Virus record (IMG/VR): IMGVR_UViG_3300036851_000117
Span: 1-44,627 of that record
DNA: 44,627 nt
Direction: 5' to 3' (one strand)
Source of the DNA: a virus
In this document: positions 1 through 44,627 of the stretch, piece after piece
Layout: the number at the start of each line of letters is the position of its first letter
Position numbering within the stretch: the stretch's first letter is position 1
Made by a program: the position numbers and the translations under genes
Notes under the pieces: generated by a model
The model's input: only the letters and a program-made list of their open reading frames with translations
What the model was told of the DNA's origin: nothing
The model's database searches: none

Positions 1-586
1 TGAACAAGCCTCCCGCTGCTGCAACGTTGGGGATCGTCAGAGTGCTCCACGTTGGGAGAGTACCACTCCAACGGACAAACTTACCTGTAGTCGCTGTCGC
101 AAGGCCCGTAAGGGTGTCTAACGCAGAAGCATAAACAATCTGACCAGCGCTAAACGTATTCGCAATGGTGAACGCACTATTCGCGGGAATCGTCCCATTC
201 GAACGAACGACAGTCCCAGAAGCGCCAATGGCTAGGCCCGTAATCGTATCCAGCGTGCTAGCGATGAGAATATCGCCAACAGCTGCAGTATTCGGCAGCT
301 TCAGCGTGGACCACAGCGGCGCAGTAGCGATTCCCCCAGAACGAAGATACGACCCAGCGGAAACCGACGGCAGAAGTGCGAAAGTCGGGTCATCGAGGTC
401 ATCCAAATCGATAAACAACAAATCCCCAACTTCGAAGTCGTCTCCAAACCCTAACCCCGTCCCACCTCGATTTACCCCCAGCGGAAACTTGGAGAACAAC
501 TTCTGAAACATGGAGTTGATCTCCTCCAGCCCTTTAGCTGTGAGGGGAAAATCCAAGTCGATAGGTTTGGTCCAGTTCGATGACAT
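1..586 (-). CDS. Tail fibre-like protein, truncated by the left edge of the window
   Basis: The N-terminal 195 residues of a protein running off the window. It starts MSSNWTKPIDL, has a Gly-rich stretch near residue 42, then tandem repeats of about 45 residues. Each repeat carries a pattern like (P/A)NT-x3-G-x-(I/L)-x-x-AS-x-(L)DT-(I/L)TGLA followed by a ...W/RSNGT... strand. Such hydrophobic beta repeats (time-dependent reading of 'asks whether values are ready') are typical of long phage tail-fibre and tail-spike proteins that reach for the host surface. The gene follows its upstream neighbour after a 10-base gap and is the last visible member of the minus-strand structural operon. The receptor-binding C-terminus is outside the window. 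Function is inferred from repeat style and position. Confidence 0.7.
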   Translation of the reverse strand, partial: MSSNWTKPIDLDFPLTAKGLEEINSMFQKLFSKFPLGVNRGGTGLGFGDDFEVGDLLFIDLDDLDDPTFALLPSVSAGSYLRSGGIATAPLWSTLKLPNTAAVGDILIASTLDTITGLAIGASGTVVRSNGTIPANSAFTIANTFSAGQIVYASALDTLTGLATATTGKFVRWSGTLPTWSTLTIPNVAAAGGLF

Positions 587-596
587 CAGCGTAGCG

Positions 597-2201
597 TTAG
601 CGTCGGCCTAACTCGTGGACTGGCGAAACTTCATACCCGTACAACTCGCACCCTTGGGACGCCGTCGTCTCCGTGATCTGCAAATTCAACATCCTGCCAG
701 GACCAAGGATACGGAACTTCTCACGTCCCTTACGTAAGTCTGGTGCAAGCGAGTACGTTGAAGTTGCGTCAAGGCCTCCTGTCTTCACCGCGATGGCCAT
801 ATTCCCAGCATTGGTCTCAATCTTCGAGATCAACGATAACCTTCCCCAGAGTTTCTCCATGTCTGGGGTAGCTGAGTTATGGAACGCTGAGATCAGGTCT
901 AGTGGGATATCGTGTACACCCTCGATGAACCCCGCCTGATTCTGTTGCCAGATGTGTCCTACGCTGGAGCCAATCACAGGAATCACGATCCCGTTGGCAT
1001 CGATGATCTCGCCTGCCATAGTGGGGGTAAACGCATCAGTCAGGTGTGGTCCCCACCATGTCTTACGGGCAATGTCATAGAACACCCAACGGTCGATATT
1101 CGTTGAACCTGCCGCAGCAAGATGGAGTTCATACCCATGATACCTGGAGTTGTACTTCGCAAATGCGTTGGGATACTGGGCACGATTAAAATACGTGTCC
1201 GAGGCAAACCAATTCCTGACCTTCACATCAGAGATAGAATCTACTCCATCCGCTCCCCACGTATAGACCCCATCACCGCCAAGAAAATAGCCCACGTTAT
1301 CAACAACCACAACGGAATCCGGTGCATAACAGCCACGCCCCTTCGAATCACGAACCTTCACCAGCTCAAACGTGTCAGGGTCGCTGCCCACCATCTTCCA
1401 GATAATGTTGCGCTTGCAGATACCCAGTTCGTCCCGTCGTGATATCAACCCTGTGATACCGTATTGATCAGCACGTACTGGCTCAATATTGTACGCTCCA
1501 GCGAATGGCCATGCGTAGATCAACCCAGATGCAGACCGTCGAATCGTATCAGGGTCTTTGTCACCAACACCCCACAGGAAGCCCTTCCACTCTGTGATAA
1601 GTGTCATGTACGTGCCAACCTGACTGCCAGGAGGATTCCCTAGCTCGTCAGGGGCTGGTGTTAATGAGAGATTCGAATCCGAGATATCATCCGCGTAACT
1701 CGTGACGATATTCCCTTCCAAGTCAGCCCATGGGAACACGATAGCTGAGCCACCCGTGACAGTCCGATACATCCCGCGTGCTGAGATGGTGTCAGGGGAA
1801 ATGCCTACACCTGATGCCAACAGCAACTGCGATGTAATAGTCGTCGCATTCGACAGCGGACTCATAGGGCTCTCTTGAAGTAGCGCATGAGTATCAGGGT
1901 CGTAAACCTTGAAGGTGTAGCGAACCTTATACGTCCCAGAGAGTGTACCGGAGCCAGTGCCACTTACGACCACAGGACTTGCAGGGGCCGTCAGACCTAG
2001 GGGTCGAATTGTCCCAATCCTGTCAACCCAGATACTGCGATTAGGCGCATTGACAATCACGACCTTCTCGTTCAGGATGGCCATGCGTGCTGGACGAGTG
2101 GTATCAATCGTGATACCGGTAGGTAACGTCAGCGCCGTCGCAACGCCTGCAGTCGTGATCTTGTAGACAGTGCCGCCTGCTACTGTGATGTAGTAAGCCA
2201 T
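597..2201 (-). CDS. Probable tail protein (beta-propeller-like)
   Basis: 534 residues, soluble, no signal peptide or transmembrane segment. It opens MAYYITVAGG and holds repeated short beta-strand/turn units, with Trp-rich segments such as EWKGFLWGVGDKD and RYHGYELHLAAAG that recall the blades of propeller-like tail proteins. It lies 6 bases from the preceding gene, which is also a beta-rich protein of similar size, and just before the tail fibre. I infer a tail-tip, nozzle or adhesin-support component. No catalytic motif was recognised. Confidence 0.6.
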   Translation of the reverse strand: MAYYITVAGGTVYKITTAGVATALTLPTGITIDTTRPARMAILNEKVVIVNAPNRSIWVDRIGTIRPLGLTAPASPVVVSGTGSGTLSGTYKVRYTFKVYDPDTHALLQESPMSPLSNATTITSQLLLASGVGISPDTISARGMYRTVTGGSAIVFPWADLEGNIVTSYADDISDSNLSLTPAPDELGNPPGSQVGTYMTLITEWKGFLWGVGDKDPDTIRRSASGLIYAWPFAGAYNIEPVRADQYGITGLISRRDELGICKRNIIWKMVGSDPDTFELVKVRDSKGRGCYAPDSVVVVDNVGYFLGGDGVYTWGADGVDSISDVKVRNWFASDTYFNRAQYPNAFAKYNSRYHGYELHLAAAGSTNIDRWVFYDIARKTWWGPHLTDAFTPTMAGEIIDANGIVIPVIGSSVGHIWQQNQAGFIEGVHDIPLDLISAFHNSATPDMEKLWGRLSLISKIETNAGNMAIAVKTGGLDATSTYSLAPDLRKGREKFRILGPGRMLNLQITETTASQGCELYGYEVSPVHELGRR

Positions 2202-2206
2202 AACTC

Positions 2207-3568
2207 CTACGCTACGACTTTCAGCGGCAGGATAGGTCCACGCAACTCATTAAAGCTATCAACTGTGCTCCACACTCCAGCTGACGTACGCTTCTTGATT
2301 ACACCTACGTTATCAGACCGTTTCAACATCCAGTAAATGCTGCCGTCAGTATCGAGGTATGGGATACCTGAAATGATGTGAGATGCATGATTTGCGGATA
2401 TATCAAAGTCTGTAACCCATGTCGTTCCATCTGTAGACGACAGAATACGAAGCAATGGCGCCGCCCCACTCACTGAATTATAAAACGAGAGAATCGTCAG
2501 ACCATCTGCCGTCACAATCAGCGGTCCCAATACCTGGCCAGCCCCTGCTCCATCCGTGCTCGTCACCGTCGTCCAAGCTCCAGTAGACGAAGTACGCTTT
2601 CGGATATCGGCAACCGCTGCAATCGAACTATGCGTCCCCATGTACAGGTTGCCAAGAAAATGTACCATGTTGATGCCGCCAATATCGATGGCCTTAAAGT
2701 TGGCGTCAGTGGTCCATGCAGGGTCACCAGGTCGAATCCAGCGAATCGCGATAGTCGATCCAGTGGATTCTCTATACGCAGGTCCTATCCAGATACGACC
2801 TTGGTAAACATATGGCGCAAAGATGACTTGGTCATTCAAGCTGGTCTCAGGCCCAAGTTGCTCAAGCGACCCTGTCACAGTGTCGTACAGCAGCAAGCTT
2901 GCATAAGTCTCAGCTGTAGAGGCATTCTCTCCAAACACCGCAATTAACAACTCAGTCTGAGAATATGGCACAATCGCGCTAATTCCTCTTGCAAGGGTTG
3001 GTGCGACATCGGGGGGAGGGGGAACTGTGAGAAGTTTCGTGGATGTCGTTCCATCCCAGACGTACAACGTGGGCGAAGTATCAGTCCCCGCTTCCGCATC
3101 TGTGTTGTAATCGTCGCCAGGAAAGTAGATCTTGTGGTTAACAGCCGCCCATGTGACCATTCCACGCAAACCCCCTGAGAATGTTGCGCCGGGAGCGCCA
3201 GCGCCGGGGTCATGGATGGCGGTTTGAGCCTTGTTAAGAGTCGCGGTGGTGATAGTCGTCCATGTCGTTCCATCAGCCGACGTGCGCCACGTGTTGGTGG
3301 TGGTATCATCGATGGGCGCATAAAACGTGCGTGTCACGGTAAACTCATCCGGGAAGGGCAGTGCAATTAATCCTCGCAATGCTCCCGCTAACGCAGTTGA
3401 GTTCAATTTCACCATAGCGTCACGACGACGAATCGCCCCGTCTGCGAGGGTGGGATCAGTCTGCCAGTTCTGCGCCTTGGTGAGTTCACCGTCTTCGAGA
3501 TGGATCGGAGACTTCGTGACATTCACGCCGTGATCCGCCATATCGTAAACGTCTAGATCTTTAGCCAT
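2207..3568 (-). CDS. Probable tail protein with repeated TDGTTW-type beta blades
   Basis: 453 residues. Several copies of a short TSADGTTWTT / SSTDGTTWVT-like unit occur (near residues 91-98 and 385), each starting a beta hairpin, as in BNR- or propeller-like surface proteins. The N-terminus (MAKDLDVYDMADHGVNVTKSP, residues 1-21) is a typical virion-protein start followed by a region handling an integrated 'DPTLADGAIRRRDA' stretch. It sits directly upstream of the second propeller-like protein, and the two may form one tail substructure. Role inferred from position and composition. Confidence 0.6.
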   Translation of the reverse strand: MAKDLDVYDMADHGVNVTKSPIHLEDGELTKAQNWQTDPTLADGAIRRRDAMVKLNSTALAGALRGLIALPFPDEFTVTRTFYAPIDDTTTNTWRTSADGTTWTTITTATLNKAQTAIHDPGAGAPGATFSGGLRGMVTWAAVNHKIYFPGDDYNTDAEAGTDTSPTLYVWDGTTSTKLLTVPPPPDVAPTLARGISAIVPYSQTELLIAVFGENASTAETYASLLLYDTVTGSLEQLGPETSLNDQVIFAPYVYQGRIWIGPAYRESTGSTIAIRWIRPGDPAWTTDANFKAIDIGGINMVHFLGNLYMGTHSSIAAVADIRKRTSSTGAWTTVTSTDGAGAGQVLGPLIVTADGLTILSFYNSVSGAAPLLRILSSTDGTTWVTDFDISANHASHIISGIPYLDTDGSIYWMLKRSDNVGVIKKRTSAGVWSTVDSFNELRGPILPLKVVA

Positions 3569-3574
3569 CCTGAC

Positions 3575-3832
3575 TCAGTGGGTCTTCATCCCAAAACTCA
3601 TCATCAGATCGTTCAATGCGTTAGCCACTTCCTTTCGGTTATGCTCGCGTTCCTCGAAGGATGACTCAACAGATTGCAGCGCGTACAGGGTTCGTTCCAG
3701 CGTCGTGAAGATAGCGGATAGCACATCAGCTGGAGTAGTGACATCCGCCACACATGCATGCTCTAACGCCACGTGCATGGCATGAACGAGTTGTTCAACA
3801 TGATATGCGTCAACTACATTGCGTTCAATCAT
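3575..3832 (-). CDS. Small helical protein of the virion operon, unknown function
   Basis: 85 residues, Glu/His-rich and predicted mostly alpha-helical (MIERNVVDAYHVEQL..., ...LERTLYALQSVESSFEERE...). It overlaps the stop of the upstream adaptor-like gene by 4 bases (ATGA), so translation is probably coupled. No family recognised. A small tail-assembly or chaperone role is possible but not shown. Confidence 0.6.
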   Translation of the reverse strand: MIERNVVDAYHVEQLVHAMHVALEHACVADVTTPADVLSAIFTTLERTLYALQSVESSFEEREHNRKEVANALNDLMMSFGMKTH

Positions 3833-4539
3833 CCCCAGTACTCCTCAAACATGGCATCCACGTATGTGGGCTCCTGGTACTGCCTCAGTCCTAAGCTCTG
3901 GAGTAAGTGCTGTTTCTCAGTTCCGTAGATCGTAATCCAGTTGGCATCCGGGGAACGGTCATCTTGCTCCTTAGCACGAGCGAATGCCACAGTCCATGCG
4001 ATCAACGCACCGTCCGCCTCACCAGGAATAGGAACGATACCCTGTGCGGTAAGAGTTGCCTGTGTAGGTACGTACGCAAAGCTGAGGTCAACTGCGCTCG
4101 TGATTTGTGGAGCAATCCTGACGCTTGGCGCACCAACTGGGCTCCCCTGACCAGTAATCGCATAATAGACAGTTGCACTCACTGGATCAATAGCCGCCAT
4201 GCTTCTAGCGGCTTGGAAGAATCGATGGTTGTAATCCAGTGGATCGAATTTGAGACCACGATTGGTGCTAGTCGCGGAGACATCACGGGGCTCGATGAGA
4301 TAGACCTTGTGTACATCAATCGGAACGCCTGACAGAGTTGCTGTGTTGGCGGCTAGCGAGACGTTAGTGTTGTCAATCGTGAGGAAATGCTCTTGTTTCA
4401 GATCAACGGTATCCCGCCAGAGGTCCTTGATACCTAGATTGATGATATCAATCAACTCAGCTGAGGACCAGTAGCCTACTGACTGCTCAATCAAATGGCG
4501 TCGAGCCTGAGTCTCGATTTCTGAGAGCTGTGTAGCCAA
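3829..4539 (-). CDS. Head-tail adaptor-like protein
   Basis: 236 residues. The N-terminal helical pattern (LSEIETQARRHLIEQSVGYWSSAELIDIIN, residues 5-34, then LWRDTV) resembles the adaptor proteins that sit under the portal ring of many podo- and siphoviruses (SU10-adaptor-like families): two helices, a W-S-x-A-E-L turn, and a beta-rich centre covering VPIDVHKVYLI. The C-terminus has a further helical hairpin (ANWITIYGTEKQHLLQSLGL). The assignment rests on this fold-like pattern and on its place among connector and tail genes. Confidence 0.6.
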   Translation of the reverse strand: MATQLSEIETQARRHLIEQSVGYWSSAELIDIINLGIKDLWRDTVDLKQEHFLTIDNTNVSLAANTATLSGVPIDVHKVYLIEPRDVSATSTNRGLKFDPLDYNHRFFQAARSMAAIDPVSATVYYAITGQGSPVGAPSVRIAPQITSAVDLSFAYVPTQATLTAQGIVPIPGEADGALIAWTVAFARAKEQDDRSPDANWITIYGTEKQHLLQSLGLRQYQEPTYVDAMFEEYWG

Positions 4540-4541
4540 TG

Positions 4542-4895
4542 TTATGTCCAGTAGAAGCGCATACCTGTGAGTGTCGCCCCAGCCGTGATTACAAACGTGG
4601 TGGTGCCAGTCGCCAGCGAGACTGTGAATGGGTCAGTCAGGTGCATGGCGATACCCGTGTCACCTGTGACACCCTTCAACGTGATGGTCACAACGTTAGA
4701 CGCGGGTGGCACACACGTACACGCGACAGGGGTTGATCCTCCTGTAGGCGGTGTAATGGTGTTTGCGCCAGAGACCAATGTTTTAATCTCTAGTGTACCT
4801 GGACTGACTGCGTTGGAGGCAGCGGAGATTGTCTCTGTCCCCACCACGTCTCCAGAATACACAATCGTGGTAACTCGTGTTGCAGTTGTTGCCAA
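4542..4895 (-). CDS. Small Thr/Val-rich virion protein
   Basis: 117 residues, very rich in Thr, Val, Ala and Gly, with almost no charged residues after the first 15, indicating an all-beta, Ig- or jelly-roll-like decoration or tail protein. A CTC pair lies near residues 59-61 (VACTCVPP). It is packed 3 bases from one neighbour and 2 from the other. No family recognised. Confidence 0.55.
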   Translation of the reverse strand: MATTATRVTTIVYSGDVVGTETISAASNAVSPGTLEIKTLVSGANTITPPTGGSTPVACTCVPPASNVVTITLKGVTGDTGIAMHLTDPFTVSLATGTTTFVITAGATLTGMRFYWT

Positions 4896-4898
4896 TTG

Positions 4899-6143
4899 TC
4901 ACCTTAATTCTGTGAAGTTGAAGCTTGCACGTGTGGCGGCAGTCCCACCGATTCCAGTCACAAGTAACGAGAGAATCCCAATCGCCGTGTGTGCCCCCGC
5001 ACGGTTCAATGTCAATGGATGATGTAAGTTGATGGAGATGCTTTGACTCCCACTTGAGTCCTTTGTATTAGGCTGCATATATCCAGACTGCAGCACGACT
5101 CCACCAGTGAGCGAGGAAAATACCCCACCAGTACTGATTTCAGTGCCAGAAAACTGTGTATTCACATCCGTCCATGTTGGAGCAACGCTGAAGTTTGCCC
5201 CAGCGACGAGTTCCCAGTAGATAGGATTTGGGCTATCCACAAAGATCTCTAATGACCGCGTGACATACGACTCACGATTCACAATCCCATTAAACAGGAG
5301 TTTAGGACGAACTGACAGAAGATGGGTACGGGCTCCATTCGCAGCCGTCACAGTTCGTTCCGGAGTGGAGAACGTGAACCCACGTTCCTTCAGCAGTCCG
5401 CCTTCCGAAATGATGAGCCCACCTTTGAAGAATGCCTCGCTGGGTGCTACTGTTCCAGTCGCAGTCAGCAACGCATGGAGTGGGAGAGTAGCCGTTTGCA
5501 TATACGGCGTGGTGACCCGGTTGGCATGGAGAAACTCATGCGCGTAGACCACTTTCCCATCCAGGTTGAACCCCATCCTGACACGTCCCATGCCCTGGAA
5601 TTCAAGATCCATCGTGATAATGAATACCTTCGTGGTATCTAGCACGATCCCGGGTGCTCCAGTACCGTCAAGCTTGTCCAGGTTCCATGAGGCTTGGGGA
5701 ACCACTTGATCGACTACGCTGCCGGATGTGGACGTTCGGATCACGAATGCCACACCGCTAGCTCCGTTCTGCCGGTACATGATGCCATTCGCGGAGTCAA
5801 AGTAGCCGAAATCAACAATGGCTCCTGCAACGCCTGTGCTGAATTTACCGGCTACTTCGACACGTTGGCTGCGGCCTGGTTGATACGTCCAATACACGTA
5901 GGATTGGGAGAATGAGGTACCAGTGCCAGCGTTGGCAGCCAACCGCGCCATCCTCAGATTTGTATCATGCGCTGGTGCAATACCAGCTCCAGTCGCCCCC
6001 GTCTCCATCTCCAGAGGTTCAGTATCATACTGCCCCAGGACTGACACCAGCGTTTCCGGATTAGATACCCGGATATGCCCGAAGGCATCAACGCCAGGGA
6101 AGTCCTTGTACTGAATTGCAAGATCTTCTTGCCATTGGCCCAT
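4899..6143 (-). CDS. Conserved phage structural protein
   Basis: 414 residues. The signature runs FGHIRVSNPETL (about 21-32), then YQPGRSQRVEVAGKF, FGYFDSANGIMYRQNGA, the WNLDKLDGTG motif and the GRVRMGFNLDGK / HEFLHANRV segments. I recognise this order from a widespread virion-associated protein family in environmental tailed phages, usually labelled only 'structural protein'. The N-terminal half looks lectin-like (beta sandwich). It belongs to the tail/decoration group next to the LamG protein. The exact role is unknown. Confidence 0.65.
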   Translation of the reverse strand: MGQWQEDLAIQYKDFPGVDAFGHIRVSNPETLVSVLGQYDTEPLEMETGATGAGIAPAHDTNLRMARLAANAGTGTSFSQSYVYWTYQPGRSQRVEVAGKFSTGVAGAIVDFGYFDSANGIMYRQNGASGVAFVIRTSTSGSVVDQVVPQASWNLDKLDGTGAPGIVLDTTKVFIITMDLEFQGMGRVRMGFNLDGKVVYAHEFLHANRVTTPYMQTATLPLHALLTATGTVAPSEAFFKGGLIISEGGLLKERGFTFSTPERTVTAANGARTHLLSVRPKLLFNGIVNRESYVTRSLEIFVDSPNPIYWELVAGANFSVAPTWTDVNTQFSGTEISTGGVFSSLTGGVVLQSGYMQPNTKDSSGSQSISINLHHPLTLNRAGAHTAIGILSLLVTGIGGTAATRASFNFTELR

Positions 6144-6152
6144 AGTAGTATC

Positions 6153-7187
6153 CTATAACCTAGCTTTGTAATGTTCCCGGATTTGAGCTAGCGTCAACAC
6201 CGTAGAGTAGAGAGCTACTTCGTCAATGTAGCCATTGAAAGACGTAGCGAATGCGTCTCCAATAGTCAACGCTGCTGTAGCTGCCACGGTCGATGCAGAT
6301 GTCCCTTGAGAACGTAAAACACCATCGACGTAAAGTTTGACGCCGTTGGCCGCTGTGGTGCCGTCCCAGGTCCCGACGATATGGTGATATGTCGTCGTAT
6401 CCGTTATTGCAAAACTGATATTAGTAGACCCCGCATAGAAAAATATTGTTGCGCCAACGTGCCATGTAATAGATCCTGCTTCGTTGCGCCCAACTATGCC
6501 TGCATCACTACTGGATCCCACGCGCTTAGCCCATGCTTCAACGGAAAATGGACCGGCGGTAACTTGTAGCTCTGCGGCAGCATTGGTGACAACGTCATCG
6601 ACGCCATCAAATAACACTGCAGTGTTACCGTCACTAAGTGCTCCAACTTCTCCCAAAGATGGAGTGCCCACATACGTGCCATTGAGGGGGGTTGCTGTAC
6701 TATCAACTGCAACTGTTCCGCTGGCTTCACCCAACCGCCAATACCCAACTGCTCCGTCAGCAATGACTTGTTCTGAGTAACTGAGGGGTGCTGTCCATGC
6801 TGCTGCGCTGGAAGCTTGAGGTTGATAGTACCCCTCGATATGCGCCACAGCTACACCAGCCCCAGAGTGACTCACATCCAGATTGGCTCCAGCTTTAAGC
6901 GGACGCCCAGTGGGGCCAAAGTCCCAAAGAACGGTTGAGAGGACTCCTGCCCCAGCTGCTGCATCTGTGTGAGCAGCTACTGGACTTGACCCATCTCCAT
7001 CATCATCAAACAGGTATCGGTCCCCAGACACGTGGGTGGTGATACTCAATGTGATCCGTTGGATATACGTTAGAGAACCAGATAGCCCAGCTACGGCATT
7101 GGAATAGCCCGGTGTGCCAACCAGAATTGTGACATCAATAGGCGTATGCCCATGATAGCGTTGCCAATACGTGAGATCTCCAGGCAT
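6153..7187 (-). CDS. Virion protein: duplicated beta domain fused to a LamG/concanavalin-like domain
   Basis: 344 residues in two parts. Residues 1-125 are a beta domain ending VLWDFGPTGRPLKAGANLDV and VAVAHIEGY, nearly the same as the whole protein encoded just upstream at 7200-7601. Residues about 140-344 form a LamG_3-type (laminin G-like, concanavalin) domain, with VGYWRLGE, NTAVLFDGVDD, FSVEAWAK, HHIVGTWDG, VKLYVDG and GYIDEVALYS in the usual order. LamG domains bind sugars or proteins, so this is probably a carbohydrate-binding decoration or tail component. The fusion probably arose by duplication of the neighbour followed by domain gain. Confidence 0.75.
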   Translation of the reverse strand: MPGDLTYWQRYHGHTPIDVTILVGTPGYSNAVAGLSGSLTYIQRITLSITTHVSGDRYLFDDDGDGSSPVAAHTDAAAGAGVLSTVLWDFGPTGRPLKAGANLDVSHSGAGVAVAHIEGYYQPQASSAAAWTAPLSYSEQVIADGAVGYWRLGEASGTVAVDSTATPLNGTYVGTPSLGEVGALSDGNTAVLFDGVDDVVTNAAAELQVTAGPFSVEAWAKRVGSSSDAGIVGRNEAGSITWHVGATIFFYAGSTNISFAITDTTTYHHIVGTWDGTTAANGVKLYVDGVLRSQGTSASTVAATAALTIGDAFATSFNGYIDEVALYSTVLTLAQIREHYKARL

Positions 7188-7199
7188 GCAGGTCTTCCG

Positions 7200-7601
7200 T
7201 TAGTTCGTAGATGCGACAGCCACTGGACCAACCAGACGCTCGTACCCTTCGATATGGGCAACAGCTACACCAGTGGAGCTGTGGGATACGTCCAGGTTGG
7301 CACCTTTGGTGAGAGGGCGGCCAGTCGGACCAAAGTCCCATACCACAACGGAGAGCACCCCAGATCCAGCAGCGGCGTCAGTATGTACGGCGATAGCTGG
7401 ACCCGCGCCATCATCATCGAATGTATACACATCTGCTGCGTGAGTGGTGAGACTCAGCGTGATCTTCTGGATGTAGATTTGGTGGTCTGCTGACTTAGGG
7501 GTGAGCACATCAGCGTACGATGCTGTGCCAGTGAGGATATCCACGTCTGCAATCTTGCGAGTGAACTGCAGTTGCCAATGGAGGTAGTCGCCTGCGGCCA
7601 T
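7200..7601 (-). CDS. Small virion protein, paralogue of the N-terminal domain of its neighbour
   Basis: 133 residues. The central part (YIQKITLSLTTHAADVYTFD, then VLSVVVWDFGPTGRP and GANLDVSHSSTGVAVAHIEGY) matches the first 125 residues of the LamG-containing protein encoded at 6153-7187 almost residue for residue, so the two are tandem duplicates. It was probably a stand-alone structural subunit before the other copy acquired its LamG domain. Start at 7601 follows an AAAGGATCC ribosome site. Confidence 0.7.
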   Translation of the reverse strand: MAAGDYLHWQLQFTRKIADVDILTGTASYADVLTPKSADHQIYIQKITLSLTTHAADVYTFDDDGAGPAIAVHTDAAAGSGVLSVVVWDFGPTGRPLTKGANLDVSHSSTGVAVAHIEGYERLVGPVAVASTN

Positions 7602-7620
7602 GGTAGGATCCTTTGAAATA

Positions 7621-7643
7621 TAGAGGACGCAAACCGCCCTCTA
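7621..7643 (-). terminator. Hairpin at the end of a small coiled-coil gene
   Basis: A 9-base-pair stem (TAGAGGACG / CGCCCTCTA with one G-U pair in the RNA) and a 5-base loop that overlaps the stop codon of the gene at 7641. No T-run follows on the minus strand, so it is more likely a processing, attenuation or mRNA-stability element than a full rho-independent terminator. Confidence 0.4.
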
Positions 7644-7796
7644 GCCTTCTGGAGTGGGTTCTTTCGAGTCTTCTGCGATCCAGTACTCTAAATCAGCAAT
7701 AGCGCCAGTCGTGGCGATGTACTGTTCTTTCAATTGGGTAAGTTGTGCTTTCAACTCAGCGAGACGGGTTTCGAGACGTTCTTTCGAGACGGGCAT
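7641..7796 (-). CDS. 51-residue coiled-coil protein
   Basis: Starts MPVSKERLETRLAELKAQL and continues as one long amphipathic helix with leucines in heptad spacing (LETRLAELKAQLTQLKEQ), then an acidic tail. The ATG overlaps the stop of the upstream gene by one base (TAATG). The protein resembles small phage proteins sometimes placed beside tail-fibre chaperones, but no function is assigned. Confidence 0.65.
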   Translation of the reverse strand: MPVSKERLETRLAELKAQLTQLKEQYIATTGAIADLEYWIAEDSKEPTPEG

Positions 7797-8101
7797 TACG
7801 ACTTCTCCTGTACGGCAACATCGGGGGCGTCTAGAACTCGTTTGATGAACTCAACGACCGAACGACCATGAGGTTTTAAGTCAGAAGCACCGAGTCCAGT
7901 GACTAGCTTGTTCCACTCTACGTCTTCCAAGAGAATGCTTTCATCTGGATGCTTCTCTATTTTCGTGGCTAGTTCGTCTCGACGGATAACCTCTCGGCCA
8001 TCCAACTTCTCTTCATTGAACAAGATTGAAACGAGGGAAGAGCGCACGTCAAACGTGCGCCCCTCTCCCACTTCATACGCGGTGAGAACAATCTTACGCA
8101 T
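7796..8101 (-). CDS. Small virion-operon protein, unknown function
   Basis: 101 residues, soluble, mixed alpha/beta (MRKIVLTAYEVGEGRTFDVR; ...HPDESILLEDVEWNKLVTGL). Many tailed phages carry a protein of this general size and charge near tail genes, but no named family is recognised. It is coupled by TAATG to the coiled-coil gene downstream. Confidence 0.6.
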   Translation of the reverse strand: MRKIVLTAYEVGEGRTFDVRSSLVSILFNEEKLDGREVIRRDELATKIEKHPDESILLEDVEWNKLVTGLGASDLKPHGRSVVEFIKRVLDAPDVAVQEKS

Positions 8102-8148
8102 ACGATTCCCTTCCGTGGAATTAAAGCTTAAAGCTATAGCTATCCGGA

Positions 8149-8892
8149 TTACGAAGGTGTACCAGATGTGAGGGTGATGTATCGCTTGTTACCGTTGATC
8201 AACACACCAATGACCCCAGACGCAGTGGCCGAAGTCTGTGTGTCGTGCCATGCGACAGTGGCACCAGTGCCAACCGTGGAGGTCAGCTCGAACAGCGCAT
8301 CGTAAGTCTTTGAACCAGTTTGAACCTCAGGCTTCTCAACTCGGAAGGCCGAAACCTTACCTGTGATTGTACCACTGGAGAACGCCATCCTCACCCGAAG
8401 AGCGGAGACGTTACCAGTGATAGCACGAGTCCCAGCGTCGTCGGTCGTCAGTTCAATCTGCAACCCACGAACGTCACCAGCGATAGTGCCTGCGGCTGTT
8501 CCACGCAAGAATACGTCGATGTGTCCGCCAATGATTGAGCCAGAGCTTGACAGTGCAATACCGTCACTGATCTGAGCCGAGATCTGGCAACCGTAGACGC
8601 TCTGAGTACCGGCTATTTCAGTACGAGGCTTTGACTGAAAACCGATCAAATCCCCAGATGCAGTTACTGTGTCAGTCTGGCTGTTGAGACGAATCGTCTT
8701 TGAGAGGTTCTGGGTGTTAATCCCGAAGTTCTGAATGACGGGCGGATCTGCTGAACTCCTGCCGTTGTACAGAACACCGCTCACGGCGCCGATAGCCATG
8801 GTGTTTGGCTTATCTGGTGACGCAGAGTTGAACTTGATGAGAGCGTTTGCAGTGGTGTCTGCAACGTACTCGTGAATGTAATGTGTTGCCAT
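8149..8892 (-). CDS. Beta-repeat structural protein
   Basis: 247 residues built of repeated G-x-(I/V)-x-G-x-(I/V)-x-x-(F/L)-x-(V/I) strands (for example SIIGGHIDVFLRG, DVRGLQIELTTD, NVSALRVRMAFSSG, KVSAFRVEKPE), which suggests a beta-helix or stacked-strand fold. The last 20 residues contain VLINGNKRYITLTSG, a tail-like ending seen in some fibre-associated proteins. It is probably a capsid-decoration or tail protein. Confidence 0.6.
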   Translation of the reverse strand: MATHYIHEYVADTTANALIKFNSASPDKPNTMAIGAVSGVLYNGRSSADPPVIQNFGINTQNLSKTIRLNSQTDTVTASGDLIGFQSKPRTEIAGTQSVYGCQISAQISDGIALSSSGSIIGGHIDVFLRGTAAGTIAGDVRGLQIELTTDDAGTRAITGNVSALRVRMAFSSGTITGKVSAFRVEKPEVQTGSKTYDALFELTSTVGTGATVAWHDTQTSATASGVIGVLINGNKRYITLTSGTPS

Positions 8893-8903
8893 TGGGGTCC
8901 TTT

Positions 8904-8936
8904 GGAAAGGGAGGATAGGCCCCAGCCGTCCTCCCC
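8904..8936 (-). other. Intergenic hairpin between structural genes
   Basis: GGGAGGA at 8909-8915 pairs with TCCTCCC at 8929-8935, with flanking TTGG/CCAA able to extend it. On the minus strand the 3' arm is followed by TTTCC rather than a T-run. It lies between the genes starting at 9445 and 8892 and could attenuate or stabilise the transcript. Confidence 0.4.
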
Positions 8937-8953
8937 AAATGTTAAGCTAGTGA

Positions 8954-9445
8954 TTACCGAGCTGCGCCAATGACGATGAACCCACTGCCACCGTCAGAAC
9001 CATCTGTCGCACCCTCAATCGTGGTATGCTGGGTCACAGTCACACCAACGGCATGAGAGAAGCCGGTTGGATAAATCTGCATCGACTCCTGGCTGTCGTC
9101 ATCGAGAGGAATCGAGAGAGTCTGATCAGTTGATGTGGTATCCAGGGTCGCGTGGTCGAACAGCTTCACGGTGTTGGCAGTTGTTGCAGAACCGATTTTC
9201 TTCACATAGAACAGGAAGACTTCGCAGGCTGCATCAGCTAATGCAGTTCCATCATCGTCATCAGCGTCAGCTTCCGAGTATGGAATGAACTGGAGGTCAG
9301 CGTTTCCCTGCTCAGCGTGCTGAAGGAAGAACTCCTTTGCAACGGCCCACCAAAGGCGCTGCTTCGTGGTTGGATCATTGGTACCAGCAAGAGCGTTGTA
9401 AACCTTCTGGCGGACTAGACTAGCGGACTGTAAGGAAAGAGCCAT
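8954..9445 (-). CDS. Structural protein, unknown type
   Basis: 163 residues. The N-terminal helical part (MALSLQSASLVRQKVYNALAG...) is followed by an acidic stretch (SEADADDDDGTALADAACE) and a beta-rich C-terminus (TLSIPLDDDSQESMQIYPTG). It lies between the capsid/connector genes and the beta-repeat protein. Possible head-decoration or tail-completion protein. Confidence 0.55.
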   Translation of the reverse strand: MALSLQSASLVRQKVYNALAGTNDPTTKQRLWWAVAKEFFLQHAEQGNADLQFIPYSEADADDDDGTALADAACEVFLFYVKKIGSATTANTVKLFDHATLDTTSTDQTLSIPLDDDSQESMQIYPTGFSHAVGVTVTQHTTIEGATDGSDGGSGFIVIGAAR

Positions 9446-9517
9446 GGTGTTGAATCTCGCTTGATACGCTCAAGTAGGCGTCCTATCAAATAACACTGGG
9501 TAGGATCAGCGTTGCGC

Positions 9518-10054
9518 TTACGAAGCTACGATGCGAATCGCAGGCGCCCTGTTGGTCGGTTTGGGGGTGTTGTTACTCGTTGTCGGGGACCACATCTGGG
9601 AGCGGAGACCGATCTTCTTCAGGTAGAGATTCCATGCGTCTTTGGCGAGGTACGTGCTATGCTCATCTATCTTCGCGTTCGCATCAATGACTTCCTTCTG
9701 GTCCTGTTCGTCTAGCATCGCGTTCACCTTGTCAGCTCCTCCCATCCTCCAGGGAGCTCGATTCCTCAGCGTCTCGAACATCAGCGGATTGCTCCAGTTC
9801 GCAGTGGCGATAATCGTGGTGACAGGAACTAGGGAGTACGACGCGAGCATCTTGGTGTCAGACTGGTTGAACAACGCTTCCTGAACAATGCGATCCGAAA
9901 GTATGAGCTTACGCCGTTGAGCCAGGCGATAGACGCAGTCCTGACGGGACGGAACAACCACCAGTGAGTTGTCGAAGTCCCATAGTTTCGCAAGCCACCA
10001 TTGAGGTGGGCCTGCGAGTTTGAACCTGTTCGTGTCAGGGATATAGTTGTTCAC
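9518..10054 (-). CDS. Virion-module protein, unknown function
   Basis: 178 residues, starting MNNYIPDTNRFKLAGPPQWW. Aromatic-rich at the N-terminus, then a long basic/aliphatic helical middle (VYRLAQRRKLILSDRIVQEA), and an NNTPKPTNRAPA Pro-rich tail. The gene is 3 bases downstream of the connector-type gene and is co-transcribed with the capsid gene. No family recognised with confidence. Confidence 0.55.
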   Translation of the reverse strand: MNNYIPDTNRFKLAGPPQWWLAKLWDFDNSLVVVPSRQDCVYRLAQRRKLILSDRIVQEALFNQSDTKMLASYSLVPVTTIIATANWSNPLMFETLRNRAPWRMGGADKVNAMLDEQDQKEVIDANAKIDEHSTYLAKDAWNLYLKKIGLRSQMWSPTTSNNTPKPTNRAPAIRIVAS

Positions 10055-10057
10055 AGC

Positions 10058-10426
10058 CTACGCTTTCACGAAGTTGGTATCACTAGGAAGCGATGTCGCT
10101 ACGTCTCGGACGGAGTAAATACCGTTATCTCCTGGGACGACATCCACGTTCTGTTTCATGGTCGGGAGCTTGGAACGATCCCACCGCTCAACAGGGTTGG
10201 TTGTCTGTTCCACTGGGGAACAGTCGTGTCGGTCCTTGAATCCAATCAAATAGACGACTTCGCCAGTTCGCGGGTTCTCGCTGCCCATCTTGATATTCTG
10301 GCGACGGAATGCTTCAGCTACATCCAATGGATGTACGCTCTCACCGAGTGGGATGTCATAATGGCGGCCATCCCAGGTACCCTTGAGAATTTGTGATGTA
10401 CGATTGACGACGGTGACGGTTTCCAT
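10058..10426 (-). CDS. Probable head-completion protein
   Basis: 122 residues from the ATG at 10426, chosen because AAAGGA lies just upstream, so the longer in-frame extension is unlikely. It begins METVTVVNRTSQILKGTWDG, a short beta barrel-like domain followed by a helical segment (VHPLDVAEAFRRQNIKMG). Position right after the major capsid gene and its hairpin suggests a head-completion or stopper component. Confidence 0.6.
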   Translation of the reverse strand: METVTVVNRTSQILKGTWDGRHYDIPLGESVHPLDVAEAFRRQNIKMGSENPRTGEVVYLIGFKDRHDCSPVEQTTNPVERWDRSKLPTMKQNVDVVPGDNGIYSVRDVATSLPSDTNFVKA

Positions 10427-10443
10427 ACAGTTCCTTTGAAAAC

Positions 10444-10471
10444 GTGGAGGACCCCGTGAGGAGCCCTCCAC
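10444..10471 (-). terminator. Strong hairpin just after the major capsid gene
   Basis: GTGGAGG (10444-10450) pairs perfectly with CCTCCAC (10465-10471). On the minus strand the stem is followed by GTTTTC, so it may be a partial terminator that lets capsid mRNA accumulate relative to downstream genes, as is common after phage capsid genes. Confidence 0.5.
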
Positions 10472-10474
10472 ATG

Positions 10475-10487
10475 ACGATTACGCTAC
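10475..10487. repeat. 13-bp intergenic repeat, copy 1
   Basis: ACGATTACGCTAC, identical to 15818-15830. Both copies lie just beyond the stop codon of a structural gene on the minus strand. Similar but degraded CTACGCT / AGCGTTA fragments occur at other gene ends of this block. Chance or a short regulatory/processing tag. Confidence 0.35.
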
Positions 10488-10493
10488 ACTGAT

Positions 10494-11816
10494 TTATGAC
10501 CCAGCAGCACGCTGAACCACAAGACTCTGACCAGTGATTCCATCCAGCCTGGCGCAGTACGCCGGGTACTCGATGAAGTACTGTTTACGGATACGATACC
10601 ATGCCTCGAACGCGTCTCGGCCGGTTGTTCCACCACCGATTCGCACCAGGACGGATCCATCCTCATCCACCCACTTGCCCTTCTCAGAGACGTACTCCTT
10701 GAAGCCAGCGTTCTGGAGGTCGAGGAACATCATCACGTCCAGCGGGAAGTCGCGGATCGCTCGGACAGGAACGTCGCCAAACGGTACGTCACCCTGTTTG
10801 AACGCCACGGTGCCTGGATCGGGGCGCATCAGGTTGCCCTGAGTGTACCGGCGATCTCCATCCGTGAGCTGAACGACCAGCCGACGGATGCTGTGATGAC
10901 AGAGGATCATAGAGGTCTTGCCACCGAGTTTCTGGTCCAACACGTCCGAGACGCGCTGAATCAGGTCGGTGGAAAGCGCACCAGTGGAAGCCGTCACGTA
11001 CGAGCTGTACGCCGGAACATCTGCACGAGTTACGCCGAAGTAGCTCGCACGATATGTTCCATCATCCACGAGTGCCATGAGACCGTGCCATGCGTGCTCA
11101 TACGAACTATCGAGCACGTCGGTCGCGGCCGAGTTGGCGATCTGAACAACGTAGTCACTGTTGGCGACAGCGGTACCAATGTTGGCCGCTGCGTCTACAG
11201 TTACGTCAGTACCATCGCTGTTGACTGCGGTCACCTTCGCCTTGGTTGTCGAGGCTCGGAGTCCGCCAGTCGCGGGATTCACGAAGCCAAGATACATTCC
11301 AACAGAGATGAATCGGTTACCGAAGTTGTCGTTCGTGATACCACCAGGAGCGTCAAGTTCCAGCGTGGTGTTGCCATCTGGGTCTGCCTCGTCAACTAGG
11401 GCAAGAACGCCGCGCCCATCACTGGACAGCGCGTACTCATCCCGACGAGCCATATCATCGATCAGGTACTGCATCTCGGACTTACGAGCGCTGATGAATG
11501 CGCCCTCGTTCGACGTGCTGTCCTGCATGACTTCCCAGGTCATTCGCAGACGTGACATCAGCTTCCGCTGATCCACGAAGAGCCGCGAGTAGCCCTGGTT
11601 TCCGGCATCCGCGAATGCGGAGTCCTCGCCCACGAACATCGGTGAGACGTTACGGGTTGTATGCGCAACCTTCACGATCTCACGACCCCTAAAAGGAACG
11701 GATTCAGTCTTAATCACGTCCCGGAGGGGGTTCTTGTTGTTTACGCCCTCAGATACACCTTCCTCAAATACATCTTTGAAGATGGCGTCTAGAGCTTGTT
11801 TATCTGCACCGGCCAT
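10494..11816 (-). CDS. Major capsid protein
   Basis: 440 residues. The order of features (helical N-arm DAIFKDVFEEGVSEGVNNK, then FRGREIVKVAHTTRNVSPM, GYSRLFVDQRKLMSRLRMTW, the DDMARRDEYAL spine, and a C-terminal FIEYPAYCARLDG strand) fits an HK97-fold major capsid protein, and its place directly after the scaffold-like gene supports this. It assembles as the icosahedral shell. The ribosome site AGCAGG precedes the ATG, and a perfect 7-bp hairpin lies 12 bases upstream. Confidence 0.85.
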   Translation of the reverse strand: MAGADKQALDAIFKDVFEEGVSEGVNNKNPLRDVIKTESVPFRGREIVKVAHTTRNVSPMFVGEDSAFADAGNQGYSRLFVDQRKLMSRLRMTWEVMQDSTSNEGAFISARKSEMQYLIDDMARRDEYALSSDGRGVLALVDEADPDGNTTLELDAPGGITNDNFGNRFISVGMYLGFVNPATGGLRASTTKAKVTAVNSDGTDVTVDAAANIGTAVANSDYVVQIANSAATDVLDSSYEHAWHGLMALVDDGTYRASYFGVTRADVPAYSSYVTASTGALSTDLIQRVSDVLDQKLGGKTSMILCHHSIRRLVVQLTDGDRRYTQGNLMRPDPGTVAFKQGDVPFGDVPVRAIRDFPLDVMMFLDLQNAGFKEYVSEKGKWVDEDGSVLVRIGGGTTGRDAFEAWYRIRKQYFIEYPAYCARLDGITGQSLVVQRAAGS

Positions 11817-11828
11817 GTTGTACCTGCT

Positions 11829-11845
11829 AGGTAACTACGTTACCT
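11829..11845 (-). promoter_or_regulatory. Perfect hairpin in front of the capsid gene
   Basis: AGGTAAC (11829-11835), a TAC loop and GTTACCT (11839-11845). It overlaps the stop codon of the scaffold-like gene and ends about a dozen bases before the capsid start, close to the ribosome site. It may influence scaffold-to-capsid translation balance. No experimental basis. Confidence 0.35.
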
Positions 11846-12655
11846 CTTTGTTTGTTCATATGTTGCCCAAGCAGCATTGACTCGATCATCGAGGCTGGTC
11901 AGCTGAGGTGCGCCTGCGGCCCTGGGGGCTCCGCTAGGAGTATCCTGTGGGAGAGCGCCAGGAGCGCGGTTGACGACAGCGGCAGCAGCGGTACGACGAA
12001 CTGGGTCGATAAAGCTGGACGTGAACTGCTTCCAGAATTCTTGAACGAGTGAAGGGTCATTGGCATACCGGGCGCTCAGTTCTGGCGATGACTGGACGAA
12101 ACCCGTGAACGCGGCGTGAAGCTGGCGCTTGCCTTCATCGGTGAGCGGGGCTCCCAATGATTCTTGCGCCTGTGCAAACAGCCGATCCATGGTCTGTCGT
12201 CCGTATGTCGTCCAGTAATGAGCGTTCTGGCTTTCCAAATCGCCAGATCGTTCAAGCATGTCCTGAAGCTGCTGCGCTCGTTCCTCCAGTTTGGAGAGCC
12301 CTGGGTAGAGCTGCCCAAACTGGGTACGAATCGCATCAATCTCGGGATTCTGGGAGCTGGGAGTAGCTCCAACAAGCGCATGAAGCTGTTGCCGGTACCG
12401 CTCTGTTTCACTACGAATCTCCGCCTCCCGCGCTGCCCACTGTTGCTGGGCTTCACGAACGGCAGCTTCTCTGGTTTCACGGAGACGATAGCTGGGAACA
12501 TAGCCTTCTGGCGCTGTAGGCGCTGCACCTGTCGCTGGTGCCTGCGGTGTTGCTGGTGTCGCCGCAACTGGCGTGGCCTGCGGTGTCGCTGCAGGGGCGG
12601 GTGCAGATGATGTCGCTTCTGCTGGCGCTGGAGAACCTACGATTTCGTCGGGCAT
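11840..12655 (-). CDS. Probable scaffolding protein
   Basis: 271 residues. The first 50 residues are low-complexity Pro/Ala/Thr (about 60 percent), then SYRLRETREAAVREAQQQW starts a long charged helical/coiled-coil region, ending in a basic segment (DDRVNAAWATYEQTKR). Charged helical rods with disordered N-termini located immediately before the capsid gene are typical scaffolds that guide procapsid assembly and are then lost. Confidence 0.7.
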   Translation of the reverse strand: MPDEIVGSPAPAEATSSAPAPAATPQATPVAATPATPQAPATGAAPTAPEGYVPSYRLRETREAAVREAQQQWAAREAEIRSETERYRQQLHALVGATPSSQNPEIDAIRTQFGQLYPGLSKLEERAQQLQDMLERSGDLESQNAHYWTTYGRQTMDRLFAQAQESLGAPLTDEGKRQLHAAFTGFVQSSPELSARYANDPSLVQEFWKQFTSSFIDPVRRTAAAAVVNRAPGALPQDTPSGAPRAAGAPQLTSLDDRVNAAWATYEQTKR

Positions 12656-12696
12656 TGGACTCTACCTTTGGTGTCGCGGTTAGTTCCGCGAGAGTT

Positions 12697-12719
12697 GCCA
12701 ACCTCCTACGCGGGTTGGC
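12697..12719 (-). promoter_or_regulatory. Hairpin sequestering a Shine-Dalgarno-like site
   Basis: GCCAACC (12697-12703) pairs with GGTTGGC (12713-12719), and a second CGCGG/CCGCG stem lies next to it on the minus strand. A TAGGAGG sequence sits in the loop-side of the stem, upstream of the scaffold start (12655). It lies in the 82-base gap after the gene at 12738. Confidence 0.35.
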
Positions 12720-12737
12720 GGTTGATTAGATGATTGA

Positions 12738-12896
12738 TCAACTGAAGAGGTCTACAATCATAGCGAGGAACGCTTTGAACACGCGATTGATGAGAAATGT
12801 GACTACGATCTCAGACATTGCGGCAATAACAAGCACGCAACCAAGAACGGCGGCTAAAATACCAAATACACTACGCTGGGCCAACCTTTTGGGCAT
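12738..12896 (-). CDS. Small membrane protein overlapping the portal gene end
   Basis: 52 residues from the ATG at 12896 (AAGG site just upstream). It starts MPKRLAQRS, and residues 9-38 (VFGILAAVLGCVLVIAAMSE, then IVVTFLIN) form one long hydrophobic span. It overlaps the end of the portal gene by 26 bases. A small holin-like or inner-membrane accessory protein is possible. Confidence 0.5.
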   Translation of the reverse strand: MPKRLAQRSVFGILAAVLGCVLVIAAMSEIVVTFLINRVFKAFLAMIVDLFS

Positions 12897-15165
12897 TGCC
12901 TTGACCACTACCCTTGGGCAGTCCCTCAATTGATGCTGAATTCTTGTTAGAATTGGTCATAGCCTGCCCACCACCAGCCGCACCCCCTGGCTCTTCGATA
13001 GGTTTGCCGTCTGGACCCACTTGTGGGGGTGGGGCTACCAACATTTGCAGTTCCTGCAGATGTAATGCGACAATTTCCTCGATTTCAGGGGTCTTTTCCA
13101 GAATTTCCCGCATCTTGTCAGTATTTAGCCACTTTACACGCTCCGAGAAGTGGATCTGGGGGTCATGCCATGGCTTCATCATGAGTGGAGGCGGTCCTTC
13201 AGGCTGTTCTGTCCACCGTTCGAAGGCATCCTGCATTTGGAGGGCTGCCTGAACGTGAATACTGAGAGCTGGGACCAGATCCGAGAGACCAAACGTTGAA
13301 AGTAACGCGTATCTCTGGTCAGGATCAGCAGGGTCGATCAAACCGAGCTGGTTGGCCTGCTCGATAGCCGCTCGTTTGCCCAACGAGGTCTTGGGCATGT
13401 TCGTTCCATCCTCGATCTGCATGGCGACTTGCCCCTGCAGCTGCGAATTCTCGAAATGACGGAACGTGTAGCCCTTGTTGGGGCCAACGATTGCCCATGT
13501 ACGCTGTTGGGGGCCAAATTGGCGCTCCAATTCGAGAGCTATGGCGACCCAGTTCCGGTACATCTCACCACGGGACTGGAAGACTGAGGTGAAACGGCTC
13601 TGGGAACGCTCAACGAGGAGTTGGAGGGCCGAAAATGCCTCGACTCCAGTAGGTTTCTCGCCCTTGATAATGTCGAATGCGCCGGAAAGTTCGTCAATAT
13701 CACTCAGAATTTGCTGTCGGAACTGGAATAGTGACCCGTCGATACCTTCGCCTGAGACTCGCTCTGGTTTTCCTTGTCCATTTGCTGCGAGGACGTTCCA
13801 TTTGATGACAAGTCCGGGTTCGCCAGTGATTCCTTCAATTCCAGAGTTCTCTGGGATGACCCATACCGGATTCGCCATGCGCTGGACGGCGAGTTGGACG
13901 AGGGAATCCAGCTGATTGAGCTGATCCTGCTTCTGAATCAGTGGTGACAGGGCGCTTCTGCCGTATAATCTGCCCCCCATATGCTCGTACTGTGCGTGTA
14001 CGAATGGGAACAGCGGGTTATCCTCAATGTCCTTGAACGGCATAGGCCCAGGAAGGCCCTCATAGGGGACATTCATGAGGATTGGAGACTTGTCCCCAAT
14101 GACCCGCATCACAAAACCGTCTGGAAACTCCTGAGTAGGTCTCTTCCAGAGTTCGTACTCAGTGACACCCTCGATGGTATGGGAGCCAGATGCGCCAAGA
14201 CCCGTGAACTGAGAGCCCGTGCCGATATCGTTGGACAACGCAAGGGCTTTGAAAAGCTGTAATGAGCGATCACTAGGGGATTTCTCCCACATGATTCGGC
14301 CGACTAGATCAGGGTGGTTGGCTTCGAAGTAGTGCTTGTCACGCCACCGGAGTCGAATAATGTACGGGAGTTCGTCAAATCTAGTGATATTGGATGGAAC
14401 TGCATATTCAAACGGGGAAAGTGCAGTTGTCTTGCCCTTCCCAGCGGCGACATATTGCCCAGTAGGTTTCCCATCCGGACCCATCGCTGGTTGGAAGTTA
14501 GGGCTTCCACAGTTTGGACACTTCTGGCCAGCCTGAACGATGGCTTGGGGTGGAAGGACTGCTCCACAACTCAAGCACTGCTCGTGTGGGACGAACACAC
14601 GGTTGAACCGAGTGTCTTTGTCCCAGCTTAGTTGGAGACATGCATTGCCAGTTGTGATCAACCAGAAGTCTGCTTCCCGCATCACCTGACTCATGGCATG
14701 CTCTTCATGAATCAGTGGTGACATCTGGTCTGTAATCTCGGCAGCAGCGATACTCTGCGTATCGTGGCCAACCGGGCGGGCTGTAATGCCGAGATCGATG
14801 GCCCCAAGCGTTGTTCGAATGGCCTGAGTGATTGATGCCATCCGGTTAGTAACTGGTTTAGGCACCCACTTTTGGAGCCGTTTGTCGATCCACTCTCTGC
14901 GGGATGGGTGGTACGTAATCCACTGGCGGTTGGCGACGTAGTACAGGTCGCGCAACCACTCGCGCTCCCATATCCACCGATACTCCATGGACTCGCGCTT
15001 CAGCTTGTCGAACATGTCCAGGAGATACTGTTCGTTGTACTTAGGCTCCATCATTGGCATGGGAGCCTGCGGCATGCTTGGACCAGCCCAAGGAGTGGCA
15101 CCAGTGGCAGCAGGTAATCCTAACCCTGCCCCCATTGGCGAAGCGTTTGAAAACAGTTCAGGCAT
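12871..15165 (-). CDS. Portal protein with an inserted zinc ribbon
   Basis: 764 residues. After a Pro-rich N-terminus the helical region (YLLDMFDKLKRESMEYRWIW, then EREWLRDLYYVANRQW) and VPKPVTNRMASITQAIRTTL are typical of P22-type portals, the 12-subunit ring through which DNA enters the capsid. Residues about 197-220 carry CLSCG...CPNCG, a zinc-ribbon insertion that ordinary portals lack. The C-terminal tail (...MLVAPPPQVGPDGKPIEEPG...) is Pro/Gly-rich. It lies between the terminase and scaffold genes as expected. Confidence 0.85.
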   Translation of the reverse strand: MPELFSNASPMGAGLGLPAATGATPWAGPSMPQAPMPMMEPKYNEQYLLDMFDKLKRESMEYRWIWEREWLRDLYYVANRQWITYHPSRREWIDKRLQKWVPKPVTNRMASITQAIRTTLGAIDLGITARPVGHDTQSIAAAEITDQMSPLIHEEHAMSQVMREADFWLITTGNACLQLSWDKDTRFNRVFVPHEQCLSCGAVLPPQAIVQAGQKCPNCGSPNFQPAMGPDGKPTGQYVAAGKGKTTALSPFEYAVPSNITRFDELPYIIRLRWRDKHYFEANHPDLVGRIMWEKSPSDRSLQLFKALALSNDIGTGSQFTGLGASGSHTIEGVTEYELWKRPTQEFPDGFVMRVIGDKSPILMNVPYEGLPGPMPFKDIEDNPLFPFVHAQYEHMGGRLYGRSALSPLIQKQDQLNQLDSLVQLAVQRMANPVWVIPENSGIEGITGEPGLVIKWNVLAANGQGKPERVSGEGIDGSLFQFRQQILSDIDELSGAFDIIKGEKPTGVEAFSALQLLVERSQSRFTSVFQSRGEMYRNWVAIALELERQFGPQQRTWAIVGPNKGYTFRHFENSQLQGQVAMQIEDGTNMPKTSLGKRAAIEQANQLGLIDPADPDQRYALLSTFGLSDLVPALSIHVQAALQMQDAFERWTEQPEGPPPLMMKPWHDPQIHFSERVKWLNTDKMREILEKTPEIEEIVALHLQELQMLVAPPPQVGPDGKPIEEPGGAAGGGQAMTNSNKNSASIEGLPKGSGQGNAQKVGPA

Positions 15166-15173
15166 TCAGAGCT

Positions 15174-15503
15174 TTACTGAAACGTAGGGAGTCCGAGTTT
15201 CTTAGCCATCTCTTCGCCCACATCGTTGAAAATATCGGGGTTCATGTCTAATGGATTCTGAGGGGCGCGTACAATCTCTGGCACGACTGTTCGGATACCG
15301 TATGCTTTCTCCAGGAGTTGGGCTCGTTCAACCTCAAGGGCGTTCACACGGATGGAGAGCCAGCTGAATTGGTTCTGTGAGACGCCGAGTTGAGACTTCA
15401 GGAGATCGCGCTCTGTACGGACGGCTGCAAGTTCTTCACGGAGTGCAGCAACGCTATCCTTGGAGATCTGGAACAATTCGAATGTCTTGCTAGGCACCCA
15501 CAT
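15174..15503 (-). CDS. Coiled-coil protein next to the portal
   Basis: 109 residues from the ATG at 15503, chosen because it overlaps the stop of the upstream gene (TAATG) and has GGAG upstream; a longer in-frame start exists at 15551. Residues 17-66 are a long coiled coil (DSVAALREELAAVRTERDLL...VNALEVERAQLLEKA). Possible internal-core or assembly factor. Confidence 0.6.
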   Translation of the reverse strand: MWVPSKTFELFQISKDSVAALREELAAVRTERDLLKSQLGVSQNQFSWLSIRVNALEVERAQLLEKAYGIRTVVPEIVRAPQNPLDMNPDIFNDVGEEMAKKLGLPTFQ

Positions 15504-15805
15504 TAGATCAATCTCCACTTCACGAGCTGGCAACGAAGCCACCAACGCCACTGGTCTGCGGTAGTGACAACGTACTTATCGGCTACCTTCGTAAGCTTGG
15601 GCTGTTGCGCGATAGCGGAATACATGATCCAAGCTCGTTTGACAGCCTCATCACTTATGGTAGCGTCCTTGGGAGGGTAGAATCGGAATATCTTGTCAAG
15701 CTTAGCGTAGTATTCAGCAGTGGTGATCCCATCACCTTTCCCCCAAGCAGGGATAACCACAACATCCGACGCATAATTCACATCTACGAGTGGGACTGTA
15801 AACAT
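15503..15805 (-). CDS. Small virion-module protein, unknown function
   Basis: 100 residues, aromatic-rich (FRFYPPKDATISDEAVKRAW; DQWRWWLRCQLVKWRLI). It overlaps the coiled-coil gene by one base. No family recognised. Position between terminase and portal fits a packaging or capsid-assembly accessory. Confidence 0.55.
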   Translation of the reverse strand: MFTVPLVDVNYASDVVVIPAWGKGDGITTAEYYAKLDKIFRFYPPKDATISDEAVKRAWIMYSAIAQQPKLTKVADKYVVTTADQWRWWLRCQLVKWRLI

Positions 15806-15817
15806 GTTACCTCTATT

Positions 15818-15830
15818 ACGATTACGCTAC
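15818..15830. repeat. 13-bp intergenic repeat, copy 2
   Basis: ACGATTACGCTAC, identical to 10475-10487, again directly beyond the stop of a minus-strand gene (the 60-residue protein at 15832). Confidence 0.35.
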
Positions 15831-15831
15831 G

Positions 15832-16014
15832 TCAGTCGCTCTCTCGCTCACCATACACGGTGTTTACGTTGTACGTGTTATCAAAGATGTCCTGGTCAAC
15901 GCCTGGATCGTTAGGCTTGTTAGCTGCGTGATCGAAGGATTCTCCACGCTTCGCAGCAGGGAATGTGTTGGGTGACGGGGCCAACTCTGGCCGATGCATA
16001 TCTTTGTGGGACAT
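15832..16014 (-). CDS. 60-residue hydrophilic protein, unknown
   Basis: Starts MSHKDMHRPELAPSPNTF. Polar and Asn/Asp-rich (NKPNDPGVDQDIFDNTYNVN), with no predicted membrane span. It lies between the large terminase and the small gene at 15503. Probably a minor structural or assembly protein, function unknown. Confidence 0.45.
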   Translation of the reverse strand: MSHKDMHRPELAPSPNTFPAAKRGESFDHAANKPNDPGVDQDIFDNTYNVNTVYGERESD

Positions 16015-16036
16015 GTTGTTCCTTTAGCGTTAGCTG

Positions 16037-17512
16037 TTAGCCCCAGAAGTCTCCAACGACATCATTAGGCTTTAGCTTTTCTTCTTTGTCGATCTTACGC
16101 ATCCGCTTAATCGTCCATTGAATCTCAGGCGGAAGCGTCGAAATGTCTCGTGGTGGCGCAGGACCCTCTTCGGGAGGCGCTGTTGGAAGCACCGGCCAAG
16201 TCATCACAGCGTAACGTAGGCAATCTGGAAGCTCATCCTCTTTCTTGAAGACTTTCTCTTTGCGTACCTGGCCGTCTTTAGTCTTGTCTGGCGCCCAGCG
16301 GTATGCTTTCAACTGCTTGATTGTCTTAGGGCACGCAGACTCAACAAACCAGAGTCCCTTTGTGTGCAGCCAGGACTTCACACGTTCTGTGCCAGCGACG
16401 ACATCGTTCTCAGCTGATTGGCAGAAAATCTGGTGCTGGCCAAGTTCCAGCATGGGCTGACGTTCGTTCTTGTTAATCGCCCACTTCGCGGTTCGAGAGT
16501 TGGAGCCGTTCTGTGCGGCAAGTACTTTCATGGCACTTGCGTGTTGGATGAACGTCTTGTTGCGTTCGAGGTACTCACCAACAACGACGAGACCCTTCTC
16601 AGTGGAGACAAGCTTAACAGCTCCGAACGGGTGGTCAGCGCCAGTATCTATTCCCGTGATGACTTGTCGCCAATCAGCAATCTCAGGCCACTCAGGGATA
16701 ATGGACTTGATTTGGTCTTCTGTATGGAGAATCTGAGGGTCAATCAATCCACCATAGACTGCCCCAGTGAAGATCACGAAGTCGGCTTCATACTCTTGCT
16801 GATACATGGCATCAGGCATCGTAGCCTTTGCATCAGCGATTTCTTCAGCGGAGATGATTGGGTTGTCAGATGTTTTGTACCGACATGCCCAGAATCCAGG
16901 AGTGCCAATCTCTGCTTTATGGTAGAAGTTTTCCCAGACCCAATCAAACGACTTTGGCGAAGAGCTGAACATTGCGACGCCACGACGTTCGGTCAGGGAG
17001 GGGCGAATCACGTGCCAGTGGTCTTCGGTCAGCTCACAAACCTCATCGATCCACAGCCAGTCCAACCCCTGGCCTCGTCCTTGGTCCGGATCCTCGAGGG
17101 TTTGAAAGTGAATCAGAGAGCCGTTCTTCAGCCGTAGGTCTAGAAACTCAGATGACCAGTCTTTGACCCAATCAGGTGGAATCAGCTGTTGGAACGCCGG
17201 GATAACGTAGCGATGGAGCTTCGGGTTTGTTGGAGCGCACGCCCAACCAATCGTGTTAGGGACGCAGGCTTCCTCAACTGATGCGATAGACGCTGCTCGG
17301 GTTTTACCCCCTCGGCGTCCAGCGAGCAGGATAAGACGATGGAACTTCCGGAGGCCTTTGTCCTGACAAGTTGGGCAGCCGAACACTGTCGAGGAAACAC
17401 TGAATTCTGTCTTACAAACTGTGCAGATCCGCTCTCGTCGCGCTGTCCAGAACGCATCCTGGTATGGGTTGAACTTCAGCGGTTCGGCAGGGAGTTGAAT
17501 CCATTTCGGCAC
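16037..17512 (-). CDS. Large terminase subunit with an N-terminal zinc ribbon
   Basis: 491 residues. The ATPase-nuclease that pumps DNA into the procapsid. The N-terminus has CTVC (30-33) and CPTC (50-53), a zinc-ribbon-like insertion before the ATPase core. Then come Walker A LAGRRGGKT (68-76), the GRGQGLDWLWIDE Walker B region, coupling motif FSSSP, and RNase H-like nuclease motifs GIDTGADHP and ELPDCLRYAV. GTG start; overlaps the upstream stop by one base (TAGTG), so coupled translation is likely. Confidence 0.92.
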   Translation of the reverse strand: MPKWIQLPAEPLKFNPYQDAFWTARRERICTVCKTEFSVSSTVFGCPTCQDKGLRKFHRLILLAGRRGGKTRAASIASVEEACVPNTIGWACAPTNPKLHRYVIPAFQQLIPPDWVKDWSSEFLDLRLKNGSLIHFQTLEDPDQGRGQGLDWLWIDEVCELTEDHWHVIRPSLTERRGVAMFSSSPKSFDWVWENFYHKAEIGTPGFWACRYKTSDNPIISAEEIADAKATMPDAMYQQEYEADFVIFTGAVYGGLIDPQILHTEDQIKSIIPEWPEIADWRQVITGIDTGADHPFGAVKLVSTEKGLVVVGEYLERNKTFIQHASAMKVLAAQNGSNSRTAKWAINKNERQPMLELGQHQIFCQSAENDVVAGTERVKSWLHTKGLWFVESACPKTIKQLKAYRWAPDKTKDGQVRKEKVFKKEDELPDCLRYAVMTWPVLPTAPPEEGPAPPRDISTLPPEIQWTIKRMRKIDKEEKLKPNDVVGDFWG

Positions 17513-17832
17513 TAATTAGCCTTGCACGCTGCCGATTCGCTTAGAACTGGGGGTCCGTCCAAGAGGAATGACTGTTTATCCTCGTCTGATAGCTGGCCGA
17601 CAAACAGCTGGTATCCAATTGCTTGGACCAAGTCAGCTGCGTCGAGATTGTTCGCCGCCGCGCCGAACGCGATTCCCACACGCTCTATTTGCGCCTGGGG
17701 AGCAGAGTCAACGAATTCAACGGCTAACGTTGCTGCAAGGTGGTCTTGCGTGCATGCAACGAAGCTGAACGACTTGGCGAAGACGCCAGTAGCGAGTAGA
17801 AACGCGACGAGAGTGGCGGCGAACAATTTCAT
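17512..17832 (-). CDS. Small exported protein
   Basis: 106 residues with a clear signal peptide (MKLFAATLVAFLLATGVFAK, cleavage near AKS). The mature part is acidic and Ala-rich with three Cys. It is the gene just before the large terminase and next to the LysM and coiled-coil membrane genes, so an envelope or lysis-related role is possible. No family recognised. Confidence 0.65.
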   Translation of the reverse strand: MKLFAATLVAFLLATGVFAKSFSFVACTQDHLAATLAVEFVDSAPQAQIERVGIAFGAAANNLDAADLVQAIGYQLFVGQLSDEDKQSFLLDGPPVLSESAACKAN

Positions 17833-17861
17833 ACAAACTCCTGAGGGGCTACGCCCCGTAA

Positions 17862-18143
17862 CTAACCCTGATCGCTGGCATCAGCGATATCGGCTCCAAT
17901 AGCCTGAACCTTGTCAAAGAGGGCGTCAAGGTCAGCCTGAGTGACCGGACTTCCCGCAGCGAGCTGTGCCTTGAGATCGGCAATCGCAGCTTCCAATCCA
18001 TCCACACCAGTCGCCACTGCGTCAATTGCACTGTTGAGTTCTGCAAGTGTTGCCATGATTTTCCCTACCTTTCGTAGTAACAATACACCCTGAATGGCAA
18101 TAAGCAGCGAAGCTGCTGTTACAATCAAGTCTACGTAGTGCAT
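17862..18143 (-). CDS. Membrane-anchored coiled-coil protein with a possible internal start
   Basis: 93 residues from ATG at 18143, preceded by AGGGA. Residues 3-27 form one hydrophobic span (VDLIVTAASLLIAIQGVLLL); then MATLAELNSAIDAVATGVDG begins an amphipathic helix ending DIADASDQG. A second strong ribosome site (AGGTAGGGAAAATC) precedes the internal ATG at 18056, which would give a 64-residue soluble form. The soluble form by itself resembles a stand-alone small phage protein. A holin- or antiholin-like pair is one possibility. Confidence 0.6.
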   Translation of the reverse strand: MHYVDLIVTAASLLIAIQGVLLLRKVGKIMATLAELNSAIDAVATGVDGLEAAIADLKAQLAAGSPVTQADLDALFDKVQAIGADIADASDQG

Positions 18144-18164
18144 GTATCGGTCCCTGTGCAACGG

Positions 18165-18380
18165 TCATCGTTTAGGAATCTTGAGAACCTGGCCAGGGTA
18201 AATCTTGTCTGGGTCAGACAGCTTGTCCCGATTGGCGTCAAAGATGGTTGGGTATGCGTTCCCGTCTCCATACTTTTTTAGAGCGATGCCGGAGAGCGTG
18301 TCCCCAGGTTTCACGGTGTAAGTTGGGGTTCTGCCAAAGAGATTGCTTAGACAATTGGATAGCCATCTAAACAAGGTCAT
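18165..18380 (-). CDS. Small LysM-domain protein
   Basis: 71 residues. Residues 19-69 are one LysM module ([20 protein letters not shown], then [12 protein letters not shown] and [10 protein letters not shown]), which binds peptidoglycan. The N-terminus ([15 protein letters not shown]) is amphipathic. It may tether a lysis or tail protein to the cell wall. The gene overlaps the one upstream by ATGA. Confidence 0.85.
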
Positions 18381-18529
18381 GGTTTCGCATCCTTTAAGCC
18401 CTTCAAGGCTTTCTTATGCTTCCGTTCTGGAAGATCGCCAGTCTTGCCATACTTATCGTCCCAGCGTTTGGCAATCTCGGGGTGTTTAGCGTGCATGAAA
18501 CGCCGCTGGGCATCCGATTTATACGGCAT
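18377..18529 (-). CDS. 50-residue conserved phage protein ([20 protein letters not shown])
   Basis: The pattern MPYKS[19 protein letters not shown] is common among small phage proteins. The rest is Lys-rich (...[16 protein letters not shown]). GAGGAAG is the ribosome site and the stop TGA overlaps the LysM start. Function unknown, probably DNA- or RNA-associated given the charge. Confidence 0.75.
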
Positions 18530-18537
18530 GACTTCCT

Positions 18538-18801
18538 CTATGCCCCGTGGGTGCAGCCAGAGGTGGGTACAGTGTTGTCGCTCGGCTGCGCGTTCGCTGA
18601 CTGCGCCACGTATTGGACGCTAGTAGTTCCTTGGATACCACCAGTGTAGATGTAATATGGATTCCACGATGGATATTGGCGATAGCCATACCAGGACCAC
18701 CCACTACGCCACTCCTGATTGCAGTCCAGACAGTGAACGACCCCGCAGACTCGGCAGTACTTGACGTTGTCGTGATCGCACGAACAGGAGTGATTGTGCA
18801 T
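18538..18801 (-). CDS. Cys/His-rich small protein with zinc-binding start
   Basis: 87 residues. The first 28 residues hold CSC-x-H then CRVCGVVHCLDCN, a compact zinc-binding pattern; the remainder is Tyr/Trp-rich and polar. A second, overlapping reading frame in this stretch was judged noise. Unknown function. Confidence 0.55.
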   Translation of the reverse strand: MHNHSCSCDHDNVKYCRVCGVVHCLDCNQEWRSGWSWYGYRQYPSWNPYYIYTGGIQGTTSVQYVAQSANAQPSDNTVPTSGCTHGA

Positions 18802-18812
18802 TGACGCAATCC

Positions 18813-18995
18813 TTACACTATTGTAACAGGCGTGACAGTCTCAGGTTCCTTGACGACAAGACGGAGTCCAAGGTTCGCCAGAATGACCCAAAGCGGGTCA
18901 AGCACAGGAAGTGCATCAACCTCATAATACTGCTTTGCAATGTGAGCCACCAAGGCTACAATGTTTAGCCATAGAAGTTTAGACTTAAGATTCAT
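18813..18995 (-). CDS. Small hydrophobic membrane protein
   Basis: 60 residues, MNLKSKLLWLNIVALVAHIA at the N-terminus and a second hydrophobic segment (LDPLWVILANLGLRLVV). Size and two hydrophobic segments suit a holin or membrane anchor near the LysM protein. The ribosome site AAGGA precedes the start. Confidence 0.6.
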   Translation of the reverse strand: MNLKSKLLWLNIVALVAHIAKQYYEVDALPVLDPLWVILANLGLRLVVKEPETVTPVTIV

Positions 18996-19000
18996 GTTAG

Positions 19001-19642
19001 TTAATCCTTGTTTGAATCCAGTAATTCACGAGGTGTACCAACGATATGCCCAGTCAGGGGTGTAGCCCCAACACGGACAATTTCGCCTTCCACAACGGGG
19101 GCTGCCTCGATTTTGAGCGCAAGGACGGTCGTTGGCATGTCTCGGACGCCCTTAGACTCCAGGTATTGCTTGAACACGGTGTTCTTGACGGTCTCGATGG
19201 TCGCCATCTTGTTCTTGTTTTGGAGCAGCTCGTTCAGGTTGTCGATGGCTTTTGGGACAATCTCGTGTTCAATACGAGAGATTGGCTCGTTGAACTGGAG
19301 CCAGCCTTCTTTTACGGCAAGGCGGATACAATGCTGAAGATGGGTACGAGCGATTCCAAGGCGTTGGGCAGCGTCAGTATTCGTGATATCTGGCTCTAAC
19401 GTCCGGAGAGTGAGCCATTGCTCGATATGGTAACGAGGGCTGCGCCGCATTAGACCCGTCTCATGCGATCCTTCAGCGTTTAGAACCTTTTGCGTCTCCT
19501 GGGTCTGGGCATCCACGCCATCCCGTCCAGCTCCTGCTGTGAGAGCGAGGGCTTGCGCTTTCCGACGGTGTGTGCACGTGCTACAGGCACAGTCAGGGTT
19601 CTTGTGAGTAGTGGCTCCGCCAGTCCCTTTTTTACCCGGCAT
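19001..19642 (-). CDS. Probable small terminase subunit
   Basis: 213 residues, starting MPGKKGTGGATTHKNP, a basic flexible opening with a CACSTC cluster (residues 19-24), then a helical HTH-like domain (ITNTDAAQRLGIARTHLQHC) and a long charged helix (EIVPKAIDNLNELLQNKNKM). This plan and its place at the head of the packaging genes match small terminase subunits that recognise the pac or cos site. An overlapping 70-residue frame begins upstream at 19692 (see findings). Confidence 0.6.
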   Translation of the reverse strand: MPGKKGTGGATTHKNPDCACSTCTHRRKAQALALTAGAGRDGVDAQTQETQKVLNAEGSHETGLMRRSPRYHIEQWLTLRTLEPDITNTDAAQRLGIARTHLQHCIRLAVKEGWLQFNEPISRIEHEIVPKAIDNLNELLQNKNKMATIETVKNTVFKQYLESKGVRDMPTTVLALKIEAAPVVEGEIVRVGATPLTGHIVGTPRELLDSNKD

Positions 19643-19846
19643 AGTTGCTCTGCGCAGAAGCGCTCGAAGTCGGATGAATCATACTTGGACATTACACACG
19701 TGAACGAATGGGGAAAGAAGATGGGCCGCTTCCCGCCTTGTCATATTGTATAGCGACCCGGAATTTGTCAGGAGCGCTCTGCGAGGAGGGAAGAGCTAGC
19801 AGCGCTGCTCAACTGGGCGGAAAGAACGAGGATGACCTCCAAGTCC

Positions 19847-19874
19847 ATTATACCACAAGATCTGGAGTTGTCAA
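19847..19874 (-). promoter_or_regulatory. Strong sigma70-type promoter for the structural block
   Basis: On the minus strand: TTGACA (19869-19874), 16-base spacer ending TGTGG, and TATAAT (19847-19852). It points toward the small terminase gene and the whole packaging/virion operon, so it is probably the late promoter. Confidence 0.8.
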
Positions 19875-19992
19875 GGGTTATTTTAGAGTAGTGCTTTTTT
19901 CAGGGTAACGGGCGTAAGTGAACAGACAAACGCTGAGCCAAATCAAGACGACGTAGAATGTAGTTGCGAACATGTTTTTCTCCTCAAACAGC

Positions 19993-20021
19993 ATTAAACC
20001 ACATCTCGGAGCGGTTGTCAA
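19993..20021 (-). promoter_or_regulatory. Second minus-strand promoter touching the operator cluster
   Basis: On the minus strand: TTGACA (20016-20021), 17-base spacer ending TGTGG, TTTAAT (19993-19998). The -35 hexamer overlaps the first CAAGTCGG half-site of the adjacent inverted repeats, suggesting repressor control. Confidence 0.7.
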
Positions 20022-20082
20022 GTCGGGGGCGACTTAGGGACCGACTTGCGTGGAAACCAAGTCGGGTGTATGATCCGACTAG
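20019..20082. promoter_or_regulatory. Inverted-repeat operator cluster (CAAGTCGG / CCGACTTG)
   Basis: CAAGTCGG at 20019-20026 with CGACTT close behind (AAGTCG-GGGG-CGACTT palindrome), CCGACTTG at 20041-20048 facing CAAGTCGG at 20058-20065 (9-base spacing), and CCGACTAG at 20075-20082. Probably binding sites for a phage repressor or an origin protein. Confidence 0.6.
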
Positions 20083-20367
20083 GTTTGGACCCAATGCGAG
20101 GATGCTGCATGTATGAATGATTCCTGGACGCAACATGAGTGCCAGACGTAAGGAAAGCGAAGGAATCAAGTTATATTAAAAATTTTACTAGGGAGGACCC
20201 CCCTTCCACCCGACTCTTTGGACAGCCAGAGGGGGACCCCAGGGTATTCTAGGGGACACAGTGGACAGCCATTGTACCCCAATATGTGCGTGTATGTGTG
20301 TCAGATCCTTGACACCATGCGCCAAGCTATTGACACGCGCTAAGCCCAACATACTCATACACTTAAC

Positions 20368-20386
20368 CCGACTTGGACCGACATGG
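20368..20386. repeat. Second site of the CCGACTTGG motif
   Basis: CCGACTTGG (20368-20376) followed by CCGACATGG (20378-20386), two direct copies 10 bases apart, one helical turn, of the motif in the 20019-20082 cluster. It lies about 230 bases before the first plus-strand gene. Confidence 0.5.
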
Positions 20387-20603
20387 ACCCTACTTGCATG
20401 TCAATTCTATGACAGGGGTTTGTGTCAAATTTACCACAAGAGTCAGCTTAACGTCCAAAGAGTCGTAACGCTTTCGTGTTCTACTCGCGTGGTACACGGT
20501 CTGCAGCAGTTTCGGCAGCGCCGCATATCGCGACGCACACATGCCAGCTGGGACACGTCCCCATGCATGGCACAGACCATAGACGTGAGTGGAGTATACC
20601 GCC

Positions 20604-21119
20604 ATGGCCGATCCGAAACACGTCCCGTCACAGCCCGTCGTTGGTCCGCTACCCGCGCCGGTCGCATCCGCGCCAGTCGTACCGCCCGTTGCGCCAGTCG
20701 CGCCGGAGCCCGCGAAACCCGCCATGTCGGTCTTGTTCTCAGCGCCATCATGGCAGGGCACCAAACCCGGAGCCGCAAAGCGGTTAGCGGACGTGCAATT
20801 GCTCGGGTTGTTCCCCGGTATGCCCGGTATCGCTCTGGCCGGTCTGACCATTGCCCAAGAGTCGAAGGGACGGAACGCCAACAGCGTGATTCTGTATCTG
20901 CCATCGGCCAGTCGTATCGGCAGCGAGAAAGCCGTCACTGCCCGGATGTCTCCCGCAACCCAGACGTTCGCTGATGGGACGAGCGAAACCGTCATGACAG
21001 CGGATCGCTCCGGGCTCCGTCAAATCGACAAGCTGACGGATGCGATCATCGATGCTTGGGCGGACGCCAACATTGGCAATCGCAACCCGTACGGCGTAGA
21101 ACTTCCGCTAGCGCTGTAA
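20604..21119 (+). CDS. Pro/Ala-rich protein with a conserved C-terminal part, unknown
   Basis: 171 residues from ATG at 20604 (GGAG upstream, preferred over GTG at 20589). The N-terminal 40 residues are Pro/Ala/Val-rich (PLPAPVASAPVVPPVAPVAP), then a compact domain (LLGLFPGMPGIALAGLTIAQ; ILYLPSASRIGSEKAVTARM) that could bind DNA or protein. First gene of the plus-strand run. Confidence 0.65.
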   Translation: MADPKHVPSQPVVGPLPAPVASAPVVPPVAPVAPEPAKPAMSVLFSAPSWQGTKPGAAKRLADVQLLGLFPGMPGIALAGLTIAQESKGRNANSVILYLPSASRIGSEKAVTARMSPATQTFADGTSETVMTADRSGLRQIDKLTDAIIDAWADANIGNRNPYGVELPLAL

Positions 21120-21187
21120 CCCGCCATCTATCTGCCACTTGGCGCCAGTACATCGCGTATTGGCGCCATTTCCTTTGTACAGAGACT

Positions 21188-21493
21188 ATGCACCACGTTT
21201 CACCCGATTTTCGCCGTTTGACAATCGACCGTCGGTCGGATTACCGTTTTCGCGTGTTCGCCGCATTCGACCGGATTTTCGCCGCACGGCTCGAAACCCC
21301 AGCTCCGGCCATCTCGCCAAACGGCCGCCAAACGCGCCACGTTGCCCCCAGAACCACGAACGCCACGCCAGCCGGGCTCAGCACCACGGCAGCCACCAAA
21401 ACGCGCCAAACGGCCGCTAACGCGGTTTCATCGCGCATACAGCCCATGTCTACCAGAGAATGGGCTAGATACATGGGGATACATGGCGCATAG
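21188..21493 (+). CDS. Possible basic protein, weakly supported
   Basis: 101 residues, starting MHHVSPDFRRLTIDRRS, Arg/Ala/Thr-rich. It lacks a good ribosome site but overlaps the start of the next small gene by 11 bases, consistent with this region's coupled layout. The alternative is that 21.1-21.48 kb is non-coding DNA with short repeats. Confidence 0.3.
   Translation: MHHVSPDFRRLTIDRRSDYRFRVFAAFDRIFAARLETPAPAISPNGRQTRHVAPRTTNATPAGLSTTAATKTRQTAANAVSSRIQPMSTREWARYMGIHGA
21315..21417. repeat. 14-bp direct repeat with flanking related copies
   Basis: CGCCAAACGGCCGC at 21315-21328 and again at 21404-21417. AAACGCGCCA also occurs twice between and beside them, and a GATTTTCGCCG repeat lies upstream (about 21203 and 21274). 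Possibly a binding array or a coding repeat of the doubtful gene at 21188. Confidence 0.45.
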
Positions 21494-21590
21494 ATACAAG
21501 CGTACCGTGCCATCACCACACAGGATTCTGATAGGCCTGTGCATGTTTGCCATATCGTGGGCTGCACTGTTAGCATGGGCACTCGCATGA
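21483..21590 (+). CDS. 35-residue membrane peptide
   Basis: Starts MAHRYKRTVPSPHRILIGLC, followed by a hydrophobic span (IGLCMFAISWAALLAWALA) to the end. Its stop overlaps the next start (ATGA). Typical of the very small one-span proteins scattered through this phage region. Confidence 0.5.
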   Translation: MAHRYKRTVPSPHRILIGLCMFAISWAALLAWALA

Positions 21591-21691
21591 AAGCAATCAT
21601 ACTGATAGAGTTCTATGACAACACGCTATGGCGTATAGCGATACCCATGCAAGCACTACCGATTGCAGTTGAGGGTCGACATGCACGCTAA
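21587..21691 (+). CDS. 34-residue peptide, unknown
   Basis: MKAIILIEFYDNTLWRIAIP at the N-terminus. It overlaps the previous gene by ATGA and the following one by 11 bases, so it looks like a member of the coupled run, but no family can be named. Confidence 0.4.
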   Translation: MKAIILIEFYDNTLWRIAIPMQALPIAVEGRHAR

Positions 21692-22034
21692 CCCCATACA
21701 AGAGTACACGTTACAGTCACGGTATCACAGTACGTGTGCTGAGTGCAAGTGCGGCATCAAGCCTGGTGATGCAATCCGGTATCTGCCCAAGGATGAGCAA
21801 CATGGCAGACTAAAGCCAGTAGTACGGCATGCTGAGGGCAAGTGTCCCGCCGTGATGGATTACACCGTGCAACTAGTGTACCGTGCAACGTCCAAGCTAG
21901 TGCATATCCGGGCACTGTCTGCAACAGAAGCATTGGACAAGGCTAAGCCCAAGCGTATCGCACGGGAAGTGGACATGCCCTGCGGATATGTCGTGAGACA
22001 GGGCAACATCGAAGTGCTACGGAGGGTCGCATGA
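21681..22034 (+). CDS. Zinc-finger-like protein (PARP/treble-clef style)
   Basis: 117 residues from the ATG at 21681 (GAGGGTCGAC upstream). A CAECKCGIKPGDAIRYLP segment (residues 19-36) followed by an HAEGKCP match fits a zinc-binding module that reads a 'material-object' surface in many phage small proteins. The second half is basic with an EALDKAKPKR helix. Probable nucleic-acid or protein adaptor. Confidence 0.65.
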   Translation: MHANPIQEYTLQSRYHSTCAECKCGIKPGDAIRYLPKDEQHGRLKPVVRHAEGKCPAVMDYTVQLVYRATSKLVHIRALSATEALDKAKPKRIAREVDMPCGYVVRQGNIEVLRRVA

Positions 22035-22207
22035 AACTGGCTGACGCCATAGTACAAATCGAGGATATTGTAGGCAACTATGAGGATGATCTTACTACTG
22101 AATACAAGCGGGCAACGGCCCTACTGAAGATTCTGTCAATCATTCTCAAGGTAGGCGTTACATGTCTGACCGCCATCATACGAGATGGCGAGTCGCAGCC
22201 TAGCTAG
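22031..22207 (+). CDS. 58-residue protein, unknown
   Basis: MKLADAIVQIEDIVGNYEDD, then a helical hydrophobic segment (ATALLKILSIILKVGVTCLT). It overlaps the previous stop by ATGA. Mixed amphipathic helices, perhaps membrane-associated. Confidence 0.55.
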   Translation: MKLADAIVQIEDIVGNYEDDLTTEYKRATALLKILSIILKVGVTCLTAIIRDGESQPS

Positions 22208-22217
22208 AAGGGATCGC

Positions 22218-22370
22218 ATGACCTTCGAGCAAGCGTGTTTCCTTGCACAGCGTGACAGCCTGCACGGATATGTACGGCACGTGCACCGCATGAGTACTGG
22301 CCGATACGGCGTCTCTGACTGGTACGACAGTTCTGTAGTGGCATCATATGAGGGAGGAAAGCTGTTATGA
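22218..22370 (+). CDS. 50-residue protein, unknown
   Basis: Starts MTFEQACFLAQRDSLHGYVR. The start is chosen because AGAAGGGATCGC stands directly before it. Tyr/Arg/Ser-rich, no membrane span. Stop overlaps the next ATG. Confidence 0.6.
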   Translation: MTFEQACFLAQRDSLHGYVRHVHRMSTGRYGVSDWYDSSVVASYEGGKLL

Positions 22371-22651
22371 CACCTTGGCTAATCGCTCTGGCACTCGCAC
22401 GGTCACTCGACGCTGCCAGCAGTGCATACGCACTCCAACAGCCTGGACTGGCTGAGGGCGTGGCATGGATGCCCAAGACAGCGACGGGACAGATTGCACT
22501 CCAAGCCGGTATCACGACCGGTCAGGTATATCTGTACCGCCACATTGGCAAGACACGTCCCAAACTCGCCAAGGGGTTGTCGCTCCTTCAGGTTGGCATG
22601 TCTGGGACCGTGTTCACCATGAACGTGCGAGTCATCAAGAGTATCCGCTGA
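22367..22651 (+). CDS. Small membrane protein
   Basis: 94 residues, MTPWLIALALARSLDAASSA at the start, with hydrophobic segments near residues 3-20 and 70-85 (GLSLLQVGMSGTVFTMNV). Resembles small phage membrane proteins of unknown role. Overlaps neighbours at both ends. Confidence 0.65.
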   Translation: MTPWLIALALARSLDAASSAYALQQPGLAEGVAWMPKTATGQIALQAGITTGQVYLYRHIGKTRPKLAKGLSLLQVGMSGTVFTMNVRVIKSIR

Positions 22652-22743
22652 TGTACGTTGATATAGGCTCATACTGGTTCTGGATGGCTATCATTCTGGT
22701 ATGGGCCTATCTCAAACCTCAGCGAGAAGAGGACGAGGATTAG
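22651..22743 (+). CDS. 30-residue single-span peptide
   Basis: MYVDIGSYWFWMAIILVWAY followed by a charged end (LKPQREEDED). TGATG overlap with the previous gene. One membrane span, orientation probably N-out. Confidence 0.5.
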   Translation: MYVDIGSYWFWMAIILVWAYLKPQREEDED

Positions 22744-22744
22744 T

Positions 22745-22882
22745 ATGTTTCTGCATCTTGGGCTATCCACGTACTACATTCCATCCATGTTTGATGCGGT
22801 CATGATCGCCAACATGGTGGAATTACACGACATGTTCATGAACCAGGTGATGGCCGACAAGCCTGCGCGTGCTGCGCTATGA
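22745..22882 (+). CDS. 45-residue Met-rich peptide
   Basis: MFLHLGLSTYYIPSMFDAVM, then eight further residues before a helix rich in Met (MVELHDMFMNQVMADK). Overlaps the next gene by ATGA. Seven methionines in 45 residues is unusual; unknown function. Confidence 0.5.
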   Translation: MFLHLGLSTYYIPSMFDAVMIANMVELHDMFMNQVMADKPARAAL

Positions 22883-23172
22883 GTGAGTTCACCTGGCATG
22901 AGGAGCAAGCCCGCCTCGTGTCAGGCGTGCTGGGCGCACAGTCAGACCAAGGAAGGCCTAACTGGATGAACCTAAGGATATTCCCCATTCACGGTGTGGG
23001 CGATCCATTTGAGGCACTGGCAGACTGGGTAGAACAAGCAACATCATGGGATGCGAGCCCACTAGTGAACATGCGAGGCCGTCCTACCGTTGATGATGTG
23101 GTGCTGGTGAGTGGGAATGAACTGGCATTTGCCATCGAAACAGTCAGAGCCAGATACTGGAGGATAGCATGA
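22879..23172 (+). CDS. Conserved-looking small protein, unknown
   Basis: 97 residues, MSEFTWHEEQARLVSGVLGA then FPIHGVGDPFEALADWVEQA and a helical C-terminus (GNELAFAIETVRARYW). Well-formed soluble alpha/beta protein; overlaps both neighbours. Confidence 0.6.
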   Translation: MSEFTWHEEQARLVSGVLGAQSDQGRPNWMNLRIFPIHGVGDPFEALADWVEQATSWDASPLVNMRGRPTVDDVVLVSGNELAFAIETVRARYWRIA

Positions 23173-23384
23173 AGGCCGGAATGACCCCTGCAGAGACAAT
23201 CAGCGTGTACATGACACTCGTCAACTCACAGTTGAGCGTCAGTCCCAGCACAGGACGCGAGTGGAGAACAATCTCCAGGCGTCTCAGAGCCAGTGCTGAC
23301 GCGGCACGTAAACTCGCCATCATCGCGGAGCGTGAGGCATCTGTCAGTAGTGATGTTGACGTATCCATCACCACGGAAGCGTAG
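23169..23384 (+). CDS. Helical basic protein, unknown
   Basis: 71 residues, MKAGMTPAETISVYMTLVN then a basic helix (REWRTISRRLRASADAARK) and a Ser/Val-rich tail. Possibly nucleic-acid binding. ATGA overlap upstream. Confidence 0.55.
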   Translation: MKAGMTPAETISVYMTLVNSQLSVSPSTGREWRTISRRLRASADAARKLAIIAEREASVSSDVDVSITTEA

Positions 23385-23387
23385 CAC

Positions 23388-23552
23388 ATGATACGCCCTG
23401 ACCTATACATCACATGCAATGCGCAGATTGCTCCATGCGTCCACTGCAAAGGTGGACTTGTTGTACAGGCGTGGCACATTGAACAGAAACACGTAGTCGT
23501 GGTCTGCCTTGCCTGTGAGAAAGACAATCTGCCCGTCGAACAATCCGCATGA
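23388..23552 (+). CDS. 54-residue zinc-ribbon protein
   Basis: CVHCKGG (residues 17-23) and CLACEKDN (residues 41-48) form a two-CxxC zinc ribbon, with a beta-strand pair between. Overlaps the following gene by ATGA, and resembles the zinc-ribbon modules found in its neighbours. Confidence 0.65.
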   Translation: MIRPDLYITCNAQIAPCVHCKGGLVVQAWHIEQKHVVVVCLACEKDNLPVEQSA

Positions 23553-24091
23553 CTGCCCACCTCCCAACATACCGCCAGTGGCAGGCGTTCCGTGAGCGTC
23601 TGCCCCTTCCTCACATGCTGAAGTGCATTGCATGCGAGGCACGTCTGGACTGGCAAGCGTATGACGTGGCATGCAGGGGTACTCGTGATGGAATGGAGCA
23701 TGAGCAGGCGAATCGAGTAAGTGTTGGAGCACTCTGCAAGGTGAAGCAATACGAGTGGTACATCCCTGCGAATGGCAGTAGTGAGGACATCATCGAGTCA
23801 TGGAAGGATGCTGTTATCCCCTTTCACGTGACAGGTGTTGGATGCCCAGTGTGCCAACTCGCACAGGCTAAAGCTGACGCTGACGCCATGCGTCAGTTCG
23901 AGGTACTGTCTGGTGAGCGTATGTCTCACCGTACAGTCCTCGCAATACCATTCCAATTCAACCCAGTGACTAACCTGAGGCTACCCACATCAGTCAGTAC
24001 ACGTAACACCTACATCCGTGCATACGCCAGGCACTCTCCAGCCAAGCGTATCGCCTACATTGATGTAACATCCCAGGTGATGAAATGCTAA
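23549..24091 (+). CDS. Cys-rich protein with zinc-binding pairs, unknown
   Basis: 180 residues. CIACEARLDW (residues 28-37) and CPVCQLAQ (about 97-104) are typical zinc-ribbon pairs, separated by a charged middle. The C-terminal 60 residues are Arg/Ser-rich. Could be a nucleic-acid binding or nuclease-type protein, but no HNH motif is visible. Confidence 0.6.
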   Translation: MTAHLPTYRQWQAFRERLPLPHMLKCIACEARLDWQAYDVACRGTRDGMEHEQANRVSVGALCKVKQYEWYIPANGSSEDIIESWKDAVIPFHVTGVGCPVCQLAQAKADADAMRQFEVLSGERMSHRTVLAIPFQFNPVTNLRLPTSVSTRNTYIRAYARHSPAKRIAYIDVTSQVMKC

Positions 24092-24228
24092 CCTGGTTCT
24101 CACATTCATGCAGATGGTGGAAGGGTGGACATGCGTTGTACCGACACAGTTGGTACCATGTACAGAGCCAGTTGTACTGCATCGTTGAGTGTTCAAAGTG
24201 TCACATCCGATACGTGGAGGCATCATGA
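24085..24228 (+). CDS. 47-residue small protein with a CxxC pair
   Basis: MLTWFSHSCRWWKGGHALYR followed by WYHVQSQLYCIVECSKCHIR; CSKC sits near the end. Trp/Tyr/His-rich. Overlaps the upstream stop and the downstream start. Confidence 0.5.
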   Translation: MLTWFSHSCRWWKGGHALYRHSWYHVQSQLYCIVECSKCHIRYVEAS

Positions 24229-24785
24229 GCAGAGCTATCGTGCTACGAATCACACTCGAGGCGTCAGCCAAGGCAGCAGCAGATCTCCTCGCGTACATTG
24301 AGGTCAACACCAATGAGGATGATGTGGGTGCAGTTACCATCGAGAGTGTGGAACCGCGAGGTCTTCCAGCAGCTTCGCTGCGGAGCGGACGCACAGGCGC
24401 GAAGCGCCAGAGCCGCCGCAGGACGGCGAGTCGGCAGGCTCCTGGTACACCTATAAGTACACCTACTGCGTTGAATCCATTTGTGGTTCAGGCAGTGGAG
24501 GGCAGTACACCAGGACACGGGCATGCTGAACGGTACGTGCCATCAGCGACAGCGACAGGGCGTAACCGTGTGGTGTACATGCTGACTAATCCAGCACCTG
24601 AGGATGCAGTCATCTTTGGCCAGCCACGCCAGATACTGGACCTGCTATCATCATACCCGGATGGTCTGTCAGCGAAGGAAGTGGAGACCATCTCTAGGCT
24701 GAAACAGAAGTCAGTGGAGAGTGCGCTGTACTCACTACGTACACAAGGTGTTGTACACAGTGTCAGCGTGGAAGACAACACATGA
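24225..24785 (+). CDS. Winged-helix-like DNA-binding protein with a basic linker
   Basis: 186 residues from the ATG at 24225. N-terminal alpha/beta part (AIVLRITLEASAKAAADLLA), an Arg-rich linker (residues 58-72, around SRRRTASRQ), and a C-terminal winged-helix-like region (ILDLLSSYPDGLSAKEVETI, then SRLKQKSVESALYSLRTQGV). The linker-coding DNA is very GC-rich with small palindromes and may be a recent insertion. Possible regulator. Confidence 0.6.
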   Translation: MSRAIVLRITLEASAKAAADLLAYIEVNTNEDDVGAVTIESVEPRGLPAASLRSGRTGAKRQSRRRTASRQAPGTPISTPTALNPFVVQAVEGSTPGHGHAERYVPSATATGRNRVVYMLTNPAPEDAVIFGQPRQILDLLSSYPDGLSAKEVETISRLKQKSVESALYSLRTQGVVHSVSVEDNT

Positions 24786-24958
24786 CTCCCGAGCATGTAG
24801 CAGCGACAGTGGAAGGCAGGCGGATGGCCAAGTTGTACCGCCTGACTGACCCACTGTGGAAGGCCATCGCATTAGGCCGAAAGCAGGAGGCAGCAAAACT
24901 CCAGCAGGATCTGGCCCAGCTTGTGGCGCGGGATCAGGTCAAACACGATAAACGATGA
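24782..24958 (+). CDS. 58-residue charged protein
   Basis: MTPEHVAATVEGRRMAKLYR then a basic helix (KQEAAKLQQDLAQLVARD). Helical, hydrophilic, probably DNA- or protein-binding. ATGA overlap with the winged-helix gene. Confidence 0.55.
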   Translation: MTPEHVAATVEGRRMAKLYRLTDPLWKAIALGRKQEAAKLQQDLAQLVARDQVKHDKR

Positions 24959-24990
24959 GGGGCAATTACGCCCACTCGTAGGAGGTCTGC

Positions 24991-25782
24991 GTGAGATATA
25001 AGTGTATCGTTCTATCACTCGTGGCGTTGTTGGCTGTCGCATGTTCGCAGGAACACAGCAGGACTACACCTCTTACTGGTCCAACACTGGCGGGATCAGG
25101 TGGGGGGTATCGGCCGCACTCGCTTGGTGCGGATCCATTCGTCGCATCTGGGCCATCTGGCTGTGTGGATGTCAGTACAGTCGCGCCAGTGGCACGCTGG
25201 GTTATCGAGAATGTGCCCAAGGATGCGAAGGTTGACAAGGCGTACCTCTTCGACGGCGGCACTCTGTGTAAGGTCGTGGACAACCTGTTGTTCCTGCGGA
25301 CGCAGAACAATCACCTGCGCTATTCGTGGGTCAATGACACCACATTGCAGGTGGAATATGACACAAGTACCTTCCAGTGTCGCGGGAGAGCACAGGTTGA
25401 CGTCAGCGTGAATGGGCGACTGCTGATTGGTGTGATCATTGTCAATTCGAATGCACCAATTTGCCTACCACCTACAGAGCCTCCTTCCCCGCCTCCTCCG
25501 CCGACATGCGCGACGGATATCACGTTGTGTGAGGTGCCTCCGCCGCCTTCATGCTTGACAGACCAGTCGCTGTGCCCACCTCCTCCCCCAACGTGCGAGA
25601 CAAATCCTGAGCTATGTATTCCTCCACCTCCTCCCCCGCCACCCGATGATGATGACGGGCATTGCAATCAGGGTGGTGGGAACGGGGGCGAAGGTTGCGA
25701 TCCAGGGGCTGACCCTGATCCAGCCAACGATGACGAAGATGATGACGATGAAGGTCCAGGGAACAACGGAGGTCCCAACTAA
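24991..25782 (+). CDS. Predicted lipoprotein with Cys/Pro repeats and an acidic tail
   Basis: 263 residues, GTG start with GGAGGT upstream. Signal peptide with lipobox LLAVAC (Cys 18), so it is probably lipid-anchored. After a soluble domain (residues 45-160) come three repeats of about 20 residues with pattern PPPP-x-C-x-T(D/N)-x2-LC, a Pro8 run, and a Gly/Asp/Glu-rich end (NDDEDDDDEGPGN). The ordered Cys pairs suggest disulfides outside the cell. A superinfection-exclusion or surface-binding role is possible. Confidence 0.7.
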   Translation: MRYKCIVLSLVALLAVACSQEHSRTTPLTGPTLAGSGGGYRPHSLGADPFVASGPSGCVDVSTVAPVARWVIENVPKDAKVDKAYLFDGGTLCKVVDNLLFLRTQNNHLRYSWVNDTTLQVEYDTSTFQCRGRAQVDVSVNGRLLIGVIIVNSNAPICLPPTEPPSPPPPPTCATDITLCEVPPPPSCLTDQSLCPPPPPTCETNPELCIPPPPPPPPDDDDGHCNQGGGNGGEGCDPGADPDPANDDEDDDDEGPGNNGGPN

Positions 25783-25810
25783 ATCAGGATGAACCAACAC
25801 CTGAACTGTG

Positions 25811-25833
25811 GGCCACGGGGTACACTCGTGGCC
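25811..25833 (+). terminator. Hairpin after the lipoprotein gene
   Basis: GGCCACG (25811-25817) pairs with CGTGGCC (25827-25833) across a 9-base loop. No T-run follows, so terminator activity is uncertain; it separates the lipoprotein unit from the first LPEGF cluster. Confidence 0.4.
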
Positions 25834-25860
25834 TATGGTTGAAGTAGTGGTTCACAAACC

Positions 25861-26142
25861 ATGCACGGCGATATGAACTACAACCTGACCAACAAAATCC
25901 CAGACTTTCCAGAGGATGCGATGTTCTTCAAAGAGGACGGGCACTGGAGGGTCACAAGGCCAGCGGACTCTGCGTTGAATGGGATGGCAAGATCCTGGCA
26001 TATCTACGCAGATGGCACAGTTCTACCGAACACCTTGACGTTTGAAGGCTACTGCATGGACCAGCTGGTAAGAGTACCAAGGGATGAGGCAATCAGCTCG
26101 ATTCATGCGCTGAACGCGATGCAGTTGCCTGAGGGATTCTGA
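25861..26142 (+). CDS. LPEGF-tail protein, type I
   Basis: 93 residues (or 89 from the ATG at 25873; no strong site decides). Core PEDAMFFKEDGHWRVTRPAD, then WHIYADG, GYCMDQL, and the invariant ending MQLPEGF. Its paralogue at 26570 shares the FFK, HW, P-D-S, IY-D, E-YC and EA positions. Its stop overlaps the ATG of the next gene (TGATG), and GAGGGA in its last codons serves as that gene's ribosome site. Confidence 0.75.
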   Translation: MHGDMNYNLTNKIPDFPEDAMFFKEDGHWRVTRPADSALNGMARSWHIYADGTVLPNTLTFEGYCMDQLVRVPRDEAISSIHALNAMQLPEGF

Positions 26143-26573
26143 TGAGGCTGCGTAAAGTAATCTCGGGTGGTCAAACTGGTGCCGACCAGCAAGGACTAAT
26201 TGAGGGTCGTGCGCTAGGCCTAGAGACTGGTGGCTGGGTGCCGAGGGGATGGCGGACTGAGGATGGATCTGCGCCCTGGCTGGCAACGTTTGGGTGTAAG
26301 GAACACCCATCCGGCAAGTACCCACCCCGCACCAGAGAGAACGTGAAGGACTCCGAGGCGACGTTGTGGTTTGGCAACAGCAACTCTCCAGGGTACTACT
26401 GCACGTGGGGTGCGGCAAAGAGTCTTGGTCGAGAGTTCATTGTGAACCCTGATGCCGACTACGTGCGAGCCATTGCTGATACCTTCGAGGTCATCAACAT
26501 CGCAGGGAATCGAGCCAGTACCAACCCTGATGTAGCCGGTCTTGTGAAAGCAGCGTTTGCTGTACTAAAGTGA
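26142..26573 (+). CDS. Molybdenum-carrier/SLOG-like protein
   Basis: 143 residues. N-terminal VISGGQTGADQQGLIEGRAL (residues 6-25), then GGWVPRGWRTEDG and YPPRTRENVKDSEATLWFG, match the putative molybdenum carrier family (MoCo_carrier, a Rossmann-like SLOG relative of YpsA). Members are thought to bind a small nucleotide-like ligand. It sits between two LPEGF paralogues and overlaps both. Ligand and role are unknown; phage SLOG proteins have been proposed as counter-defence factors, which here is only a guess. Confidence 0.75.
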   Translation: MRLRKVISGGQTGADQQGLIEGRALGLETGGWVPRGWRTEDGSAPWLATFGCKEHPSGKYPPRTRENVKDSEATLWFGNSNSPGYYCTWGAAKSLGREFIVNPDADYVRAIADTFEVINIAGNRASTNPDVAGLVKAAFAVLK

Positions 26574-26848
26574 CGGTTATCCGAACTCTCCCATTTGACC
26601 TCCCCGCCAACGTCAGGTTCTTCAAGTCTGTCCCAGACAACCACTGGATCATCACACAGCCTGACTCAATGAGGCCTAACGGCCATTGCTGGGAAATCTA
26701 CGGCGATAGCATCCGCTATTTCTCTAACACAACAGAAGAGGAATACTGCAACGATGGCACACTTGGCAGATTTAAATACACTGAGTACACGCGTGAGGCG
26801 GCACTGGGAATATTAGACCAAAACCAACGTTTACCAGAGGGATTCTGA
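26570..26848 (+). CDS. LPEGF-tail protein, type I
   Basis: 92 residues, GTG start overlapping the upstream stop. Matches the type I protein at 25861 (FFK...HW.IT.PDS...NG...WEIYGD; E-EYC; YTREAALGI). Ends QRLPEGF. The two type I copies differ at most positions yet share the exact tail. Confidence 0.75.
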   Translation: MTVIRTLPFDLPANVRFFKSVPDNHWIITQPDSMRPNGHCWEIYGDSIRYFSNTTEEEYCNDGTLGRFKYTEYTREAALGILDQNQRLPEGF

Positions 26849-27012
26849 TGAAGCTCAAACTGCAATGGATTGCAATCCCTGAGATTCTCTGGTCTGGTCG
26901 AGACTGTTGGATCGTGAATCGTGGATTCTGGCACGCGTACTGGCCAGTGTCGTATAGCACATATAGTATTCAACAGGCAAGCATGCCAGTGTTCTTCGCC
27001 AAGGAGGACTAG
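26848..27012 (+). CDS. 54-residue Trp-rich protein
   Basis: Starts MKLKLQWIAIPEILWSGRDC; five Trp in 54 residues. Overlaps the type I gene by TGATG, using the GAGGGA of the LPEGF codons as ribosome site. No LPEGF tail itself. Unknown. Confidence 0.55.
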   Translation: MKLKLQWIAIPEILWSGRDCWIVNRGFWHAYWPVSYSTYSIQQASMPVFFAKED

Positions 27013-27014
27013 GG

Positions 27015-27194
27015 ATGTGTGATGACCAACGGCACACGTGCTACTGCGGCAAGGCGTACCCCTGCACACTCCCCAACTGGGTCTGTCCCACTCGCAACGA
27101 GGATGAGGACCAGAACATGTGTGAGGAGTGCTTGGAGGCTGAAGCAGCGAGACAACAAGCCTGGGCGGATGATGGGGGTGCAGGACGTGAGTGA
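27015..27194 (+). CDS. 59-residue Cys-rich protein
   Basis: CYCGKAYPC near the N-terminus and CEECLEAEAARQQ later give a zinc-ribbon-like pattern, with a charged helix at the end. GGAGGACTAGGG precedes the start. Confidence 0.5.
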   Translation: MCDDQRHTCYCGKAYPCTLPNWVCPTRNEDEDQNMCEECLEAEAARQQAWADDGGAGRE

Positions 27195-27264
27195 AACGTG
27201 GGCACTCGTGCTTGCGCTAGCGGCATCATTGTTTCTACTATTCATGATAGGAGTGTGGCAATGA
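27187..27264 (+). CDS. 25-residue membrane peptide (start uncertain)
   Basis: Likely GTG start at 27187 (MSETWALVLALAASLFLLFM), nearly all hydrophobic; in-frame ATG starts at 27169 and 27172 are possible. One transmembrane helix, ends IGVWQ. Overlaps both neighbours. Confidence 0.4.
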   Translation: MSETWALVLALAASLFLLFMIGVWQ

Positions 27265-27512
27265 TACGACTGGTTTTTACCGATGGGCGCTTAACCCCTG
27301 AGCCTACACCTACTCCAGACCCTGCAGAACAATTACATGCATCAATCACCAGAGCAGAACGTGTTGCCAGAATGATGCGAATGCAGACAGACCTCCAGCT
27401 GATGCTGATAGACCCTGCGTTCACGCCTGGCTCGCGTGATATGCTGCGCCATATGCTGGAACTGTTGTCACACATGGAGTTGTCCTCTACTACTCCTATG
27501 AATAGGTGGTAA
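27261..27512 (+). CDS. Helical protein, unknown
   Basis: 83 residues. N-terminal TPEPTPTPDPAEQL linker, then a helical Met/Arg-rich region (RAERVARMMRMQTDLQLMLI) and MLELLSHMEL. Soluble, amphipathic. Overlaps the membrane peptide (ATGA). Confidence 0.55.
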   Translation: MIRLVFTDGRLTPEPTPTPDPAEQLHASITRAERVARMMRMQTDLQLMLIDPAFTPGSRDMLRHMLELLSHMELSSTTPMNRW

Positions 27513-27554
27513 TAGCGCTAGTGCTTTGACATTGGACGGGCGCAGAAATCGTGA

Positions 27555-27569
27555 CAGCCCGGAGGGCTG
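27555..27569 (+). other. Short hairpin in the gap before 27605
   Basis: CAGCCC (27555-27560), GGA loop, GGGCTG (27564-27569). The 92-base gap (27513-27604) also has a TTGACA at 27528 but no matching -10 box, so no promoter is claimed. Confidence 0.3.
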
Positions 27570-27604
27570 GCGAGATTTGTGCGACCAGCTAGTGCGATGA
27601 TATC

Positions 27605-27814
27605 ATGACCTGGACTACCGCAGACATCCTCGCCTGGCTGGATTCACTAGGCTCCACGCGTGAGCGTCAGGTGGGGATGGTGAGACACCTCATGGCGAAT
27701 GCTAACCGCGATAGGATGTCGAAGGAAGACCGTGTGATCTGTGCGAAGGCGTTGAGTCTATGTGAACAGGGCCAAGGGCCCGCAGGTGAGCGGCCAATGG
27801 CTAGCTCGCTATAA
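27605..27814 (+). CDS. Helical protein, unknown
   Basis: 69 residues, MTWTTADILAWLDSLGSTRE followed by a basic helical stretch (RHLMANANRDRMSKEDRVIC). Small soluble protein; no family assigned. Confidence 0.55.
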   Translation: MTWTTADILAWLDSLGSTRERQVGMVRHLMANANRDRMSKEDRVICAKALSLCEQGQGPAGERPMASSL

Positions 27815-27837
27815 CTCGGTCAGTGGTAGGAATTACG

Positions 27838-28290
27838 ATGAAGAAGCACAAGGCGAAGAAGAAGGCAAAGTACGCAGCTGGATGCGGGGTGAACCTGCCG
27901 GATCTGCGAACAATCAAGGTGACACAACGTCACATTGATGATGGGATACCAGGGGATTCGGACTCCTGCGCCATCGCATTAGCCGTGAAGGACGTGCTGG
28001 ATGCGGCGGGGATCGAATACACTGAAGTGAGCGTTGGTGCATCCGACGACTCACACTTCGACTGCGATATTCCAATCAGCACACCAGTCGTCGTGAACGG
28101 CAAGGCGGTCGAGAGCATCGACCGTACCGCTCAGGTCCATGTCGAGCTGAACCTTGGCAAGAAGGCCGACAAGTTCATCTCGAAGTTCGATGAGGATGAA
28201 TGCGACGTGGACGGTGAGCCGTTGCCACGTAAGGGCGTCAAACCAACATCGTTCAAGTCCAAGCCTGCTGTCAGCGTTGAACTGGGGTAG
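27838..28290 (+). CDS. Small phage protein with an I-x-V-T-x2-H-I-x2-G motif
   Basis: 150 residues from ATG at 27838 (AGGA upstream). A Lys-rich start (KKHKAKKKAK) precedes TIKVTQRHIDDGIPGDSDSC, then A-x-A-LAVKDVLDAAG. I recognise the V-T-x-x-H-I-x-x-G-x-P...C-x-x-A motif from small conserved phage proteins of unknown function. Ends VSVELG. Confidence 0.65.
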   Translation: MKKHKAKKKAKYAAGCGVNLPDLRTIKVTQRHIDDGIPGDSDSCAIALAVKDVLDAAGIEYTEVSVGASDDSHFDCDIPISTPVVVNGKAVESIDRTAQVHVELNLGKKADKFISKFDEDECDVDGEPLPRKGVKPTSFKSKPAVSVELG

Positions 28291-28293
28291 GCG

Positions 28294-28659
28294 ATGCACG
28301 ACTGCGCGAAGCTCGTTGTGGTGATCCGACGTGATCTGCACCTGGGTAGAGACACGTTGGTCATCCAGGCATGCCATGCGGGATTGGGTGCGCTGGAGGA
28401 TATCACGCCTCTTGAGCTGGAGGAGTGGGAACGCAACGAGTATCAGACAGTCGTGCTGTTGTGCACTGGCGAGGGGGAACTGATGCGTCTGGAGGCTCTT
28501 GCGAGTCTGTTGGGCGTCAATTGCTACCTCGCGAAGGATGAGGGGGGGATCGCCATAGCGTTAGGTCTTGGGCCTAGCACCGAGCTGAGGCGTGTGACAG
28601 GCAGCCTACCGCTATGGTATCCCCAAGCGGATTCATCATCACACGTGGTGGTGCACTGA
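28294..28659 (+). CDS. PTH2-like peptidyl-tRNA hydrolase
   Basis: 121 residues. KLVVVIRRDLHLGRDTLVIQ with ACHAGLGA follows the PTH2 pattern (K-x-V-(L/V)-V-x-R-x-D-L-x-x-G-(K/R)-x-x-x-x-Q-x-x-H-A), with the basic and Asp positions kept. Such enzymes free tRNA from peptidyl-tRNA dropped by ribosomes; in phages they may help translation under stress. Whether it is active cannot be told from sequence. Confidence 0.7.
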   Translation: MHDCAKLVVVIRRDLHLGRDTLVIQACHAGLGALEDITPLELEEWERNEYQTVVLLCTGEGELMRLEALASLLGVNCYLAKDEGGIAIALGLGPSTELRRVTGSLPLWYPQADSSSHVVVH

Positions 28660-28934
28660 TGCCACGGGTGTGGAACAAACGTGACCCCAACTGCCCCAAG
28701 GATGCCGTGTATGTGGGTAGGCCCACGAAGTGGGGTAACCCATTCAAGGTTGCTGTTCATGGTAGGGATGCATGTATTGAGTTGTACAAATCATGGATCA
28801 ACGACCATGACTGTGCTGGATTCGTCATAGGTCGCTGGGCAAAGGAAGAGTTACGAGGCAAGGACTTGGTGTGTTGGTGTGCCCCACGCCCATGTCATGC
28901 TGATATACTGCTGCAGATCGCCAACGAGGACTGA
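28659..28934 (+). CDS. DUF4326-like protein
   Basis: 91 residues, overlapping the PTH2-like stop (TGATG). YVGRPTKWGNPF...ELYKSW...GRWAKEELRGKDLVCWCAPRPCHADIL is the characteristic order of the DUF4326 family (Y-V-G-R-x-T-x-W-G-N-P-F and C-W-C-x-P-x-x-C-H-x-D). Molecular function unknown; common in phage genomes. Confidence 0.8.
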   Translation: MPRVWNKRDPNCPKDAVYVGRPTKWGNPFKVAVHGRDACIELYKSWINDHDCAGFVIGRWAKEELRGKDLVCWCAPRPCHADILLQIANED

Positions 28935-29161
28935 TGTATATCCGCGCTAAGCTCAGAGCTATTGCAAACGATGTCAACGCAGGGATGTGGAAGACTGCGG
29001 AGGCTCGATTGCTGGGTAAGTCATGCGCTCAGATCTGGCGTGTCAGGCAGCAAGAGATGGGGAACTGTGGCGTATGTGGGCAGCCACGTCCTCCAGACCT
29101 AAAACTACGTTGTCGTCTCCACCAGGACAATTGGAACGCAATGACGAGAGGTAAACCGTGA
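28934..29161 (+). CDS. Small zinc-binding protein
   Basis: 75 residues. Helical N-terminus (IRAKLRAIANDVNAGMWKTA), then CGVCGQPR and RCRLHQDNW as a short zinc module. Overlaps both neighbours by a few bases. Confidence 0.55.
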   Translation: MYIRAKLRAIANDVNAGMWKTAEARLLGKSCAQIWRVRQQEMGNCGVCGQPRPPDLKLRCRLHQDNWNAMTRGKP

Positions 29162-29376
29162 CATTCCGCGCATGGATTTGTGAAAGATGCGGACGTGGAC
29201 AGAAGTTCCGTGAGAACGTCTGGGACTGCCCAGGTTGTGGTAAAGAAGGCTGCGACAACTGCTTCTGGATGTACGCACACTGTAAGCCATGCTGCAAGGG
29301 GAAGACAGAGGAGGAACTTCGACTGGCTGCCAATGCCAAAGGATTTGACTTTCAACCATTAGAGGAACCAGCATGA
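29158..29376 (+). CDS. Double zinc-ribbon protein
   Basis: 72 residues, GTG start. Cys pairs CERCGRG, CPGCGKEGC and CFWMYAHCKPCC give at least two zinc-binding clusters (10 Cys in 72 residues). Likely a protein or nucleic-acid adaptor. Confidence 0.6.
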   Translation: MTFRAWICERCGRGQKFRENVWDCPGCGKEGCDNCFWMYAHCKPCCKGKTEEELRLAANAKGFDFQPLEEPA

Positions 29377-29942
29377 ACATCACACAACCCAGCAGCCTGC
29401 TGACTGAGGGCGTCCCAGAAGATCGGTTGGAGACAGCCGAGCAACTCCAGCCAGGAAGGATCATCTCTGGTGCAGGCGCTCAACACGCATGGATGGTGCT
29501 AGATCGACAGGCTGGCGACACCGCTGGCTGGGTGCGACTGCGCCAGTTGATAAAAGGGGTACGCTCACACACGCACCAGTGGGTGAATCGTGGGGAAGGT
29601 GCCAAGGACTGCTCAGCATGTGGGCTCCGACTGCAGCGTGTCACGGACCTACTGCCAGTGACTACACCCAGGGCACGAGTGATTATCCCCCCAGCAGGTG
29701 TGCTGAACTTCATTGATCAGTACACGTTGTACGCAACGACATCTGGCGCAGTGATAAGCGTGCACATGCCTTTCATGTTGGGGCGTCCACGTGGCAAGGA
29801 ATGGTCATCGGCACTCCCAATCATTCCATGGTTGCGTCCGATTTGGTCATTGCCGGACGCGATGCGGGCGTGTCTGACTGAGCCTGTTGATGTAGCGGAA
29901 ACCACCGCCGAGGCTGAAGCTGCTGAGGATCCTGGATTCTAA
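29373..29942 (+). CDS. Beta-rich protein upstream of the ubiquitin-like module
   Basis: 189 residues: a long beta-rich domain with SACG (one CxxC only partly present) near residue 75, and an acidic Ala/Glu tail ending in EDPGF. The DPGF ending recalls, but does not match, the LPEGF tails of this phage. Overlaps the upstream zinc protein (ATGA); last gene before the ubiquitin-like gene. Confidence 0.55.
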   Translation: MNITQPSSLLTEGVPEDRLETAEQLQPGRIISGAGAQHAWMVLDRQAGDTAGWVRLRQLIKGVRSHTHQWVNRGEGAKDCSACGLRLQRVTDLLPVTTPRARVIIPPAGVLNFIDQYTLYATTSGAVISVHMPFMLGRPRGKEWSSALPIIPWLRPIWSLPDAMRACLTEPVDVAETTAEAEAAEDPGF

Positions 29943-29964
29943 ATTACGCTGAACAAATGCCCAC

Positions 29965-29981
29965 AGTACGCCATCCGTACT
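29965..29981 (+). other. Small hairpin upstream of the ubiquitin-like gene
   Basis: AGTACG (29965-29970) pairs with CGTACT (29976-29981) across a 5-base loop, in the 63-base gap before 30006. The gap ends in AAAGGAGGAAAA, a very strong ribosome site for the ubiquitin-like gene. Confidence 0.45.
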
Positions 29982-30005
29982 GATTGGGAGAAAGGAGGAA
30001 AAATC

Positions 30006-30203
30006 ATGGCTTCAGGACAGAAGGCTGTTTACGTCCCAGACCGCAGTACGCCGATGTACTTCGACGCGGGCCTGACGGTCGAAGAGATCAAGTCCGCGCT
30101 GGTGAGCACCGGCTACACGGCGGTGCAGAACAGCGAGGCGCGTATCTCGACGGATGGGCAGACGATTCGGTTCGAGCGAGTGACTGGCGGCAGCAAGGGC
30201 TAG
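30006..30203 (+). CDS. Ubiquitin-like protein, PRTRC system protein C-like
   Basis: 65 residues. The pattern AVYVPDRSTPMYFDAGLTVE then EIKSALVSTGYTAV, an ARISTDGQTIRFERV strand and the C-terminal TGGSKG matches the beta-grasp protein C of PRTRC cassettes, which end in a similar G-(T/S)-K-G. A GG pair lies at 61-62 with SKG after it, so a peptidase could expose a diglycine end. It has its own strong ribosome site and is flanked by hairpins. The homology is by pattern, not by search. Confidence 0.75.
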   Translation: MASGQKAVYVPDRSTPMYFDAGLTVEEIKSALVSTGYTAVQNSEARISTDGQTIRFERVTGGSKG

Positions 30204-30214
30204 TCCGGTGTTGA

Positions 30215-30233
30215 CAGAGAGCCAGCCTCTCTG
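30215..30233 (+). terminator. Hairpin just after the ubiquitin-like gene
   Basis: CAGAGAG (30215-30221) and CTCTCTG (30227-30233), 5-base loop. It is directly downstream of the stop. There is no T-run, so it may protect the short ubiquitin-like transcript's 3' end rather than stop transcription. Confidence 0.4.
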
Positions 30234-30274
30234 CATGACCTGACGAAACCTTGGTCCGTCTGAGGAGGGAAGAG

Positions 30275-30305
30275 GAAGATGTGGGGGGATGGCCTCCACA
30301 TCTTC
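30275..30305 (+). other. 10-bp perfect hairpin before the next gene
   Basis: GAAGATGTGG (30275-30284) pairs perfectly with CCACATCTTC (30296-30305), 11-base loop. It sits in the 127-base gap (30204-30330) after the ubiquitin-like gene and 25 bases before the start at 30331. Confidence 0.5.
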
Positions 30306-30330
30306 GAGGGGAGCAACCAAAGGAGGATGT

Positions 30331-30561
30331 ATGTGGTATCGAGCGTGTGTCATCACGAAAGACTCCAAAGGCGGTTTGTCAGGCCTCGCTGCTTACATCG
30401 GGAACTCTACGGAGGACTATAGCGAAGCGCTGGAGGCTGCAGAACGACACGTCAAGGTAGGCAATGCGAGTTCGGCGGCGGTGATCGCCATCGTGGCGGA
30501 TGTGGCCGTTCAACGCAACGTGACGACGGTAGAGGATGTGCACAAGCACGGGCGGGGATGA
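30331..30561 (+). CDS. Small protein in the ubiquitin-like module, unknown
   Basis: 76 residues from ATG at 30331 (AAAGGAGGATGT upstream). Alpha/beta, starting MWYRACVITKDSKGGLSGL, with an Ala/Val-rich hydrophobic strand (SSAAVIAIVADVAVQ). Not a known PRTRC component by sight; it may be specific to this phage. Confidence 0.6.
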   Translation: MWYRACVITKDSKGGLSGLAAYIGNSTEDYSEALEAAERHVKVGNASSAAVIAIVADVAVQRNVTTVEDVHKHGRG

Positions 30562-30570
30562 GGTGATCCG

Positions 30571-30786
30571 ATGATTGAAATTATCACTCAAGACCCATGG
30601 GCGAAGGTGCTCACGTTGCAGAAGGACGCGCTGGCTGACGAGATGGACATCACGCCTGGCATGACACTTGGGAGCGTGACTATCCCCAGGCTGCTGCGGA
30701 TGTCGGATCGATACCCGCCTGCTGGGTCAGTACATGCAGTGACTCCGTTTGAGGAGGTCGGGTATGGCGCAGAGTTCTACTACTAA
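30571..30786 (+). CDS. Small protein in the ubiquitin-like module, unknown
   Basis: 71 residues, MIEIITQDPWAKVLTLQKDA, ending GYGAEFYY. GAGGTGATCCG precedes the start; it overlaps the next gene by 23 bases, whose ribosome site (GAGGAGGT) lies inside it. Confidence 0.55.
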   Translation: MIEIITQDPWAKVLTLQKDALADEMDITPGMTLGSVTIPRLLRMSDRYPPAGSVHAVTPFEEVGYGAEFYY

Positions 30787-31057
30787 TCCACTTCCATCCG
30801 CAACTGGCGTCATCGTCCAGTCAGAAGCGTGGGGATATCTTCCGCTTTCGCCCACACACGCAGGTGTCCAGGCTGCACTCACACACCTGCATCGTGTAGA
30901 TGTGGTGGACTGGGACATGCTGGCGGAGATTGCCCACCTGGCTGGAGACACGGCTAACAATCTGGTGATCGTTGGTGGACCTGAGGTCCAGGAGATCCTC
31001 TCTGCGGTGAGGGAGGCGCTGGTGATCGCTGCAGTGGCGCGTGAGCGTAGACGTTAG
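30764..31057 (+). CDS. Small helical protein in the ubiquitin-like module, unknown
   Basis: 97 residues from ATG at 30764. Ser/Thr-rich start, then helices (VDVVDWDMLAEIAHLAGDTA; EVQEILSAVREALVIAAVAR). It precedes the E2-like gene by 9 bases. Unknown. Confidence 0.55.
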   Translation: MAQSSTTNPLPSATGVIVQSEAWGYLPLSPTHAGVQAALTHLHRVDVVDWDMLAEIAHLAGDTANNLVIVGGPEVQEILSAVREALVIAAVARERRR

Positions 31058-31066
31058 GAGAAAACG

Positions 31067-31816
31067 ATGGCTGAAACAGGAACAATCGTTCACGAAATCA
31101 AGTTACGTGCAGGAAGCCACCTCTGCGAGGTGACAGCCGGAGCGAGTCGCCGAGTGTACATCTCCAGCAGGCATGCTGTGGGGATGGCGTTGCTGCAGGA
31201 TGCGGGAGTGGCTCCAGAGCCCAGCATCCGAGAGATCCGCTGGACGGACATGCTGGTGAGTCACGGCGTGGCAGTTGGGGTGAAGGGACTGGAGCGGATC
31301 GTGATCGCTGTGGTTCCTCAGATGAAACGGACAGTGCAATGGACTGGACCAGCATTTGCGACCCCAACGTCTGAGACTGGCGTTACTGGCACGTATCCGC
31401 TGGATATCACGTTCCCGCCTGTGCTGGCGATGCTCAGAACGAACGAGCTGAGGTACGTGAGGGCGTACATGTTCTGTGTGCTGCCAGCAGCGTTGAAGAC
31501 GTTGACGGTGAGTGGTGAGGTTAACTCACTCGCTAGCTTCCCGTACGGCAACGTGTACTCATCGGGAGGCAGAATCTGCTGGGGGACGGTGGGCCACGCA
31601 TCCCTGAACACGATGGAGGACCTGTTGCACGCGTTCTTCAGCTCTGGGTTCAACAACGACCTGTTCGCGCCTAGCGCGTGTGGGACCAGGAGACGGAATC
31701 TGTGGGAACTGGTGAAAGAGACGAGTGGGGTTGTGACTTCACCGCCTGCACCTTACTTCACCATGAATGTTGCCACACAGCTCCGGAGGTTGTTGGGGAA
31801 CGAGACTGAGGAGTAG
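31067..31816 (+). CDS. E2-like protein, PRTRC system protein B-like
   Basis: 249 residues. Second-half signature: FPPVLAMLRTNELRYVRAYM, then SFPYGNVYSSGGRICWG (about 157-173) and HAFFSSGFNNDLF, matching PRTRC protein B, an E2-like (UBC fold) member. Cys 171, in the C-W-G turn after the beta hairpin, is a candidate active site. AGGAGAAAACG is the ribosome site. Protein B is thought to take the ubiquitin-like protein C from ThiF. Assignment is by pattern. Confidence 0.7.
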   Translation: MAETGTIVHEIKLRAGSHLCEVTAGASRRVYISSRHAVGMALLQDAGVAPEPSIREIRWTDMLVSHGVAVGVKGLERIVIAVVPQMKRTVQWTGPAFATPTSETGVTGTYPLDITFPPVLAMLRTNELRYVRAYMFCVLPAALKTLTVSGEVNSLASFPYGNVYSSGGRICWGTVGHASLNTMEDLLHAFFSSGFNNDLFAPSACGTRRRNLWELVKETSGVVTSPPAPYFTMNVATQLRRLLGNETEE

Positions 31817-31818
31817 GG

Positions 31819-32004
31819 ATGCAGATCTCACCCCTCGCATTTTCACGACTGCTGGAAGCCATGCGAGGCGATGAAACCAGTGTGTCTAACAGCGAGATTC
31901 TAGTGGCGCTGGATGATGAACGTTCCTACGTTCAACTCGTCGCTAGAACACTTGCGTACAATCGCGGCATCCAGGTGGTGAGCGATGCTACGCCCGGACT
32001 CTAG
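31819..32004 (+). CDS. Small helical protein, unknown
   Basis: 61 residues, MQISPLAFSRLLEAMRGDET with LDDERSYVQLVARTLAYNRG. TAGGG precedes the start. It overlaps the long start of the JAB gene by 20 bases. Unknown. Confidence 0.55.
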   Translation: MQISPLAFSRLLEAMRGDETSVSNSEILVALDDERSYVQLVARTLAYNRGIQVVSDATPGL

Positions 32005-33499
32005 GCGCTGTACGTACTGTCTCGACCAGTGTCTTGTCGTGAGGAGGACACAGCTGCTGGGAATGGAGTTTTGTGTCCTAGACTGCGGCCATTCCTGCGC
32101 CTACGCGTGTCAGATAAGCCAGCCGCAGCTGGCGTTACCATTAGAGCATGAGGAGAACACAATGATGGGATTTGGAGGAAAGAACGCGGAGCGAGCATGC
32201 GTGGGGTGCAGTGTCCAGTTCCGGTACTGGGGGACAACCGAGTTCAGCCAGTTCTGCTTCGACTGCAGGAAAGAGCTGGGGATCATGACGGACGCGGATG
32301 CCCGTCAGATCATGGACATCATCGAGCTGATCCCAGTCACTGAATGGGAGAAGCAGCAGGAGGAGTCCGTGAAGATGCGGAACGAGCGGAAGCCTGTGTG
32401 GAAGCAGCCACTGGCAGGAGTACGGGCTGGGCAGCAGGGCGAAACGCGTCTGGAACGCGTGGGGCCTCCACCCAATCCTGCGAACGTGGCGGCAGCGATT
32501 CGCAGTCAGATCCAGTACGGACTCACCACGGAGGACAATCTGGCGACAGTGACGGCGCCCACGGCGTATGTCCTGGCGAAGAACGGACTGTTCGAGATGC
32601 GGCATGTCGAGCAAGTGGATATCATCCTACAGCTCAGCGACAAACCAGTGCTGGGGCTGGTGAAGGAGATGAAGGCGGGGGTGAAGTGGAATATCCCAAG
32701 GATGCCGTACGAGTTTCTCAGGCAGACAGTGGCGTTGTTCCGCGAGACATGCAAGCGGAAGGGCGGCAGCAACGAGGCGTTCGTCAGGGTGTGGTGGAAT
32801 CTGACGACGAAGCAGTACTCGCTAATGGTGCCAGACCAGCACGTGAGCGGAGGGGGTGTACATCACACGGACACCTTCGACCAGATGCCGTCCGGCGAGT
32901 GGGTGGCTGTGGCGGACATTCACTCGCATGGGAGTGGGATGAGTGCATTCTTCTCCGGTGTGGACGACCATGACGAGAAGAAGGCGCCGGAGGGGCGTAT
33001 CTGTGGCGTCATCGGCAAGGTCAACCAGCCACTGCCCGAGTGGAAGTGGAGGCTGCGCACCCGCGAGGGGTTCATCGAGCTGAAGGCGACGGACTGCTTC
33101 GACTTCAAGACTGTCATGGAGGGGACGAAACTCCCATTCACCGTGACGCTGGATATCGTGTACGACAGCATGATGGATGTCACGAACGTGAAGAACGGCG
33201 AGGTCAGGCTGTTTTGTCCCGTGGATCCATTCCATGATGCGACGTGCCCTGAGGAGTGGCACGCGAAGATTGGGACGCGTGTGCATGGAGGAGTGGACGT
33301 GACAGTCAACCACGGCGCAGTGAACCAGCACGGGTGGGGACACCACGCCCCTCGCACGCAGTACGTGTTCATCCGAGATGGGAACACGCTGGTGGAGTGG
33401 GAAGTGCAGGGGAACTCGAGGAAGACAACTGGGAAGACGTTCAGTCTGGCGCCTGGCATGACACCAACAGGAGACCCAGCGCATGGCATTACCCACTGA
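31985..33499 (+). CDS. JAMM/JAB peptidase, PRTRC system protein A-like, with N-terminal zinc ribbons
   Basis: 504 residues from 31985, or 445 from ATG at 32162, which has a better ribosome site (GAGGAGAACAC). The JAMM metal motif is ADIHSHGSGMSAFFSGVDDHDE (H313, H315, S324, D327), where FFSxxDDxDE is the protein A style of PRTRC; spacing between HxH and S is one longer than usual. The N-terminus adds CTYC/C-x5 and CVGC...CFDC zinc ribbons. It could process or remove the ubiquitin-like protein. Confidence 0.75.
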   Translation: MLRPDSRRCTYCLDQCLVVRRTQLLGMEFCVLDCGHSCAYACQISQPQLALPLEHEENTMMGFGGKNAERACVGCSVQFRYWGTTEFSQFCFDCRKELGIMTDADARQIMDIIELIPVTEWEKQQEESVKMRNERKPVWKQPLAGVRAGQQGETRLERVGPPPNPANVAAAIRSQIQYGLTTEDNLATVTAPTAYVLAKNGLFEMRHVEQVDIILQLSDKPVLGLVKEMKAGVKWNIPRMPYEFLRQTVALFRETCKRKGGSNEAFVRVWWNLTTKQYSLMVPDQHVSGGGVHHTDTFDQMPSGEWVAVADIHSHGSGMSAFFSGVDDHDEKKAPEGRICGVIGKVNQPLPEWKWRLRTREGFIELKATDCFDFKTVMEGTKLPFTVTLDIVYDSMMDVTNVKNGEVRLFCPVDPFHDATCPEEWHAKIGTRVHGGVDVTVNHGAVNQHGWGHHAPRTQYVFIRDGNTLVEWEVQGNSRKTTGKTFSLAPGMTPTGDPAHGITH

Positions 33500-33719
33500 T
33501 CGGTGGAAGTGCCTGTACTGCGGCAACCAGCATCTGAACTACATTGGTCCATGCGTGAAATGTGGCACCAAGCAAGGGGAGTATTTCCCTATCGATCCTC
33601 TGGACGAAACTGACCGTGATGGGGGCCAGCTGGAGGACGCAGACGAGGCTGCCATGCAGCTCTGGGCTGAGCTGTACGACGAGCTGAACGGAGCCCCGGA
33701 GAACGAGGAGGACCGATGA
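33483..33719 (+). CDS. Zinc-ribbon protein with acidic tail
   Basis: 78 residues. CLYCGNQ...CVKCGTKQ (about residues 10-30) is a zinc ribbon, then a strongly acidic C-terminus. Overlaps the JAB gene by 17 bases and the next by 4 (ATGA). Possibly an adaptor for the module. Confidence 0.6.
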   Translation: MALPTDRWKCLYCGNQHLNYIGPCVKCGTKQGEYFPIDPLDETDRDGGQLEDADEAAMQLWAELYDELNGAPENEEDR

Positions 33720-33925
33720 GCACATATGACGAGGGGTCATGCCCCGGTGAATCATTGAACCTGACCGTTCTACTTGACATCATTGACAAACGCAGAGTCA
33801 TTGATGCCGAGGAGCCGCCAGCTTCCCCGTACTGGGTCGGCTGGAACGATGCTCTCACACAGGTGTTCAAGGACGCAGTCGAACGAAACATAGCTAGCGT
33901 GGAGGCACGAGATGGCCGCAACTGA
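33716..33925 (+). CDS. Small protein between JAB and ThiF, unknown
   Basis: 69 residues, MSTYDEGSCPGESLNLTVLL then EEPPASPYWVGWNDALTQVF. ATGA overlap upstream, 14-base overlap with the ThiF start. Unknown. Confidence 0.55.
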   Translation: MSTYDEGSCPGESLNLTVLLDIIDKRRVIDAEEPPASPYWVGWNDALTQVFKDAVERNIASVEARDGRN

Positions 33926-34805
33926 AACAACTAAACCTCTCATTATGGCCACGGCAGCGCCACTGCGAGGACCGCTACGGGTGATTCTAGTCGGTGCAGG
34001 TGGGAACGGGGCACGAGTGATGCCCCCATTGATGCAGATGCTCCGACCAGGGGATACCGTGTCAGTCATTGACCACGACATCGTGGAAGACAGGAACCTG
34101 ACGCGGCAGCACTTCACAGAGCGGGATATTGGCAGGCCAAAGGCGTTGGTGCTGACGGAGCGGTACCGGAGGGCGGGGATCGCCACAACAGCATTCGCGC
34201 ATCCTATGGCCCAAGCCACGAACCAGCAACTGGCCAGGGACTTACCTCCAGCTGATGCCAGGACCGGGGCGACCGCCGTGATCGGCTGTGTGGACAACTG
34301 GCGAGCGAGGACGGCCATCAAGAATTTCATTGATGCACGTTTACCTGGCCAGCGAGCCTGGATTGATGTGGGGAACGAGACACGGGGAGGACAGGTGCTG
34401 ATGAACCTAATTGCATGGCCACTGATAGTGCCAGGCGTGTGCACGACTCCAGCAGCGATGCATGTCCCAGCGTTCGAGGCAATGCCCCAGCTGTTGCGGG
34501 CACAAGCGTGGGACTGCGTGCCGTGCGGGATCAGGAATGCGGCAGGCGCGGAGGAGTGTTCCGGGTGTCAGCAGCCAGAGGCGAGTTGCGGCCAGCGGAT
34601 CGACATGCAGACCGTGATGGTGAACCACATGGCTGCCGCCAGTGCACTGAACTGTCTGTCCTGGCTGATACTGGGGATTCCCTTCACATCATGCGGGGCA
34701 TTCTTCTCCACGTTGAATACGATGCAGCCGATCCAACTGACACGGTGGGATCCAGGCCGAGTCTCGCTGGTGCCAGATACCACGTTTGCGACGGCAGCTG
34801 AGTAG
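33912..34805 (+). CDS. ThiF/E1-like adenylyltransferase, PRTRC ThiF family
   Basis: 297 residues. GAGGNG (28-33) is the nucleotide-binding loop; VIDHDIVEDRNLTRQHF (52-68) supplies the acidic and Arg/Asn positions of the E1 family; DIGRPKA follows, then a zinc-binding CVPC...CSGC pair (202-219) and SCGQRIDMQTVMVNHMAA, with Cys 226 a possible acceptor. E1-like enzymes adenylate the C-terminal glycine of a ubiquitin-like protein, here presumably the one at 30006. Confidence 0.8.
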   Translation: MAATETTKPLIMATAAPLRGPLRVILVGAGGNGARVMPPLMQMLRPGDTVSVIDHDIVEDRNLTRQHFTERDIGRPKALVLTERYRRAGIATTAFAHPMAQATNQQLARDLPPADARTGATAVIGCVDNWRARTAIKNFIDARLPGQRAWIDVGNETRGGQVLMNLIAWPLIVPGVCTTPAAMHVPAFEAMPQLLRAQAWDCVPCGIRNAAGAEECSGCQQPEASCGQRIDMQTVMVNHMAAASALNCLSWLILGIPFTSCGAFFSTLNTMQPIQLTRWDPGRVSLVPDTTFATAAE

Positions 34806-34810
34806 TAGGA

Positions 34811-34830
34811 GTACGTACCTATGTACGTAC
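34811..34830 (+). promoter_or_regulatory. Perfect GTACGTAC palindrome after ThiF
   Basis: GTACGTAC (34811-34818), CTAT, GTACGTAC (34823-34830): a perfect 8-bp stem with a 4-base loop, also a possible dimer-protein binding site. It lies 5 bases after the ThiF stop. Confidence 0.5.
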
Positions 34831-34842
34831 ACTAGGAGATAA

Positions 34843-34857
34843 AGCACCGGAGGTGCT
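34843..34857 (+). promoter_or_regulatory. Hairpin burying the ribosome site of the next gene
   Basis: AGCACC (34843-34848), GGA loop, GGTGCT (34852-34857). The GGAGGT ribosome site (34849-34854) lies inside this hairpin, directly before the ATG at 34858, so translation of the next gene may be switched by melting or by a bound factor. Confidence 0.5.
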
Positions 34858-35190
34858 ATGGGACACTCACGGCGACCAAAGCGAAAGCCAGAGGCATCCT
34901 CAGCGGTGATCCTACCAATTCTCCAGGCTAGGGCGGAGGAGCGTGGGACGATGCTTGGCCACACATTCGGGGTGTGGGGACCTGCGAAGAAGCGGTTCGG
35001 CAAGAGTTCGATCAAGACCCTGTGCGAGACGTGTGGGATGCAGGCAGTAGCGATGCCGCATGGGGAAGCGCATTCCACGCTGAAGCTCACGCGGGATAAC
35101 CCAGGGTTGTTAGGCGAGGCGTTGGTGGAGACATGTGTCAGGCTGCGCATTGTGGAGCCGCCAGCAGGGACGTTAGGACTTAGGAGTTGA
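34858..35190 (+). CDS. Basic protein with one CxxC, unknown
   Basis: 110 residues. Basic N-terminus (GHSRRPKRKPEAS), central FGVWGPAKKRFGKSSIKTLC with CETCG next to it, and a Leu-rich C-terminus. Probably a nucleic-acid binding protein; its ribosome site is in a hairpin. Confidence 0.55.
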   Translation: MGHSRRPKRKPEASSAVILPILQARAEERGTMLGHTFGVWGPAKKRFGKSSIKTLCETCGMQAVAMPHGEAHSTLKLTRDNPGLLGEALVETCVRLRIVEPPAGTLGLRS

Positions 35191-35504
35191 TGATGACATT
35201 GAAAGCGAAGCTATTGGAATCTCAGGACCCCAACGACTGGCATGAAGACCCAATCGATGAACGGATCAGGCTGAGTCTGACGCTGGAGAGTGGGGCTATG
35301 CTGGTGAGACAACAGTACCCGTTCCGAGCAAGACTGTTGAAGCCCTGTGTGTTCAACCACGAGAATGCTGGATTCATATTCCAGTACTGCAGGACATCGT
35401 GGGTACCCAGCCAATACCCGATCCAGGTGTTTGACGTGGATGGGAACATGCCACGCAGGTGGTGTTTCAACTCGGATGAGGTCGAGATTCTGCCGGTGGA
35501 GTGA
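35190..35504 (+). CDS. Small beta-rich protein, unknown
   Basis: 104 residues from ATG at 35190 (TGATG overlap). Charged N-terminus then a beta barrel-like stretch (QQYPFRARLLKPCVFNHENA; FIFQYCRTSWVPSQYPIQVF). Precedes the large LPEGF cluster by 2 bases. Confidence 0.55.
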   Translation: MMTLKAKLLESQDPNDWHEDPIDERIRLSLTLESGAMLVRQQYPFRARLLKPCVFNHENAGFIFQYCRTSWVPSQYPIQVFDVDGNMPRRWCFNSDEVEILPVE

Positions 35505-35506
35505 TC

Positions 35507-35740
35507 ATGGCCGATACGTTTGACCACTGGACGATGCTGGGTAAGGGCGACATCGATCCGTATATTCGTGCTCCATACACGGACTACTGCCGTCAGCATT
35601 CACCAAGCGGTAGTTTTGTCTGTACTCGCGGTATTGGACATACTGGCTTGCATGTCGCGTGTTACTCAGACGGAAGGGTGTGTTGCAAGGCGTGGAATCC
35701 TGCTCTCCCGCGAGAGATGCAGTTGCCGGAAGGGTTCTAA
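35507..35740 (+). CDS. LPEGF-tail protein, type II
   Basis: 77 residues. Type II pattern: WTMLGKGDIDPY, then CRQH, FVCTRGIGHTGLHVACYSDG (a C-x-x-x-x-x-x-H zinc-finger-like run shared by the group), and PREMQLPEGF. ATG at 35507 has GGAG upstream. First of ten consecutive genes; its stop overlaps the next start (TAATG). Confidence 0.75.
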   Translation: MADTFDHWTMLGKGDIDPYIRAPYTDYCRQHSPSGSFVCTRGIGHTGLHVACYSDGRVCCKAWNPALPREMQLPEGF

Positions 35741-35979
35741 TGCCGCCAGAAGTGGATGAGTGGACCGTGCTGAGAATGGATGAAATGGATCCATACTTCG
35801 CGGAGAACCGCAACTTCTGTCGGGAGAAATCTGGACCTGGACCTGGATTGAGTGCGGGATGGATCTGTACACGAAAAGTCGGTCATACAGGTCTACATGT
35901 CGCGAGTTCAGGCAGAGAACGTGCATGCTTTTCGTGGAATGGCACACCACGTGAGATGCAACTCCCGGAGGGGTTTTAA
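35740..35979 (+). CDS. LPEGF-tail protein, type II
   Basis: 79 residues, the closest copy of the gene before it (WTVLRMDEMDPYF; WICTRKVGHTGLHVASSG; GTPREMQLPEGF), with a Gly/Pro insert (SGPGPGLSAG). Start inside the upstream stop; GAAGGG of the upstream LPEGF codons is the ribosome site. Confidence 0.75.
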   Translation: MPPEVDEWTVLRMDEMDPYFAENRNFCREKSGPGPGLSAGWICTRKVGHTGLHVASSGRERACFSWNGTPREMQLPEGF

Positions 35980-36192
35980 GTGATAGAGCGGTATGTTGCT
36001 GGACGAGGCAGCACATGGACAGGGTACTGTGAGTACGATCGAGAGAGATCCCAGTACCGCCATTGGATGCTTAATTACGTCTTCCAACCTACATGGCATC
36101 ATCTTTCTCATGATGCCTTGGAGGGTCTTCTAATAACTAAAGACTGGGTGCCTCAAATCCCACCAGACCAACAACTCCCCGAGGGATTCTAG
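35980..36192 (+). CDS. LPEGF-tail protein, type III
   Basis: 70 residues, GTG start directly after the upstream TAA. Type III pattern: ERYVAGRGSTWTGYCEYDRE then QYRHW, WHHLSHDALEGLL and PDQQLPEGF. Similar to 36647 and 42767. GAGGGG in the preceding tail is the ribosome site. Confidence 0.75.
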   Translation: MIERYVAGRGSTWTGYCEYDRERSQYRHWMLNYVFQPTWHHLSHDALEGLLITKDWVPQIPPDQQLPEGF

Positions 36193-36413
36193 TGGATCCA
36201 GGACTTGATTACTGGGCTCCGCTTGGCCCAGGGAGTGTAGACCCATGCTATGAGCCGAGCGATCCATGGTGTAATGTAATATCTCCCAAGGATAGTTGGT
36301 TCTGTAGCCGTACCCCAGGACATCCAGGGCCACATGTAGCGAGTGATGTTGACCAGGTGCTGGAAGTGTGGGATGGACTGCCAATGGAACTGCGCCTACC
36401 GGAGGGGTTCTGA
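36192..36413 (+). CDS. LPEGF-tail protein, type II
   Basis: 73 residues, GTG in the upstream stop (TAGTG). WAPLGPGSVDPCYE, WFCSRTPGHPGPHVAS, then EVWDGLPMELRLPEGF. Type II zinc-finger-like core is conserved. Confidence 0.75.
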   Translation: MDPGLDYWAPLGPGSVDPCYEPSDPWCNVISPKDSWFCSRTPGHPGPHVASDVDQVLEVWDGLPMELRLPEGF

Positions 36414-36646
36414 TGGAACGCGATCCGTATTGGGATCCCATCCCACTGGGGGACCATGATCCGTACTACGTGAATAACCCAGGTACCAACGAGATCAACT
36501 GGTGCAACGAGATGTCTCCTGTTGATGATTGGTTCTGCAGTCGTGCTCCAGGACATCCAGGCCTACACGTGGCGAGTAATGAGGAAGAGGTTCTGGAGGT
36601 GTGGGGTGAAACGCCACCCGATCAACGCCTACCAGAGGGGTTCTAG
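36413..36646 (+). CDS. LPEGF-tail protein, type II
   Basis: 77 residues, ATG in the upstream TGA. DPIPLGDHDPYY, CNEMSPVDDWFCSRAPGHPG then LHVASNEE and PPDQRLPEGF. Adjacent to its closest copy at 36192, so a recent duplication. Confidence 0.75.
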   Translation: MERDPYWDPIPLGDHDPYYVNNPGTNEINWCNEMSPVDDWFCSRAPGHPGLHVASNEEEVLEVWGETPPDQRLPEGF

Positions 36647-36871
36647 GTGGATAAAGGATTCACGGAACGGTACGTGTGGGGAGGGGTTGGGTACGCTTGG
36701 AAAGGGTACGTGCTGTACGACCCAACAAGGGAACAATACCAATACTTCCATCCTGAAACCATAATCCGTGGTATGCATGGATTGAATCAATCTGAGCTTA
36801 AGCAGTATCTCACTCGGGGAAACTGGAAGTTGGATATCCCGCTGGAGTTACGTCTGCCGGAGGGGTTTTAA
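36647..36871 (+). CDS. LPEGF-tail protein, type III
   Basis: 74 residues, GTG directly after TAG. TERYVWGGVGYAWKGYVLYD then EQYQYFHPE, LNQSELKQYL and PLELRLPEGF. Matches the type III gene at 35980 in order, with different residues. Confidence 0.75.
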   Translation: MDKGFTERYVWGGVGYAWKGYVLYDPTREQYQYFHPETIIRGMHGLNQSELKQYLTRGNWKLDIPLELRLPEGF

Positions 36872-37140
36872 TGGCGGTACAAATGCCAGCGCGGCCTGTT
36901 GGCCCGCAGTACCAGTTCTGGCGGAGACAACAGGTGTCCCATGATGGAATTCCACGGTACTCTTCTCCAATCTATGTGCTTGATACGCTAAGTGGAAATG
37001 CATATTGGTACTCGGAAATAGGAGAATTCAGTTGCATGTCTGGGCTAACCAGAGCTGTCATGGAGAATCAGGGCGGAGTCCGATTGGAGTATTCCCCGTG
37101 GGATGACCGTCCTGAGATGAGACTGCCGGAGGGGTTCTAG
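36871..37140 (+). CDS. LPEGF-tail protein, singleton type
   Basis: 89 residues, ATG overlapping TAA. Tyr-rich beta protein (PRYSSPIYVLDTLSGNAYWY, then GEFSCMSGLTRAVMENQG) ending PEMRLPEGF. It shares only the tail with the other types. Confidence 0.7.
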   Translation: MAVQMPARPVGPQYQFWRRQQVSHDGIPRYSSPIYVLDTLSGNAYWYSEIGEFSCMSGLTRAVMENQGGVRLEYSPWDDRPEMRLPEGF

Positions 37141-37370
37141 TGACAACATTCGATCCATGGACTGTGCTTGACAAGGGTGAAAGAGACCCGATGGCACTGG
37201 GTTACAACCAACGAGGTAAATGGTGTGGGCATAAATTCTGCACTGGGTGGATGTGTAACCGTCCATTAGGCCATGACGGGCATCATGTAGGGACTGACTC
37301 AATGGGTGGTGGAATGTACTACATCACATATCGTGACCCACCGGACATGCAACTCCCTGAGGGATTCTGA
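37140..37370 (+). CDS. LPEGF-tail protein, type II
   Basis: 76 residues, GTG in the upstream TAG. WTVLDKGERDPMALGY, then CTGWMCNRPLGHDGHHVG and PPDMQLPEGF. The GH-x-G-x-HV element of type II is retained. Confidence 0.75.
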   Translation: MTTFDPWTVLDKGERDPMALGYNQRGKWCGHKFCTGWMCNRPLGHDGHHVGTDSMGGGMYYITYRDPPDMQLPEGF

Positions 37371-37600
37371 TGAACGTAAGCGTAGCTGACCCATGGGAGA
37401 TGTTATATGAGGGAGAAGCTGACTTCATGTTCCCGGTAGGGCATCGTGATCCATTCTGTCTTGCAAGCAATGCTGGGTTTATCTGCACCAGGCCACTATA
37501 TCATGAGGGGTTGCACGTAGCGTGCAGTAGTGGAGGTCGTGTCTGTACAGACGCATGGGCGACATCCAGTCCCGAGATGCAGTTGCCCCCAGGGTTTTAG
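37370..37600 (+). CDS. LPEGF-like-tail protein, type II (ends LPPGF)
   Basis: 76 residues, ATG in TGA. WEMLYEGEADFMFPV, FICTRPLYHEGLHVACSSGG, then SPEMQLPPGF. The Glu of the tag is replaced by Pro (ccc cca ggg ttt), and the purine-rich ribosome site is correspondingly weaker. Confidence 0.75.
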   Translation: MNVSVADPWEMLYEGEADFMFPVGHRDPFCLASNAGFICTRPLYHEGLHVACSSGGRVCTDAWATSSPEMQLPPGF

Positions 37601-37602
37601 CC

Positions 37603-37797
37603 ATGGCCGATCCATACAAACCTGTAACTTACAAGTGTCTACGGTGTGACGGACCAAATATGCGATTCCATCGGATTGCGAATTGTGACTCACTCAACTG
37701 GAATACTCCATCCAATCGATGGTTCCGTTGTTGGCACTGTGGGTTCACGTGTAAGGAGTCGTTGTTGTTAATGTACACGCTACCCCCAGGACTCTAG
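37603..37797 (+). CDS. Zinc-ribbon protein ending LPPGL
   Basis: 64 residues. CLRCDGP (residues 11-17) and CWHCGFTCK (about 45-53) form a zinc ribbon; the tail is YTLPPGL, a degenerate version of LPEGF, and lies at the end of the second cluster. I count it as a divergent member. Confidence 0.65.
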   Translation: MADPYKPVTYKCLRCDGPNMRFHRIANCDSLNWNTPSNRWFRCWHCGFTCKESLLLMYTLPPGL

Positions 37798-38043
37798 ATG
37801 GATACCATGTGGGAGATCCCGAAGTATGACCTGGATAAGCTAAAGCTGGAAGCTCGTGCCAGATTGCTAGCACAGGGTGATGATCCCAAGGACAGCTTGA
37901 AGGTCTATCGCATGGTCAATAAGCTCAGAGGGGAAGAGCTTAGGCGTAGGCTACCAGTCATTGAGACCAAGGCGCTAGTGCCGGAGGAACGTAGATTGCC
38001 CCCAGTGCCTGAGGCCAGATCCGCGAAGGAGACAACATCATGA
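37798..38043 (+). CDS. Charged helical protein, unknown
   Basis: 81 residues, MDTMWEIPKYDLDKLKLEAR, then LKVYRMVNKLRGEELRRRLP and a Pro/Glu-rich tail. Starts one base after the LPPGL gene stop. Probably helical and DNA/RNA-binding. No LPEGF tail. Confidence 0.55.
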   Translation: MDTMWEIPKYDLDKLKLEARARLLAQGDDPKDSLKVYRMVNKLRGEELRRRLPVIETKALVPEERRLPPVPEARSAKETTS

Positions 38044-38234
38044 TCATGAGACGATGTGTGCACTGCGGTGTCACATGCTGGCATAACCTGTGTGCGAACA
38101 AGGACCGTACTGGTGGGCGGTGTACCTTCTGTGGGCACCCACCTGGAAGCAACAGCGGGAGCATGAAGCGGGATTACGCCGAACTCATTCGAGCCAAGCA
38201 GGTCAATCGAGCAAGGTTGCTACAGTTGCAATAG
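38040..38234 (+). CDS. Zinc-ribbon protein
   Basis: 64 residues, ATGA overlap. RRCVHCGVTCWHNLC and GRCTFCGHPPG make two CxxC pairs (a zinc ribbon), then a basic helical tail (YAELIRAKQVNRARLL). Confidence 0.6.
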   Translation: MIMRRCVHCGVTCWHNLCANKDRTGGRCTFCGHPPGSNSGSMKRDYAELIRAKQVNRARLLQLQ

Positions 38235-38245
38235 GAAATAACATC

Positions 38246-38524
38246 ATGCTCACCATTGCTGCGGTGATCGTCACAATCCTGCCGATGGTTGGATTCGCTC
38301 CGCTTGGAGTCAGGATTGATGTGAGATCTGCGGGGTATGAGGGGGCAATCTGCCTGACCGTGGATGGGCCGGAGTTCCACCGGAGCTGTTGGGGACGAAG
38401 CAGGACCAGCGCACCGGTCAAGACGTTGACGTATGTATTGTACAATCCTGGGATGTACTCTGTGTACGTTGAGGACAAGGACGGGAGCAGACAGGTGGGG
38501 GTCATCAAGGTGGTAGATGAGTAG
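38246..38524 (+). CDS. Small exported protein
   Basis: 92 residues from ATG at 38246 (AGGAAA upstream). Signal-peptide-like start (MLTIAAVIVTILPMVGFAP), then a beta domain with two Cys (AICLTVDG, FHRSCWG) that may form a disulfide. Overlaps the next start by 8 bases. Confidence 0.6.
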   Translation: MLTIAAVIVTILPMVGFAPLGVRIDVRSAGYEGAICLTVDGPEFHRSCWGRSRTSAPVKTLTYVLYNPGMYSVYVEDKDGSRQVGVIKVVDE

Positions 38525-38708
38525 CAGACAGGTAGACCCATTCCGCGCATGGCGAACATGCCCGTGTGGCCGGGTCAAGCCTGTGTGCGACGACAAGTTT
38601 TATCGGTGTCGAAAGTGTAGACGGGACAGAAGACTGGAGAGGGAACGGGCATGTCAAGCGATTATACTGCGAACGGCCCGAAGGTCGCGAAACCACCGAC
38701 TATCGTAG
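38517..38708 (+). CDS. Basic zinc-ribbon protein
   Basis: 63 residues. CPCGRVKPVC and CRKCRRDRR form a zinc ribbon in a strongly basic context. It overlaps the next frame by 58 bases; both have plausible starts. Confidence 0.5.
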   Translation: MSSRQVDPFRAWRTCPCGRVKPVCDDKFYRCRKCRRDRRLERERACQAIILRTARRSRNHRLS

Positions 38709-38854
38709 GTCGTGTCTGCATCCATACCACAGCGTATAGCGAGAGAATCTGCGGAAAGCCTGTGCCATTGAATCGCCCTAACGGGTGGTTGTGCATCTGG
38801 CACGCACAGGTGGTGCTGCGTGGGGAAGGAGTGCTGCATGTCGCTCAGGAATGA
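38651..38854 (+). CDS. Small zinc-binding protein
   Basis: 67 residues. CIHTTAYSERICGKPVPLNR then PNGWLCIWHAQ gives C...C...C-x-x-H, a zinc pattern known from small phage proteins. GAGAGGGAACGGGC is the ribosome site, inside the previous gene. Confidence 0.55.
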   Translation: MSSDYTANGPKVAKPPTIVGRVCIHTTAYSERICGKPVPLNRPNGWLCIWHAQVVLRGEGVLHVAQE

Positions 38855-39047
38855 GGAACAGACGTTCACGACGAAGGACCGGCTGTTGCATCTTGCGGCA
38901 CAGTTGGAACAAATCGCACGGGAGTTAGGCTCGTGTCAGGCAGACCCCAGTTACTCGCTCCCAGCGAACCACTCGATGGGTGTGGCGATGGGAATGATTC
39001 ATTACTCGGCGCAGAGATTGATTCGGATTGCTGGAGGAGGTGTGTAG
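38838..39047 (+). CDS. Helical protein, unknown
   Basis: 69 residues from ATG at 38838. MSLRNEEQTFTTKDRLLHLA then QLEQIARELGS and a Met/Ile-rich end. Overlaps the previous gene by 17 bases. Confidence 0.55.
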   Translation: MSLRNEEQTFTTKDRLLHLAAQLEQIARELGSCQADPSYSLPANHSMGVAMGMIHYSAQRLIRIAGGGV

Positions 39048-39274
39048 TGACGGAGGAAACAGACGGCTGGAGTGAAGCACACGGATTGCAACCTGTGCTG
39101 GATCGGCTGGAAGAGCTGAAGGACATGCTGGAACTCGTGACAAGCCAGCAGGACGAGCGATTGAACAATCTGGTTGAGCTAGTCCAGGAGATCGACGGGA
39201 AGCTGGACGAACTCCAGGATTCGCTGGACGAACTGGGCGGGCTGTGCGGCGGGGAACGGGAGTATGAGGAGTAA
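39047..39274 (+). CDS. Coiled-coil protein
   Basis: 75 residues, GTG in the upstream TAG, with GGAGGAGG upstream. Residues 14-63 are a long acidic coiled coil (LQPVLDRLEELKDMLELVTS; NNLVELVQEIDGKLDELQDS). Probable dimer or trimer. Confidence 0.6.
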   Translation: MTEETDGWSEAHGLQPVLDRLEELKDMLELVTSQQDERLNNLVELVQEIDGKLDELQDSLDELGGLCGGEREYEE

Positions 39275-39497
39275 GTACTGCCCAGTCTGTGATGTGGATG
39301 GAAGATGCACAAAGCTCCACAAGGGAGCCTGCGCATACCATGGCTCACAGCTTGACGCGTATAAACAACCTAGTGAGCTGGACCGCTGCCCAGTCTGTAA
39401 GGGGAAGAGCAATCCTGACTGTCCCAAACACGGAGTAGCAGCGTCAAACGCCAGGCAGTCTGAGTTCTACCGTAAATGGCATGATACACACGATTAG
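39264..39497 (+). CDS. Double zinc-binding protein
   Basis: 77 residues. CPVCDVDGRC and CPVCKGKSNPDC with H pairs give two zinc modules in a repeated arrangement (about residues 6-27 and 42-56). Starts within the previous gene. Confidence 0.6.
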   Translation: MRSKYCPVCDVDGRCTKLHKGACAYHGSQLDAYKQPSELDRCPVCKGKSNPDCPKHGVAASNARQSEFYRKWHDTHD

Positions 39498-39507
39498 GAG
39501 GAGCAAG

Positions 39508-39693
39508 ATGCTGCTTGGACTCATCCTCGTTGTTGCAGGTGGCGCAGCGTACATCGCGTGGACACTTGTCCCACCAGGAGATGTCGTCGGGAGCACTCTG
39601 TCGGGATTCTGGGGGGAAGATCGAAGGCGTAGGATGATCCGCCTGGAAGAGGATCAGGATTTCGAGATGTTTCGTGAAAACGGCTGCGATTAG
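39508..39693 (+). CDS. Small membrane-anchored protein
   Basis: 61 residues from ATG at 39508 (AGGAGGAGCAAG upstream). One membrane span (MLLGLILVVAGGAAYIAWTL) then an acidic/Arg-rich cytoplasmic tail. Confidence 0.6.
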   Translation: MLLGLILVVAGGAAYIAWTLVPPGDVVGSTLSGFWGEDRRRRMIRLEEDQDFEMFRENGCD

Positions 39694-39710
39694 CAGCCAG
39701 GAGGGGACTG

Positions 39711-40100
39711 ATGAAACGAATAACACTCGCGTTGGTGCTGGTGGGAGTCACGACGTTCGTATATGCGGCACAGAACACGCACGACACGTATTTCCGTGGA
39801 GCCCACAGGGTCGCGTTCGGCGTCTCGGCTCAGAAGGTGGGAGTGGATACCCGCGTGACACTCACGTACCCGGATCTGAAGAACATCTGGGTGTGCCTGA
39901 CGTTCCGGAAGGTTGGGGAACCGAGTTATGCCCCAAGGTGGTGCTTTGCACCGGCGAATACATCATCCGAGGTGTTTACGATTCCGAGGTGGCCGCCAGT
40001 CCCTGCGACAGACGCGTGGGAGTTCTACGCGATTCTACAGTACATCAGCAGCAATGGGGCGAATGGGTACGTCGTGACGGGGTGGCAGGAGCTCCACTAA
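39711..40100 (+). CDS. Exported beta protein
   Basis: 129 residues with a signal peptide (MKRITLALVLVGVTTFVYAA, cleavage near AQ). The mature part is a beta sandwich-like domain with two Cys (VCLTFRKV; PRWCFAPAN). AGGAGGGG-like site upstream. Probably periplasmic or cell-surface; function unknown. Confidence 0.65.
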   Translation: MKRITLALVLVGVTTFVYAAQNTHDTYFRGAHRVAFGVSAQKVGVDTRVTLTYPDLKNIWVCLTFRKVGEPSYAPRWCFAPANTSSEVFTIPRWPPVPATDAWEFYAILQYISSNGANGYVVTGWQELH

Positions 40101-40119
40101 CACTGGAAGGGGTGCAGCT

Positions 40120-40317
40120 ATGTCGAAGGTACTAGTACTGATAAGGGATGTCCCACAGACCGAATGTCCGTGGCTGGACCGGGACCTGAAGGCGGGAGAG
40201 ACCGTCTGGTCGTACACGGGGCCTACATACGGGGTAGTGTCTCCAGACGGGACACCTGTGACGGCGAAAGCAGCTGAGACTCCATTCTTTGAACTCCCTG
40301 CGGATTCAGTAAGGTAG
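40120..40317 (+). CDS. Small beta protein, unknown
   Basis: 65 residues, MSKVLVLIRDVPQTECPWLD then GETVWSYTGPTYGVVSPDGT. Short beta domain, probably structural or adaptor. AAGGGG upstream. Confidence 0.55.
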   Translation: MSKVLVLIRDVPQTECPWLDRDLKAGETVWSYTGPTYGVVSPDGTPVTAKAAETPFFELPADSVR

Positions 40318-40324
40318 GTGTAGG

Positions 40325-40561
40325 ATGGATCCGTTACTCACTCCAGGCGAGCAGGAGGAATTCAAGTTGTTGGTGCACCTAGGGTTGTTTGGCCTAGGGG
40401 TAACGTGTGGACTGTACTCAGCGGGGGCGTGCTTGGCTCGTCCAGCGAGGCACCTGATGGTGAACACAGCGGCGTACGGGCTGCTGACTGCGTGGGAAGT
40501 CATACAGATCCGCAGGCACTGGCGGGGAATGTGTGATATCCGAAGGGAGCGGTGCGGGTGA
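40325..40561 (+). CDS. Small membrane protein
   Basis: 78 residues with two hydrophobic segments (LVHLGLFGLGVTCGLYSAGA; MVNTAAYGLLTAWEVIQI) and a basic C-terminus. Resembles the 41-residue protein at 43454 near its end (AxxGLxTAWEV / GVFMAEGWESV). Confidence 0.6.
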   Translation: MDPLLTPGEQEEFKLLVHLGLFGLGVTCGLYSAGACLARPARHLMVNTAAYGLLTAWEVIQIRRHWRGMCDIRRERCG

Positions 40562-40725
40562 TGGCGGGGCATACAAAGTGGAGTGAGATCAAGCACAAGT
40601 CACAGGCAGTCCCATTAACGTGGTGGGATAAGCTTCTCACAGTCATCATCACAGGCGCCGTCGCGATAGGGATGGCAGCGGTCATGCTGCTGACGTTGTT
40701 GATGTGGGCGGTGTTGCTGAGGTAA
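40561..40725 (+). CDS. 54-residue single-span protein
   Basis: MAGHTKWSEIKHKSQAVPLT then a hydrophobic span (LTVIITGAVAIGMAAVMLLT). ATG overlaps the upstream TGA. Basic N-terminus inside. Confidence 0.55.
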   Translation: MAGHTKWSEIKHKSQAVPLTWWDKLLTVIITGAVAIGMAAVMLLTLLMWAVLLR

Positions 40726-40739
40726 GGGAGGGGTGTTAG

Positions 40740-40865
40740 GTGGGTGTCAACGTGACGGGGTGGAAGGTTGGGCTCACACTAGGAGTGATGTTTGCGGGAT
40801 ACGTGGTGCTAGGTGTATACCTAGTATGCAGTTCTATGTATCACTACATCAAAGGCAGGGGATGA
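40740..40865 (+). CDS. 41-residue single-span protein
   Basis: GTG start with GGGAGGGG upstream. MGVNVTGWKVGLTLGVMFAG, then a hydrophobic segment and MYHYIKGRG. One membrane span. Confidence 0.5.
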   Translation: MGVNVTGWKVGLTLGVMFAGYVVLGVYLVCSSMYHYIKGRG

Positions 40866-40942
40866 GCAATAGACCCGCCCGCAGACAAAGGCGGCTACGC
40901 TCCCGCTTGCTCCGCGCTTCCGCTTCGCAGCCTTCGCCTTAG
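40862..40942 (+). CDS. Possible 26-residue Arg-rich peptide
   Basis: MSNRPARRQRRLRSRLLRAS, ATGA overlap with the previous gene. Strongly basic; could be real or a chance frame in a GC-rich palindromic stretch. Confidence 0.3.
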   Translation: MSNRPARRQRRLRSRLLRASASQPSP

Positions 40943-40970
40943 TCTACCACACGTGTCAAGGGGTTGTCAA
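40941..40970 (-). promoter_or_regulatory. Candidate minus-strand promoter, antisense to its surroundings
   Basis: On the minus strand: TTGACA (40965-40970), 18-base spacer ending TGTGG, TAGACT (40941-40946). It has the same TTGACAAC...TGTGG arrangement as the late promoters but points into oppositely coded genes. It could make an antisense transcript, or the match is coincidental. Confidence 0.35.
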
Positions 40971-40976
40971 GGATTT

Positions 40977-41144
40977 ATGCAGAAACAGTACCAATGCGTG
41001 AAACTCCGTGTGTTTTACATGGTTGTGGCTGCTATTGATGTAGCAGCGGGACTTACCGTGTTGATGACGCTGGGGTATGTGACACCTAACTGGACGATGG
41101 ACTTCCTGGTGTGGCACGGGGAGTGGGCGATGCGGAAGGGCTAA
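40977..41144 (+). CDS. 55-residue membrane protein
   Basis: MQKQYQCVKLRVFYMVVAAI, then VAAGLTVLMTLGYVTPNWTM. Two weak spans, basic N-terminus. AAGGA precedes the ATG. Converges with the ATPase gene (4-base overlap of ends). Confidence 0.5.
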   Translation: MQKQYQCVKLRVFYMVVAAIDVAAGLTVLMTLGYVTPNWTMDFLVWHGEWAMRKG

Positions 41145-42055
41145 CGGCTGAGCTTTAACCCCCGTCGGTCAGGTGTCCACTCTGGGTGAATGTCGATTCG
41201 ACGCCTTAGCCCAAACGCTCTGGTCTTGGCAGGCATGATATACGTGTTGGCCAACCCATCCGGTCTGAGGGCTCCAGCAGCCCTTACATGGAACCATACC
41301 GCGTCAGCCATCCCAACCCATGCCTTAGCTCCCCGAATCGTTCTACGGGGCTCCTGGCCGTCCTGGGAGCCATCCTCAGTGATGATCCGGGAGTGTTTCA
41401 GGACTACCATGGCAGCGGTGTGGGGAACCACATTCATGACCCCTCGGAGTTTGTTCACTGCCTGGGTGGCTATCCCGTTATCATTCTCGTCCAGGATGGC
41501 ACAGCATGGGGTAGCGGTGTCCAGGATAATGAGGTCGGGTTGGACAACTTGTACTGCTTGGCTGGCTCTGGCACCCCAATCGGCAGTCCCAAGGAAGAAG
41601 TGTTGTGTCCAGAAGTTCGCTGCAACTCGTTCCAGAGATGGACGTTCCAGCCCTTCCCACGCCCAGCGGAGATATTGGTCCCGGTCTGGACGTGAGTTCT
41701 CCTGATCAAAGTACAGGACGCGGAGCGGGCGTACGGGCGTGTACCCGAGCAATGGAACACCCGTTGCGCATGCGAGCCCAAGCGCGTACCAGAGGAATGA
41801 CTTACCAACCCCAGGTTCCCCAGCGTACACAACGAGGGAGCCTTGGGCGATAAACTCTGGGACAAGCCAGCGCACAGCGGGATCAGTGCCAGTGAGGATG
41901 GGGATAATGGGGTTAGGAGGGATCGATGGAGGCTGAATACTGGTTTCGACCGAGTCAGGCACAGACACGCTGGTGGTACCAGCCGTCACAGCCCGATGGT
42001 CAGGTGTTGTCACCGTCGGGCCTGACAACGTGGACAATGTATCATTTGACTCCAT
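41141..42055 (-). CDS. RecA/RepA-type AAA ATPase (AAA_25-like)
   Basis: 304 residues. A disordered Thr/Pro/Ser-rich 60-residue N-terminus, then FIAQGSLVVYAGEPGVGKSF with Walker A GEPGVGKS (about 79-86), LRVLYFDQENSRPDRD (Asp-Gln-Glu switch), PDLIILDTATPC (Walker B) and a K/R-rich sensor region (IRGAKAWVGMADAVWFHVRA). This fits RepA/DnaB-like or AAA_25 replicative helicase-loader ATPases. It is the only minus-strand gene in the plus-strand block and has its own promoter. Confidence 0.8.
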   Translation of the reverse strand: MESNDTLSTLSGPTVTTPDHRAVTAGTTSVSVPDSVETSIQPPSIPPNPIIPILTGTDPAVRWLVPEFIAQGSLVVYAGEPGVGKSFLWYALGLACATGVPLLGYTPVRPLRVLYFDQENSRPDRDQYLRWAWEGLERPSLERVAANFWTQHFFLGTADWGARASQAVQVVQPDLIILDTATPCCAILDENDNGIATQAVNKLRGVMNVVPHTAAMVVLKHSRIITEDGSQDGQEPRRTIRGAKAWVGMADAVWFHVRAAGALRPDGLANTYIMPAKTRAFGLRRRIDIHPEWTPDRRGLKLSR

Positions 42056-42067
42056 TAGGAATCATTG

Positions 42068-42097
42068 AAGATAGCATAGCATCGCCTGTGGTGTCAA
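42068..42097 (-). promoter_or_regulatory. Promoter of the AAA ATPase gene
   Basis: On the minus strand: TTGACA (42092-42097), 18-base spacer, TATCTT (42068-42073). Transcription would begin at about 42061, 6 bases before the ATG at 42055, so the transcript is nearly leaderless. Confidence 0.6.
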
Positions 42098-42108
42098 CAG
42101 CGCCGGAT

Positions 42109-42345
42109 ATGCTAGTTCGATACGAACGAGGCGTGCCAAAGGACAACCCAATAATGCCCGACGTTGCTGCTGGCTCGTACGTGATCATCAATCGCAGGAC
42201 CGGTACAGTTGGGGCGTTTAACCCAGACGGCAGTATTGTCTGGCCTGAACGTAAGCTTGCCCCTTATGAAGAAACTACCAATCTTGAGATTGGGATGTGG
42301 TACGTGGGGACACCTGTAGATATGCGGCTCCCGGAGGGATTCTGA
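42109..42345 (+). CDS. LPEGF-tail protein, type IV
   Basis: 78 residues from ATG at 42109, chosen because the paralogue at 42979 begins at the same point (MLVRYERG / MLIRYNCP). Then GSYVIINRRTGTVGAFNPDG and SIVWPERKLAP, ending PVDMRLPEGF. Opens the third LPEGF cluster, divergent from the ATPase gene. Confidence 0.7.
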   Translation: MLVRYERGVPKDNPIMPDVAAGSYVIINRRTGTVGAFNPDGSIVWPERKLAPYEETTNLEIGMWYVGTPVDMRLPEGF

Positions 42346-42521
42346 TGTGGCGCTACGTGCCACTTGCAGAGCCACCCCCACCCATACGCAGGTGCCAGTG
42401 CAATGCGGTGGCCATTGAGTGCCATGATAAGGCAGTATTAGGGAGTAATCTCTGTTATGCGTGCTACATGAACTGTATCCAACCTCTGCATCCAGACCAG
42501 CAACTCCCCGAAGGATTCTAA
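42345..42521 (+). CDS. LPEGF-tail protein, type V (zinc ribbon)
   Basis: 58 residues, ATG in TGA. RRCQCNAVAIECHDKAVLGS, NLCYACYMNCIQ, then PDQQLPEGF. Cys pairs match the type V gene at 43194. Confidence 0.75.
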   Translation: MWRYVPLAEPPPPIRRCQCNAVAIECHDKAVLGSNLCYACYMNCIQPLHPDQQLPEGF

Positions 42522-42524
42522 ACT

Positions 42525-42767
42525 GTGTCCAATCACGTTCGTCTTGTACCTGGCACTCTGTATTGCCATTTCACGGGTCGCCCACTTCGTTTACGGAGTG
42601 TGGGTGGTACTGTCACGGATTGCTATGTATCCGTGGACGGATCAGGACAAGGATTTGCTCATCCAGTGGGTCACCTTGACCAGCAATTTCCGTATGACAC
42701 ACGATACATTTCTGATCTATGTATTGCATTCACCACCCCAGAGATGCGGCTGCCCGAGGGGTTCTAA
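42525..42767 (+). CDS. LPEGF-tail protein, singleton type
   Basis: 80 residues, GTG start 3 bases after the upstream TAA. Beta-rich (LYCHFTGRPLRLRSVGGTVT, then CYVSVDGSG), ending TTPEMRLPEGF. Not similar to other types except for the tail. Confidence 0.7.
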   Translation: MSNHVRLVPGTLYCHFTGRPLRLRSVGGTVTDCYVSVDGSGQGFAHPVGHLDQQFPYDTRYISDLCIAFTTPEMRLPEGF

Positions 42768-42979
42768 TGTTTGAAGAATACGTCTGGCACAATGTTGATC
42801 CAGATACATACTACTACGAGTATGATCGTGAACACGAGCAATATCGGTACGTGCCTAACAATACCCCAAGCCCCATATGGGACAAACTATCCCACTCTGG
42901 TGCGGATGCTCTCACTGCGTCTGGTAACTGGTCTCTGCGGCCATGCCAGGCAGACCTCAGGCTCCCTGAAGGGTTCTAA
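42767..42979 (+). CDS. LPEGF-tail protein, type III
   Basis: 70 residues, ATG in TAA. EYVWHNVDPDTYYYEYDRE then QYRYVPNN, WDKLSHSGADALTASGNW and ADLRLPEGF. Parallels 35980 and 36647. Confidence 0.75.
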   Translation: MFEEYVWHNVDPDTYYYEYDREHEQYRYVPNNTPSPIWDKLSHSGADALTASGNWSLRPCQADLRLPEGF

Positions 42980-43194
42980 TGTTGATCCGTTATAACTGCC
43001 CCAGATCTGGGTATCATGGTGCGTACGTGCTGCTGGATACTGACACCCGTAACGCGAAAGGGTACTTCGAGGATGGCAGCATTCGATGGGGTATGCGTTA
43101 TATCTCAGCAGAGAGTGAGCGCAAGGACGTAACACTTGGTACATGGGTGTTACCGTTTGTACCCCTAGACCAGCGTTTACCTGAGGGGTTCTGA
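42979..43194 (+). CDS. LPEGF-tail protein, type IV
   Basis: 71 residues, ATG in TAA. MLIRYNCPRSGYHGAYVLLD, GYFEDGSIRWG, LGTWVLPFVPLDQRLPEGF. Close to the type IV gene at 42109. Confidence 0.75.
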   Translation: MLIRYNCPRSGYHGAYVLLDTDTRNAKGYFEDGSIRWGMRYISAESERKDVTLGTWVLPFVPLDQRLPEGF

Positions 43195-43364
43195 TGTCCA
43201 GGCTTGTATACGAACCGATCCACCAATGCCAGTGTAATGTGGCTATGTCACCGTGTGAACGTAAAGCCTTGCCGGGGCATACTCTTTGTGCTGCATGTAA
43301 GCGAGGTTGCATCCAACTGTTACCAGAGGTGCCAGTGGATCAACAATTACCAGAGGGGTTCTAG
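43194..43364 (+). CDS. LPEGF-tail protein, type V (zinc ribbon)
   Basis: 56 residues, ATG in TGA. HQCQCNVAMSPCERKALPG, LCAACKRGCIQLLPE, then PVDQQLPEGF. Last LPEGF gene of the window, and no start overlaps its stop, so its tail is kept without any downstream ribosome-site need. Confidence 0.75.
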   Translation: MSRLVYEPIHQCQCNVAMSPCERKALPGHTLCAACKRGCIQLLPEVPVDQQLPEGF

Positions 43365-43418
43365 GAGGAGGGCTATTGCCGCGTCAGCGGCACGGCCCGA
43401 CGACCCCAGTGAGCCATG

Positions 43419-43447
43419 TTGACACCGCCCCCGCGCTGTGGTATGCT
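43419..43447 (+). promoter_or_regulatory. Sigma70-type promoter for the terminal gene group
   Basis: TTGACA (43419-43424), exactly 17 bases, TATGCT (43442-43447), with GTGG just before the -10 box as in the late promoters. Transcription should begin at about 43454, the ATG of the next gene, suggesting a leaderless transcript or a start further on. Confidence 0.75.
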
Positions 43448-43453
43448 TCCCCC

Positions 43454-43579
43454 ATGCCACCATTTATCATCCGACGGACAATCCCCCTAATGTTTGCAGG
43501 TGCATGCGGAGTATTCATGGCTGAAGGGTGGGAAAGTGTTATGCGTGGTATGTGCGGCTGGAGCCACGTACGCGATTAA
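43454..43579 (+). CDS. 41-residue membrane-associated protein, possibly leaderless
   Basis: MPPFIIRRTIPLMFAGACGV then FMAEGWESVMRGMCGWSHV. One hydrophobic span. The end recalls the membrane protein at 40325. The start lies at the predicted transcription start; an in-frame ATG further on is possible. Confidence 0.5.
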   Translation: MPPFIIRRTIPLMFAGACGVFMAEGWESVMRGMCGWSHVRD

Positions 43580-43609
43580 TGATCTGGTAGAACGGGCAGG
43601 GAGACTGTA

Positions 43610-43804
43610 GTGGCCTTGGTCAATGTCTATCTTCACAGTGACAAGGAGTACATGCACGACGTTGGGAAAAAGCTTGGCTTGAAAGGCGTTGCGCACAGTA
43701 AGTTCGTATACGCATGCTATGAAGTCAAGATTGGTCTTGATGTTGACATGGACAGCGGGAATGTCAGGATCGTGACGGTAGATGACAGGAAATTACAGGA
43801 CTGA
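43610..43804 (+). CDS. Small protein, unknown
   Basis: 64 residues, GTG start with AGGGAGACT upstream. MALVNVYLHSDKEYMHDVGK then CYEVKIGLDVDMDSGN. Shares an opening style (MAL-V/I-x-V) with the next gene. Confidence 0.55.
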   Translation: MALVNVYLHSDKEYMHDVGKKLGLKGVAHSKFVYACYEVKIGLDVDMDSGNVRIVTVDDRKLQD

Positions 43805-43805
43805 T

Positions 43806-44000
43806 ATGGCCCTTATCCTGGTATTCGTTAACAAATCTGAACTCGCTCCAGTCTCGGACTACAAGTACGAAGTGCTGGTGGGAGACGGTACGCCATCCAG
43901 GTCGAGTGTGATTGCTGCTGGGCGGATACTTGGACACACGCGAACGGATGGATGGCAAGTCCTGGTGCAGAAGCTATTAGACCAAGAGAAGGAGACGTAA
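43806..44000 (+). CDS. Small protein with PVSDYKYEV motif, unknown
   Basis: 64 residues, MALILVFVNKSELAPVSDYK then RILGHTRTDGWQVLVQKLLD. The HTRTDGW ending resembles small conserved phage proteins. Its stop overlaps the next ATG (TAATG). Confidence 0.6.
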   Translation: MALILVFVNKSELAPVSDYKYEVLVGDGTPSRSSVIAAGRILGHTRTDGWQVLVQKLLDQEKET

Positions 44001-44314
44001 TGGCTGGAGGGGCGTACGAGTACTTTTACCGCAAGATCGAGAACCTGGCCGAAGACTACCGACTGGCCAGCACTGCAGAGCGCCGAGCATTTGCCAGCCT
44101 GTTGAGTGATGTGGCTGAAGCCCTGCACGACATTGAGTGGGTAGACTCAGACGATTATGCCAAGGGGTCTGAGAATGCAGCCATCGAGCGATGTCTAAGC
44201 AAGGAAATCCTGCTGGAACAGGTGATCGCTGAGGCGAAGGCAGCAGCGGATAGCCTCAGTGCGGCGATCTCCCAAGCGATCCTGCACCCAAAGGCTGCAG
44301 CAGATGCTCCGTAG
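44000..44314 (+). CDS. Helical protein, unknown
   Basis: 104 residues from ATG at 44000. MAGGAYEYFYRKIENLAEDY, acidic/Ala-rich helices (LSDVAEALHDIEW; EAKAAADSLSAAISQAI). Overlaps the next gene by 11 bases. Confidence 0.6.
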   Translation: MAGGAYEYFYRKIENLAEDYRLASTAERRAFASLLSDVAEALHDIEWVDSDDYAKGSENAAIERCLSKEILLEQVIAEAKAAADSLSAAISQAILHPKAAADAP

Positions 44315-44564
44315 ATTCCTCAACTGGTTGTGGTCCGACAAGCAGGGGCGAGTCCACGTTGATGATCCTCACCTAGCCGATCAAAAGTGCTTGACATGCT
44401 GTCACTTCGATCACTGCGATCCAGAGGACGTTGACGGAACAGATGGCTACTGTTGCCACCCAAACCATTCAGACTGGAGAAAGTCCCCGCACTACGAATA
44501 TGGCGGGCACTGGACGAACTCTCAGGACTGGTGCTCTTGGTGGGAATCGAAGGCTGTAGAATGA
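44304..44564 (+). CDS. Cys/Trp-rich small protein
   Basis: 86 residues from ATG at 44304. CLTCCHFDHCDPEDVDGTDG then YCCHPNHSDWRKS, with several Trp (NSQDWCSWWES). Zinc- or iron-binding pattern (Cys-rich, CxxC). Overlaps the next start (ATGA). Confidence 0.55.
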   Translation: MLRRFLNWLWSDKQGRVHVDDPHLADQKCLTCCHFDHCDPEDVDGTDGYCCHPNHSDWRKSPHYEYGGHWTNSQDWCSWWESKAVE

Positions 44565-44627
44565 CTCTAGGACATCTCGTCGTTGACGCACGCTTCGGCC
44601 TACGAGACTTTCACATCGAAGGACCGA
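44561..44627 (+). CDS. Truncated gene at the right edge
   Basis: Starts ATG in the upstream TGA; 22 residues visible, beginning MTLGHLVVDARFGLRDFHIE. Continues outside the window. Confidence 0.5.
   Translation, partial: MTLGHLVVDARFGLRDFHIEGP

Follow-up and report, generated by a model that had tools for sequence, protein, structure and literature searches.

Introduction

The internal proteins of phage T4 are a diverse set with only one short targeting sequence in common, the capsid targeting sequence (CTS) (PMC3012670). The genomes of cluster K mycobacteriophages each carry 11 to 19 start-associated sequences (SAS), which are conserved Shine-Dalgarno (SD)-containing repeats at the starts of some of the genes (PMC3203893). 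At TGATG overlaps, termination-reinitiation is an established process, in which the contribution of internal SD motifs has been tested (PMC6728339). Here we describe 18 small genes in a record of an uncultured phage (IMG/VR record IMGVR_UViG_3300036851_000117; the window, the whole stretch analyzed, is 44,627 nucleotides long) whose products have different bodies and a common C-terminal tag, LPEGF or a variant of it. If our best reading is correct, the locus resembles the T4 system in having diverse phage proteins with one short targeting sequence; the CTS, however, is N-terminal, cleaved and of unrelated sequence, whereas the LPEGF tag is C-terminal and overlaps an SD site. The resemblance to SAS lies in the conserved SD-containing repeats near the starts of a subset of genes, but what is conserved in SAS is the DNA itself, over 13 bp, whereas here the peptide is conserved and the third positions of the Leu and Pro codons are free. 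Finally, the TGATG and TAATG overlaps, with an SD site within the upstream gene, are like those of termination-reinitiation coupling (PMC6728339), which as generally described needs no fixed C-terminal peptide; the LPEGF array has one.

Results

A six-frame scan of the record detected 16 ORFs that end in LPEGF, one that ends in LPPGF and one that ends in LPPGL, all on the + strand and in three clusters, in agreement with the original prediction. The degenerate 18-mer YTNCCNGARGGNTTYTRR had 16 forward matches and no reverse matches, and a reversed-pattern control gave none. The bodies fell into families A (n = 6), B (n = 3), C (n = 2), D (n = 2) and E (n = 2) and three singletons (the genes ending at 37140, 42767 and 37797), so that the predicted minimum of five body types also held; body comparison indicated a weak relationship between families B and D. 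No N-terminus common to the tagged proteins was found.

The first cluster comprises two family C genes, one at 25861..26142 (93 aa, tail NAMQLPEGF), whose stop overlaps the ATG of cpYpsA (TGATG), and one at 26570..26848 (92 aa, QNQRLPEGF), with a TGATG overlap into a 54-aa untagged ORF. In the second cluster, the genes of family A (Cys/His) lie at 35507..35740 and 35740..35979 (both REMQLPEGF; the latter with TAA and then a GTG start), 36192..36413 (MELRLPEGF; TGATG), 36413..36646 (PDQRLPEGF; TAG, then GTG), 37140..37370 (PDMQLPEGF; TGATG) and 37370..37600 (variant tail PEMQLPPGF). Interspersed with these are family B genes at 35980..36192 (PDQQLPEGF; TAGTG overlap) and 36647..36871 (LELRLPEGF; TAATG) and a singleton at 36871..37140 (PEMRLPEGF; TAGTG), and the cluster ends with a zinc-ribbon-like singleton that has two CxxC pairs and the variant tail MYTLPPGL (37603..37797; TAG, then ATG). 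The third cluster consists of genes at 42109..42345 (family D, VDMRLPEGF; TGATG), 42345..42521 (family E, Cys-rich, PDQQLPEGF), 42525..42767 (singleton, PEMRLPEGF; TAATG), 42767..42979 (family B, ADLRLPEGF; TAATG), 42979..43194 (family D, LDQRLPEGF; TGATG) and 43194..43364 (family E, VDQQLPEGF; no coupled downstream start). A site that is promoter-like by consensus match only (TTGACA-17-TATGCT, 43419..43447, + strand) is located directly 3' of the last tagged gene; the region as a whole showed no excess of sites of this type.

Seventeen of the 18 tags lie on a stop/start junction, at most 4 nt from the next start. Most of the tag stops overlap the next ATG or GTG (TGATG, TAATG or TAGTG), and the remainder abut the start or are 3 to 4 nt from it. 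The motif GARGGR (AGGR in the two LPPG variants) is present just before the next start, at SD distance, and the SD site of the next gene is thus formed by the Glu-Gly codons of the tag. Judged by overlap or short spacing and an internal SD, translational coupling would be expected at these 17 tags. Gly was encoded by GGR in 18/18 tags, compared with only 55/103 cases in the bodies to which these tags are attached. As GARGGR is the SD site, the Glu-Gly codons are also under nucleotide constraint. The original prediction of selection on the peptide stood but had overlooked that part of the nucleotide conservation (GARGGR) has a second cause, namely, the SD site and junction.

Such junctions, combined with tandem-duplicate ancestry, could have generated the tail as a functionless by-product. 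This explanation accommodates the encoding of the SD site in the Glu-Gly codons, the invariable GGR, the evident duplication within families and the occurrence of single LPEGF-stop-ATG junctions in unrelated phage genes, but we consider it improbable, as L, P, F and [MLQ][QR] lie outside the SD site, L and P vary only synonymously and the tag is common to at least five body families. Analysis of the tail sequences provided further evidence. Conservation extended to three more residues upstream of the pentapeptide, approximately [DE]-[MLQ]-[QR]-LPEGF, with Q (8/18), R (9/18) or T (1/18) directly before LPEGF or LPPG and Glu or Pro as the third tag residue. Codon counts over the 18 tags confirmed the wide variation that had been predicted: Leu was encoded by CTC in six tags and by TTG, TTA, CTA and CTG in three each, Pro by all four codons, Glu by GAG or GAA, Phe by TTC or TTT and Gly by GGG or GGA only. 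The third positions of the Leu and Pro codons were near random and covariation was at the codon level; conservation of nucleotides independent of codon structure, as in SAS, was not observed, and a fixed DNA repeat or SAS-like site was ruled out by the near-random third positions. An anti-SD hairpin was also rejected, since by inspection the G-pairing third position of the Leu codon was C in only 6/18 tags.

The amino acid conservation of the 8-codon tail was reproduced in 0 of 20,000 shuffles of independent DNA columns, a fraction that ignores kinship and is not a true probability because paralogues have a common ancestry. Fractions for single codons were 0.0005 to 0.05 at [QR], [MLQ], E and L. 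Comparison of LPEGF over all gene pairs detected a pS of 0.78 and a pN of 0.07, with no nonsynonymous differences at P and G. Tail DNA differed at 9.5/27 nt between same-family paralogues and at 9.3/27 nt between families; as within-family tails were no closer than between-family tails, synonymous sites have reached saturation and the conservation does not stem from recent copying. Overall there was no excess of near-identical tails, and one close B/E pair (the genes ending at 36192 and 42521) was noted. Other phage DNA (1.13 Mb) contained only one comparable E-G-x junction, which had EA, and not LP, before it. It was mainly on the shuffles, the tail-DNA distances, pN/pS and this junction comparison that the SD-only by-product was rejected, and that reading is already largely contradicted. 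The synonymous scrambling of Leu and Pro, the shuffles and the family-independent tail DNA indicated that, as had been claimed, the peptide is under selection, to which is added an SD constraint by which Gly is always GGR.

Selection on the peptide could also reflect a function in cis, in which tail residues in the ribosome tunnel slow termination and thereby promote reinitiation at the overlapping start, forming with the SD site a translational-coupling cassette. The constrained residues adjoin the stop codon, the spacing to the next start and the position of GARGGR are suitable, and a nascent-peptide effect on termination or reinitiation predicts nearly the same pattern as a tag that acts in trans. 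Several features nonetheless make a cis-acting nascent peptide unlikely. In about 12 junctions of a hand-picked gene set, overlapping junctions after untagged genes of the same phage (starts at 26570, 28934, 29158, 29373, 33716, 35187 and 35501) were without LPEGF, indicating that overlap does not require it. Neither cpYpsA, which is directly flanked by a tagged gene on each side, nor the 54-aa ORF that follows the gene ending at 26848 has a tag, and hence the tag, which is present only on small orphan proteins, follows protein class and not place. Only the last tagged gene (ending at 43364) is without a tightly coupled start, and it keeps its tag, an argument from one gene (43194-43364). The untagged junctions and this last gene are additional grounds for placing selection on the peptide.

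The tag was compared with known C-terminal signals. Its likeness to the sortase LPxTG signal is confined to the L-P start; Thr, a hydrophobic segment and a basic tail are absent and the stop codon always comes immediately after LPEGF, as expected from the original view that this is not a sortase signal. The sliding-clamp binding motif is QLxLF or QLVLGL, and the tags have a similar Q-L-x-x-G-[FL] shape at the C-terminus but differ in having R for Q at position 1 in half of the cases (Q in 8/18) and Glu, or Pro, for the central hydrophobic residue at position 4. Short C-terminal tags of the ssrA type are common among bacterial degrons, and a C-degron recognized by a host or phage protease would render these short-lived early proteins; LPEGF is unlike the -LAA ends of the ssrA type, and this function appears very improbable.

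A PRTRC-like E1/E2/JAB set is present in the record on the + strand, comprising an E2-like gene (31067..31816; Prok-E2_D, subthreshold), a JAB-like gene (31985..33499; PRTRC_A, E = 2e-15, below the curated cutoff) and an E1-like gene (33912..34805; PRTRC_ThiF, E = 4e-27, below the curated cutoff, with the ThiF Pfam match above cutoff). A candidate ubiquitin-like protein (Ubl) that ends in VTGGSKG and is outside the tag set is encoded nearby (30006..30203, + strand). The location of these genes, ~1 to 5 kb upstream of cluster 2, suggested that JAB might trim the terminal Phe and E1/E2 conjugate the proteins via the exposed Gly, or that the tag might dock the proteins as substrate receptors for this machinery, and a tail that is flexible and has Gly as its penultimate residue may be a feasible substrate. 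Such processing is quite doubtful: the encoded end is Phe and not the C-terminal Gly used by E1, so that trimming would be needed, and the cassette appears to carry its own Gly-ending Ubl candidate. The predicted model of type B had a beta-beta-beta-alpha-beta order (pLDDT 76) that differs from that of a beta-grasp, while the type A model was too weak; the 10 C-terminal residues of type B were modeled with a mean pLDDT of 51, versus 73 to 89 in the body blocks, which is compatible with an exposed tail. Terminal LPEGF was absent from 24 other viral records with a related JAB and from the known phage records Arash, D69 and MT835919, and no repeated C-terminus of any kind was found in the JAB-related records whose frames were searched. 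As the phages with a related cassette that were searched have no comparable array, the tag does not covary with the PRTRC-like cassette, contrary to the earlier suggestion that the two might co-occur.

Searches with two-tag patterns detected no comparable array in IMG/VR or in 84,980 species genomes, and terminal LPEGF was absent from 12 terminase relatives; a second genome with a tag array was found neither in these sets nor among the JAB-carrying phages. A whole-collection scan for terminal LPEGF with an overlapping ATG gave one match per contig, mostly in unrelated genes. Occurrence at chance frequency, which had been named as an alternative, was excluded by the zero counts in the 12 terminase relatives and 27 JAB-carrying records and by the single matches per contig. 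Searches of phages, plasmids, Pfam, PHROGs, viral contigs and species genomes detected no convincing relatives of the tagged bodies, which constitute at least five families. Fold searches with two models gave no significant match. A weak profile match of family A to the TRIM5 B-box (E = 4e-4) involved the CCHH zinc-type site only, had no Pfam support and was treated as convergence. Literature searches for LPEGF retrieved only unrelated words and strings.

Discussion

With moderate confidence, we consider the tails to be a C-terminal linear motif under peptide selection that most likely works after translation, docking or targeting its carriers in trans to one partner. The motif, approximately [DE]-[MLQ]-[QR]-L-P-E-G-F-COOH on small phage proteins with different bodies, may be a recognition, processing or localization tag. 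It would act in trans to bring different small effector proteins to a single common partner; candidates would include the head, the scaffold or another phage structure, and enzymes of either the phage or its host. The same 18 nucleotides also provide the SD site and the stop/start overlap by which translation would be coupled along the array. In its best reading, the tag would functionally resemble the T4 CTS, to which it is unrelated in sequence. A more specific version, possible but rather unlikely, is a phage-specific modular C-terminal tag system in which unrelated small effectors, including Cys/His-rich ones, are docked to a single machine of the phage (that of head packaging or its own ubiquitin-type enzymes) while the tag codons act as the ribosome-binding site that links the genes.

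Should the tail prove to be a common address label, a complete set of effectors would be defined by one pentapeptide that the phage encodes, and a single peptide could fish out the receptor. The array would then be an unusual case in which the same nucleotides, in at least 16 genes, are selected both for a protein motif and for a ribosome-binding site, and the tag a C-terminal counterpart of the T4 CTS. The LPEGF array also offers a starting point for finding arrays of this kind that use different tags.

Array of tagged genes

In the 44,627-base IMG/VR virus record, the minus strand carries the structural genes at ∼0 to 20 kb (by inference for terminase, portal, scaffold-like and capsid proteins), and small genes are tightly packed along the plus strand at ∼21 to 44 kb. 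The original prediction of an LPEGF-tag array was borne out, as 18 plus-strand ORFs in three clusters (clusters 1, 2 and 3 at 25861-26848, 35507-37797 and 42109-43364) ended in LPEGF (n = 16), LPPGF (n = 1) or LPPGL (n = 1). The conserved tail was longer than five residues and extended upstream, where the preceding positions were [DE] in 15/18, [MLQ] in 17/18 and [QR] in 17/18 tails; within the pentapeptide, L, P and G were present in all 18, E in 16 (P in 2) and F in 17 (L in 1). The rarer LPPG variant (GAG to CCA) was common to two adjacent genes with unrelated bodies at 37370-37797, a hint of local tail exchange.

Other features included a putative lipoprotein (24991-25782; lipobox LLAVACSQ) with long Pro/Cys-rich and Asp-rich repeats, a PTH2 (peptidyl-tRNA hydrolase 2) domain protein in the plus-strand region (28294-28659; Pfam, above cut-off) and, between clusters 2 and 3, a minus-strand AAA_25 (RepA-like) ATPase (41141-42055) with a promoter-like TTGACA-18-TATCTT on the same strand at 42097-42068.

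An all-against-all comparison of bodies with tails removed confirmed that several body types share the tag. Family A (genes ending at 35740, 35979, 36413, 36646, 37370 and 37600) had conserved Cys and His residues, family C comprised genes ending at 26142 and 26848, and family E (42521 and 43364) was Cys-rich. Families B (36192, 36871 and 42979) and D (42345 and 43194) were weakly joined, and three bodies were singletons (37140, 42767 and 37797). The pN/pS ratios of the bodies, 0.36 to 0.74 with pS of 0.68 to 0.95, fit real but diverged coding genes. No convincing relatives of the bodies were detected in Pfam, PHROGs, phage, plasmid, viral-contig or species-genome searches. The type B structure model (pLDDT 76) had a beta-beta-beta-alpha-beta arrangement with a low-confidence tail, the type A prediction was poor, and neither significantly matched known structures.

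Selection on nucleotide and peptide

The tag is located at gene junctions, a point absent from the original prediction. Most of the 18 stops overlap the next ATG or GTG (TGATG, TAATG or TAGTG), a few abut the next start and two lie 3 to 4 nt from it. The Glu-Gly codons (GAR GGR) form the Shine-Dalgarno (SD) site of the next gene. Gly was encoded by GGR in 18/18 tags versus 55/103 Gly codons in the bodies of the same genes, and hence this part of the tag is genuinely constrained at the nucleotide level.

The SD site was not the whole explanation, and the proposed selection on the peptide was upheld by codon scrambling, shuffles, pS/pN, saturation and untagged junctions. Five Leu and all four Pro codons were used, with third positions near random. 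Independent shuffling of each DNA column reached the observed amino acid conservation in 0/20,000 trials, a fraction that is not a probability because the paralogues are related. For LPEGF, pS was 0.78 and pN 0.07 over all gene pairs. Tails differed at 9.5/27 nt within body families and 9.3/27 nt between them, indicating that synonymous sites are saturated and that the tails have not been copied recently. Overlapping junctions after untagged genes, in a set picked by hand, lacked LPEGF, and 1.13 Mb of other phage DNA contained one E-G-x junction, without LP. A cpYpsA gene (circularly permuted YpsA, SLOG family; 26142-26573), lying directly between two tagged genes and overlapping both, is itself untagged.

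The main rival explanation is that the nascent tail peptide acts in cis on reinitiation. The gene that closes cluster 3 (stop at 43364) retains the tag even though the start that plausibly follows is served by a separate SD site and a promoter-like site lies downstream of the gene; this single case argues against SD supply as the whole explanation.

Distribution of the tag

Co-occurrence of the tag with PRTRC-like genes had been put forward as a check. The PRTRC-like, ubiquitin-type cassette (30006-34805) of the window encodes an E1-like ThiF protein (PRTRC_ThiF; E, 4e-27) and a JAB-like protein with N-terminal Cys pairs (PRTRC_A; E, 2e-15), neither reaching the curated cut-off, an E2-like protein, which matches Prok-E2_D below cut-off, and a small Ubl candidate with the C terminus VTGGSKG. 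JAB and E1 homologues were detected by tblastn in Salmonella phage Arash and Vibrio phage D69, with E2-JAB-E1 in the same order, the upstream E2-like ORF being assigned by position and by eye. Upstream of these genes, a gene there (4385-5176 of L052) has three repeats ending in TGTKG. The tag was found in 0/24 viral records with a related JAB, Arash, D69 and MT835919 lacked it, and no alternative shared C terminus was seen in the stretches examined of JAB-bearing records. The tag does not, therefore, travel with the cassette.

LPEGF followed by a stop was absent from 12/12 viral records whose terminase was 59 to 79% identical. Three of these, examined further, had the structural module in common with the window but gave hardly any detectable trace of the tagged region. 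Two-tag patterns had no match in IMG/VR or 84,980 species genomes; the wider pattern, which finds four places in the window itself, fixes the SD letters and allows a single spacing range, and other array layouts could escape it. Scanning for a single LPEGF and stop with an overlapping ATG gave one match in each of 23 contigs, mostly in unrelated genes, which is the expectation from SD overlap plus chance. Two mutually homologous genes on two other viral contigs (near 5694 of L009 and near 7846 of L015), unrelated to the tagged ones, end in STG[YF]PCMLPEGF before an overlapping ATG, a single junction conserved between these relatives.

Proposed role of the tag

The closest functional precedent may be, by analogy, the T4 internal proteins, described as a highly diverse defence protein set in which only the capsid targeting sequence is conserved (PMC3012670); the tag differs in being C-terminal. 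We infer a partner, action in trans and a biological role for the tag. The tail, a short C-terminal motif selected as a peptide on diverse small proteins, is superimposed on an SD and stop-start coupling element and may most simply be read as a handle through which those proteins dock at, or are targeted to, a single partner.
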